DNA from: Kappaphycus alvarezii
Taxonomy: Eukaryota; Rhodophyta; Florideophyceae; Gigartinales; Solieriaceae
Assembly: GCA_002205965.3 (NCBI GenBank)
Contig: NADL03000512.1
Span: 1,116,001 to 1,180,000, forward strand
Direction: 5' to 3'
Length of the DNA stretch: 64,000 nucleotides
Positions 1 through 64,000 of the stretch are shown here, one piece after another. Below the pieces are notes generated by a model. The model was not told the origin of the DNA and made no database searches. It was given only the letters and a program-made list of their open reading frames with translations. The position numbers and the translations under genes are program-made. Every line of letters starts with the position of its first letter. Position 1 is the stretch's first letter.

Positions 1-381
1 CTGACCGACTGATGAACCAGGAAGAAAGAACCCGGGACCGTGGACAGCCGAATTTGCCATTTTGAATACAGAGCTGCCTTGACTATCCCCTCCAACTAGT
101 CGATCTCCAGCTCTGCTTTGTCTCTTGCCAGCGTAATCGATAACAGCGGGTACTTGTTGTCTGCTGGGTCAACGGCACCTAATGACCCTAGCAGAATCCC
201 TGCGGCAATCCGTACGTCAGAATCGCTTTCATTGGTAATTAGTTGGATGAGCTCAGAGAGTAGAGATGAATGGAGCACATAAGGCTTTGTCGCTTGTCCA
301 GTGTTCTGTACATAGGCTGTGAGTGCCCTGATCGCAGCCTTCTTGTACGTAGGCTCTGCTGAAGGGGCCTCAAGCACAGAC
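1..381. repeat. Left copy of terminal direct repeat
   Basis: Bases 1-381 recur at 63619-64000 in the same orientation. I compared the two base by base and found one difference: the left copy reads AGCGGGTAC near 147, the right AGCGGCGTAC. The missing C shifts the TOR frame in the left copy only. A window wrapped from one circular sequence would give identical ends, so the two copies were assembled independently. Confidence 0.98.
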
Positions 382-3061
382 ACGATGAGAAGCGGGACCA
401 ACTCGGCCTCGTACTTCCCCAGATCTATACGGCTCATTGTCCCTCCCATTTCTGCAAGCGCCTGTAAGACTGGCAATGCAATAGTTGGTTCATTCGAGCG
501 CTGGGCCTCTTGCAAACGCATCAAAATTGCGTCCATGAGGGAAGCAGTGTATGGCATTATTAGATTCGCCCCATGATGAACAAGAGTGTAAATCAGCTCC
601 GTTGCCTCACGCCGGTCTCGTTCAAAAAACACACCATCGCATCGGAGTATAGTTAACAAGTGTAGAAGGTAGTCGCGCAGTACCGGTAATATTTCAGCCG
701 GATTCTCCTTACTAAGGTCCCCCGCCATTGAGAGCGCCGAGTCCCGCATCATGAGACTCGAGTCATGAAGACAGAGGAATAGCTTGCCAGCATTTCTGGT
801 TGCAAGAGGTAAGGGCGGAACACTGGCTCGTCCAGAGATCGGATTGCTATAAATCTAACATCAGTAGATGGATCAGCCACTGCGATCGCAAGTACTGATC
901 CAGGATTGCGTGAATTCCCCGTCGCAGTTCATTTGGACGTCGACGACCCCCGTATGGACCCGCCCAAAGCTTAGCGGCCGACGCCATAAGTTTTGCTGAC
1001 GCTGCGACAGCCAATGCTCTGACCTTGACGCTATTGTACTCGGCATACCCGATCACAAACTCGGCAGCCAGGGATATGAAATCCTGTACACGCATGTCGG
1101 CAAAGTCAAGGTTGATGATGGCCTTCAAAGCAACGCACGGAGAGTTCTCCTGGTCTCTATCCGTCGACGAGCCTTTCATGTAGTCCAAGGAAGTCCCTTG
1201 ACTTGAAGAAGCCATAAGATCCTTCTTGACTAACGAATCTAAGCTCTTAGCACTGGGTTTTGATGAGAGAATGGAGCTGCTGTCAATTCGATGCAAGTCT
1301 TTAGATATCGGTGCTTCCCGGAAAAACTCTTGAGCACTGGGATCGACTCGTTTGCCTGCAAGGCTGCTCAGTTGTCCTTCATGTTCTTCCGGCAAGAGCT
1401 AGGGCCCATTGGCTGGGATGGGCTCTGCGGAAGACTTAGCACATTGTGTCTGAGGGAGAGAAACGATCTCGTCCTACCAACCACGCCTGCAGAAATCTCA
1501 TTCTCCATGGACCGCAGACTGCCTTGGACTGAAGAAGTTGGACCGTTACCCAAGATGCTATCCTTTCGGCTAGGAAGCCATTTCTTCAAGGTGCAGCTAT
1601 CAAATGCACCAACCTCAGGCGAATCAGACCTGCATATGTGGGCAAATCTTGGCTTATCTCAATGACCGCATCAACCAGGTCATTTGTGAAGTCCGCATTG
1701 AAAACAATTGTCAACATTCCATCCCGTACTGCTTGCTCAAAAACAGGGCTCCCCCTAGATGCCTTCGCCAGATGAGAAATAGTCTTGATTACAGCACGTT
1801 GTGGAAGTGTGAGCTTGTACGGCTCACACAAGGCATCTCTACATACCCCAAGCAAATCAGTCATCATGGGGCTGTGATCGTTCCTTGGCATCTGCTCTGC
1901 GATGACACTGAAAGAAAGCAGAGACAAACCCCTCTCTTCTGGCGGAAAACTCTCATTGCGGATCAGAGCCAGTGTGGACTTGTGTACAGAGTCCAAAAAT
2001 TTGTCTGCAAAGCGCGCCCAATCCAACTGAACCAGAAGCGGCAAAATGTCTGCCACAGCCTTCCGTAGTAATTGCTCGGAACATGTCTGATAGGGCAAAA
2101 CGAGGTCGCACAATTCTTCGGAAAAGGTGCGCATGCATAACCTTGTTTCCTTCGTTCTAAGCAGAGATTGGAGCATGCATAAAGAACCATGAAGTACTGG
2201 GAGTCGCAAAGCATCTGCCTGACGAGAAGAGGCAAAGTTTGGGGTCGATTCATATGAGAGAGAATTACGAATAATAGACATAACATCACGCATTGCTTTC
2301 TGGACATCGTCCTTCTTCGCACGGTTCACAGACGCGGAAAGAATAGCTTGCAAAGCGCGGACACCCTGCTCTCTGACGGCGCTATCACTGTCCCAACAGA
2401 CGTTCCACAACTGCTTGCGAAGCTTGATGCCTTGTCCCTTGAATACCAAGTTTTGAACCTTATCCTGGGCTGCAAGTTCCGATATGACCATAGCGGCCCT
2501 TGCGCGGTCCTTGGACAACTGCGGATTTGGTTTCTCCCTAGCGGGATTTATGATCAAGCTAAGGGCAATATGCAAAGCATGATTGACGGCACGAGCCGAC
2601 ATGGGGCTGTTAGTGCGAGAAAAAGAAGCCACCAACTTTGCAGCTGCTCCAGCAGTAGCGATATCAGTGACTGGAGAACTAAAGAGTGCACGGATAGCAT
2701 TCGACGTGCGCTGGGTGCGCGAGTGAATACTTTCAGTCTCTGTAAACATCAAGGCATTAAATGCCTCGATGGCGCCTAACCTATGACAGGCATTTTCACT
2801 GGTGAGCATGGCCTGAAGACGGAAGGTGAGGGCGGCAACGGCAGGGCCGCGTTCCTGGACATGATCGATGTCGAACGAGGCTCGAAGGTTTGTGGCATCA
2901 ACTTCTGTGACACTATCAACAGCATTGCGAAGCTGGACGGCGACATGTGCTCGGTGCTCAGCAGTCGTGGTGCGACAGAGTTCTTCGACAAGGCCAGAGA
3001 GCTTGCGCTCGTCTGTGTTGGTCGGATCCTCCTCTTGAACGGGGTGAAGAATTCCAATCAT
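1..3061 (-). CDS. TOR: TOR kinase, 5' (N-terminal HEAT-repeat) part
   Basis: This is the N-terminal part of the target-of-rapamycin kinase, the growth-controlling PI3K-related protein kinase that forms the core of TOR complexes. The Met codon at 3061 opens a 491-residue helical, HEAT-like run ending at 1586. Further pieces lie at 1589-1368, 1395-847 and 752-1. The piece from 752 down matches a known mTOR stretch: NLIMPYTASLMDAI corresponds to the RLIRPYMEPILKAL region, and it ends at LGAVDP, the mTOR LGALDP position. The frame changes near 1590, 1390, 890, 815 and 140. None of these shows splice-site logic and the protein sense continues in the next frame, so I read them as single-base indels. 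The gene runs off the left edge. The missing remainder is what lies at 57899-64000 if the ends are joined. Confidence 0.9.
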
Positions 3062-3878
3062 TGGAACAATGAAGGTAGGTAAGCGATAAGCGAGGAAAAA
3101 AGTGGCAAGTACAGCAATGAGTGCGAAGAAGAAGTGGGGTAGGGCGAGTTTAGACAGACGAGGATGAGAGCACTGTGGGCGGCGGACAGGGTGGGCTAAG
3201 TGTTAGGAGGCAAGTGAGTTGGTATGTAGGAGGGCAAATGATTCAAGATTAGGCTTCTGTCGAGTGGAGGAGGAAGGCTGGACGATTATGTCCCGTGATG
3301 CCAGGGAGGGGAGCGTGGAAGGTGATCGCCGGCGGGGCGGATATTTGATATATATACTGCAGATCACGACTGGTAAGGTGTGCGTTCGACTTGCGGCTTT
3401 CGTTTCGCGGAGTTTCTAGGTTGGCCCTGTATTTGGCAGCTACGCGTACGATAGCATAAAAATGGCATTTGTTTGATAGGAAGTGGTGCTCAAGTGACAT
3501 GCACCCAGCACATTCATGTTACAAATTTATTTTTGTACTGTACCGTACCGTACAATACAGTATTACTGTATCTTGCTCTACCGTTCCTCTTTCTTCCAGC
3601 CCAGAAATTAATCTTTCCTTGTCTTTTTTAAAACTTTTCTGCATATTGTGACCCACCCGGGGATGATCGTAACTGCCCCGCTGAACCTGCGAGCCAACCA
3701 CACTTTTTCCGCCCTACACTGTCCTACACCGAACTGTACTGTGCAGTGGGAGCATCCGAAAAATGCCAAGTCGCCAAATCGCCACATTTCAGCCAATGAA
3801 AACGTGACAAATACTCAGGGGAAGTGGCGGATTTTAGTCAGATTTGGATATCCGAAAGGACCCAGGACCCCTTGAAAT
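3062..3878. promoter_or_regulatory. 5' flank of TOR
   Basis: This is non-coding sequence upstream of the TOR start, and presumably holds its promoter (inferred from position). Bases 3534-3572 are a run of TACCGTAC, ACAGTA and TACTGTA words, with more at 3705-3750 (CTACACTG, ACTGTACTGTGCAG). The same word family appears downstream of TOR and inside transposons. The short open frames here have no coding character that I can support. Confidence 0.45.
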
Positions 3879-5169
3879 TTGAAAGGACCCGATCCCTTGG
3901 GGACCCCCTTTCAAATCGCCAGATGTCTTCCAGTTGCTCAAACAAGGCAACAAATCACATTTTTGTGCACTCATCAGATGATCTCTTGGCAAAGGCAAAG
4001 AAGGCGTCGAGCAGTTGTCATGGCGGCATCATTTGCGTCCGTTGAAGAAAGTCTTGTTGTCCTGCGCACGATTTACAAAAAAAGACCGAAAACCTGTCGC
4101 GCCAAACGGTCTAGAACACCAGCAACCTATAGACGCCCAGCTCTCATAAGTCCGGTGCATTCAACTTTATCGACTCCTTGGAATCGTATCTTATCCGGCA
4201 GTGTTGACGACGACCTTCTCGTCTGAACAAAATTCATCGTTCTACACTGCCTTTGTTCGATCAAGAGCGTGCAAGCTATAACTATGGAAATCCGTCTCGA
4301 AACGGCCCCTGGGGCCGACATCTTTTGCTGCCCAGTGTTGATTTGTTGAGAATGGTTCTTTGGTATGTCAAGTGGAAGAGCACAACTTACAGTCTGTCTC
4401 CAATATTCGGTATTAACGACAGCACTGTGGGGGTATGGCTTGATTATGGACTTCAGGTTCTGCGAAAATCGTTGTTAACAAAGAAAACAAATACTTCGAG
4501 ATAAGTGGACTAAATTTCAAGAAATGAAGGCATCTACCGATTTTTTGCGAGAGAACCGCAGAAACGGTTCATTCCTGACTGGCTAGTTTGCAATAACGGA
4601 TGGAGGAAGAATGCCATGCGCTGAGTACCCTGATCCAAATATGTGGAATGCTTACTTTGAGTGCTTCAAGGAAGGCGTGGAGGCTACAAATTTATTCGTT
4701 CTTAACTTCTACGGGGAACTAATCCATGCTGCCGTGGTCTATCCCGGTAGCTGGCATGACCAGGCTGGCTATTGTCTCTTTTCTGTACTACCCCAAGCTT
4801 TCTGATGAGATGACACCGCCAGGCATAGCGATTCTCGGAGATACAGCATTTGTTAATAACTCTAGAACTACGAACAAAAAGATATTTCGCAGTCGAAAGT
4901 CCAATCAGACAAGCGGTATTCCTAATTCTGTTGCTTTAGCATCCATAGATCTTATTCTGCAGTGCGTAATGCCCAGTGAGAGGCAAAGTGCTGAATGGGG
5001 AGCGAGAGCTATTAAGGGCCCTTTCGCCAAGCTTAGAGTGCCTCTTCCAGCAGATGCAGAAAAACGATTATGCTTGCGAACGATCTATTTCCACCTGTTC
5101 AACCGCATAACGCGCTTCGTTGGCTTAAATCAGATTCGCACAACATATCAGAGAACACAAGAACTGTAA
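3879..5169 (+). pseudogene. PIF/Harbinger-type transposase (element 1)
   Basis: This is a DDE-type transposase of the PIF/Harbinger superfamily. A 5' portion (3879-4504) carries a helix-turn-helix-like stretch ending FGINDSTVGVWLDYGL. The catalytic part follows, with FYGELIHAAVVYPGSWHD at about 4700-4765, then GIAILGDTAF at about 4825. The C-terminal signature ERQSAEWGARAIKGPF lies at about 4978-5025 and FVGLNQIRTTY ends the protein at about 5120-5155. Those C-terminal words are typical of fungal and algal DDE_4-type nucleases. The reading is spread over at least three frames, so it is either decayed or affected by sequence errors. It converges on a Myb-like gene on the other strand, the usual two-gene Harbinger plan. 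Terminal inverted repeats were not found with confidence. Confidence 0.8.
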
Positions 5170-5197
5170 AGGTACACTTCCTTTACAAATTCGATTG

Positions 5198-6466
5198 TCA
5201 TGCTTCCTTTCGCTCGTCTTTCTTTGATAGCTCCCGCAGCATCGCTGCCATGTTTTTCAAAAGCACATTGGTCTGATGAAAACTCTTCTGAACTTCCTCT
5301 TTGACCACTTTATTATTCTGTTCCTCACTCAACGTGTCTTCCGACCCGAACGCCCGAGATATCACGCTAAGATGCGCAGTCATTTTTTCCACATTCTCCG
5401 CCAGCACGGCGTCTACCGTGCTCGTCTTTGAGTGTTTAGAAGGTGTTTCAGCCGCCCCAAGAGGGCTCTTGTCTCGCTGAGCACGGATGGGTTGCGATTC
5501 TTCCATCGTTTCCGACCTCTCTCCAGCAACAAGACTTTTCTTCTTCATTACTACCCTCTTCATTCTCATCTGTTCCCAGTACCCCAGTTGCGCATTTGTT
5601 TTGAATTAGACGAGCGATTTTTTTGGCTGGACGAACGGCGGACAGACAGCTTGTATCTCCAGTTTTTTTGCGGGCGTTTGCAATTTTATCAAACTTGTTT
5701 CTGAGGGAATCATGATCACGTTTCGGACGACGTCGGACTGTTTTCCGTAGACCACTTATCGAACTTTGCAGCTACTTCCGACCACATATTGGTCCCTAGT
5801 GTCTATACGACCATGCTCTGTCCTCATATGAGGCACACTTTGTCCTCATATGAGGACAGTTTCCGTTACATTTTGGAAAGGTAAATGTTTTGGAAGGCCG
5901 AAATTTTTACTGGAAAACAGGTTTTTCATGTTAAGTTACAGTACAGTAATTTTTACTGTACGTGCGCCCTCGTTTCTGAAACCCCCCACGATAATACGAA
6001 CTATTTTTCCTTCCAAAACGTAGTCGTTTTCACAACTTCTTGCGAAGAGCGGAAGCTGGTGAGGGAAAATTGCTCTAGGCTTAACCGAGTCAATAATCTT
6101 GAAAAGTTTGTTTTGATCGGCCATCTACACTCATGAACTAATGCGGAGGGATATGAAATGCGCTGAGGTAATAAAGAATTGTATTGAAAAAAAGGGCTAA
6201 AAGTTGTCCTCATATGAGGACAACGGTCCAATAGACACTAGTAGTTCGACCTCGGTCACAAAATCCAATAGAGCATCGAATTCATCATGGAAATAGGTCG
6301 GGGCACCAGCGCGGCTTGTTTTCTTCTTCTGTTTTTTGTTGGCGGTTTCGTTGTTTTGGATGAAAGAAGGGGGAGAGACGGTTTCGGTTGAATTAAGATT
6401 CGCAATTGGATCGGAACAAGTTGCCCTCAGAGTAGTTTCAGATGATTCCGGGGTGGAACCAATCAT
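5198..6466 (-). pseudogene. Myb/SANT-like accessory gene of Harbinger element 1, split by a MITE
   Basis: This is the DNA-binding partner protein that Harbinger transposases need. The N-terminal piece (6466-6241) ends its recognisable part with YFHDEFDALLDFVTEVELL, the first helix of a Myb/SANT-like domain. The domain resumes at about 5796 as GTNMWSEVAAKFDKW, followed by NKFDKIANARKKTGD at about 5695 and a Lys/Glu-rich C-terminal helix (5569-5198) ending LREL SKKDERKEA. The gap is exactly filled by a 440-bp transposon. Removing it together with one TA copy restores ELLGTNMW in frame. A further frame change lies near 5560. The gene converges with the transposase, about 30 bp apart. Confidence 0.75.
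5799..6238. mobile_element. Tc1/mariner-like MITE, 440 bp
   Basis: This is a short non-autonomous DNA transposon. The ends are GTGTCTAT (5799-5806) and ATAGACAC (6231-6238), each flanked by TA (5797-5798 and 6239-6240), the Tc1/mariner target duplication. The inverted similarity continues inward to a near-identical palindrome at each end: TGTCCTCATATGAGGACA at 5841-5858 and 6205-6222, plus a partial extra copy at 5819-5833. An internal palindrome with arms GTACAGTAA and TTACTGTAC lies at 5941-5961. It encodes no protein that I can see. It sits inside the Myb-like gene of Harbinger element 1, so it is younger than that element. Confidence 0.88.
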
Positions 6467-6900
6467 TACGGCCTGACCAGGTCCGGGAGGAGTTTCGTGC
6501 CGGGTGGTTTCTTATTTGATTAAAAAACTTTCGTGAACTGGCATACTGGTGGCCTGATGTCAGTCAACAAAAATGTTTTTATTTCAACCAAATAATACTC
6601 TAGCAATTTGGCGATATGACATTTCTCGGATGCACCAAGTACAGTACGGTGCAATATGTTACTGTGCAGTATTTTTCTTGTTTATTGACCTATTCACCAC
6701 GTATTAATTCTGGAGACGCATCCTACAGAGGCACATGTATTTTTTTATAGTAAACATCGAAAAAGTTTTTTTCAATAATAGAGCTGCCCGAAAAGTACAG
6801 CGAGTCCCGTGTTTTCCCGAATTATAAGTGATATTGTTTTTTTGGCCGTAAAACGCAATTTTTTGCAATCTCACCACCACACAGAATCTGGGGGTTTCGT
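6467..6900. other. Spacer without recognised gene
   Basis: This is AT-rich sequence after the Harbinger Myb-like gene. The right end of that element probably lies here, but I could not pick out its terminal repeat. A TAC/GTA word cluster (AGTACAGTACGGTG, then TTACTGTGCAGT) lies at 6638-6670. I see nothing else. Confidence 0.5.
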
Positions 6901-8112
6901 GAGTTTGTCCAATCTCGATGTCATCAATTCTACGGATGGAATTGAGCCGCTCGGCCATCATCAACACTTTCAGATCCCGCATACCCCAATCCAAACCCCG
7001 GCATTGTCTGGCTCACTGCTGTTTCCGCACTCCTGTTATACCGGGAGAGGCACCCAATGCTCCACACATCTCGGCCGCTACCCCTCCAACCAGCCCGCCG
7101 GGCTTGCCGCGTTATGACGCTCTTGCTACCACTGCTACAGATTCAGCAGGTTTCCGGCTCTGGACACTCCGCTCAGTCACGCGCTGGGTCCTCCTGCTTA
7201 TGTCGCGCCGAGAGTTTCATCACTTGCGCCAGTACAAGGACACATTGTACCGGACGCTGTGCGCTCTCTTGAATTGGATAAGACTGGTACTATTTCCCGG
7301 GGTTTGTCTCTGTTTCCAACCCCACACGTTTCAACGCTTCCTGACGTTCTCATCCCATCTCCAGTGGCGTATACGGAGGTGTTGGAGAAGGATTCCACCT
7401 CAGCTGTGGGCAAACAACGTTAGCGAAAGCAGAAAACACAGATTAACGATTCAGTTAGTGAAAAAAATGTCTCGCCGGCACAGATGCTCTCGTAACTAGG
7501 GTTGAAAGTTCTAATGCACATTTTGCCAAGTAATACATGGTACGTAAGAAGTTGGTGCAGAAGGTAGCAGCTCGGGTCTAGAAGCCCAAATTATAGCAGC
7601 AACAGCAGAACGAGAGCGGGCGGCGACGGATGTGCGCGAGCGCGAGGGATAGCGGGGGAGTCCGAAGGCGCGGGGTAGACAGGCGGGGCCAGGATTCGAG
7701 CCCCGACAATAGAAAATGAAATTAGGTCCACTGGTGGCGGCAGCAGCTTATAAAGTAGCTATAGAGGTTTTCGCGGCCTTATCGGCAGGGGAAAAGGCCT
7801 CAGAACCTGAAGCGCGATTGCGAACGGCGGCGGCGGCTGCAGCAGGAGACCATTATCATGCAGAACGAGCAGCGAGAGTGTGAGCAGATGCGGCAGCGGT
7901 GCGAGAAGGCGCAGGTTTGGCAAGTGCAGCCGGTAATACCGTCGTCAAATGGGCCCGACGGTGGCAGGGGCAGGCCAAGTTGCATAGTAGATCCCGAGCT
8001 CCTGAAGCGCACACCACAGAAACTTTCCGTGGTTGTTCCAGTATTTTCAACGGCAACTCACGACTTCACTGACACAGGTATAGTCCAAAAGAATTATCAA
8101 AAAACACTGTAA
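6901..8112 (+). other. Unidentified coding-like region, Pro-rich then Ala-rich
   Basis: I do not recognise this. Between about 7080 and 7420 one forward frame reads as a Pro/Leu/Ala-rich stretch containing FPALDTPLSHALGPPAYVAP. From about 7580 to 7960 forward frames give Ala/Glu/Arg-rich, coiled-coil-like words such as AATAERERAATDVRERE and AAAAAAGDHYHAERAARV. The last piece (7858-8112) is Gln/Arg-rich and ends at 8112. The sense changes frame several times. It could be a decayed or error-ridden gene of unknown function, an accessory gene of the neighbouring transposons, or simply GC-rich low-complexity DNA. Confidence 0.3.
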
Positions 8113-8560
8113 TTTTCGACTGACTCTAATATTCGACAAAACCTAACTTTATGCTAAGAAAATAGAGGTTAATTTCCCGACATATATCAGGACAAAGAGC
8201 CAAAACTCAGCTGCATACTTAGAGAAAACTTATTCAGTTGCAATTTCAAAGGAAAGAAAATAATCTGACTGTTAATGTCCGTATTGCAATTTTGTCGCAC
8301 AATCATAGGTTGTAGTAACAATAAATTTGTATATCGTTTTCGCTCGCCCTTTTAATCGCACTCATACCGGTCTCATAGCCAATAGAAACAAGGTCGCCCC
8401 AAACGTTCCCAAAATAGTACTTTAGATGGGATAATTATCGTCGGCGATCTCTCCAGCACTTGGGATACCTCCATTGCAGAAGCCTCTTATCCGAAGCAAC
8501 TAGAGTCGCACTCAAATTACTTCCTATACGACGAACTATCTTCTTCAAATGTACTTGATG
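8113..8560. other. AT-rich spacer
   Basis: No gene is recognised. The sequence is AT-rich and marks the step from the GC-rich low-complexity region to the second Harbinger-like element, whose left end should lie here. No convincing terminal inverted repeat was found. Confidence 0.5.
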
Positions 8561-9615
8561 GTACAAGTTCCACAATGATCTCTGTATTGGGCAATGGTTG
8601 CGGTAGAGGAAGACTAAGATACGCCCCGGACTTGGAACTACCTTTGTCGACTTCAAGGAACAAGAAAATTCAGCGCGGTACGTCGTCATGGACTTCTGGC
8701 TGTCTTTCTCCCAATCTGTTGTACAGTTTGAGTCTTTTTCGTCGCCGCTTTCGTGTGCTTCGCGCATTGTTTCTCACTGTCTATTCCGATCTTTTCAATG
8801 CTTACCCAGAAATATGGGTACCAATACCAAACACATTCGGGCAATGTGGATTCCTGTCGAAGATCAAGATATTGGTTGCACTTCGTGTTCTCGGCAGCGA
8901 AATTCCAAACAACGATATGGAAGATTCTTGTCGCATGAGCGCCAGAACAGTGCGGCAGAGGGTCAAGGCATTTTGCAAGTGCATGGTATCACTTTACGGC
9001 CCTATGCATCTCAACTAAAGACCCTCAAAAGCGGATATGTTCAGAATTGGAACAAAAAATGCCAAAAATGGGTTCCATGGGTGTGTTGGATCGATTTATG
9101 CTCGTATGATCCTCTGTAAGAACTTCCCACACGTGTTGAAGTGGCCGTGAAACAACAGAAAGGACGGCAAGAATTTGACGATATCCCTGGAAGCTTGGTG
9201 AGATCATGAAATCTACGCTTGGCACTAGTTTGCAGGCAGTACAGAAACGAACAAAGACCTCACGCTCGTGGACAACTCACTTATTTTCAATAACATCTTT
9301 AATGGATATTTTCACTTTAGACTTTTCCGCGTATAGATTAGTAAGTATCAACAGTGTGCGGGACATTGCCTATTTTCCGGTGTAAAGGATATATCCAATC
9401 CGGTTGATTTTCGGGAAGAAGATCTCTCATCTCGCCGTCGAGGGAGAAGGTGCCTAGAAAAACTACATGAGGTATTGAAGAAGGACATAGAAAGGTGTTT
9501 TGGCGTTCTACAAGGGTTTTTTGGGGTTTGCACGAAGACTCGAGGTTATGGTACGCAAAAGACATCGCCGTTCAAAGTCAGGCATATGTTATCCTGCATT
9601 AAATGATGAAACAAT
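8561..9615 (+). pseudogene. Plant-type PIF/Harbinger transposase (element 2)
   Basis: This is a DDE transposase of the Harbinger subfamily whose domain is usually called plant transposon protein. It differs from the one at 3.9-5.2 kb. Around 8735-8770 it reads LFRRRFRVLRALFLTVYSDL, the typical FRRRFRM.R.LF helix. It continues with CGFLSKIKILVALRVLGSEI and a rms-like SCRMSARTVRQRVKAF. A decayed catalytic stretch follows at about 9170-9320 (EIYAWH, then TNKDLTLVDNSLIF, the IWHAFFG...NDI..L..SP equivalent). The C-terminal signature is KKDIERCFGVLQGFFGV at about 9478-9530. It is scattered over several frames. The convergent NAM-like gene at 10.5-11.3 kb is its likely partner. Confidence 0.72.
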
Positions 9616-9970
9616 GCAGCAGAATAGGTAATTCAGAGGATAAATGGAGGAGGAGGGAGAGTCTTTGATATCGTCGGGTAACTCATGGATGACGGACGGA
9701 TGAATGCTCAAGGGAAAGAGATGAAAAGAAGGAGAGGCTAAACTATAAATTTTGAACAAAAACGAACGCATAGAATCTTGCATAGTAAGAAATTCACAGC
9801 TGACATCTGAGTCTGTTTTTTCTCTCTTTGAAATGAGATTATCAAAATCCCAAGAATTCATGGAGAGGAATAGTTGTACTGTAGAATATAAAGGGATCCT
9901 TCTGGTGGTAGAAATTGGGGGAGAGATCCACACTGTGTGTGCCGCGCTTTTTTCAAGATCTGCTTGACAA
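9616..9970 (+). other. Tail of Harbinger element 2, unclear
   Basis: Sequence between the transposase C-terminus and the LINE fragment. A 71-residue forward frame (9752-9967) may be the degenerate end of the transposase or a chance frame. Nothing in it is diagnostic. Confidence 0.25.
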
Positions 9971-9974
9971 GCAA

Positions 9975-10260
9975 CCAAAGAAGCCTCCCGAAACCGAGAC
10001 TACGGGCAGTGCTACCCAAAGCGCTTCTTCTTCCTCCGAGTGTTCAGTGATGATGACGTTCTTAGAGCTGTCAGGGGCTTAAAAAAGGATGATATCTCCG
10101 TTCTTATCTTGACAGGCGGATTCTTAGAAGCTCCTACGAAAGTTGTGAAAATTTTGCTGGAAGGAAATCTCCCGCCTCCCTTGCCCAGGCCGTGTTTTTG
10201 CGGAAGCAAACGAAGGAGACAGCCAAGACGCTATCTCGTTGCTGCTGGGCGAAGAGATTG
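9975..10260 (+). mobile_element. LINE fragment, reverse transcriptase 5' part
   Basis: This is a short remnant related to the LINE at 53.4-57.0 kb. FSDDDVLRAVRGLKKDD here matches FTEEDVLRAVRGFKPGS there, and GFLEAPTKVVKILLEGN matches GFLPALTRVVNILAAGK. About 30 residues between these two blocks are missing relative to the longer copy. The upstream KPPETETTGS stretch parallels the linker before the reverse transcriptase. It lies between the two genes of Harbinger element 2 and is clearly diverged, so it belongs to an older or different subfamily. Confidence 0.7.
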
Positions 10261-10531
10261 CTGGAGCGTCCGGGCCGTCAAGATCGGGTAGGGTTGAGAG
10301 CATACGGATCAGCTTGGTGAGAGACCAAGGGATGTGAAGGCGGCGTGTCTCATGGCGCCCGAGCTGCTTCGGGAAGGCAACTGGGAACGCGCCAGAGGGA
10401 ATAAAAATATTTCAGCGAAACGCCCCTTTGGGTTTCTAGGCCACGTTACCTCCTTAGAATTATATCTCTTCGAGAAATTTTGGAGGGCTGAGGGGCAAAT
10501 ATCGGGGAGCCCGCAACTAAACATAATGTGT

Positions 10532-11308
10532 CTAGTTCCATTTTTTTACAAACCTTAAACTAGGTATACGAGCAGATATTTGTTCATTGTTTTCTTCAAT
10601 TACTTTCTTCCGAAAGTGCTGCCTGCTCCAGAGCTGTTTCGCCCTTTTTTGCTTCTCCGTTCGCTGGTTGACCACTCTGCCTCGCACGAAAGCGAGACAA
10701 GACCGGCTAGAAAACCTCCTGGTACAGTGCTTACCCCTTCGGTAGCACCCAAGGAGGTTCATGCCCTCCTTTCTCTGTGCATTGAACTTCGCGTCGTCGA
10801 TGTTTCCTGGAAGTTTTTTTTTGACCTTGCCATTTGCGCCATCATTTACTTAATAAAGCACTCCAGCTTCGTCCTCTTAACAGCATTTTTATCCTGGGAC
10901 TTCATTTGTTTGCACCAGCTGTCGTTTTCTACCCCCTTTCTCCTGCTCTCTGTCCTAGATGACGCTCGGGCCGTCGCCTTTGTCATCGGTTCCAGAATGA
11001 ACAATGTCGCTTTTGGTTGAATACTCAGAATTAAGCCCCTGAGACTAGATCGAAGCAGCCAGTCTAAGGTTCGTCGCCCCCTGGAACTTTGGCTGCCCAC
11101 TCAAGCACTCTGAGGCCTTCCTGAATATGAAAGGAGAGGAAAGATCTTTCTTCCTGTTCTTGTCTTTCTTGTCGGCTCGTTTCTGATAGAGTTCCATAGT
11201 GAAGGCCTCCATGTCTTCATCATTTCCTCCAGGTATGCGAGCTGCTTTCGCCTTGTTTTGACATCTGAGCCAAATCTGAACTTTTGCGGCCATGTGGAAC
11301 CACTTCAT
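10532..11308 (-). pseudogene. NAM-like/Myb-like accessory gene of Harbinger element 2
   Basis: The minus-strand reading from 11308 contains GGNDEDMEAFTMELYQKRAD and then SPFIFRKASECLSGQPKF. These match the pattern of the no-apical-meristem-like partner proteins of plant-type Harbinger transposons (SG.NDED...A...Y followed by .PF.F..CW..L...PKF). The basic stretches that follow (11100-10846 and 10762-10532) are Lys/Arg-rich and fit a coiled C-terminal tail, in changed frames. Its convergent orientation to the transposase at 8.6-9.6 kb supports pairing. The assignment rests on motif pattern alone. Confidence 0.5.
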
Positions 11309-12189
11309 GCGTAGTATTCACTATATTCAGTAACAGCCCTTAACGGTGCAGCTTCGCATTACACCCTCCCAGATGTTTCCATCCTCCTAGTTTGGGCCCC
11401 TCCCTAGTAGACATTTTCTCGGTTGGTGGAGGATACGTGGATGATGAGTGCGCTGATTGGATGTCCTGTGGAGGATATCTGGATTAATCCAGATGGGGGT
11501 ACGAAGTCCGCACTGTTATTAGATGTCTACCGGGTGATTGGGGTTGTTTTTTTGGATAATTTTTAATTAACATGTGTTTGTGCAGCGGCCTTGGACGATG
11601 GTTAGATGATTAACATTCCAATTTGGAAAATTTCAGGCAGGTCTCAGCTCGCCCACAATCTCAACAGCGAGCAGTATTTATAAGTTGGAAACTTGACGTT
11701 GAACGAAAAGTCTCCTGCACACCCATCCAACACTCTCTGCTCCTTTCCTCCACCCCCTCCTTATCAATTGCGAGGTATCTTTCCCTCTCTCTTTCCGCAA
11801 GTGAGCATGGAAATTCTTGCAAATTATCTGCCGCTACCGTCTCACCGTATTAGGCACATAATGTCATGACAGCCCGAAACCAACACCCTTTAAAGATACT
11901 CATGCAATTGGCTCAAAGAACGAACGAATCGATTCAAACATAGAATAAGAACATTTGGCTCAATTCCAGATTGGTAACAAGGCTTTGACCTGTGTGCCAG
12001 CAAGAATTCACAGGAAGAGCCCTCAAAACCTGAGGGTGGGCAGAGTTTAAGCCCTGTACCTCGGCTTCAAATGGAATGCCGGCATTTGCAGTGATCAAAT
12101 CGGCAAGCCACAGGATTATATGTGTGGCGGCAAATATATAGGATATGTCATCGTCGTGAAAGATACCAAAGAGACATCGTAAAGGCGAG
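11309..12189. other. No gene recognised
   Basis: A mixed-composition stretch. A Ser/Leu-rich 76-residue forward frame (11623-11853) and an 87-residue reverse frame (12197-11934) resemble no family that I know. The right end of Harbinger element 2 may lie here. I see no tRNA or tandem repeat. Confidence 0.4.
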
Positions 12190-13880
12190 CTCAACATCTG
12201 CGCATATCAAACGGCTTTATTGAGTTGCCTATCTGCTATGTTGCAGAGTGCAGCAGAGAAATCCTCAGGCAGTGCTTCATCGACGGCTATTGCAAGCAGT
12301 TGAAGCGGGCATCGGACGCCAACTGGACTGGGAACAATCTCAACTTTGCACCGATCGGCCCCAGCTATCCCGGACGTTGGTACTTGCCACGTGATAAGAA
12401 TATACCGTTGACAACAATGCGTACTATGGCATGGATGGTGACACTCTTTAGGAATTGCAGGAACTCCTCATTTGCAAACACTACGTTAGGCACTTTTGCT
12501 GGGCCGCTGCCAATGGCTGCAACCCTTCGGGTTTCATCGAGTTTCTTCAATTTTGACAACGTGCCAAACTATGTTACACAACCTGGAGAAAAGGGATACC
12601 ATCGGGATTATTCGCCAGTGCAGTTACCCTGCCAATGTTTAGACATATTCGCAGAAAAGTATTATCAATGCGCGGATGTCAATGTTTGCCGCCGATGGGG
12701 AGAGAAAAGAACCACCACAGGAGGAGAAATACTCGCCTGCGGAACAACCATCAGCCGATACGAAGCCGACCAAGAAATTGACACACGTCGGAAGAGCCGT
12801 CGGCATCATCTGATCATACTACGACACCAGCACATTGGAGGTTATGTGGCTCTCAGTCCCTCACCGATATCCGCTGCAAAGCACGTATCATACTTGTCCA
12901 TAGTGCGGTTCTCTATAGATCTCAGGGACATTTTCATGCAGTTGAGATAACAATCTTATACCTCGCAGGTCCAACAACTGCGCCATAAAGAAATCCATTG
13001 AGCTGGCGCAATGCAAAGCATTTGGGTGTTGTCGCAACTTGAAGGGTAATTTCAAGGTGCAGCAATGTGAGGCGTCCGCTCAAACACATTGATGGGTGTA
13101 TCGCAAACTATGTCGCAATCACGATGCAACTGTATTGAAAGCACCCATTATAGTCCAAGGAACTTATCCAAGGGAGTCAAGCTTTCACAAAAGCCTAGAT
13201 TGGGACATATATAAGGAGTTTATCACCGTAAATCACGCCCACCACTGTGTAAAGGCGACAGAAGTGACCGCGGAAGGAATGTTCCTTTCGCAGTCAGCAG
13301 GTGAATCGCTTCCAAACTGGCAACTAGATGCTGCCACCATTCCCTCAAACCCGCTTGCGCTGCCGAACGTTTCCTTGTCAAAACGGCCCTGTCAAGCCGG
13401 GCTTGCGGCAGTGCAGGTGGGATCTGCGGCTTGTTAGACCAAAACTGCTGCCACTACGAGAACCTAGAGTGTATGATGCTGCAAAGCACGCGCCAATTCG
13501 AGAAGAAGACCAAAATTGCGCCCCGACTGTAGGGAAGTTGTTACAAATAGCTTCGTCGTTCCAAGTGATTATCTCAGCCCACCGCCGCCTCCCGATTATT
13601 GAAATTGTTTTGATCTTGTACACGACGAAATGAATCGCTCGTTGACGCCTACTGTCCCGCCACACCAAGTCCACAAGTTCCCAAACACCTGAGCTTCCTC
13701 AGAAACTCCACAACAGCCCCTCCCAAACCCACCAACCGTACCAGTCCCATATTATTCACAGTTAGTTTTACAACTGTGACTAGATGGACCTGTCGCCTGG
13801 TATGTTTTGGTCGATAGATGGAAGGATTCACAATGTCGCTACAAATCACTCGGGTGTGGTGGTACTGCTTGGTTGGCATG
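12190..13880. other. Coding-like region of unknown identity
   Basis: I cannot name this. The forward strand holds the longest unbroken non-TOR frame in this part, 241 residues at 12225-12950, rich in Arg, Cys and Ser with little hydrophobic pattern. The reverse strand gives more protein-like but broken stretches: KLKKLDETRRVAAIGSGPAK (about 12550-12490), MDFFMAQLLDLRGIRLLSQL (about 13000-12940) and CKVEIVPSPVGVRCPLQLLA (about 12340-12290). The open forward frame may be the shadow of a broken minus-strand gene. It may be a decayed transposon gene or a host gene damaged by sequence errors. Confidence 0.3.
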
Positions 13881-15620
13881 GCTACTGAGCTTACGGATGT
13901 CTTTTCGGTAGGTTGCCTCGAAAAGCCCTTGCAGTCACGGAGTTGCTAATGTCACCGCTTGTTTGGGTTTACTTTTGACGAATTGCACGAAGGTCAGCTG
14001 CTTCTACGGGACCAATGAAAGCACTATCGCTCATCTTCATATCATGAAGAATGCTAACAAAAGAGCATATATATGTTTTGAAAACGTATTTGATGCTTCA
14101 AGGCTAGTGCTACATATCAGAAATCCGTATAGGTGAGCAGCTTATTCCTTGTGTCAACTATTCGAAATGCATTATTTGATGGTATTCTGTCCAGATGGTA
14201 ACGTGAAGAATGTCTTTTTCGTTTGTGGATTCGTTTCTATCCATTTTTGACTAAATCTTCTTCTTTCTACTTTGTTTGTTACATAGAAGAACAGTTTTCT
14301 CCTTTTTGCGGCTCCATACACTGCAGATTGTGTTAAAATTCCTTAAATAAAATATCTACCTCAAGTAAGATCTTCACTATTCTTATTATTTCAAAGATAC
14401 GCTAACCAAATACATAGCTGTTAAGTACGCATCGCTACCAGTCACCGTCGAGATAGAAATTAGAGGATATTTCACGGGTGCTTACGAGATGAACTCCTGT
14501 ATGTGCGCTTGGAGCGAATATTGTCTTGACTGCCTAACCTCCTTACCTTTTTCTGACCTCTGTCATTTCTTTTCTGTGCACCAGTAAGTCTTGAACGTTC
14601 AGTTGGGATGCTATTGTGCTGTGGAATATTTGACGTCTCTTGATTCTTCTGCATGGTAAATTTTAGCGTTATGTAGTTCATGAAGCTTCCGTTGAAGTCC
14701 TGCTATTCTACCTTTCGGTATATCTGCCTCACTACGATTGGAAGCGTTCCATAGATTTTCAAGCCGGTCTGGTCTTTCAACTCTAATGCCCATTTACTCA
14801 CTATCTGAAAAGACTGGACGGTCTTCTTCAACATCTTCATCAAGTCGGTGCTATTTAGAATCTCCATTGCCAGCACGCGAGCCGAGGCTCCGGCTTGTTA
14901 GCAATATTTGGAGATCACTTGCCATTGAACCCTACATCGCTGGTTCCTGCGAAACATGACAACCTGTCGCGATTTGAAACCCCGTCGTGATTCTTCGTCC
15001 ACTCAATTGCCTATTGGCCTTGCAAAATGCCCGTCGTGCATACGTATCGATTTAAGCTCGTTTCAATATTACCCCATCAGTTAAGATGACAATTGCGGTA
15101 TTTACTTTTCCATTGCTCTCCACGCAAGAATTGCAGGGACACTCCTTCGACTAATTCCATGGATCCACAGTAGCAAACTTTCCCTTTTTTGCATTGCCAC
15201 AAAGGAGTCCTTCTGCGACTATAATTGAAGCTATTTAAAACATTCTCTTGACTGTCTTGAAGGTGGTCGATTTTGTTCGCGCCGCGACGATTTTAGATGT
15301 GAGCCCAGTGGTCATTTTTAAATGTATCAGGTCGCGAAAATGGCGCCAAACGTGACAGAGGTATGCAAACTGCGAGGTTTTGGTAAGGTGAGAGGTAGAG
15401 GTATAGAAAGGTATGATAATGCCAATTTCCATTTTCTAGATTGATGGAATGAATAAGGCCTTGTATTTCCTTACATTTGGCATCGGTAAATTGGGTTAAT
15501 GTACTACATGGATCGGAAGGTTGAAGGATTTTGGAGATGGGTGAATCGGGATACTACGATGGCTTTGTTTCATTGTTTCGCTGCAGTTGGATGTAATATT
15601 GAATGTAAAATATATTAGTG
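13881..15620. other. No gene recognised; flank of the Gypsy-like relic
   Basis: AT-rich sequence with a few minus-strand frames of 60-70 residues (14793-14472, 15432-15235) that I cannot assign. The low-coordinate end of the Gypsy-like relic, including any LTR, should fall here, but I could not find a matching repeat on the other side. Confidence 0.4.
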
Positions 15621-15627
15621 CTTTTCT

Positions 15628-18600
15628 TCAAGATCGATGCGGTCTCGGATGTAAGGGCGGAGTTGCGATATCTAATGCTAAACTATTTTGCCATTTCGAT
15701 CTCCAGAAATGCAGGCTAGTCATCAAGACGAGTGATCTTGAAGGGAGCTGACCACCTAATTTGTTCTTTTTCTCGATACAATAGGAATTCCTGTCCAACT
15801 TTGAAGGAATATATAATGGCTGCTGGAAGGTTGAATTCAAGCGCCCGTTGAATTCGTAGTAGGCATATGGTCGTTTCCATCTCGGCCCGAGCTGCTTCCG
15901 AAGCCCTCATTCTTTCTATCTGGTTTGATAAAGATGTTTTACGGCGGGAAACATTGGCATGGTGCCGTATACAGCAAGGGAGATGGTGAGTCCCTCCGAG
16001 TTCATTGTGTCGTTAATAGATTTGAAGGAAAGTTGTAGGTCGAGGGAAAATTCTACGCCGGGTTGTTCAAGAAGGAATTCCGAAGCATTCGACAAAGTCG
16101 GTCGTGGTATCGTTCTGCATGTCCAAGAGAATTATGGGATTCGATTTTAGATAACCATAGTTTCATTCATGCCATGTTTGTTATATTTAGGAAGCGTGGG
16201 GCGACATAAAGGCGAATACTCCGTCAACTTTGAATTTTCGGGAACCAGACGTTTACTTTGGCCCAGCATTTTAGAAAAGCGCGCAAATTGTTATCCGACG
16301 GATTGTCCGTTAAAATATTAGAGGCAACTGAAGTGGGTTTTGCAGTCGAAAATGTGCAGTCTGGCGCGTCCTTTCTCAAACATGAGGTCCAGGGCAAGTA
16401 AGGCGTTTAGTACTATATTTTTCAGAGAGTTATACTTAGAATTATTGTACTTCTGGAGAAAAATGTTGACAGGTATCCCAGGCTTATGAGATTTTGTTGC
16501 GAATTTGTAGTCTACCCTCAGATATTTGATTCGGATGGGGGCATTTTGATAAGATAGTACAGTCTTTTGGAGGTGATAGAAGAAGTGGTAGTGAGGCCGT
16601 CTTAATTCTCGTTTCGTGACATAAATATTGCTACATCTCAAACTATGGAGAGGTGTGAGAGTTTTCGTGTGATGACAGTTTTTCAGCCAAACTGTTTGCT
16701 GACTAGTACATTTTCGACGTTGTCTAAAAGGAGCCTTTCGTTTTCTAGTATGTCTAGTCCGATGAGCATTGGTATCTATGACTTGTCGCTGTCCATTAGT
16801 ATTTTCAAATTCGTGGAGGTCATTTTCGGTTGGATCTTGGTGATTTTTGAGGCCTGTCTGAGACTTGAAGTGAATTGTTATATCGAATGGGTATTCGTTG
16901 TTGAAATCCAAGCTTTCAATGTTGTTCGCTTCATCGATAACTAAAGTTTCAGCGTCAATGATTTTTTCAAATTTATCAAAACCTGGTTTCCCATCGTTTT
17001 AATATTCTTCCTGGTCTATAAGGTACGAATTGAATTTTTGTATTGCTTCGAACAGAAGGAGCCTAATCGCTTGCTTCTCGTTCCCATATTTGTTTCGAAA
17101 ATGAATAAACTTAGATATTAACGTCTATCTGGGGTTTTGTTTGGGACAGTGAGACAGGATATGACCAGGCGAGTCACATCCCCAACAGCGGTGAGTATCT
17201 GCATGATTCCCAGAGCGAATATGCCGATGAGAATAGTAGATAGGTTTGCGACGGCGTCCGTCAACGGTCTGATGACCATAGTTCGTGCTATAGGTAGGCT
17301 GATTTCCATAGTGATTGCGGTTTGTTACTGATTTGACTAAGAAAACCTGGCTTCTTACACAGTTTGAATGGTGCAATGTATCTGAGTGTAGACGTGATGG
17401 TATTTCATTGCCATAGAAGTGGCGCGAGTAATAGTGCCGCTTGCCCGCCACTAACTCTTACTGCGTTTTGCAAGCACTACACCTTGATTACTTCATCTCT
17501 GCAGTGATGATGGGCTCTGTACCGATATTTTTGATTAGGCTAGGGAATGGATCTAGCACCATGCGGTGAGTGAGTTGTTTCGAGACGAAATTTTTAAATA
17601 AAAATTGGAGAGAAAGCAGGGGAAGCTTTGTTGGGTCGTAATGCTGTTAAGGTCTCAGTCCATAATTGCAATAGCTTCTCCAAAGTCTCGGACTTGTCCT
17701 TGAATGTGCTCAATGAGTTTACAGTAAAAATAAAATGTAAAAATTTCATATTTGTTCCCGGGTAAGGTTCAAGTCTCGACAAGCATAGTTGTATTTCTGA
17801 ACAAATACTAGAAAGCTTTCATCCATACTTCGAGACATTTTACGATAATCTTGGCTGAATCTGGCGACATGGCTGATGAAAAATTTTTGACGTCAGTTTT
17901 AATCGGTTCATGATGGTGCCTTGTAGGAGGAGTCTGCGGGCTATTTTTTCCGTCTGGATTGCATTGAGAAGTAGATTGATTTATGTATTCGCAACGGAGC
18001 GAATTGGTTAACGGTATATTGTGTATAAGACGTCAAGGGCCAGTCCCTGGTTGATTTTTGCCACCGTTATGTGACATTTTTCGCTGAAAACAGGAAAAAG
18101 AGAAATATGTGGGTTTCGGTTAATAGATTTCGAAAAAATTAGCTGGTCCTAAAAATAATGTGCATGTGTTTCACAAATTTCTTCGCCTAAAAGATTATTA
18201 CCGCTCTCATAGCAGCAGATGGCGTAAAAATCCCTCTGCCCTTCCGTTGTTAGACAAAGATCGCGGCCGAAGACGACAGTTTGTATGTCGAAGTGAGGAT
18301 TTGGTGGCAAGGGGGGTATATTTCGATCACATGGCGCCCGGGCCTGTATGGAGAGGGGTCTTTCTTTGAGATGGTCATCTATTCATCCTTTGTTGCTGGA
18401 TATGGGACGGGTGATATTTTTGGGGAGGCAGGTAGTGTGAAGGTTGTTTTTGTAGTTAAGGTGCTTTTACGGAGGAAGAAGGTTTGGGTTCCAAGCTAGG
18501 GCTCGCGGTAGCGTGAATAATTGTTGGGTCTGTGCCGTCCGTTACTATGTCGTAAATATCTAGGGTAGTGTAATCCATGCTTGTAGAAAGCATACGCTTA

Positions 18601-19444
18601 GTAGTGGTATTCAATGTATCGGAGGTTACTGTAGTCTCCTGGGTGTTTGATTGTATACGGCGAGTAAAGCTTCGATTATTTTGCGGGGATCCAATTCGAG
18701 ATTTATGACCCTGTATTCCAGTCCTCAGAAAGGATTTGATGAGCTAATTAATGCACTTGAGCCGATATTTAAATAATGTGTTTCCAGTTACTAGTTTTTG
18801 AAAAAATAAATTATGGAAACAATTCAAATTGAAGAACTAAAATAATCATTATTCAATTTGTCTACGACTATACGGTAGAGTAAAGTTTTTGCCTGTGAAA
18901 TGGATGTCCGAGTCATGCGGGGACTGCAGTTTATTATCAAAAGCTGATAATATGGGTAGGTCGCTCGCACAGGTGTTACGGTGTTACTGGGATATTGCGT
19001 CGTCGTAGAGGAGAAGGGCGGCAGAAAATTGTTTAGGAGTAGAGGTGGGTCGTGAAGGGGACAATTGCATGAGCTGAGTTCTAGTAGTGCGACAACCACG
19101 GTTCTTAGCGATGGGCGAGCTGGCGATGTGATAGCGGTGACGATTTTCTCTGTCGTCAATGCCCTCTAGACTCCGGTAGTTTCCAGTTCGTGTAGCTATG
19201 GCGGTGGTGGTGTTGCGAAAAAACGCGCGAACCGGAGGTCAAACAGAGCTTGGGAATCGGGATGTAGTACTGATAGCGGGCCTTGTAGTGTTGAATAGCG
19301 AAGAAGAAGCAGTGAGAAAATTTCGAGAGGAAGACCTGTCGATATCGAATATGGAGGCGAGCTTGCGATGACCATGCAATCAGGAGACGAAAAGGGTGAG
19401 TTCATTTTTTCTTGGGTAGCGGAAGCCAGCGGTGGCGTCTGCAA
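15628..19444 (-). mobile_element. Ty3/Gypsy-like LTR retrotransposon relic
   Basis: This is a fossil LTR retrotransposon read on the minus strand. From high to low coordinates the parts are as follows. A Pro/Ser-rich and gag-like stretch lies at about 19.4-17.5 kb, and a CCHC zinc knuckle (CWGCDSPGHILSHC) at about 17.19-17.13 kb. A protease-like tail (PMLIGLDILENERLLLDN) lies at about 16.76-16.70 kb, and an integrase zinc-binding-like stretch (LRRPHYHFFYHLQK) at about 16.6 kb. The integrase end reads SINDTMNSEGL at about 16.0 kb and FKVGQEFLLYREKEQIRW at about 15.8 kb. That integrase wording is familiar from fungal and algal Gypsy-type polyproteins. I recognise no reverse transcriptase and no LTR pair. 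The element is broken in many places and looks old. Confidence 0.72.
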
Positions 19445-22400
19445 ACGAAAGGCGGGTTATTCTTGGCCCAGCCACTCGGCAGGTACAGTAGCCGAGGGGG
19501 TTTTCGGATCGGCCACATTTTCCGGTGCTGCGAAATAAACAATTAAAATACACATGTCATTCAACTGGCTAGGCTTGGCATACCGTAGTGTGGTGTGTCA
19601 ATTCTGGTCAAGTGTTGGTAGCAATGATTTGCAACCTACTCTCAGATACGTCTCCCATGACCTATATTCGGAATGTAGGTCCACAGGGGAAGTTGGATGG
19701 AGTTGAAGTATTTTTGGCGTTGTTAGATTCTGTAGATGCTTATGCATGGTCTATCCGCTTCTCGATATACTGGGTCTTTTATGTAGTGCTCGAATCAGTC
19801 TAGAATCTAATTTTTTGTAGGGTAAGTGGATTAAAGGGAAGACAAAATTATTGCACTTAAGAGAGGAGTTACAGTGAAGAGAGAAGCTGGCAAATAATTG
19901 AGCTAACTTTTGACGGCGTATAAGGTCTGAGTGCTGCACTTAAGCTATTACGGTGCTCCTTAGTGGGATGTGTATCTACAATGCGCGTCCAGCGTTGGAA
20001 ACGGTAGATTGTTTAGGTTCTCTACTGTAAAAATATGTAATGGCTTCTTCCGAAGGTTATTAAAGCAGGAGGGTGGTGGGTATTCGTTATTGGATCACTT
20101 ACAAGTTCGAGTTTCTGTACAATATTTCCAAAAGATACTTACAGTGATTTTTTTGGAATGATTGAGATAGCATGGGGAAGAATATTTTATTGCTTTCACA
20201 TAACGTAGACATCCAAAACCCTTCAAGCCTCCAAATTTCTAATTCTGACACTTGCTTTGGGTTGTACTAGCGCTCTGTGAAAACTTACCTTTCAGACACC
20301 CTGTTCTACCTTTTCAAGTCACTAACAATGATTCAGATCGAGATTTGTTTGAGTCCGCCGTCAAGGACGATCTTTACCGGCACCTAACGAGAAAATCCCA
20401 GCTGCCGAAAGTATGCACCTGCAAAAGAGAGGCTACCCAATTTCCAACGAATTTATTGTAGTTACAGGGAAAAAAGGTTGTTCGGCAATCTTTCTCACCA
20501 GGTATCACTGTTCGGGCATGTAGATCAAAATAAAGACTATAAGGGTTCGCTATGGGCTTCAAGAGTTCAATATACCTGTTTTTCTTCGATATCGCGAGGA
20601 TTTGCCACTTTTTTCGGCTTACCTCAAATTCGCAACGGGTTTTTTCTCAAGGTTTCAAATCGATAATTTCGCTACATTTCCCACCCTTTTGACTAAAAGC
20701 TATCTTCTTCATACTTTACCAAGTTTATGAGACTGTTAATACGCTTCGTCCGAGTCCTGCTTTCTTTGCAATAAGGGCATTTCGAAACAGTGAATCTGCC
20801 AAGCAAGTTTTGATGGCAGCGCAGTGGTCTTAAAAATGCTACACAATTCTGTAGGATTAGAGGTTTCATGCCTTCTGGCCTCGACACTCACCCGGTTCTA
20901 CAATCGGTCCATTGACGACTCAATCAAGCTAAACAATTCCAACTCGGGAAAGTGAGTGAAACTTCTGCAATTTGCAATTCGGGACCTCAAAAAACGGGCG
21001 GTATCTTGATTGAAATTCTCCAGAAGGGCTTGTGTCTACCCTTTTCTCTACGTTAGAACAACATTCGGACGCTTCTTCGACTATTGATCAAAAGGAAACC
21101 TTTGACTACAGTCTTTAGCTGATAAAACAAAGAAAATTTAGAAACCTTTGGCCTATAGGACACTATAATTAGTGTCAAACTGATAGCATTTCTGCAGTTA
21201 CGAGCTTTGACAGAAAAAACCTTGTCTTTCGCCAAAATGCGCAATTTAGAGACGCAGCTCAGAGTATTGGAGGACCACTAAGTACTTTTCGCTATTCTGG
21301 AAGCCATATTACCAAGTATCGACCACTCACGCAAGTCACACGAGTAACACACTGGTAGTTACACGAATTTGGGATTAATTATGAGGCGTGTACCTCCCTC
21401 CAACAGTATATCTGCTCGCCGACCTGTTATCACCCGGGTGCATTCTCGATGATTGGCACATCAAAAAGGAGAAACTCCCACCACTGCCGGAATTACCCAA
21501 TCCGACTATTGAACGATTTGCAGACAGAAATAAAAAGATTTGCGCCAAGTCAATCAGCGTATTTCCGTATTCTGAATCTCTTGGAATCAACGTGTTGCAA
21601 CAATAATGGCGTTCGGAAAGTATATTTTTGTAAATTAACTCTCAAGTAGATCCGATTCGTCGAGAAAAAGTTTTCCCACGAGCACGAAATAGGGATGCTG
21701 GTTACACTCGCTGACCCACGTTGTATTAATAGACGAATTTACTCTGATTAGCTCTTTTGCATGTTTTGGTGCAGACTATCTTAACTGCCCCCATTTAGGA
21801 CCAGAGAATAATGCCCGCCCCTCCGTGGAGATTAGGAGTCTGAAAAATATGGAAGAAGAGGCTCTAACTTACCTCCAGCCGTCATGATATAACAACTAGT
21901 GCTTACAGAAGCTGGTGTTGGGACTACTACTGGGTGTGCTACGCTTATTTCCTGTTGCGGAAGAAAGCAAGGGGACCCAATCACTTGGAGATCAATCAAA
22001 AATGTGCGGAAAAAGTGGATGGTGATTTGCTCTCAAGATGTAATTGATGTGCTGTCTAGAAATGGAGGCTTTATTGTGTGGTATTTCGGTTGTTTTTTCC
22101 AGAATAATAAGGTTAGCGCGGCCTCAGTATATAACTATCCTTCGCAGTCATCACAACGCAAAACCGTATTGGGCAATCTCTGATACTCACGCCAATCATA
22201 CAGTTGGCTGTGGACGCCTTTCACAAAGTTACTCAAAGATCCGATTCAAAACGATGAGCTCTACCAAGTTCCGTTGACTGTATAATCTTCGCTCTTGCAC
22301 TATATTAATCGGATACTGATTTGTAATTTCTACGTAACGCCTGTGCTGTCTCAGTTAGCTGTATTTTTCTGGAACATGGTGAAGCTGAGGCGTCTTTACT

Positions 22401-24999
22401 GTTAACAAAACATCATAGTCACTCCAGATTCAATCAACGTCGTTATTCGGTGTGCACAAAAGTCGACACCAGATTACCAATTGTCTTGCTTTCAGCTGAA
22501 TTCCCTGCTTCGAAACCATCGCTATCAACCTGGAGTACAGATACGATACTAAATGGCGCTCGAACCGATCTGAATGCAAACAATGATAGGCCCTATTTGA
22601 TACCCAACTTTCTATTAGCACAAGAACCAACGCTTTTTTGCCTTTTCCACGCTCAAGTGACACCTCAGCTTATAGTTTTTTGGTCCTCGCATTCAAGAAA
22701 CCCCGTTGCTGCATCTAAATGTTTAGCGATTGGGGTTAAATAATATCTTACTTTAAAAAGTTCGCAAGGTCTATTTGGATACAAGGGGATGCAATGTGAT
22801 GATTCGTTCAAGTTCTTCGGTCATTTTGTCTGATCTCACTCTCGAACGAGCCCCCTGTAGTTATTTGGCTTTTTCTAATTTTTAATTCGGTGGAATGATT
22901 GGAAATTGTGGGTGAATATGATAAAGGGGGTTAACCGTGGTTTGATCTACAAATATTCTAAGTCTGGTTGTAATAGTTGAGTCTGCGCACTTAAGCACTT
23001 GGCAGAAGGCCACGTAAACAACTTGCAGTGTTCCACGCTATTTCACGGCTGCATCAGTTTACGGCAAGCAAATAGAATAGAGGCCACGTACAACGCTTAT
23101 AGTTTGCGTCAGAAGACCGGTAATACAATCACAACCGGTTTAGCAGGGCTCTACATCCGTCAACTTGGAATCCTCGTCTGCAGCATTTGGTTCTTCAACT
23201 CGTTCCTTGTTCTCCCATTTCTCGCTTTTTTATTCATCCTTCATGTTGCAGTCACACATTGTCGTTGTCCTTCCGTTTAATTTTTTGTATTATCCATTAT
23301 TCTCTTACACGTGTTGTGTCATTCGTTAACGTCCTTCGCTCACTCTTCACATTATTACCACACTGCTACTGGGCTACACAGCATAGTGAAAATTGCACTT
23401 CATCGATATCGAGGTTAAATTGCATCCACATGACAAGCTGTCAAAATGAGGTTGTTAAATTGACTGTCAACCGATTTCTCGTCATCCGAACTAAATTTCC
23501 ATTAAAATGCTTTAGGAATAATTTCATGCCAAAGAGCCGTTCTGCAGCTCGACACTGTCTGAAGAGAAGATGCCCCCGAAAACGCTCTCCGAGGAAGACC
23601 GGCCCAAAAAGTCTTAACTCTCGTGATACGTGATTATACCTCATTTTTTTAGCGGGATTTGACTTGGGACAATAGCTCCCTAATCATCTCACGAAAATAG
23701 CTTGTGTAACATTCGCCCCATCGGACTCTCTTCGCTTCACCATCTCTTTTGAAACGGCCACTAACGACGTATGCGAACGGGAAGGCGTGGTCTCTTATGT
23801 GTTATTGTAACATATATTCAGTGTTTTATTAAATATGTTGTCTTTCTGTATTGTTTCATTCGCTAGCAAAACTGCAGCATCGCGAATCAAAGGAATAGTC
23901 ATTATTGACATCAAGTAGTCATCCCAAGAGTCATCTGCATGCACTGTAGAAGGCAGTATATTGTGAAGGATCAAAATTCCAACTGCACTGTACTATGTAT
24001 ACTGTACGTACATTGGTAGAGTTGAACTGTTCAACACAGAGCCGAAGCATGATTTGAGTGGAAATTAATCAAACCCGAGCAAATATGTGCTCTGCAACAT
24101 ATTTGCTACAGAATAAAGGTTGCTCAAATACTCCTTTAACAGACAACTGCCGTTTTTATGGATGAAGCTTGCCACTTTACGAGAAAAAAAAGGTTTGCAG
24201 CTCCTCAGCAATCGGAGCAGCTTCACGTGCCACAATGCCAGTCACAACCCGGTTGGCGAAGTGCTATGCAGCTCGCTTCCATTATCCTAGTATCTTCCTG
24301 GAGATTGGAAAGGTAATGAAAGCGATGTTCAGGACCCTTGGGTCGAATTAATTCTGCAGAGCGAATGTCATTGCCAGGGCATCGTGGTTTACTGGAATGA
24401 TCTTGCATCGCTCAAGGGCAGGTAGGCGGGTGCGGTTCATAGGATGGATTACGGTTACGTTGAAATTGTCTGAGCTCCCGTTCTCTTCAAGCTCCTGATG
24501 GCCATTGAACTGAATAGAATCGTTTGTGGGGCCTGAAGGCAGGGAGATGGCGGCTTTGAAGAGGATTACAGAAAAAAACTTGTTTGCAAGACATTTAGCC
24601 ACCCAAGGGTAATTCTATGGGCACAGCACAGCGCATAGTCACTATTCTAATTCGCAAGTGTCTTGTTTCTCCTCCAATGAAATTTTGTAGCAGGCTGGAA
24701 CAATGACAAATGGCAATAGAACTGCCACTGTATGTTGTAGTTACGTTTCGAGATTAAAATATTCAAGCCTAGAGCCGGTTGGTATGAGTGACAGTCATGA
24801 CAAATATCCACGGAAAATGAGGCTCGTAATTCTGTGGTTCTCTCACATCCCTTTGGGGTGGAATCAAAGACGTTTTTCTCAACTGCGCGCATGTTTATTC
24901 GGTCCGAACCGCTGCATTGAGTTGATATCCTTGAACTGGATATTCTTCCCGGGTGTAATTCGTGTCTTCCACTCTTCGTTCCCCCTAACTGGGGATATT
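19445..24999. other. No recognised gene; weak open frames only
   Basis: Intermediate to AT-rich sequence. Open frames of 60-150 residues occur at 20252-20461 (+), 21388-21606 (+), 22450-22743 (+), 23187-23633 (+) and 24892-24223 (-). None shows a motif that I can name. The piece at 23430-23633 is very basic on the forward strand and could equally be the shadow of a minus-strand transposase remnant. Old, unrecognisable mobile DNA is the likeliest content. Confidence 0.4.
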
Positions 25000-27900
25000 T
25001 GAAATTGGGGAGCAGTATTTGATGGTACAGAAAGAAAGGTGGAGCACAATTAATGGAAGAGGGAGACCTAGGGAAGAAAAAGCAGCGTCAGTAAGCCTAG
25101 CAAAGCAGAGACCAATTCTGAATGTTGAGACGAGTAGATCAAAGGGCGGAATAGGTAATTTAACGGTGGAATGTGTTGGTTTAGTGCGAGTGATGCGAGG
25201 GTTGGTAGTTTTATGAACTTGAGTTCAATTCATGTTGTAGGAAATGTAACAAAAATTAAAGAAAGAAATTAAAGATAAAAAATGGTCGTATCAGTGGGGG
25301 TCCAGGAATATTAAAAGTTTTTTGCTTTGAAAGTAGCAGGTAGCCTGAGCCAAAAATAATTGCATCATATTTTAAAACATATTGACAGCTTTTGTTGTTC
25401 CAGTTACGACCAAAACATCCTTGAAAATTCAGGTCAAAAGTCGGCTCGATCTAATGAGCTCACTGAACATTAATTTCTCCAGGCACCTGTTTTAAATCAA
25501 TTTCTTGGACAGGTCTTTTCAATTCCATTCTTTGTCTCTAATATCTAATGTAGTAGATTGAATAATTGAGAAGAAATTAGAAACGATGATTCTAGTAGAA
25601 AAATGGATAATTTAAACATCTATTTTCTTTGAAACTGCGAGATATTAGAAGAACCAAGAGCTCGAACTCTTGGGTATAGACCTAGAGAATACGGGTCAAG
25701 CTTTGCTATCCACTTGGTTGCAAAAAAACAGATTGGGTATCTTTTCAACATTAGTTTTCAAAGTGATGAGGTCCTTTACAAGCACTAGATGCCGTTCTCT
25801 AATACAAATAGATCATTTCAGTTCTGACCACACTCTAAGAAAGTTTTCTTGCAGTCAGTCGTATTTTGTGCTTACTAAATTACAATATAAGGAGTAATAA
25901 CTTACAATACCGTAAAGTAATAATATAATAACACAAAAACATATAGAATACATCCCAAAAGGTCAAATTGTGTTCTCCTCTGGCATTAGATGTGATTTTC
26001 AAATATAAGTATGTTATACGCTGATAGGAACTAAATTAACAAGTTTACTTTTCGATTCTAAAATTTACCTTTCCTGAGATGCGTTAGATATTTTTGCATT
26101 GTAGAACTTGGCCTTGAATATTTTTATACTACCAAGATTACACGCCTGATGTTCTCAAACCCAAAAGACTTCTTTCATATTATCTAAAAGTGGCATGCTT
26201 TAGAAAAGTACCACATAATGTATGTAAAGTGGACAAAGTGGACAAAGGATGCTTACACTAAGGAAGAAACATAGAATATGGGACGTTCAAGTAATTAGGA
26301 CAAATCAATTCGAGAACTTCGCGGAGATTTCGAAATAAGATCCACTAAATCCCATAATTACAATAGTAAGTGAGATATAACTTTCCCATGATGGGTGAAC
26401 AGCGAATAAGAACAGATAAAGTGGTAAGCCATGGCGAAAAATGTTTCAAAATCTCATATAAGTTTTTGATGCTCTCTGCACAGTTGCTTTTGATGTCATA
26501 TTAATTCCATGCTTTAAAGTCGGTATAAGATAATTAAATCTTTTATATATATTACTTCCATTATATTTGCTCTGGATAATGCATAAGTAGGACATCGAAT
26601 TTACATCACTGGAATTCACAAAAACTTTTTTCTTATCCTACTTACTATTCCCATACTAGGTAAATAGCCCCTTTTTCTTCAGGCTCTGTGCTAATTCTTC
26701 CACTCTGCATTGTCTATTTTAACCCTCTCAATTTCGTACTCTAAGCCAAACAAGTGTGGTATTCTTGCTGATTAAGAGAGTAATATGCGTATAAAACAGT
26801 CAAAAATCGCAGAAAAGTTTCGAAATGGCTGAGAAAAGGAAACATTCATTTCGTAGCTGGACAAAATGAGAATGGTACAGCGATATTATTCAGTTCAGGT
26901 AAGATATACAGTACAGTTTTAATGCTACTGTATTTTACCTAGTATTGTTGTATTATTATGGTTGAAATTACAGGCATACGCAAGACTAATAGTAGCAAAT
27001 AGTTTTGACGAAAACATTTTTCCAGGCAGCTCTTTTCACCATATGATACCATTGTAGAACTTTATTCTCGAGCGGTTGCCTTCAATCGACTTGAAAGTAC
27101 ATTCGCTAAATGATTTATCTTCTGACTGTTAACTTTTCGTTGGACGTTCCCTTGTATATTTTACCCGAATTTCAACTGGAAGAATTCGTTCCTTAATCCT
27201 CTTTGCGCTGCTTTGTTTACGAAATGAGAGCCCTAAAGTTAGACGAAACGTCAAAAAGAGGACTTCTGATTCCTCAAATCAAATAGTTGATAATCATTTC
27301 TAAAACTTAACTTCTTGCCTCTAAAGGATTGGAAAACTTTAAACAACTTGGAGAAGGTTGAAAAGAAAATAATCCATTTTAGATAGAAAATATAAACATA
27401 CTGCATCCCAATTTCCTTTTCAAAAGTATTTCTATAACAACATGCAAATTTCTGTGCGTCGGAGGAAACATTATTACACTTGCCTCTTTATAATATGATT
27501 TTGACGAAGTTCTGATGGCTGGACCAAGCTTCTAATTCTGAATCGATGCAAAGCCAAAGAAAACACAAAGTTTTGAACGAGGGTTGGTACGAAGTTGAGA
27601 CTGTGCGAAACGCTGCACGATCACCTGAGAATTCTGAAGATGGTTTCTATCGTCAACTCAAAAATAGGCCACAAATACGAACCTCATATTTCTTTGTCTC
27701 GTTTGGAGGCATCAACAAACAATGTTGTTGGGGTGATCAAAAATTATAGGAGAAGTTTATGCTTGATCATCAACGGAGTTTTTAAATGTGAAGTCAAATA
27801 TTTAGATCAATTTTTACCAGAAGAGCGACGTAAGACGCTTCCATTTTTAAACAAAAAGCTGTGACTGAAACACATTATTGGCTTCTAAAATCTCCATAAC

Positions 27901-30611
27901 AGAGATATGAGGTTTAAAAAACTAGAAAAAGGGAAAGATAACGTTGGATAGGACACTATTTAAAATCTTTTAGATACTACTTTGTGGTATTGGTTCGGCT
28001 TTTTGCACAGTAAGTCATTAACATATCACGTTGGGCCAATATGGATAGAAATTTAATATGTATAAATGAAAGAGGTGGATGGTCACAATACTAGGAGTAC
28101 ATGAATTGTACTCGGAGCGAGATTCAATTGCTCAAATATGTAAAAAAAGTTGATCAAATCAAAATTCTTCTGGAAGTATAATTTTTAAGTGGAAAATCTA
28201 ATCTACTTTATCTTTTAATGTACTTCTTTGAAGACAGATTTATAGTAGAAATTTCGTAGTTATATTAGAGACTTTATTGTGTTCGTTAATATCAAAGACG
28301 GGAGATAGGTCACATTAATTTTTTTTCTGTGTGGATACAAGTGCTTTTACCAGAATATGAAAATTTCATTTGTTAAAAATATCTCAGAGCCACATTGCAA
28401 TCAAACAGTTGCCCCGAAAAGAAATAAAGGAATAGTTTTGCAAGATATTGAGTGTTTTACAGGACAATTATATTCATAATACCCATTACACCCCAGAGCA
28501 TAGCGCAAGAGTTAGTAAGACTGTGCTATAGAAAGATAATGAAAGTTATCAGCAACCTCACGAAGGGCGGCATGGCGGCGGAACATCAACAAATGCTGAT
28601 ACATCAGATTTATTTGATGGGAAAAGAATTTCATGTAGGTGTCATACTAGGGTATTGGGTCTATATGTTACTGTATGGTAGGTTTGAATGTTTTCTATCG
28701 ATGAACGAGCTGGTAAAATGTCATTTTTATGTTTTATGTAAAGCAATTAGATATTGAAAAGTATTAGAGAGTACCGCAATTTTGTAATTCAGGTTCTTTA
28801 ATTTAATTATTTAACAAGTGTTTGATGATTCGGGTGGTGGGTCTGTCACCAGTCTTGACTACAAAAAAAACTGCCTCCGTTCCCTATAGAAATCACCTCT
28901 TGCGTAATCTACTTTCACGCTTGTGAAGAAACACTAGAGATCATTCTTTTTCATAGTTTCCTCTTTCGATTCTCGAGTATTGGTTTCACGTTCGATGCAT
29001 AAGAAAAGATGTAGCTAAAAATATGAAAATTTTAAGCAATGATCTAAATAATCAACCATGAGTAAGCTGTCTTGAGAACTTTTAGGGCAAAAATAAATCT
29101 AATAAATGCAGTTTCTTCAAGACTTTGAAATAGATTGATTTTAAGCCAAGAGGACAAGCGCAGCCTTCATTAAGGTGGAGATATTCAGTTGAAAGATGAA
29201 TCAGGCAATCTTTTGAGGTATTAAAATAACAGTTTAAAAAAGTTGCGATGAAATATTTGTGAAGGACGGCGTCGTTAGAGCGACTTTGTATACTGGGCAC
29301 GGAACCGCTACAGAAATGCGAAATGGGAGAATGGGATATTATTCAGACTAGCCGGTTCGATTTGAGCTGGAGTATTTCTATGATAGAGATACTAGGAAGG
29401 AACACAAAAGTTACCTAATGTCTGTCGCACACGACTGAGAATTAATTTCAGACTTACCCCAGGGTTTGCCTTAGAATCGAGACGTATTTTTGAAGGGAGT
29501 TACAGAAACTTTTTACTGAAGGGGTATCTTGAGGCTCTTTTGCAAACTACTGTTCTGGCGTTTATGTAACAATTTATATCAACCGTTTAGGTCGCAATTG
29601 CGGATTTGAAAGACAATATACCATCTTTGACAGATAAATGGAAATGTAAAAGAATCAGCATTTTTTAATATTTAAAGAACTCAGAGGGAAGTATTAGACT
29701 AACAAGCTGTACTACTCTGGAAATGGCTTCATTAAAAAAGAAAACAACAGCCTTATTCCAATAATTGGAGTGGCCTTTGATTGAAAAAATCAGGGGTTTA
29801 GACTATTTACGCCGAAGAACGTGAACAAAACTTCAAAATATTTTCATCATTTTGCAAATTTGTAATGATAACTTCAAAAGACTCTACAGTTGGTATATTT
29901 TATCCAAGGCGAGAGTAATGGAAGTGAACTCGTTCTTGTTTTCGCTAATTATCGAGACAGGATATCTCAAAGTCTTCTATGGGCTTTTAAAAGTTTTACT
30001 GGGATTTAAAAAAAGCCTGGGGTTAGCTTTCATCTCGTTTACGCTACTTTTTTCATAATTTTCTAGTATGGTCGAGCTGGTACATGATTGAACTGCCGGC
30101 TTTACCGCTCTTGTTCTGTTCTACTGTTAAAATGTTTTGAAATTACCGTTAACGGAGTTTTAAAAGTGACTAATAGCTCCTCATATCGATGTTACCGTTA
30201 GAGAAACAGTATGAAGTAGCCAAAATGTAGCAGCTTCTGTAGATGAAATCATATATCCGGGTTAATGCTGGAGTCGTCCTTGAAGTTTATATATTCAAAG
30301 TTATGCCTTGAATTTACTGTGAAGTTTCCAGCGACACATGTCCCTAATGCAGGATTTTAGTATACAATCTAGTGTATATTAATTTCGTTTAACGGTAAGT
30401 TCGTCGTTTCGAGTGCTTTTAACACAAAAAGTAGACAGACTCGTTCCTTGCAAGTTGTGCTTTCATCCAACCAAGTTTGAGAACAATCACAGGAAAATTG
30501 GAAGCACAGGTTGCTTCCAAAGTTTGGGCAATGAAGAGTCAAATCATAAGGCGAAAAATGGCTTATATACACTAAACTGTACACTACACATCTTCATTAA
30601 TATATTTACCT
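25000..30611. other. AT-rich, gene-free block
   Basis: Markedly AT-rich sequence. The longest frames (27595-27864, 28452-28757) are about 90-100 residues and resemble nothing known to me. A TAC/GTA word group (ATACAGTACAG) lies near 26905. I see no tandem satellite, RNA gene or transposon protein. Confidence 0.5.
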
Positions 30612-33600
30612 TCAGGTACACTGTAGCCGTCCAGCCTTGACTGTGCCTCTGCAATGAATATACACTACTTCGTGCCCCATTCCCGGACCTTCTTCTACGC
30701 AAAGACCGTGCAGAACCGCCGCTTTGACCCTCCACCACACTGCTATCCTCTCCTGTGTCCATATCGCTTTCTGATCCCCTCCGCCTCTTCCACGTTCGTT
30801 ACTTGTAGGTACAGGTGCTGGAGTACGCCGAAATTCTAGTTCTTTCGTCCTGTGCCATAGAGTCCAACAACTCTTCCTTAACCAATGCGGAACTCGCACG
30901 CAAAGAGGTACAGCGCACACGGAGCAGCTGTATGATGTCCGGTGACCCGTAGACTCTTCTATGTGTTGTCCGCGTAAAACAGACCAGCTAAGCTGAGAGG
31001 GCTCAGAACCGTGACCGCGAACTCTAAGTCGCAAACTCGTGCCATCTGAACTGTTGAAAACGCCAAACGATTGCGCTTCTTTTCTTTTGCCAATTGCTTA
31101 AGGCGCTGTACTTCAGCTTCTTCCGTTAATTCATCAGCAATAACCTCCATGTCCTTCTCTGACTGTAATTGTATTGTCGAAGCATAACTCAAAAGCTTCT
31201 GGGAGACATCAAACATGAAGTCTGCAGTAGCTTGCACCTTGTTTAGACAGTTGCGATACGACTCAATAGAGGTAAACGTGGCGTCACATTCAAGTATTTC
31301 TTGGTGCTCAAACATACGCCAAGCAAAGGAAGCATTGATGGCAACAGTCTTGATGGTCTGTGAAACAATCTTCTGTTCCCATTTAAAGTGCGACGTTGAA
31401 CTTCGCAGCACCGCCATTTGCTGCGTTGCTCCATCTACTCCAGCCTTTGTTTTGGAGTAAAAGCTTTGAGATGCGTGCTCCATAAGCTTAAGAGGGACAA
31501 AGCAGCCATTTTGTTTGACGTTTTTCTAAACCATGTTCCAAAAGTTATGCCTAGTTAGTAAGGGATCAGCGGACACATTCTCGGAAAACTCCGGAAGCAT
31601 TGGAATATCTGTGAGAGCCCAGTGCACAACCCCCTGGCCATTTCGGCAAGTTTGGACATGCAGACATCGATAATTTGCTGCGAGCACCTTATTAGTACTG
31701 TGTACAAAATCCCTGTTTCAGCTGCGCATACGCATAACGCATAGTGCACCCTCAATACCCCAAGTTGTTGAATAAACTGTGCTATGTGCTCTCTGGGCAC
31801 GTACTTTTTAAACTTATTATCACCAAAATCGCACCGAACCAAGTCTGAAGTCGCCAGTTGCACAGCACTGCTCAATGTCGAAGGTGCAACCTTATTGTTA
31901 ATTTCAATTGACGATAGCACCAGGCTTGCTCCATCGACCTCCATCACCCCGAGTCCGTTATCCCGCCAGTCCTCAACATTAGCAAGATCCACAAACCCAA
32001 CCCCGTCAGGTGAACATGCCAAGTAGCTTTCATCTTTGATTGCAACCATGCCAACCTCAAAAACTGCTTTGAGAAAGGGCATCCCTTCCAGCAATCTTAA
32101 AACGGCAGACTAATTAGGTGTGCCTCTCTTCATAGCCTCTGTAGAGACTTTTGTACTAAACCAACTCTCGTACAAGGAAGTAGACCCATATGCATCAGGG
32201 CGCTCTCTACCTTCTCCCTCAACCCCAGAAACCCTCAAACCTCTTCTTTCGACATCAGCAACAGTACAGCGGTGGTTCCAGTAACTCTAAATTGCCTTAA
32301 CACAAACCAATCGGCACATCTCTGCCCTAGAGGGAGTACAATGCAGCTTTCCGCAATTTCTCCTCCGCCTTCACTCTTAGAATCTGGGTGAATTGGTCTT
32401 CACTCGTTTCTCTACTGAATAGTGTGTTGTTGAGCTGGACATAGTTCTTTGGAACTGAGATCCATGTGTTCAAACTGAATTGAAGCGCAGGTGGCACTGA
32501 GTACATAAACCTTAGCAGACGAAAATTTCGCAGTTTCACGTTCCCGTCCGGCAACTGCTGTCACTTTGCCATGCTGCCTAGACATTTGAGTTGAACTCTT
32601 AGTGGCAAAAAACACCTCCAGACCGAGTTCCACGTCTTCATCAATAACGAAGTCACGGCGGTGGTCATAATCCGCAAAAACGCCTTCCCGGAAATCTTCG
32701 CTGGTCTCCTCTGACCCGTCGTCTTGAGCCACAACATTAGCACCACCCAGTCACATTCCTGCCCCACTTTCTGTCCATTTTCATGCCCACTTTCCATTTC
32801 TCCTTGTCCACGTTCCTGTGCAACTTGAGGATTAAATCCGAAACCTTCCGCAGTCTCGCCTCTACCGCTTGTTTCCGTGACGTCTCCAATTCCAACTTCC
32901 TCCAAACCGCCACGATGTGGATTAAAGAATGACTTAGCAACAAAAGGATTGCATGCCAAAACATGATCTGGCATCACAAAAACAGAGCCAAGGTCGTTTT
33001 CACAACCCCTATAAATCCCTCCTATACCGTACCCTCTGTCAGCAGTGACAATGCATCCGGTTAGTGACTCTTCCCCTTGCCCGTCCGTCAGTGCAGCTAC
33101 AAACTTCCGCACTGATTCTGTCTGTGCTTCCCCCTACGCCGGAACCGCAAAGCAAGAACAACTCTGAAAAAAGCATCAGCAAACGCATCAACATAGTGCC
33201 CCTCAGGATCTGGTTTTCGGGATCTCAACATATTCACCTGATTGTCTGAAGCTCTTGTACCGAAAGGTTTATCATCTAGTGTTAAGAGCTGATGTAGAGG
33301 ACTAAAGAATACCTTTCGAGTCTCCCGAAAGGCAAGTGTCTCAAACTCTGTCAGAAACATTTTTTGGTCTCTTGGCGCATTCCACGAAGTGCCTACGTCG
33401 TTTCCTCTTCCAGTAGGAGGGTATGCCATGATGTTTGAAGCGATAAACTGAGTGTGCTCTAAAGCAGGGTGAAAGCTTCCAGATTGTCGAAGAATACTTA
33501 TTTCTTTCTCGAAGATGAAACTTGCTGTATGAGATAACAACAAAACGGAGACATAACGATACATGTCTGCCAAAGATACCCGTTCAACCCTAAATCCTTT

Positions 33601-34130
33601 AACCTTATGAGCTCGTGTAACCACTCTAACAATTGGACCAACAGGGAGGTCATAAATAAAACGACAAAACACGTTGTTGGGCAGGGTTCTTGACGTTGCA
33701 CTGACACTTCACAATAAATTTTAGCTCTTTCCTTTAAATCTTCCCCCAAAATTCCCTTTCCACCATTACGGACTCGCACTCTTTTGGTGCTATTCTCCAA
33801 TCAGCATTGCGTCGTAATTTCCCCTTCCCCCTCGCCACCCTCTTCCAAGACCCCTCCTTCGCCCCCTACCCAGTGTTGATCTGCCACGGCCTCCTATGGG
33901 GCATGTCTTACCTGATGACACTTCAGGACCCCCTACCAGCCCTTCAAGATCCCTTTTTGACGATCCCCTGCTCCTTTTTGATGTACTCGCCCCGCACTTG
34001 ATCCGGCACGCCTCAATCTGCCACGCCTTGTTGAGTTTGAAACTGATTGAGAAGCGACGGTATTATGCTCTGGATTCTGCGTCGTGGCCGGGAAATGAGC
34101 ATCGGTTCTCCTGTGAAAGGGTGCCCTAGG
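30612..34130 (-). mobile_element. piggyBac-type transposase with an inserted YqaJ-like nuclease domain
   Basis: The minus strand encodes a transposase of about 1,050 residues, spread over several frames. The N-terminus (34.1-33.7 kb) is basic. The piggyBac core starts with LLTLDDKPFGTR (first Asp at about 33276), RKPDPEGHYVDAF and CIVTADRGYG (second Asp at about 33040). A TWISVPKNYVQLNNTLFSRE stretch follows at about 32.46-32.40 kb. A YqaJ-type exonuclease fold comes next, with YLACSPDG (Asp at about 32007), SSIEINNK (about 31910) and HIAQFIQQLGVL (about 31785). The core then resumes with YSKTKAGVDGATQQM (third Asp at about 31435). The C-terminal Cys-rich zinc domain is CSVCAVPLC...C...H at 30926-30852. 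Canonical piggyBac has about 100 residues between the second and third Asp; here there are over 500. Ends and TTAA target sites were not found. Confidence 0.8.
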
Positions 34131-37100
34131 ACTTCCTCCCGACCTTCAATTGGTTGTGATGACTGAGGGGCATCTTTTAGTTCATGCTGAGGTGGACAAA
34201 GCTCGTTCTATTCAAGAAGAACAGACATTAGCCGGATTACTTGCATGTGGAAAGTGGTCACGTCTTCTGCTGCCGTAGAATTGGCAATTGTTATCCGAAT
34301 TATTTGGTTGAAATGCTGGAATGTAAGGAAGAGAATTTAGATTTAAGATCTCGTTTCCAGGGTCTGATCCAATTTAGTTTCAAGGCCTCAGCTCCGTAAG
34401 AAACGAGGCTGTTTTACTGTCGTTATATACACTAGACTATACAAAGGGCGAAATTACAATTTCTGGTATTTTGCGTTACATACAGTTAACTGTACACTAC
34501 AGGCACTAGGGATATACGTTTAATAAACTTTAAGTACTATAGGTAATGCATGTAATTTTCCATCATATTACCAGGAAATTTTCAATGAAATTAGAAGCAA
34601 TTTTCCTCACTCAAGTGACTACGCGAAATAGCAGAGCTTTAAGTAAACCAGTTCTGCTGCCGTCGGTCGTTTCTCCTGTGCGCCATAAGCACCATACGAG
34701 AGTGGCATGCAACATTTATTTAGCTAAGCTCGTGAAGTCAATCATTCAGTGAAGACTTCATACAGAACACAAGAAAAGTAAAACGCATTAATCCTTAAAG
34801 AAATAGATTTATAAAGTAGTAAGTTATCTGCAACAATTACCAGTTTCGAATCTCTTCTCAAAGTAAACGAATATAACACACGGTGCAAAAAAGCCGATTT
34901 AATCCTTACGTTCAGTCTCTCGGCCCTCGACATAGAGTAAATAGCTACTGTTGATTATATCTCGAAAAAAGCAACGAAAGTAGTTAAGCTCATCATTGAG
35001 TCCCCTATCGCTCCTGCAATTGCATCGCGTTTTTGTGCGTACGGTTTCATGGACAAAATGTTCTGAATGTCTTCTTCGTAACTAGTAAAGACAATTTTCC
35101 CTACATTTATTCCAAAATGCTTGACCTTTCTCTCCGTGATGTGACTTGGTTGTTCTTAAAGTTTTCACTTACATACAGACAAATCAGTATGATTGGAAGG
35201 CTGCGTATTACCATGGAAATAGTTCAGATTCTTTAATCATATGGAATGCTTATTCGTCTTCACCTGGAACCTTTACTACACTAATTTATTTTTAACTCCT
35301 CCTGCGGTACGTACATTTCTGTATTTGATAGCAGTACTTGATGCATTTAAAGTGAGATGCTTCCAATACTGCAAGGCCGAAAGGAAATATGGAACTTTTA
35401 TAAAACTCGTTTTGTCACCCTCTTCCACGCTTATGCGGAAATCTTCCGGTACCAGTATTCTGATGAAACAAATAGTCGTTGACAAATCATATAGACCCAT
35501 ACTGAATTAAAAAACTCGATGCTTATCAATCTATCTTAAGTGAGGACTGCAGTTGGAGATTACATTTTTTTGTTTAATGCTTCTCGAAAAATAATCTCGA
35601 ATATTTTCCAAAAACCTTACTCTATGTAAACACTCGCAACTGAGAATTCAAATATTTAAATTTTAAAAGAGTCATCACGAAACTTCGGATAATTGTTGCC
35701 ACATCAGACAAAAATTGAAGCAGCAGTTGGGAGTAAAATTCAATGAGCCGACTGTTCACAAGATGTTGATGCTATTATTATATAATGTTAAGCATTTAGG
35801 CAATTTTTTTGTCTCGAAATAGGTCGAGTGCATCTATCTCTATGATAATGCGGTAATTGGAACTATACCTTTCATATATTTTTTTGTTTCCATTCTGTAA
35901 CCATTCAAGTAACCTGCCTCAGATTCCAGCAGCTAAAATTTATTAATCACAGAAATGAGATCACACATGTTATTTCTAGCGGGTTCATAGTACATTGGCA
36001 CGCAAACAGGAGATTGATGTATTACTATACTTCAGAAAGTTTTCATTTACGTATTACTTAGCAATGGTTAGCTCAGGCGCATATTATAAGAGTTATTTGA
36101 AATATCATTCATGTATTACATGTGAAAGGTCGTGTCAGCCCGAGAATTCAACTCATCTTGACGTTATTCCATGCAGCTTATGATATCACGTACTTGGACC
36201 AGTACCTCTTTGATCGTCGTTATTATCCAAAAATTTTGAAGAGATCGATTCTAATGCTTTCATGCAATTCGAAAGCATTTAATGCACACAAAATTGATGA
36301 TTCAATGGAAGCATAATAGTGCTTCAATTGCATTACGGGGCTCTTGTTACATGAGGATGCCTGCAATTGACTTACGTGAACTCATGAACAACCTTTGAAG
36401 TGTTCTGCGGCTTACATTGACAAATTTAATGAGCAAATACAGGGATCGAAGTCCAGTTACATCGAATTTAAAGGGTTAGTTTATTATTTTTAAAAGTGAA
36501 CTGGGTCTTGTAAATGCCTCTGTTGCTATAAGCGGACCCATCATATAATTAAAACAAATGGGGAGACTGTTATAGCGACCGGACAGCCAGAAAATCTTTC
36601 ATTTCAGTTGTTTTGAAGTTTATATAAATCGGTCAGGAAAATTCAGTAATATACTCTTCCGCTTTATGTACATTGTTCTGAAATGAAGTACTTCTACAAT
36701 TATAGAAACTATTCACGCAAAATATCTTATCGACAAGTCAGGTATAGAAAAGCAGCATTAATTCAGCTAAGTTAGCCGGTTACCGGGCAAAAGTTGTCTA
36801 ACATGAAATTCCCCAGGTATGAATTGTGTATCCCTCTACACTATTTATACTGGTAGTTCAATTTCTTTGGTCATTTTATAATACTGGACGAAGTAATGAA
36901 CCTCCACATAAGTGCATGCCGTACTTGTCCCCCGGGATGTATTTATACTGAGGATGACCCGTAAGATTTAGGAAAGAATTAAACAAGGCCTTACGAGGGT
37001 TACAATTTGCTACTTCCCATACCTAACCATAGTCGCATATCGTTTCGGCTCCAAGGAGGCGTAGTTTAAAGAAGAAGTAACACTAATTCCTGATATTGCA

Positions 37101-40100
37101 ATATTATAACCTGTTCAACATTCAGTACTTAATCTGAAAAATCATTAAACTGATCGAGATAGTTCAAGGCCAAATAGAAGTCTGACAGCTGAGTAGAAAC
37201 AATAAACCTCATGTAAAAGCGCTATGTGTTCCAAATAATTATACATATCGAAGGATAAAACTCCATCAAATACCCAATAATTTTATCACTTCAAATCTGT
37301 AACGATGCTTTTGCGATACTACGACTTAAAGCATTCCACCTACGTGTTACAGCTGCGCTGATATAAAGAGTTTTTACTCCCCGTATCGTCATTACTTAAA
37401 AAGCTCAGTTTTATGGAAACTTTGACGTTACTCCGAAAAAAGACGACAATATTCGTTCTGAAAGCTGTAAAATATTTAATTTTGCAGTAATATGGGTCAT
37501 TTTCCACTTTCATTATTGTGAGAGGAGTCAATTTGCCAGGGTAAACGTTATAATGTCTCTTTCATTGTCGATATCCTCCATCTAAAAGTAATTTGATACT
37601 ATCTATTAAGCGAAGCATGAATGTTTTCAAAGGGAGACGCGAATGACTACCATATGGCACCTATCTGATGAAATTACGGCGCAACGGCGCAGCGCTGCAA
37701 GGTTATGTTAAATAAAATACTTAAGCGTTTTAAACTGAAAAATTGGGAGTCCCTCCAAATATATACTTCCGTTAGCTTCAATTTCTTCATATCCTGGTAA
37801 AATGTTTCCAGTCTCAATTCACTCCAAGTGTAAATTTTTTCTGCTTTTGCGAGAACAGGATGAATAATACGAACATTGATGGGAAAATATGGCAACGGGG
37901 ACATCATTTTCTCTCTCTCTGATATCTTTTTGTATATTTTTTCACGAAAATAGGAGGCTTGAAAGTCATTTTTAATGCACCATAATCACATCTTTGTTGA
38001 TGAATAAGCGATGTGGCACCTTCCTAAACGATTCTTCGGGGATTTGTGTAATTCACTTAGATTAAGAAGCAAATAGTCAGCGCCTGAACTTCATTTTGAC
38101 CGAATGAAATACGGGAACAAAGCCTTCAGGCTTTGGAAAAGGAAACAAAAGCTGCCTAAAACGGTCATTGTACATGAATGTATTCTAGGATACGTTCTGG
38201 ATAATCAAATCCTCCCGAGAATAAAAATTCGCAAAGGGATCCGTAGCTTCAACAGTTCTCGGATTTGAGGATTTTGACTTGATCAATTCAGGAAAAAGCC
38301 TGACGTATACGGTAACGCCAAAACACTGGAGATCCTTACGTTAAAGCACTACCGGGGGATATTATAGACGAGTTTTACTGTTCTAGCAGCATACTAGGTT
38401 CACTTACCTCTTCGTCTCTTTTAAGTCATTTAGGCACAGTATTCTTTCCATAAGTCTCTCGAAAATCTTTCAATTCTGCCGTAAACAAAAGTATCAATAT
38501 TTTTGTATCACGTCAATTCCTTTCCTATAGTTATTTGCTGATTTATTTGGAATCCCTAAGCGTTTTATTCAGTTTGTAGTAGTGAAATTAACATGTCAAT
38601 ATTTTTCTTGCAATTCACGTGACATAGGTATAAAAAGTACAATTTGATGAAATTTTTTATCTTTAATTTGCAAATATTATTCTGTTATCGGAGTGCAATA
38701 CGAAACTTTATGTCTAAATCTTAGTCTTATATGAAACTACCATGTCTTCCCCCTAATATTTAATCACATTACTAGCTAATCTCAGCGTCACATTTAGTTA
38801 CAACTTTTTATAGCTAAAAATAGTTCAAAGAACTACGCACCCGTCTCTTAATCAAATATAGACTTATTCTATCTCCTTTCATTTTGCGCCCTTTTATCTG
38901 CTTACATATATACTAGGGCCACCTAAGGTAAGAATTTCAACCAAATACTAACAAACCATCTCCGTGTCCTTATCCAGATATAGCGAAACCTACAGCTACC
39001 TATATATCGTGACGGAAGTCAAATAATGCACCTCAGCTAGGGTAATTCTACATGAATGCAGCGTATTACATTCTGAGATAGCCCAAGAAGAACCTAACGA
39101 CACAACCTACGCAGGAACAACGCCTGGGGTGGAGTCTCTGATGAGTTTGACGATCCTGAAATTCGCGTCGTACCTTTACTATCCAACTAGAACATGGAAA
39201 TTTCCACACGGTACCCCAGAGAACCTACCTAAAACCGAACTCTCAGAACAACTAATGACAACCAATTAAGATTAGAGGTGCTCTCTTTGCAACAAGTAAA
39301 CAAACCAAACTGATTACCCATAGCACCAAACCACACTGTAATAATCCAATTCCCCGATAATACAGTCCATACGAAATTGCAATTTTCGCGCAGTGCGTGG
39401 TTATGCACTTGAATCGACGGTGGTGCAAGAATAATTAAGGGCGATAAAAGAGAAATCTTTCCCTTACATAATGATATGCAATAAATCAGAAACCCAGACG
39501 ACTCAAATCAAATCACTAAATCAACTACCTCAATTCCGAGTGATATACCATAAAACACTAAACGACCTGCTCCTGATCTCGCTCAAAAATTTACAAAAAA
39601 ATCCATTTTCTGATTAATTACTTCATAGGAGGATTCGCAATAAATTGAAAGCAGCATTAAATATGCTAGTTCTCAAATGCAACGGTAATTTAGATCGATT
39701 TCCTTTGCTTTCATGGAAATCACACAAATTACCAATGATAAAAGGATCAAATAAAGCTTTTCTGTCGCTCCTCGCGACTTCACGATACTTATTGGATATC
39801 TGTTGTTCCAGTGTTTTTTTTGGACTGCTGCGGTTTTGAAATGAATTTTTGCGACTAAACCCCGACGTTTAATGGGAAAGCGCATTTTTTCTTTTTAACG
39901 GAACGCGGCTACGGAGTGCACACCAGCGAAATCATTTCGTTCTCCAAAAACGTGAAGCTATGTTATTCAGTTTAAGAATCTGGCACGTGATAATACTCAC
40001 TTATTTTCATATATTAATGATCCGATTACGTGAGTGGAAATAGGTACGAAAAGAAGTACATGGGACAGGTTGTGGACAATGCACTAGGAATACGACCACG

Positions 40101-40614
40101 CTAACAGAAGTGAGATACATGCTTTGTGGTCTTGTGATTTCCGAACTTTGCGGTTCAGTTTCGTGACCAACGACACACGTCCCATTTGTAATTGTAATTA
40201 AATTTCATCTCTTAAATATTTCTTTAAATAACCAAAACATATTTGTATTGAATCCATTCAATTATTTTCACGTTTCGACTACTTCGGTGCTATTAATTAC
40301 AAAGTTTCCCAGGAACCTCAACATAGTCCCCTGAACTATACTCAGGATCCTCAAGATTGTAACCGTAGCTATATGAAACGTAATCAGAGATCCAAAGATT
40401 ATAGCTAGGACTTTAGTTTGGGCTCCCAAGATTGCACCAACAGTTTCATAAAATTTAAAGGAATTCATATTGTTCCCCATACGTTTAGATTGAATATATC
40501 ATAATTATCCCGATTATTTTTTGTGAAAATATACTCCTTTCCTGGGTTATTAGAAGAATCAAGAGAATCTAAAGCAGTATCATAGCAATGTTAGGGCCAA
40601 GAAATTATCCTAGT
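34131..40614. other. AT-rich, gene-free block
   Basis: AT-rich sequence with only short frames (none above about 90 residues) and no recognisable family. At 34423-34442 and 34484-34501 are words (TTATATACACTAGACTATAC, AACTGTACACTACA) that resemble 30563-30588 on the other side of the piggyBac-type gene, in direct orientation. Nothing else was seen. Confidence 0.5.
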
Positions 40615-41061
40615 TGATGACGTAGGAAAGGAGGAGAGAGGGCGAAGGAGAGACGGAAAGAGGGAGCGATGTAGAGAGGGGGAATAAGATAGAGAGATAG
40701 AGAGCCAGAGAGAAAAGGAGTGACTAATCAAGGAAGAGTGTTGAGAGGGGGAGAGGTGATGAGGGAATTTACTTAGATAGAACATGTAGGAAAACCGGGG
40801 CTTATATAGACCTCGAGGCGAGCCGAATGTGCTTCTGGGCGGTCGAAAGAAGTTTCCAGAAGCCATTTACATGACGGTGGAAGGTCAACCCTAAACCTGC
40901 CTGAGCTGATCTGAAGTAAATCAGCTCAAGCTTACAGCACTGTACAGTGCATAAACGTATCGGTCAATTTCTATGTTGTAAAGTAAACTACAGTGGTGTT
41001 TGTAAGCCCTTGTGCTAGTATAAAGCTGTCAGCAGAAGAAAAGAAGTTAGTTACACTAACA
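40615..41061 (-). repeat. 3' LTR of the Copia-like element
   Basis: Its high-coordinate end, read on the minus strand, is TGTTAGTG directly after a purine tract. It contains a TATA-like TCTATATAAG and a GA-rich block in common with the LTR at 46600-46880. It is longer than its partner by about 165 bp, including a hairpin (GAGCTGAT...ATCAGCTC) and the palindrome GCACTGTACAGTGC at 40937-40950. The low-coordinate boundary is good to about 10 bp. Confidence 0.75.
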
Positions 41062-44000
41062 CGCCCCCTCAAAATATAACTGGCCAAAGTAGCCCCCCTT
41101 AATCTAAAAAAAATGGAAGAATAATTGAGAAAGTTAGGAAGAACGATGCTCAGCTCACTTTGAAACTTCGAAAACTTGACTCTAAGCAAATATTTCTTCA
41201 AAATGTCTGATAATTGTTTATCGATTCGGCAATGAGATAACTTGATCTGCTTTGCAGCCTAAACCTCCCGAACGAAGTGATATCGAATGTCAATGTTCTT
41301 ATTTAGATAATGATAGATAGACTTATTTTTGGCAGAGCTGATCGAACCGGAGTTTGCAACGAGGATTGAAATTGGAGTCGGCCCACTTGCACCCAGTAAC
41401 TCACAAAGAAGATTAGAGAATCAGATAGCGTCCTTAAAAGCAAAATAAAGCGAAATACACTCTGCTAAAGCTTTCGGTGGATTTGCGAGTCGATCAACAG
41501 CTTTTTCAGTCAGAGTCGCTGTATCCGTCTATTGTAGGAACAGATGATGGTCAGAGCGGATTCTAAGGTCAATGGTTCGTTAAAGATAGCAAATAACTCC
41601 CTTCACTGATTTCCAGTGGCTCAAGAGAGGCTTTTCACAGTGCTGTAAAAGCTTTCCAACATCAAGAACCAACATAAGGGCGATTACATATCATAAGATA
41701 TATGAAACGTCCAATTGCTCAGCGATAAAGTGTCGATGATGGAAATGCTCTGTCTTCTGCGTCGTTATTGTACTTTTACGTGAGAAACACAAAAGTATGG
41801 ACAGTCTTTGAGTCGGTGATAATGAATCTCTCAAATATCTTCTCGGTGAACGATGATTGCGAGGGGTGCAATTTTCTTTCTTGTCGGTGACGGACAACTT
41901 TGATCCCCAGAAACTGTTGAAGTGGGCCGAGATCCTTCATCTTGAACCTGGTTATCAACTCTGTTCTGACGTTTTCCAGATCGTTCCGATCGTTTCCTGC
42001 AATCAAGAAGTCTTCCACGTACAAGATAATGATGGAGATCGAAGAGCCATTTCAAGAGATGTAAAGAAAAGGTTCATGTGGGTTGCTCATATATGGAAGA
42101 TCTTTTGTTAGAAACTCATTAATTTGTATACCATTGGCGCGGAGCCTGTTTGAGCCCGTATAGGACCTTTCGAATCCTGCACACGAGGGCAGATCTTCTT
42201 GATTCCCGAAATCCGGATGTAACTTCCATGAATATTTCCTGTTCCAAGTCTCCATTCAGAAAAGCGGTGTAAACATCCATTAATCACATTAAAGGTCGAA
42301 GATGTTTGTCAAGAAGAGAAAAAATGTGGGCAGCAAGAGACACGATAGGATCATAAGTTTCATTGTAATCGAGACCGGGAACTTGTCAGAACCCTTTCGG
42401 GACTATGTGGACTTCAGGACTGACGTCTGGTTTCACACGGAAGACGTATCGGCAAGGAATTAAATTCATTCCTGGCTTCCGTGGGACAATCACAAAGGTT
42501 CCATTTTTCTTATAGAGTCTTCTTCCTTCTTAATTCCAGGCATACAGAAACAATTTTTTTCAGAAGATGTAGCTTCTCGTAAGATAAACGAATACTATTT
42601 AGAATATAGCGGTCCCTGGAATAAGCGATACGTCATTATTGCTTCTGGAGAGCCACCAGCGGCCGTGCTTCTTTTCAATTCGAGATGATCGACGAGGAAC
42701 AAAGTCAAGAGCGTCCTCATGGCGCAGAACTGGTTTGTGATCTTCGCATGTAGTAGATGACTCCGCGTTATGAAGAATCTCTGAAGGTAGATTTTCGATT
42801 GATCTTTTGGAGTCTGACCGCTGCCAGTGGAGGATTCATTCTCCTGCGAAGATCCTTCGGGAAAGCTTGATTTGTCCTGATATGATGAACCATTTGAAGA
42901 TCTATCAAATTTAAGTCACGCGACACAATCATTTTCTCAGTCGCAGTATCCTAGAGCCTACATCCCTTGCTTTGAGAAGAATAACGATTATTAGGGCATC
43001 ACGAGGCTGTGGGTCCAGTTTCTTGAGATCCTTCTTTGGCGCCACGTACCAGCATTTTTGCCAAACACTAGCAGGTAGAAGATTTATGGAGGGGTTCCAT
43101 TCAATAGCTGATGAGGCGTACTGTTTTAGATAAGGAACTGGAAGTAACTCGATTAAGTACATGTACGGCGGTAGAAAGTGCTTCAGCCCAAAAGTGCTTT
43201 GGAAGTGACTTGCGATGTAGCATAGATCAGATGAGATTGAACAGAGAGCGGTTCATTTGCCCCGCTGTTCCAGTTTGCTGAGGATTATGGGCAACAATGA
43301 GCTGACCTTTAATACCTTTTTCCTCTATAAAATTCTTGAATGCTGCAGAAAGGTATTCTCTACCATTGTCTGACCGCAAGGCCTTTAGTAGAATCTCATT
43401 GTTCTCAGCAGTGACATCCGTGTCGAGAAACTTGTGGACGTGTAGGGCTTCAAGAGAATCGCTGGTTTTTTTTCCGCGAAAGCCTTGTATTTCTTGAAAC
43501 ACTCCAGAACTTTTGACATCTCAGTAATAGGGTAGACTATGTCCATGTGGAGTAGATGTCGATAAAAGAAACTAAATAACGCGCCCCACCGAGTGAAGGA
43601 CTTTCAACAGGCCCTAGAACGTTGAGTGAGCCAGCTGCAGGAGCTTCGTAGAGCGTCCTTCCCTCAACGTCGGGATTGGTGCAAGATGATATTTGCCGAG
43701 GATGAATCCAACGCAGGCGTCTGGAGTCTCTTAATTGTCGAACTGAACACCATTTACAGCTCCCGTGACTAACTATAGACTTTATTTCAGCGGTTTTGAT
43801 GTGAGGAAGTCTCATTCCATGTTTGGAGAGAAATAAGTAAGAAATTTCCGGAACAAAGAAGTTTTACGGTCTTGAGCAGGTTTGTAGTACGTATAGACCT
43901 TTCTCAAGAGTCCCAGTAGCAATTGTGGAGCTATACTTTGCTTGGTGAGAACAACGCAAGCACGGTTAAAGAACAGCAGATGCCACGACTATCCATAGCT

Positions 44001-46599
44001 GATACCGAAATCAGCTGATTTCGAAGGGTAAAACGAAGAAAAGAAGAACACCCTTTAACAGGAATTGGTAGTATTTTTTGTTACGACTTATAGTTAAGAT
44101 TAAATCACCTGACCCTTCGATTGGCGCTGTAGAGTCTGCTCCAAATCTAGGGTTTACCTGGATGATGATGCATGATGCGTGACGAAGGAGGTTCGATCAT
44201 GTGTTCCATACAAAGTACAGCCCGAGTCGATTACCCAGTCAGTAGCGAGGGATATGGGGTTCCGAGTTGTTTGTAACGCAATAATGTTCTGATTAGCGAT
44301 TATGAGATCCAATGGTTTTTATTTCATCCTCTTCATGATCAGTGATGAAATTACAGGTCATCAGAATCTTTTCGGTGTTCTGAGTCTTGTCTTCGCATCG
44401 ATGATCGGATATGCTTACCAAGCAAACAAGGAATCTATCTTCTTCTTTCTCAAGGAGAGCGTCGGATGCAACAAGAAATTTCCCACCATTACGTCCCTTG
44501 TCCAAGTGATCCCGCGCTGGATGGCATACTGGAGCGAGGCGTGGGTATTTTTTGAAGCATCGAATAGTATCGCGGTGCTTTCCGCAATGAATACATATCT
44601 CAGAGGAAGGGTCTCTCTTGAATTCTGGACTCTGTTTTCCAAGGGGAGCCGCGGACTCTGAAGCCCTCAAGGCGTCCTGATCTCGCTGGGCATGGAGCTT
44701 TATTCATGGAGGCATCTGCTTTGAACGAATTCGAAGGAGAATTTGTCATCAACGTGAGCAGCGTCGATTGCCGAGATTAGACTATCGAAGCGATCGGGTA
44801 GAACGTTGAGTAGGGCCATGGCCATTTTGCTGTCCTCGATATGTACTGACATCGACTTGAGAGTAGCGGCAAGCTGGCGTATTCGGGCAGCAAAGAAAAT
44901 ATTTTCTCATTAGGGTTCATTTTGTGGTATATAATGGATGCTTTGCAGCGCGTTTGTTGAGAAGGGTATGTTTCTCAAAGATACCACAGATGAGAGACCA
45001 CATGACCTTGGCAGTAATGCATGTTGGACGTGTTCGAGATGTGTATCTGAGATAGTCAGCCCGATTGTAGCTCTAGCTTTGCAATCTGCTCTCTTCTATG
45101 AAGCGTACGTTAGTGGGAAGGTTCCGGAGGTTCTTCAGTGAGATGGTCGTCAACTTCTCCGGGGAGAGTAGGAGCTGCATTAGCGACTTCCAAATGTGGA
45201 AGATATCATCGCGGAGTTTCTCGAAGCTGTCAATACGAAGTCCAGAGGAATCCATGAAGCAATATAGCAGAGTGGAAGAGAACTGTGACTAGCGAAAGAA
45301 GATTCACAAGTGACTAGAGATCAGGTCTACTTATTTCTACGACTAACGTGCTTGTCGCGATGTACCTTGTCTAAAACAGTCGATTAAAGAAAGCGCAAGG
45401 AGCAATGGCTGCTCTCCTTTCCACACGGTGTCGGCACTTCTTACCACCTCTGTGTTGCTCTAGTTCTTTGGGCTAGATACTTTGAGCGACAGAGATCGCA
45501 AGTAAGGAAGGAATGCTCTGGTTTGAAGGTAGGTACGGGGACAGGAACTGGAGGTTGTGAGACAGAGATAGAAGGAAGAGGAGCCGGAGAGAGATGTTCA
45601 TCAGAGAGAGAAGATGGAACCCTTAGAGATATAGGAACAGGTGCAGGAGATGGAGCAGAGGTAAATAAAGGAGAATGAGTAGGGCAACCGGAACTGTAGT
45701 CGGTGAGATCAAGGAAACAACTTGAACGGGTGTTGTTGGTTTGGTGACCTGCTGCTTTTGTCCCTTCGGCTTCGTGATGCGCCTGCGAGACACGTGAAGG
45801 GGGTCCGAGCGAAGTTTAGTAGGCTTCTTCGACGGTTTTCCGGGTGCAATTTTCTTCTTTCCGTTAGCAAGAAAATGCTGGATGAAGTCCTTATTCTTCG
45901 GAGGAGAAGGAAGGATAACAACTACTTCTGGAGTGGGAGCGGTAGAAGGGACGTCACCACCCTCGCCGTCCGACTCGATGGCTGAGTCTTCAATGAAGCG
46001 AAACTTGGGGCGGGTGTGTTCTTGCGAGTCGAAGCAGAGCTTGCGGACGACGGAATCGTCTAGGGCGATCTCGATTCCGCGACAAAAGACGGGACGACAG
46101 ATGACCACTGAAGGCAATAATTTCGAGGTTAGGCCGAGTTTGAGGCAATAGCGTGGGTAAATACAGGAATCAGAAGTGCGAGATGTTTTGTACTTACCGT
46201 TGAAACGAGCCACGGCCCGTGAAACAAACCTAGGTGTGTAGCACAAAGATGAGACAGGTAGCAACGAGAAGGAGTCAGGCCGCAAGATAAACTGTCATTC
46301 TGTGGTTCGTATATGTAGAAAGAAGGCGGGACGCAAAATAAACCGATGTAGGCAGTGCATAGACGACATGCGTTGGACAGAACACAATACAGAAGTTATT
46401 GTATAATGCAGAGACGACAAAGAGGTCACGCGCAAAACAATAGCAGCTTTTTCCTCTTTTTTAAGTTGCCTTCTCTACGCGAAGTATGTTTCTTTGTCCC
46501 TACACGTAGTGTAGGGAATCTCCTGGGTGGTCGCTGACGAATAGAGTTAAGCGGAGCAGGTAAATTGTTGAGCAGCGTTAGCGATCTGGGACCATCACC

Positions 46600-46880
46600 T
46601 GATAGAGGAAAGGAAGAGAGAGAGCGAAGGAGCGATGGAAAGAGTGAGCGAGGGTGAGAGAAAGAAGGAGTGAGGGATCAAGGAAGAGAGTTGAGAGGAG
46701 AAGAGGTGGCGAGGGACTTTCTCAGACAGAACACGGAGGAAGACGGGGCTTATATAGACCCGAGGCGAGCCGAATTTGCTTCCGGGCGGTCGAAAGAAGT
46801 TTCCAAAAGCCATGTACAGGACGGTGGAAGGTCAATCCTAAACCTTCCTGCAGAAGCAACAGAAGGTAGTTTCACTAACA
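46600..46880 (-). repeat. 5' LTR of the Copia-like element
   Basis: It is a direct repeat of 40615-41061: it shares the GA-rich block, CTTATATAGACC and the GCGAGCCGAAT...GGGCGGTCGAAAG region, and ends TCACTAACA. On the internal side the minus strand reads TGGTCCCAGATCGC, a possible primer-binding site. The boundaries are approximate. Confidence 0.75.
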
Positions 46881-49800
46881 GTTAAACCCATGATTCTCGG
46901 AAGTATATTGCGACCATGAACTTGGATTTTTTCCCAGGAATCCTCGGTGCCCCTTCGAAACTTTTCGACGATAAAACATATGCCCTCCCATCCTACAAAT
47001 ATCACGGATTTTCCTGATATCAAGAAGTATCATAGTCTTATCCCCTGCTTCGCCGAGCATCATTTTCATTGTAAATTATTTCCCTTCCTAACCTCAAACT
47101 AACTCGTCCCCTTACAATACGTCTACCTTGTACACCAACTGCTTTGCCACATTCAAGTCCATTCTGACTATAATTATCGTCCGTTCTCCTTTCCCTTATT
47201 ATTTTTGCTAATATTGAAATATTCTTCAACCTGAGAAAGTATTCATATACGTGAGTAGCGTAACCATGATTCCTGCTGGCATAACAATCATAAATACATC
47301 GCTTCAAGATTAAATGAATTTAGAGTACGTAGCCAAAGTAGCTAATGGCGTGTGCCGGGTACAACGAAGTGTAGAGAAGGTAAATTTTAGGGGACTTAAA
47401 TGAGATTAGAATATATTTAGCGAAGAATCGCCGGATAAAACAATCGGAAACGTTCAACTTTACTTAAGCAGGGCACGGACCCCTCTTTTCGCTACATTAA
47501 ACGTTTTCCTCTGATTTGGCGATACGCTAACACCCTGGAGTCAACTCGACGTTCTCCCAGTGTGATCAGTTATCAATTTCCAACAGAAAGTAGATGAACC
47601 GGAAACTAACATTATTACCTTGAGGTTATTGGCGTGAGGAAGAGTTGGGAGGGAAATATTCGAATGAATGAATCTAAACATGTCAAAAAGTATCCTAAAT
47701 TACATTGCTAGCACCAATAGGAGCCGTAAATCATATTAAAATTGGTACTTCAATTCTTCTAATTACCTTAAATTGGAAATAAGAGACATAAAATTGTCCT
47801 CAGTATCTTTTCAAAAAAATGAGGGATTTTCATGGGCTTTTTTACATCTGAATATGGACCCGGGCTAGGAAAATAATTCTGATGAAGGATCAAAAGACGG
47901 ATAGTTTCTTTCGAAATTTATATTTGGATTCAGACTATTTTCTATTACGGCTTCATGAAGTATAATAGGACATACCTTTACGAAATTTAAAAAAATGATT
48001 CCGGCTATGAGCGAAGTAGGCATACAACGAAAACATTCCATTGTATGCTTATTTCACTCACAGCCGAGAATAGTTAGCTGCTCCGTTCTTCATCAATAAA
48101 AGGCACTAAAAAGGAATAAATGGAGACATCCATGCCGACTACTTTGCGTGGGCTGTTTATTTAGACAGAAAATATAATCATAGAAAATATATTTATAGGT
48201 TGACTCATTTCAAATCTGTGCAATTTAGAAACTTATTTATGTTTAATTCAGTCGAAAATATGTATCATTAACGAAAATTCTGACATTTGGTGCAGAAAAG
48301 GCACAAAAACGTAATTAATTTTTTGTAAATAATCGAAAGAATGAGATTTTACTACTCTCTGTATTCAAAAAGGAGCATTTATTAAGTATTTTAAGTGATT
48401 TATCGACGATGATTCCAGTGCTTCTATATGAACTTATTGAGGAACGAATTAATGCAGTTGGGAATAAAAATCTGGATTTGGATGTAATTCCACAACTAAT
48501 CTGTTATAGTCTTGTAACGCGCATTTTTTAAATATGAACTGCAAGGAAGAGTAACTATCCATCAAATACAAATAGATGGAAAAAACGAAACAGGAAGCAG
48601 AATATAATTATGAACAGTTCTTTCCCCGATTCATTGCTTTTGATCTATACTTCTAGATTTTTACACGAAGTTTTTTCAATATTACAATTTTGCAAAAGGA
48701 ACACACTACTTCAGCTGGTCTATATGTGAAATCCTGAATTTTTTTCGCATCAGTAAAAGATCAAGGAACAGCTTGGAATTCAAATTGGGCAAGCAAAGGA
48801 ATTATGAATTGAATGAAAATACACAGAAAATAAAAGCTTCACATTCACATTGTCAAGATAAAAACTAGAGCAATTTAATAGATTGCTCCGCTTTATGAAA
48901 CTGAACCCCCAAAAGTTAGATGGTTACAAATAAGTAATACATCGTTCCTAGTCACTTTGCTGATGTTAAGGTGAGGTAAGACCAACATAGCAGACAAATT
49001 TTGAACATACGGAAACCTTTATCCCTTAGTGTGGTGCAAATTAATTTCAAAAAAACTAAAATAGTACAGAAGTTCAAACATATTCGCTTTTTGTACCTCT
49101 AATGACTGCACTAGTGCTTTGCGATGAAAAGATGGGTTTCAAAAAGCAAAATTGTCGAAAAGAACCACACAAAGTGTACGGGACCTACTATTTACAAGTT
49201 ATAGTCAAGATTTGCTCTGGATCTAAAATTATTAATGCTAAAGAAATGAAATGATAACATCTAGATTAGAATTTTGAAACTTAAAATTAGTATGTTATCA
49301 TTTTAAACACCATCTATTTTGGATGCATGTATGATTGTCCCAAAACCAACATTGATTACTAAATTTCAAGCCCTAAAGTAGTAGTTAACTGTTAAAGATA
49401 GGTGAAGATATCTCTAGACGCGTCCAGAGTATCAATTATCTGATACAGATTCTCTCGTCATACTTTTCAGCTTTTCACCATCATTTTTGGTAATGCATCC
49501 AAAAACTAAAATTGGAAACTATTCATGTTTACCTTCGGAGTAACATTTTGGTTCAGAGAAAAGGAAAAGGGGTCTCAAACTCGACTTGCTTCAAAGATAA
49601 CAGAGGAAACCTCTTATGATGTTTAGTTGAAACACAAATGATACTTTTTCCGAAATCTGGATTCCTTTTTCATTCTGTAAAAAGCATTAAAAAAGATTGA
49701 ATAATATGAAGAATAGATCAAACTAAAACATATTGCAACTTTGGATAGAGAATAGAAAATGTAATAAATCTTGTTTATTTTTGTTTATTTTGCTTTATGG

Positions 49801-51039
49801 CTCTGATGTGAACTACCAGTCAATAGTAATTGATGCCTGATATCAACGGAAAATAATTTCGAACATTGATTTGTGGTCCAATACGTGCAAATAAATCAAT
49901 ATTTTAGAAACAAAAGTACTTTTTGATTGCAAATGCGATCTCTTGCAGCTTTTAGGTTTCATAAAATTTATAGTTAAATCATCCATTATAAATTACATAT
50001 TATAATTAGTTTGCGCCGAGGAAAACTTTAGGTTCTTTTGTTAATACTATTCCGTTTTAATAGATCATCTCTACATGTTGTTAGGTGTAGATAATCATTC
50101 ATATACTTCCGAGTGGGAGCAAGATTTCTATTATATAAACATAAAAGAGAGAGAATGTTGGATATTACATAAGTTTCTAGAATATTCCATCTTGAATATA
50201 TATTAAATAAGAAATCAAGCACATGAAAAGCTTTCAAAATATATTTGTACTTCCCTGAAAATTCTAAAGTGTGAATATACATATATTTTTCTTTTTTCAT
50301 CTCTTTTTCGTAGTCTAAATTGAAAGTGAATAAAGAATGATATTAATGATATAATTTCAAGCCCGTAAATTGAGTTGAGGTTTATATATTAGAGTTAGAT
50401 GTCATACATAAGTATAGATAATCGTCTAATGGGATTTTTCGAACGCCCTCTTCTGTGAAATACAAAATTTAAACCGTCGTAAAACCAACCAATACCATAT
50501 CCACATGAAGTTCCAATAGAATTTCTTTCGAAAATTGCGTCCTTTAGTTTTAGTCTTCAGTTGAGTATACGGAGTCCATCGACCGCATTTTTGACCATTC
50601 AGACTGCTCGAGCCAGAGCGTCGTCACTGTGAATTTTATATATAGTTTGCGTATCTAACTTCACAGTTCCTTTCTATCTAGGGTTTACTGAAGTAAGAGT
50701 AAGGAGCTGGCGGGAAAGCGAAACTATTTGCAGGAGCTACAGATTTTTGTTTGTTGAAGGCGGGTTGGGGGAGGCGGTAAATCGCATCAATGTGCGTTTT
50801 TGATAGAGTTTTGAGGAATTTCACAATAGGGAACAAATGTCGGACTAGACAAGAAACAGTTAGAGCAAATTTTTGACTATATAATGGTATTTCCAGTTTG
50901 GAATATTAATCAAACTAGTCGAATCTAGTAGTAGGCCACTGCTAAAAGCATAAAAACGCTAAATACTAAAAAGAATTGTATGAAATGTACACAAAATGAG
51001 GACATAAAAACGGTTGACATGGTTTAGACCTCGCTTGTC
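46881..51039. other. AT-rich, gene-free block
   Basis: AT-rich sequence. A basic 89-residue minus-strand frame lies at 47307-47038 and a 90-residue one at 50300-50028; neither is recognisable. No RNA gene, tandem repeat or transposon protein was seen. Composition rises sharply at about 51.0 kb where the next coding sequence begins. Confidence 0.5.
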
Positions 51040-51540
51040 GAGCAAATTTGATCTCACACTCAACACCCAAATTTGGCCCAACTTATCAGTTTTTCACCAG
51101 AACTAGCTCGAACTACCCGCTGATATCCCCAGCGGACAGAACGTCTCTGTCAAATAGCCATTCTACCTTTTTCCGGCTGAAACCGACACTGATGATCGTG
51201 AAGAGCAGAACAGCCTCATCTCTAGCCTAAATGTACAAAACGGAATTTCAGCAGGAAGAGATACCCCAGCTTCACATCCTCAGGTTGCCCATCGCATCGC
51301 TAAGCGCAATAAAGAGGATGATGCATCGTTGCACTCTTGACAACGATCCTTATCAAGACCAACAACATCGGGAAGAAATAAGGCGCAGGAAGTAAGATAT
51401 TCGTCGACGGGAAGAAGAACGCCGAGAAGAAAAGGAGCGTCGAAGGGAAGAGAATGAACGCACAGGAGTTTATGCAGATGATGATAACTTTCATTGCGAA
51501 AGGTTCACATGGTAACGCGCGAGTGAGAGAAAACACTTCA
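51040..51540 (+). pseudogene. Possible C-terminal remnant of a Harbinger-type Myb-like gene
   Basis: Forward frames give a Lys/Arg/Glu-rich helix (RRREEERREEKERRREE, about 51395-51445). This is followed by MNAQEFMQMMITFIAKG at about 51447-51500. A charged coil ending in a Met-rich FMQMM tail is common at the C-terminus of Harbinger and related transposon accessory proteins. No DNA-binding domain is visible upstream. It could also be part of an unrelated host protein. Confidence 0.35.
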
Positions 51541-51769
51541 CATGGCTAACCGATGAGTTCTTTTTCTATCAGAAAATGGTTTGCCTCAACACTTAGATGC
51601 GGCATGTCCGTTGAAATTATCTAGTTCACACCAACTAGCTTAGCACGCATGTTGAATAAATGAACAAAACATAGCGACAGCAACTTCCTCTCCCCATTTT
51701 TTTGTACGCGAAGCAGTCTTTCATTCTAAGGAACGTCCTTTAAATTCTCTCATGACCCACTCGGAAGCC

Positions 51770-52669
51770 TGTCTCATTGAAGTCTCGATGGTACAAGAAT
51801 CATTCTTTTCAATTCGAGCAGTTCGCTTCTACCCTTCTGACCGTTCAGATATTTTCATTTAAAACACAGTACGTAGGCAAAATCCGCGAGTTCTCCAAAA
51901 TACTCGCAAAGACGGAACTCGCTATAGACCATCTTAACGGGCGACGTCCTTCTGCGATCATCCATCTTGGTGACATTGTCGACGGCAATGAAACCTTGGA
52001 CCAAACCCGCTCTGATCTGGAGCAAGTTCTTCAGCGCCTGAAAAGCTCCGTTCTCCATTGTTTCATGTGCCTGGGAATCATTGCTTAGAAGCAGGGCACG
52101 GTTACCTCTTTGATAAGTTGAAACTCTCCGATGGCTCCTACTACTGCCATGACCTCTCCCCATTTTGGCGACCCATTGTACTGGACACTTGATAAATCTA
52201 TTCACGCAGTAGCGTAAGGGACAGCCCATGTAACAAGCTTGCACATGACTATTCGAGAAAACATGCTGCGACCCAAACGCAGTCGGCTGGAACGGTGGAT
52301 TGGGACCTGACCAAATGCAGTTGCTACGGCATGTACTAGCAGAGACAAAAGAGCAACGTCGATGGGCGGTGGTGGTGTCGTCACTTGCCCATTTTAGAAG
52401 AGGCTCAAGTGATCAGCATGTTGTTTGGGACGCGCAAGAACTGGAGCAACTCTTGGTTAGCAGCGGTGTCGTTAAGGCGTACTTGTGTGGTCACCACCAT
52501 GACGGGGGTTACGCAAAGAACAATGGCATCCATCACGTCACTTTTGAGGCTATCATCGATTCGTCCGATGCCAAGGGCGCGGCAGGAGTTGTGCAACTCA
52601 CACAAGAAATTCATCAGTATAGAGGGATTCGGTGCCCTGCCCTCAAGGAAATTGCCTTTCGCAACGTAG
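51770..52669 (+). CDS. Mn-dependent ADP-ribose/CDP-alcohol diphosphatase-like protein
   Basis: This is a calcineurin-type metallophosphoesterase resembling ADPRM, which hydrolyses ADP-ribose and CDP-alcohols to a nucleoside monophosphate and a sugar or alcohol phosphate. The visible motifs are in order: AIIHLGDIVDGN (about 51955-51990), GNH (about 52072), a YYCHDLSPFWRPIVLD strand (about 52140-52187), GLGPDQMQLL, RHLPILEEA (about 52378) and CGHHHDGGYAKNNGIHHVTF (about 52486-52545). The end is GFGALPSRKLPFAT, stopping at 52669. The first metal-binding strand, expected near 51840, is only hinted at (LLTVQIF). About four frame changes separate these motifs. As in TOR, the protein sense is otherwise preserved, so sequence error is likely. 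A LINE 3' end begins about 20 bp after the stop. Confidence 0.8.
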
Positions 52670-52689
52670 TCAGTCGAAACCTTACCGGC

Positions 52690-53432
52690 GGAAAATGTGG
52701 GGTGATTTAATATTTGAAAAATGTGGTCTGTTGTGGCCCGAAATATCCTACAGGGTGTCCAGTAATACCTCTGAAATTACCCTAGAAGCCGCCTCGAAGC
52801 CCTCCAGCAGACAGGCTGCGTTGGACATTACGGCTGCGGCAGCGTGCTTCTGAGTAAGTACCGTACGGACCTTACCATCTGTCTCCATCGCCCTAACGGC
52901 CACGTTCGCGCGGACGTCGGTTAGCACCCTATAAGCGTCCGGGTGCCACCCTCCGAGAGTAGGTATAGGAATAGGCACAAGCCTACTTCTCGCGGAGGTT
53001 GCAATAAAAGAATCATATCTCCTATGCTTCGCGGAGGCGGCCGCATTGAGCGAGGTGAGCGGATTAAACGTTTGGCCTCCTGTGGGAGGGCGCCAGCAGG
53101 TTGACGAAGGTCACGTCAAAGAAGTCCGTACCTCCACTGCTTCCCATCGCCCGGATGTCTGGCCTCGTGCGATGAACGCCGTCCCGCGGTTTCGACGGCA
53201 GGGCGGCGGGCCGTTTTCTGCAAGTCTTGCGCAAAGAGGGCCACTTGATTGTCATGCCGTCGAGTCCTGTGCCCCACCATGTCTGCAGTGAAGGAGGTGA
53301 TCCCCGAAGGAGTCGAGGGTTCGGGGCAGTTACGTCTTGGGCACGGCACGTCCGAAGGGAACAGCGGGACTTGGCAGAAGTATTGGAACCACACCGCGAA
53401 TTCGCGGGGGTCAATACTCGTCTTGAGGCGAA
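52690..53432 (-). mobile_element. 5'-truncated LINE copy
   Basis: This is an inverted copy of the last 730-740 bp of the LINE on its right. It holds the C-terminal domain only: WFQYFCQVPLFP, CPRRNC, the RPDIRAMGSSGGTDFFDVTF block (53184-53125), then TLGGWHPDAYRVL (about 52960) and a stop at about 52748. The match to the other copy ends at about 53425-53432 on one side and about 52690 on the other, at the ACATTTTCC 3' terminus with no poly(A). A shared 3' end with a truncated 5' end is what target-primed reverse transcription produces. It lies just downstream of the diphosphatase-like gene. Confidence 0.85.
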
Positions 53433-56400
53433 TGTGTGTGTACGTATTGTCACCATGACCGCTCGTAATTGCGAAGATGCTGCTTCTGCCAACCTAGCAG
53501 AGCACACCCCAATACAGGCAGGCGGCTCCAAATGGACCTCTTACCGCCCCATGGCTGGCCCGACGTTGAGATGGCCGCTACCCCTCCCCGGGCGCTGTCC
53601 CCTCTGCCCGCAGCAAAAACCAAAGATCCAAACAGTGGCGCAGCTTCTGGCTCATCTACGCACCGCACACGCGAGGACTCAAATCTTGGGAAGCCAAGCG
53701 CCCCGAATTCGCGACCCTAAATAGAGAACTAGCGAAGATCGGCTACTGGTACTGCGGCTGCCACAACCAATACGTCCGCTCCAAGCTTTCGGGTCCGAGC
53801 GATACCGGGCTCTACACGTTTTCCTACTCCCAGTGCCCAAATGCTCAGTGCGCACGGCACCAGTACTCTACAAACCTCTCCACGAGACCCAATTACGGCA
53901 AGAAGTGCCACAACAGCACACCACGCCTCGTGTGTCGCGCCCGGATCTTCCCCTCGATGGCCTACCAGAGGAACATACAGCCGCAGTTGTCCAACTGCAA
54001 GACGTCCCCGCCCCATCGGCACCAAACCCGAATCCCCGCATGCCCCGTAACTCTGCCGGACAACCCCAACCCCCCGGAACTCCCCGTGCAGGCGTTACCC
54101 TCCATGGCACAAATTTGCACCACCTACACCCCCGTCATGGCACATATACCCACGAAGTTCCGCGGCTGCTTGGCCGAAACATACGCACAGGTCATGAATG
54201 ACGTCGTCCATGCTTGCCAGTCTGGAGGCCCGGGCGCTTCCCACGCTTTCACAAAATTATTCTGTTCCCCGTCGTCATGCTCGCCACAATGTCCCACCCG
54301 ACTCCGACCTACCCGGGTACCAACATCAGTCTCTCGCGGACAAAATGAGAGAGCGGATAGCACTGTGGAACCAAGGACAGTTTCAAGAACTGTGGGAGGC
54401 AGCTACCCAACGGGCCGCTGATTCACTGACAGCCCCAACTGCCAACGAGCAGCATCAGTTGAATGTTAGACGGGCCTAAAGACTGGCCAGGAGGGGCATT
54501 TGGTAGGGCAGCCCAAGCCCTAGGCTCGCTAGGTGTCCTCCCACCAACCCCCGGCGTCATTCAGGCCCTGCGCGACAAGCATCCCCAGACACCGCCCCAA
54601 AGGGGACGAGGGATTCTTCTCCGGGAGAAACAAACAGGCCGTTCCGCAACTTCACGGAAGAGGACGTCCTGAGAGCTGTCAGAGGTTTCAAACCCGGTTC
54701 CTCCGCCGGAGGTTCCGGCCCCAGGCCATCCCATTTGGTTGAACTGCTGCGAGCCCCTTCCTCAATTGGACGGTGTGGATTCCTACCTGCACTCACAAGG
54801 GTGGTGAACATACTTGCCGCAGGTAAAGCCTCGGCAGATCTGGCTCCGTGGATAGCCGGCGCGCCCCTTACGCCGCTGGCTAAAAAGGACAACACACCCC
54901 GACCAATCGGTGTAGGCGATACGCTACGTAGACTGGTAGGTAGCTGCGTCATGAAGCGGGCTACCTCGAAGGCAGCTGAGTACCTTCAGCCCCTCCAAAT
55001 GGGAATAGCCACTCGAGCTGGAACGGACACAGTTGTGCACGGCGTTCGACGGGTTGTTCAAAAGTTCCGGAACGGACTCCGATACGGCATGCTGACTGTG
55101 GACATGAGAAACGTGTTTAACCTGTGCAGTCGTGCTGCTTTCTGGGATGCTGTCGGGACCCTCCTCCCAGAATTACTACAGAGGGTCTCGTACTGCTATG
55201 CTCTCGGAGCCTGCTTACCCGTGGAATGGTCGCACACCATCAGAAGCATGCAAGGGACGCAGCAAGGGGACAACCTCGGCGGCCTGCTCTCGACTTGGTT
55301 CTGCACCCGTTTTACTCAAGATCCAAGAACTTTTAAGTTCCCAAGACGAGGAAGACGAACTAATGGGCCACATGCTGCTGCAACTCTGATACCATGATGA
55401 CGGGTATATCATCGCACGCCACGATCAACTCCGCGCGCAGGTGAAATCCTCTCGTCTCTTGACGCTACCAGCAGGGGTCTGCACCTCTCTTTGCCAAAAT
55501 GCAAGTTCTGGTGGCCGACGGCCCCTCCAGAGTCCGTGCAGCGCCTCTACCCGAATGTCTCCTCAAACAAGAGTGTAGTGAGGGCACACTCGTCCTCAAC
55601 GCTCCAATCGGCACAGAGACGTTCACCAAGAGAACTTTCTCTGCGCACGTGAAGTCCCTCGAACCGTTTCTTGAGGCCATCATTGACCTCGAGGATACGC
55701 AAATAGCGTTCCAGCTGCTCCGAAATTGCTTCGGAGTCTGCAAACTCGGCTATTTACTACGCGTAGTCCCGACGTCGTCCACCGCGAGGGCGCTGCCATG
55801 TGTGACGATATGATAGAGCGCTGCGTCCGCACACTGACAGGGGGTGTCCTGGATTCAGAGGTCTTCAGAGAACTTCAATTTCCGGTGAAATCACTGGATG
55901 CGAAGCGGCCCTCCCTTCGGATCGGATTCACTTCCGCCAAAACCATCGCCGCGGCCGCCTTCCTCGCCTCCAGCGCGGCCACCAACAAGTTGTGCAAAGT
56001 CGTCCTTCCCGCTCCTATCAGGAGCCTCACCACCTACAACGACGCTTTGGACGCCCACCGGAATTGGTCACTTGCCTGTCTGCAGTCAAGGATTCTTCCA
56101 TTTAGTGCAGTTTGCTCACGCAATACACCATCGCAAAAGAAACTAACAGACGCAATCCATGCAGCAGTGCAAGAAAGCATTTCCCCCGGTGATCAAAGAA
56201 GGCAGGCATTCCGCGCCTCCATGGCCCTCCAGGGCGCCGAGGAATGGGTGTACTGCGCCCCTTGCCCGGCAAGACAAGTTTTGACCCCCGCGAATTCGCG
56301 GTGTGGTTCCAATACTTCTGTCAAGTCCCGCTGTTCCCTGCGGACGTCCCGTGCCCGAGACGAAACTGCCCGAAACCCTCGACTGTTTTGGGGATCACCT

Positions 56401-57001
56401 CCTTCACTGCAGACTTGGTGGGCACAGAAATCGACGCATGACCATTAAGTGGCCCTCATTGCGCAAGACCCTGCAGAAAGCGGCCCGCCACCCCGCCGTC
56501 GAACCGCGGGACGGGGTCCATCGCACGAGGCCAGACATCCGGCGATGGGAAGCAGTGGAGGTGCGGACTTCTTTGACGTGACCTTCGTCAACCCGCTGGC
56601 GCCCTCCCACAGGAGGCCCAAACGTTTAATCCGCTCACCTCGCTCAATGCGGCCGCCTCCGCGAAGCATAGAAGATATGATTCTTTTATTGCAACCTCCG
56701 CGAGAAGTAGGCTCGTGCCTATTCCTATACCTACTCTCGGAGGGTGGCACCCGGACGCTTATAGGTGCTAACCGACGTCGCGCGGAACGTGGCCGTTAGG
56801 GCGATGGAGGCTACGGTTAAGGTCCGTGCGGTACTTATAGACACGCTGCCGCGGCCGTAATGTCCAACGCAGCCTGTCTGCTGGGGGGCCTCGAGGCGGC
56901 TTTCTAGGGTAATTTCAGAGGTATTACTGGGCACCTGTAGGATATTCCGGGCCACAAACCACCATATTTTGCAAATATTAAATCATCCCACATTTTCCCC
57001 C
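53433..57001 (+). mobile_element. LINE (non-LTR retrotransposon) with C2H2 finger and C-terminal nuclease-like domain
   Basis: This is a copy of about 3.6 kb. The N-terminus carries a C2H2 finger, CPLCPQQK...LLAHLRTAH (53599-53673). A Cys/His-rich YWYCGCHNQYVRS follows at about 53745, and then a long Pro-rich linker. The linker before the RT reads MRERIALWNQGQFQELWEA (about 54345). The reverse transcriptase begins at FTEEDVLRAVRGF (about 54655) and continues through PLTPLAKKDNTPRPIGVGDT and VDMRNVFN (about 55100) to YHDDGYI (about 55390). The C-terminus has FGDHLLHCRLGGH (about 56388), RPDIR and DFFDVTFVNPLAPSH (about 56566), and then the 3' non-coding end. There is no apurinic-type endonuclease. 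Several frame changes are present. The 5' limit is inferred from the junction with the inverted copy. Confidence 0.85.
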
Positions 57002-57898
57002 GTACCACACCACTGGACGTCCTAGAACATTGCACCCAACTAAGCGGTTGGTCCTATTACAGAACCTATTACAGTACTGTATGCCAACCCTCGGGAACGC
57101 GGTCCTATACGCAAGTATGCACCTCAGACCTCCCCTTTTCTATACTGTAATTGTCACTAGGACTTTCTGTCAGAAAGGACCGTTTGGGAAATCGAGCTCG
57201 ACGGCGAAGTGCGCGGGATCTTTGGAGCGTTTCGACCGGCGATGAAGAGGGGCTTCGTCTTTGCGAATTTCGGATCGTGGATGATGGAAAAGTGGGGCGA
57301 GTCTTGCTTTCCTCGCCGGGTTCGTAGGAGCGAGGTAGGGGCTTGTCACCGGGAGCGGCGTAGAAACTTTACCCCTAATCCTCCAAAAATTTGTATTCCA
57401 AATGCATTTGCCATTTTCGCTACCTAAAAGAACCGGAACAACCTTTGATCTCCAATCTCTTCGATCATCCAAAGTTGCCACCAAGTTCGATGACCACCAT
57501 TTAGTCTTGTTGTGGGGTACATGCAGTACTGTACTGTAATTCGGTATAGCCTTACAGTTACAAATACAGTTGTTGGGTTGTTACAATAAGCTAATTTTCT
57601 GCTCTAAGCTTGCCTAGTACCCTGCACCCGTTTTCCGAGTTAATTCTATTCCTGTACAGTACGTGTACATTGCTATCTAGTTTCCTCCAATTAAATTCCA
57701 GTTAGGTCTTTTGTACACTGCAAAGTCCGCAATACTGTCGGGTACTTATTCCCAGTAACTTTCTTTCTGCCAACCGGTTCTCGATCATCGCGCCATCGCG
57801 CCTGACGCGCGGTGGCGCGGTGGCGCAGATCAGTGCCTCCTCGGTGCGGATTCGCCTTGTCCCTTCGCCCTCAACGCAGACCCACCATCTCCGAGGCC
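57002..57898. promoter_or_regulatory. Intergenic region between LINE and TOR 3' end
   Basis: No gene is recognised; frames of about 70-100 residues on both strands at 57170-57484 carry no known motif. It is notable for TAC/GTA palindromes: TACAGTACTGTA (57070-57081), GCAGTACTGTACTGTAA (57523-57539) and TGTACAGTACGTGTACA (57653-57669). A GC-rich repeat (GGTGGCGCGGTGGCGC) lies near 57812. It presumably contains the TOR 3' UTR and polyadenylation region. Confidence 0.4.
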
Positions 57899-60800
57899 TC
57901 ACCAAAATGCACACCAACCCATGAACAGCGCACAGAGGTTCTCTACACTACGTGCCTCTTTGATGAGTAACATTACTTGCTGCTCGACCGAGATCGGCTG
58001 CGATCCAAAGTCCGTTCCACGCAATTTGTCCTCGAAACGATTCAGGGCCAGTTGTGCTTTGGCATTCGCAGCACTTGATATCCACGGTTGGTTCGGATCC
58101 TCGTCCTGCATTACTCGCATTTGCATAAGTCGCTCTCTTGCGCTTGGTGTCTGAAGGTTGACAGGATCCACCATGTCATCGTCATCTGCTACACCATCAT
58201 CTTGACTGGGAGTGGGTATGCCACCGCATCACTTTGCTCCGTCGCTGCTGCTGAATACCGTTCTTGCCTATTTAACCTTCGAACAGAAGCCGCCAAGCTA
58301 CCCGTTTCTTGAATACTCCGAGCTAGTTCTCGCAACCCAGGGTCCTCGAAATTTGCCAGTGATGATGCCAGACCCAAACTGCCTCGGGCTTGTCTTCTCC
58401 GTGCGGCGATCCACGGCCTCCTCTTCCTTCAACCGAGCCATCTCATCTGCAGTAACTAGTTTCCATCGGATAAGCGGATCATACACAAACACTTCCATCA
58501 TCGCCATTAACGACTCTCTGGACGCCTGCTGTCGTAGCACTTCCATGGTAGCTTCAGCTGTTTGTTGAAAGTAGCCCTGCACGCCGCACGGTTCTAAAGC
58601 CTGTACAAGCATTCTCGTTAACCTGAAGGGCACCTTCTCAGGATATTTCTCCCGTTTTGTAGCAACTTCGAAGCAGTCACCAAAGTCTATGTGCAGCACT
58701 TTTCCAGTTAGACGCTCAATCATAATGTTTGAAGGGTGGCGATCGCCCAGCCCCAACAAGTACCCGGCCATGGAAGTTGTGCTAGAGATCTGGCGTATGT
58801 GCTCCGCTTGTCCAACCAAAGCTCAGAGTTTCTGCTACGCAGCCAAAGGACCTTGGCTATGTCTTGACTCACAGTGTTCTCCAAATCAATTCAAACAAAT
58901 CAACCTTGTGTAAGAGCGGAAGACGGTCTGGGTCCGGCGCAATATTCAGCATGACTTTGTGCTCTACGTTAGTCATGATTGAACGGGCATCACGATATTC
59001 TTTCACAAGGGCATGCATTGTATCACAATCTGGCACCCAACCAATGAGACCGGCATTGGCAGAGAGGGCCACAACAGAGAACGTTTTCAATTCTACGCCG
59101 TTCAAAAGGTCCTTTCTGCTACCCTTCCCGAAGAGCCGGTTAATAAGGTTAAACACTTGCATGACCCTTTCATCCTGCCGCAGATCTTCATGGCCTTTCA
59201 AAAGAAATCGATATTGCTGACCATCGCTGCCAAGAATGGACATTTTGCGAGGCCGCTGCTTGCTTTGCACAACTTGCATCTGGCCCCGAAAGCGTATATG
59301 CCCACTGCCTTTCTGCTTTGCAAAGGATCGTAAGTCCCGGGTACTGCGAGTAGCAAGTTTGAGCAGTTGCTAAGTCGATCCGAAACACAACCCAAGTCAA
59401 TGACTGTTGTTAATTGCTGCAACCTCTGAATCTTTTTAAAGGCTGATTGGTACACTTGCCAAGCGTCGCTGAGGTTTTTGCAATTGTGTGACACTCTGAC
59501 CGGTCTCATAGCCAGCACGAAACTTTCGGAGGTTGCCGCCAGCAATCGCAAGCTCAGCTCCAAACTCCCTGGCGAAATTTCTTTCACAGGACGTCTCTGG
59601 GCCCCTCTCTAGCTCTTCGTGCAATGGCAGGAGAATATCTATCATTCCCTCAACGTTCTTCTCGACAAAGTAGCACTTCGAGGCTTCCTCAAGTCGTTCA
59701 TGCCATTGCTCGACCCACAAAATCGCTGAGCGCACGAGCTCCGTCGCCACCATTTCTGACTGTTCAACAATTTCAACATGGTGTCGCCGCAGGTCATGCA
59801 AAATGGCAGCTGCCGCTTCTCCACTATCTGCACTGTGTGACGTTCTTGGTCCTCGGGCGACTGTCAATGGATACACGGCAACTTGCGGATGTTCTTGTCC
59901 GATTCGTGTAAGAAGTTCCCTAACTCCTCTTTGCACATTTGCGATGGGGAATGCAGGCGAGCGATTATCTGAGGGACAACTTCTAGCCACATCGCAATGT
60001 TGGTCACTCGAAAGTATTCATCGAAGAATGCGTGAAGACCAGCATGCCCGCCATAGTTGAACCAAAGAGTTAGCACTTTCAACGAATCCTGCAGCCTCGT
60101 TTTCCTTCAAGATCAATCGATTTGAAGTATCCCTTGATGGCTTGGACCAAGTAAGCTCTTCCCCTGTGGCCGGGCCTTATTTCACTCAAGAGATGAGCGT
60201 CATGCCACCCTTTTCGGCTTGGATCTTTGTTCATTTTCACCACTGACGCCTCTGCCTCAACGAGCTTTTCAAACCGAACGGCATTATACTCGCCCCAATA
60301 ATGCCATGCCTTGTACCAATCTGGCCGAATGATGGTAGCGCGCTCCGCATATACGAGAGCGTCCTCTGAAGTGAGAAGCATCTCACCTGGGACTTACTCC
60401 GCGTCACTGAAGTCTAGCAACTTGTGGCCCCATTTCGATAGTTTTGAGAAGACTTCCCCAGCTAACGTGCTGTTGTCCTCGCCGAAATTCTCGATGACCC
60501 GTGGATTCTCCCAAGAAAATTCGCTACCCCCCTCCGGAAGGTAATCGTTGCAACAGGCACTCAAGGCATTGTACGCCGGTTTCTTCTGATCAGAGCCCAC
60601 AAGTGTTTGATACACGCAAACCTTACTTCTAAGTCATCAATGTTCATTACTGATTCGGCGTCCCATCTATGTGAAAGATGTGATCCAGCGCCCCCCGGAG
60701 ACATATGCGTGTGGCTGCTCGCAGAGCGCCGTTCCTGACATGAAACGATGAGCATTCGCAAGGCTTCACTGGCAAGAGGCAAGCGATGTGTTTTCCTGCA

Positions 60801-63800
60801 CATGCCAGCAAATTCAAGCCACTGGTCTTTGTTCTCGACTGGCTTCATCACAAGAGAGCGTATCATGAGAAGCTTGTACCATGTAAACCAGTCTTGCTTA
60901 CAACGTTTCAGTCTGTCCGTCCAGATGCTTTGGAGTCGTTGCTTGCCGAACACCGCTGCGTCCCTTGGCCGCATGCGAAGGTATTGAATTATCTCTTCAA
61001 GTTCCACCAGTACCTGCGCGCTAACTACTTCGTTGTACGCGCTGGGGTAACCTTCTGAGACCCGAGCTGTAAGGTCAAGATCAAGCTTCCTCCGGGCTTC
61101 CCGCAGCTGAACCTCCGCAGCATCCAAATATTTGCGGTTATCTTTTCCGCGCTTAATGAAAACCAGTGTGCTGTAGAACGACCTCTCGTAGGTTTCCGGA
61201 GGAATTAGCCCGACCCACTCCTCAAACTCACCCCACAGCTCCAAGTCGAAGGCAACGGAGGCGCCTTTCCCTTCTAATGCAAGCTGACATAACGCTTCAT
61301 TCTCGCCGATTAACGCTTCGCGTGCCCTCCGCAGAATGGAATTCATGTCTCTCCACTTCCCAGCTCATTGAGACAACGAAGTTTGCCTAGAAGATGATTC
61401 CAACTTTTCTTGTCTCTGTAAAGCGCTTCACCCGCAGTAAGGCCAGTTGGAATTGCAGGATTATCTCCGATTATGTACATCTCTGTCTGGTCATACACCT
61501 CGAGCGCATCGTCCCACCTCTGCAGTCTTTCAAGCCACTCTTCTTGTAACACTTCTCCGTCCTTTCCCGGTATTCCCTTAAGGTCCCCACAGCCGACTCA
61601 TTCTGGCCAAGTTTCTCATAGATGGCAATGAGGCCGTTCTTCCCACATACGTCCTCTCTCAAGAGCTCTGGCATCTCAAGGTGTTGCCCGTAATCATGCT
61701 CACGGTACCTAATTGCCTTGGCATAAGCTCCGCATTTACAGGCAGTAGACGCCAGCCTTTCCGTTCGCACCGGAAGAGGTTTCTCATCATGGTCCATAAA
61801 TTCAAACAAATTGAGAAGGCCTTGGAGGACTGTGAGGGTATAGAGGTGGACGTGAGCGCCATCTCTAGAGAATCACATATCTTTGTACGAGTGTAGTCAC
61901 TTAGTTGGGCCTTCCAGCACGAAAGAAACGCTGGATTCAGCAACTGCCGAATAAAGGGCGGATATGAGTCAGAAATACGACCACAGGCGCGGAAGGCTGG
62001 CGATCCAGATTGCTCGAACATAGTGGCCCCGATGTTCTCATACCACACATTCCAATCCTCTGCAGTGAAATTTTGGCTAACCTCCCACCTTTTTACAAGG
62101 CCTCCTCCAGGACATGCGCACGTGGATGAGTGGTCCTTGTCCCAGACGGAAGAGAGGGGCGTCCTTCAAATGCGCCGCCCCTGGCAGAAGACCTAGGGCT
62201 GATGTCGAGCTCAAGCTCCTCCGTTCCTTCAATCTCGCCTGTAACATTTTCGGAATCAGAAATGAACTGCAAGTTTCTCTCTGATGGAGCGGTGCCATCG
62301 TCAAGCAATTCTCGAACCACGTCAGGGTCTTTTTTGATGAGAAGCAACTTCAATCTGCGGTAAATCCCCGTATTGATGCGTCCAACGTTGCTCGCCTTCA
62401 ACGCTTTTGTAACCACCGGTACAAACAAGTCAAACTCTGTTCCAGTTCTCTTGCCAAGTTCGGTCAGTGCAGAGGCTGCAAGGGCGGACAACCTCTCAAT
62501 ACCGATTACTTCCTGTTTGTATCCTCCAGGTCTTCTGCCCTCGACATTCCCGCTGTTTCTAGTGATGTACCGCTCGTGTGCCCCGGCGAGCACAACTAGG
62601 AGAGGATGAACTACGCTGGAGATAGCCTCCACAGCATGAATATCCTTCAGCAATATGATGAGAGTACTTATCGCCTGCTCCCGGACAACGTGCAACCGAC
62701 TGCTCGTTATCACTCGTGTTATTCCGATTAAGACTACTTTTCGGTATTCATCTACGAGTGGTCCAAACGATTCCAAAGTTCTTAATACTGCTGTGGAAAT
62801 CACGCCACTCGCGGTTGAGTCTTTGGCAAGGGCAGACAGTAGCGGCGGTAAGACTGTAGGAATAATCGGTTTGAATTCGTCCCCAATGGCTGTCCTCAGC
62901 CTGGAGAGCAGAGTGCAAGAGCTCGCTATACAAGCGACAGAGTTCTTGGCGGTACTTAGGTAAGTCCACACGAGAAGAACAGTATCAAACGTGTACGGCA
63001 TGTAGTCATAACCCGCAGTTGCTATTATGTCTGCCAGACGTTGCATAATGTGCTGCTGAATCTGAGTGAAAGCTGAGCCTAATCTCGGATCTCTCGAAGA
63101 AGAGTGGTGAAGAAGCCAAAGGATTCGCGGGACGACGGCATGCAAAAAATTAACACATTTTGAGCCGACCGACTTCAAGATGCTCACAATTGCTTGACAC
63201 GCCTCTCGATGATGTACACGAAGTCGCGGATTCCTGATAATTTTGTGCAAAATGTCAAGAGCGGCGGATGGAAAGAAATCAGGACTGGCAGTAAAGGGAT
63301 GCTCGAGTAGGGCCATTAAAGAATTGTTAGGCATTTCGTCTTCGGCCCAACAGGGATTGTACCCTACCATCCGTTGGGAGACTCTTGATCCCCAAGAGCA
63401 AATTGGGAGAGGGACACATCATACTCTCCTTTCGAAGGCATTGCGTTCCTGACGCGGCGACTTGATATCGTATCGGGCGAATTTCCAGACTTTGGCGATT
63501 GGTCGTGATGCGAGGCACCACTTATCGTGCTTGTCGCGGCTTCTCTAGTTTGCTGCGGCTGCCCGTACTGCAGATTAGGGATCGATTTTCGAGTGGAACC
63601 TCTGCTGTTGCGGCCGTGCTGACCGACTGATGAACCAGGAAGAAAGAACCCGGGACCGTGGACAGCCGAATTTGCCATTTTGAATACAGAGCTGCCTTGA
63701 CTATCCCCTCCAACTAGTCGATCTCCAGCTCTGCTTTGTCTCTTGCCAGCGTAATCGATAACAGCGGCGTACTTGTTGTCTGCTGGGTCAACGGCACCTA

Positions 63801-64000
63801 ATGACCCTAGCAGAATCCCTGCGGCAATCCGTACGTCAGAATCGCTTTCATTGGTAATTAGTTGGATGAGCTCAGAGAGTAGAGATGAATGGAGCACATA
63901 AGGCTTTGTCGCTTGTCCAGTGTTCTGTACATAGGCTGTGAGTGCCCTGATCGCAGCCTTCTTGTACGTAGGCTCTGCTGAAGGGGCCTCAAGCACAGAC
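57899..64000 (-). CDS. TOR: TOR kinase, central and C-terminal part
   Basis: This is the rest of the TOR kinase. HEAT-type repeats run from 64000 to about 62093. The FAT region (about 62050-59870) includes [25 protein letters not shown] and [13 protein letters not shown] lies at about 59747-59470 ([20 protein letters not shown]). The kinase domain (59279-58380) carries [13 protein letters not shown], the catalytic loop GLGDRHPSN (58753-58727) and HIDFGDCFE (58693-58667). FATC ends in [12 protein letters not shown] with the stop at 57899; most TORs have Pro for that Ala. Catalytic Asp, Asn and the DFG Asp are intact. Frame changes lie near 63365, 62085, 61810, 61550, 61365, 60600, 60090, 59950, 59510, 59290, 58893, 58778, 58360 and 58210. 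There is also an in-frame TAA at 60396-60394. Each break is crossed by good TOR homology, so I infer sequence errors in a functional gene; a young pseudogene is the alternative. Confidence 0.95.
63619..64000. repeat. Right copy of terminal direct repeat
   Basis: This matches 1-381 apart from one extra C, and it keeps the TOR frame open ([20 protein letters not shown]) where the left copy runs into a stop. Joining the two copies makes TOR continuous from 3061 down through the junction to 57899. Confidence 0.98.

Follow-up and report, generated by a model that had tools for sequence, protein, structure and literature searches.

Why do the two ends of this stretch of DNA carry the same sequence? 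The window, by which we mean the whole stretch of 64,000 bp that was analysed, lies in the interior of a contig of 2,391,138 bp (C508:1116001-1180000; positions within the window are prefixed with w). A BLASTN comparison aligned w1-381 with w63619-64000 on the same strand, with 381 of 382 positions identical and a single gap near w149/150 (699 bits, E 0.0). The first-pass annotation had reported these near-identical direct ends and their one indel, an observation that was confirmed, and chance is excluded as the source of the match. The ends are part of a homology of 13,152 bp with 99.05% identity (C508:1109708-1122849 versus 1173360-1186456) that is shared by two copies of a TOR gene, here called C and D. 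They match because C and D are spaced 63,618 bp apart, slightly less than the 64,000 bp of the window, so that the tile clips both copies alike and leaves 382 bp in common. The window edges themselves are irrelevant to the match: two TOR copies were cut by an arbitrary 64-kb tile. The earlier suggestion that the joined ends give one complete TOR gene of about 8.8 kb was right about size, copy C measuring 8,799 bp from N-terminal ATG to stop (C508:1110263-1119061, minus strand) and copy D 8,787 bp (C508:1173899-1182685, minus strand). It was wrong about there being one gene, given that each of the two copies crosses one window edge and the joined ends are therefore a chimera of two genes. Features of the window are collected in Table 1.

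Table 1. Features of the 64,000-bp window (w, window coordinates; C508, parent contig)
Feature	Position	Strand	Remarks
TOR copy C, 5' (N-terminal) part	w1..3061	-	Gene runs on left of the window to C508:1110263
Left copy of end repeat, within TOR copy C	w1..381	+	BLASTN and parent-contig coordinates
C-D homology block (99.05%), copy C portion	w1..6849	.	Sequence comparison
Right flank of copy C	w6850..15041	.	Piecewise 82-89% to right flank of D, C508:1191721-1212433
Spacer segment	w32931..41465	.	91.4% to segment right of copy B, C508:1086945-1095497
Spacer segment, repeats before next unit	w41466..51782	.	96% to C508:1216574-1226917; pieces 86-91% to 1095573-1104656
Metallophosphoesterase-like gene fragment, convergent with TOR	w51783..52686	+	Beside all five C508 TOR copies and both C484 copies
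4.67-kb insertion with presumed RT-like ORF	w52687..57359	+	In copy D; missing at corresponding place of copy C
C-D homology block (99.05%), copy D portion	w57360..64000	.	Sequence comparison
TOR copy D, 3' part (mTOR_dom, FAT, FRB, kinase, FATC end)	w57899..64000	-	Runs on rightward to C508:1182685
Right copy of end repeat, within TOR copy D	w63619..64000	+	BLASTN and parent-contig coordinates

The search for TOR copies covered the eukaryote assembly to which the window belongs, of about 336 Mb (336,021,096 bp in 884 contigs). With w1-2000 as query, seven places were recovered at 95-100% identity (C508:1081409, 1116001, 1179619 and 1265097; C759:1297307; C484:564537 and 502340). The 3' part of the gene (w58301-60300) found nine, including C508:1068267, 1076084, 1110666, 1174301 and 1259809, with C759:1291972, C484:569873 and 507671, and 130 bp on C446 making up the rest. 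Five TOR copies (A to E, from left to right) thus stand on C508 within about 200 kb, all in the same orientation, and three further copies lie outside this contig, one on C759 (F) and two on C484 (G and H). Copy A is truncated, keeping about 5.4 kb of the 3' end and missing about 3.4 kb of the 5' part of the gene, and copy E lacks about 740 bp of its 5' end. F, G and H cease to be homologous to the C508 copies 146-188 bp upstream of the ATG of B. The piece on C446 (C446:755625-755756) is a scrap of the TOR 3' end with 97% identity; its match begins with the first bases of the query and may extend further.

Catalytic-loop GDRHPSN and DFG motifs are features of TOR kinases, members of the PIKK family. 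GDRHPSN is present in all eight copies and the searched DFG stretch in seven of them, E being the exception. The ORF of copy F holds the full set of TOR domains in order (FAT, 1.3e-50; FRB, 3.9e-28; kinase, 4.7e-65; FATC, 1.3e-13), and the ORFs of copy D that fall in the window hold FAT and mTOR_dom. FRB was detected at seven TOR loci and not in E, and the assembly search found no other FRB loci. The closest solved proteins are TOR2 (867.9 bits) and mTOR (about 863), against 213 for SMG1, 163 for ATR and 151 for ATM; yeast TOR2 and human mTOR score about equally. By all three criteria of identity, the genes of the array are, at sequence level, TOR kinases of the PIKK family.

The first-pass annotation had offered three origins for the matching ends: an extrachromosomal circle, a contig that the assembler closed on itself, and a tandem duplication of about 63.6 kb. 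A circle of 63,618 bp whose start was assembled again at its end would account for the direct repeat at both window ends, but the window lies well inside the 2.39-Mb contig, and when the sequence is compared with itself at a shift of 63.6 kb, identity of at least 95% in register ends already 6.46 kb beyond the right edge (C508:1180001-1186456) and 6.29 kb beyond the left one (C508:1109708-1116000). We found neither a closed contig nor a register repeat sustained past both ends. Farther right, the neighbourhoods of C and D align as collinear pieces of 86.8%, 89.0%, 86.3% and 82.5% identity, insertions splitting the D side, and only one more collinear segment reaches 96% (w41466-51783, at a shift of about 4.5 kb). 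With the two junction neighbourhoods 82-89% alike or unrelated, and the remaining TOR copies at different spacings, a circle is hardly credible. The interior position and the short register repeat equally remove the closed contig from consideration. The earlier reading was to fall if the parent contig carried unrelated flanks; inspected beyond both edges, the flanks outside the shared block differ, which is largely the outcome that it had named against itself.

The third origin fared better. A tandem segmental duplication is recognised by linked copies that point the same way and keep common neighbours, and the five linked TOR copies bear out duplication in tandem as the kind of event. Its form was different: the spacings between corresponding points are uneven (A-B about 7.8, B-C 34.6, C-D 63.6, D-E 85.5 and G-H 62.2 kb), the near-identical block spans about 13 kb, and the spacers, which are of greater age, are partly collinear and packed with transposable elements. 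A regular unit of 63.6 kb was consequently rejected, on the differing spacings and the short reach of identity in register. The single indel, presented originally as proof that the ends are not one wrapped sequence, is weak evidence. The residual gap rate predicts 1.02 single-base gaps per 382 bp, and because of this expectation the indel carries no weight on topology; gap rates between recent copies likewise led us to reject it as proof of two molecules. More broadly, when two nearly identical sequences in a long-read assembly differ by one base, this is little evidence that they are separate molecules.

The quality of the consensus bears on how many of these copies are real. Counts of substitutions and gaps are 10 and 26 for A-B, 8 and 26 for A-C (over 11 kb), 20 and 21 for B-C, 33 and 34 for B-D, 63 and 45 for C-D and 884 and 72 for C-E, and A and C show no substitution across 5.5 kb of the eight-copy alignment. 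Between recent copies (A-B, A-C, B-C and B-D) gaps match or exceed substitutions in number, and they are mostly of one base; of these single-base gaps, between 11 of 24 and 16 of 23 lie within runs of three or more. We take most of these gaps to be consensus errors. Haplotypes or paths of the repeat graph might then have been strung into C508, some of A to D being one gene assembled repeatedly; the few substitutions among A, B and C, equalled or exceeded by single-base gaps, which are a sign of poor repeat consensus, speak for such an artefact. Against it, the flanks of C and D are homologous but diverged (82-89%) with distinct junctions, an insertion with a near-duplicated target occurs in D only, the spacers of B and C are 86-91% alike, and E is 10-11% different. 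Differences of this sort in flanks, insertion and copies cannot arise from one locus assembled twice, and we regard the artefact as very unlikely. The near-identical A, B and C could nonetheless be partly an assembly duplication, and the 7.8-kb junction between A and B at C508:1073292 is the most doubtful of the junctions.

The units of B, C and D are collinear and consist of a metallophosphoesterase-like fragment, TOR, a spacer and a Copia-bearing segment, with the B unit lacking about 27 kb that is present in the C unit between C508:1121541 and 1148931. The copy of the spacer near C508:1095.8 kb codes for a reverse transcriptase of the Copia type (Pfam RVT_2, 1.7e-32). The neighbour of TOR is similar to a putative dimetal phosphatase of solved structure (4e-7), and Pfam Metallophos remained below the family cut-off in this fragment. 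Lone metallophosphoesterase-like sequences occur at C508:1241697 and C484:515814, and old versions (70-72%) at C508:1027576 and C759:1283117. In the D unit, the insertion sits between the metallophosphoesterase-like fragment and TOR, has a target of about 11 bp near-duplicated at its ends, and contains inner inverted repeats of 740 bp (w52686-53425 and w56270-57002, 91.8%).

Neighbouring TOR genes are 99.05-99.66% identical, as opposed to 82-96% for the collinear spacers. Note that the divergence of spacers is itself uneven, since the C and D units share 96% identity in the segment next to D. Such homogenised tracts with sharp edges, in or beside diverged homology, recur within copies E and H. 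In the eight-copy alignment, identity between E and the main sequence type is 84-88% through most of columns 4000-8500 and 97-99% in columns 2000-3500. H is 84-91% identical to the main type in columns 4000-7500, 97-99% in columns 2000-3500 and mostly 94-98% after column 7500, and matches E at 90-96% in columns 4000-7500. Differences between E and each of B, C, D, F and G amount to 0.5-1.6% in columns 2000-3500 versus 14.6-14.8% in columns 4000-7500 (Fisher p 7e-56 to 1e-70), and those between H and B, F and G to 1.3-2.9% versus about 13.1-13.2% (Fisher p 3e-34 to 2e-50); the step in identity between H and E is also significant (Fisher p 6e-19), whereas control pairs show none (B-F, p 0.83; F-G, p 0.67). 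Trees from four sections of the alignment conflict on the placement of E and H. Over the 5' end, the G-H pair shows 99.1% identity, against 88-90% for either of them with B or C. In the unconverted part, dS between E or H and the remaining copies is about 0.38-0.40. Comparison of the sequences shows E and H to be mosaics of two diverged TOR types.

Patterns such as these could in principle result from the recent duplicative insertion of TOR blocks of 13-17 kb into an older repeat cluster, with no conversion of resident copies, and the block edges are indeed sharp (1104655/1062269, 1121541/1086953 and 1122849/1186456). Older collinear homology continues outside the block to the right of C and D, however, so that copies stood there already, and whole-block insertion leaves the internal high-identity tracts of E and H unexplained. 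We consider block insertion unlikely. An old, transposon-rich tandem segmental duplication would instead have produced an array of TOR units whose copies exchange sequence by ectopic gene conversion and unequal crossing over; this concerted evolution would have kept most TOR copies alike and may also have changed copy number. The window very probably lies in such a tandem segmental-duplication array, in which unequal exchange or gene conversion homogenises TOR, several copies are functional, and E is a pseudogene.

Function was judged from the coding state of the copies. Values of dN/dS between contigs are low (C-F 0.097, B-F and D-F 0.108, B-G 0.180 and F-G 0.235), and within C508 they are 0.147 for C-D, 0.263 for B-D and 0.690 for B-C, the last of these resting on five changes; A and C do not differ in the 1,695 codons compared. 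H compared with B, F and G gives 0.23-0.26 and E compared with the others 0.23-0.24, while for the E-H pair the ratio is 0.37 overall, rising to 0.67 when only the unconverted part is taken. In the compared codons, in-frame stops are absent from A, B, C, D, F, G and H and number nine in E. These ratios suggest that several copies still encode a functional TOR kinase, and the nine stops that copy E is a pseudogene. An uninterrupted reading frame from end to end was found in no TOR copy of the assembly. Most of the broken frames are probably, though not provably, consensus errors: A and C, free of substitutions between themselves in the codons compared, show 17 and 7 indels relative to F. Frameshifts were not accepted as proof of pseudogenes for A to D and F to H, which have no in-frame stop in the codons compared, the indel counts of A and C differing without any substitution there. 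One result goes against reading the gaps as consensus errors, namely a length near alignment column 3490 that throws the second half of TOR out of frame with the first and is common to six of the seven covering copies (B to E, G and H), with only F reading through. This shared length fits a systematic consensus error, a small unrecognised intron and a real frameshift alike.

The relationship of the three TOR-bearing contigs can be approached through their neighbours. A single-copy stretch of 3 kb with a Med1-like gene occurs in two places only, C508:1284500 and C484:450295 (98%), and the order of lone metallophosphoesterase fragment, E or H, and Med1 agrees between the two contigs. An old metallophosphoesterase precedes F on C759, as one does A on C508. 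These arrangements suggest that C484 is probably the other haplotype and that C759 may be. The other haplotype, C484 and possibly C759, would then carry at least three TOR copies versus five. The 10 kb between E and Med1, however, match C484 at only 78-85% among the matches listed, below what a simple allele would give, and on the left side of C508 the query for allelism is repetitive. The spacer query has its best match among those listed on C759, at 83-84% and inverted. Raptor_N is found at one locus of the whole assembly, C677:225474; it follows that not everything in the assembly is phased and that C484 and C759 might instead be segmental duplicates, and also that TOR was amplified on its own account.

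TOR is mostly a single-copy or two-copy gene in the genomes covered by three papers (PMC2997006, PMC6001611, PMC10414808), with which the array is compared here. Among fungi, Saccharomyces cerevisiae, Schizosaccharomyces pombe, Batrachochytrium dendrobatidis and Pleurotus ostreatus have TOR duplications (PMC2997006). As here, the extra paralogs come from segmental duplication and keep the complete domain order, but there are two paralogs per genome, those of B. dendrobatidis and S. pombe are described without shared flanking synteny, whereas the array has five linked copies, all oriented alike, that share a neighbour and include mosaic sequence. In the Fusarium oxysporum complex, 7 of 12 strains carry one or two extra TOR copies on accessory chromosomes (PMC6001611), some truncated as in the array, one of them by a transposon insertion; these are lineage-specific paralogs whose proteins are about 96% identical to that of the core copy, whereas the copies of the array are in tandem and homogenised to 99% of DNA. 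The Y-linked amplicon of the seed beetle Callosobruchus maculatus, with three consecutive TOR regions on one haplotype versus one on another (PMC10414808), appears closest in form and shares with our locus surrounding transposable elements, 5'-truncated copies and perhaps a polymorphism in the number of linked TOR copies. The beetle amplicon is described as sex-linked, with an intact autosomal TOR kept and all Y copies lacking exons 1-5, while the array copies are the only FRB loci found in our search and several are complete.

What sets the array apart from these cases is how many linked and largely complete copies it has, together with the mosaic evidence for conversion. A limited literature search returned no published TOR array of this kind, from which we do not claim that none exists. 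We raise tentatively, as a rather doubtful proposal, that this is a TOR copy-number locus, with several intact tandem TOR genes whose number varies between haplotypes and which, homogenised by conversion, exchange tracts with the older type seen in E and H. If true, TOR dosage or variants would be tuned by recombination. A five-copy array under purifying selection and conversion would allow one to ask how cells tolerate extra copies of a master growth kinase.

Other sequences of the window and its surroundings gave fewer clues. An Rfam search of the 64-kb window returned 0 matches, and window ORFs at 8.4, 12.2, 16.3, 31.6, 32.6 and 33.1 kb matched no Pfam family. The ORF of the insertion in D, which had no Pfam, NCBIfam or PDB match, is called RT-like from motifs that we take to be those of such proteins. 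A further insertion to the right of copy D (C508:1187663-1191700) has ORFs of 282, 584 and 1,020 codons; two stretches of these matched no Pfam family, and by their motifs they presumably resemble a tyrosine-recombinase retroelement. The Copia-bearing spacer contains a direct repeat of 197 bp (w40707-40903 and w46656-46850, 87%, 5.9 kb apart), which may be what is left of terminal repeats. Finally, an element of about 450 bp at w5793-6243 recurs in at least 30 further copies of about 97-99% identity, on many contigs and both strands and sometimes in inverted pairs, and on this pattern is classed as a recently active short mobile element.
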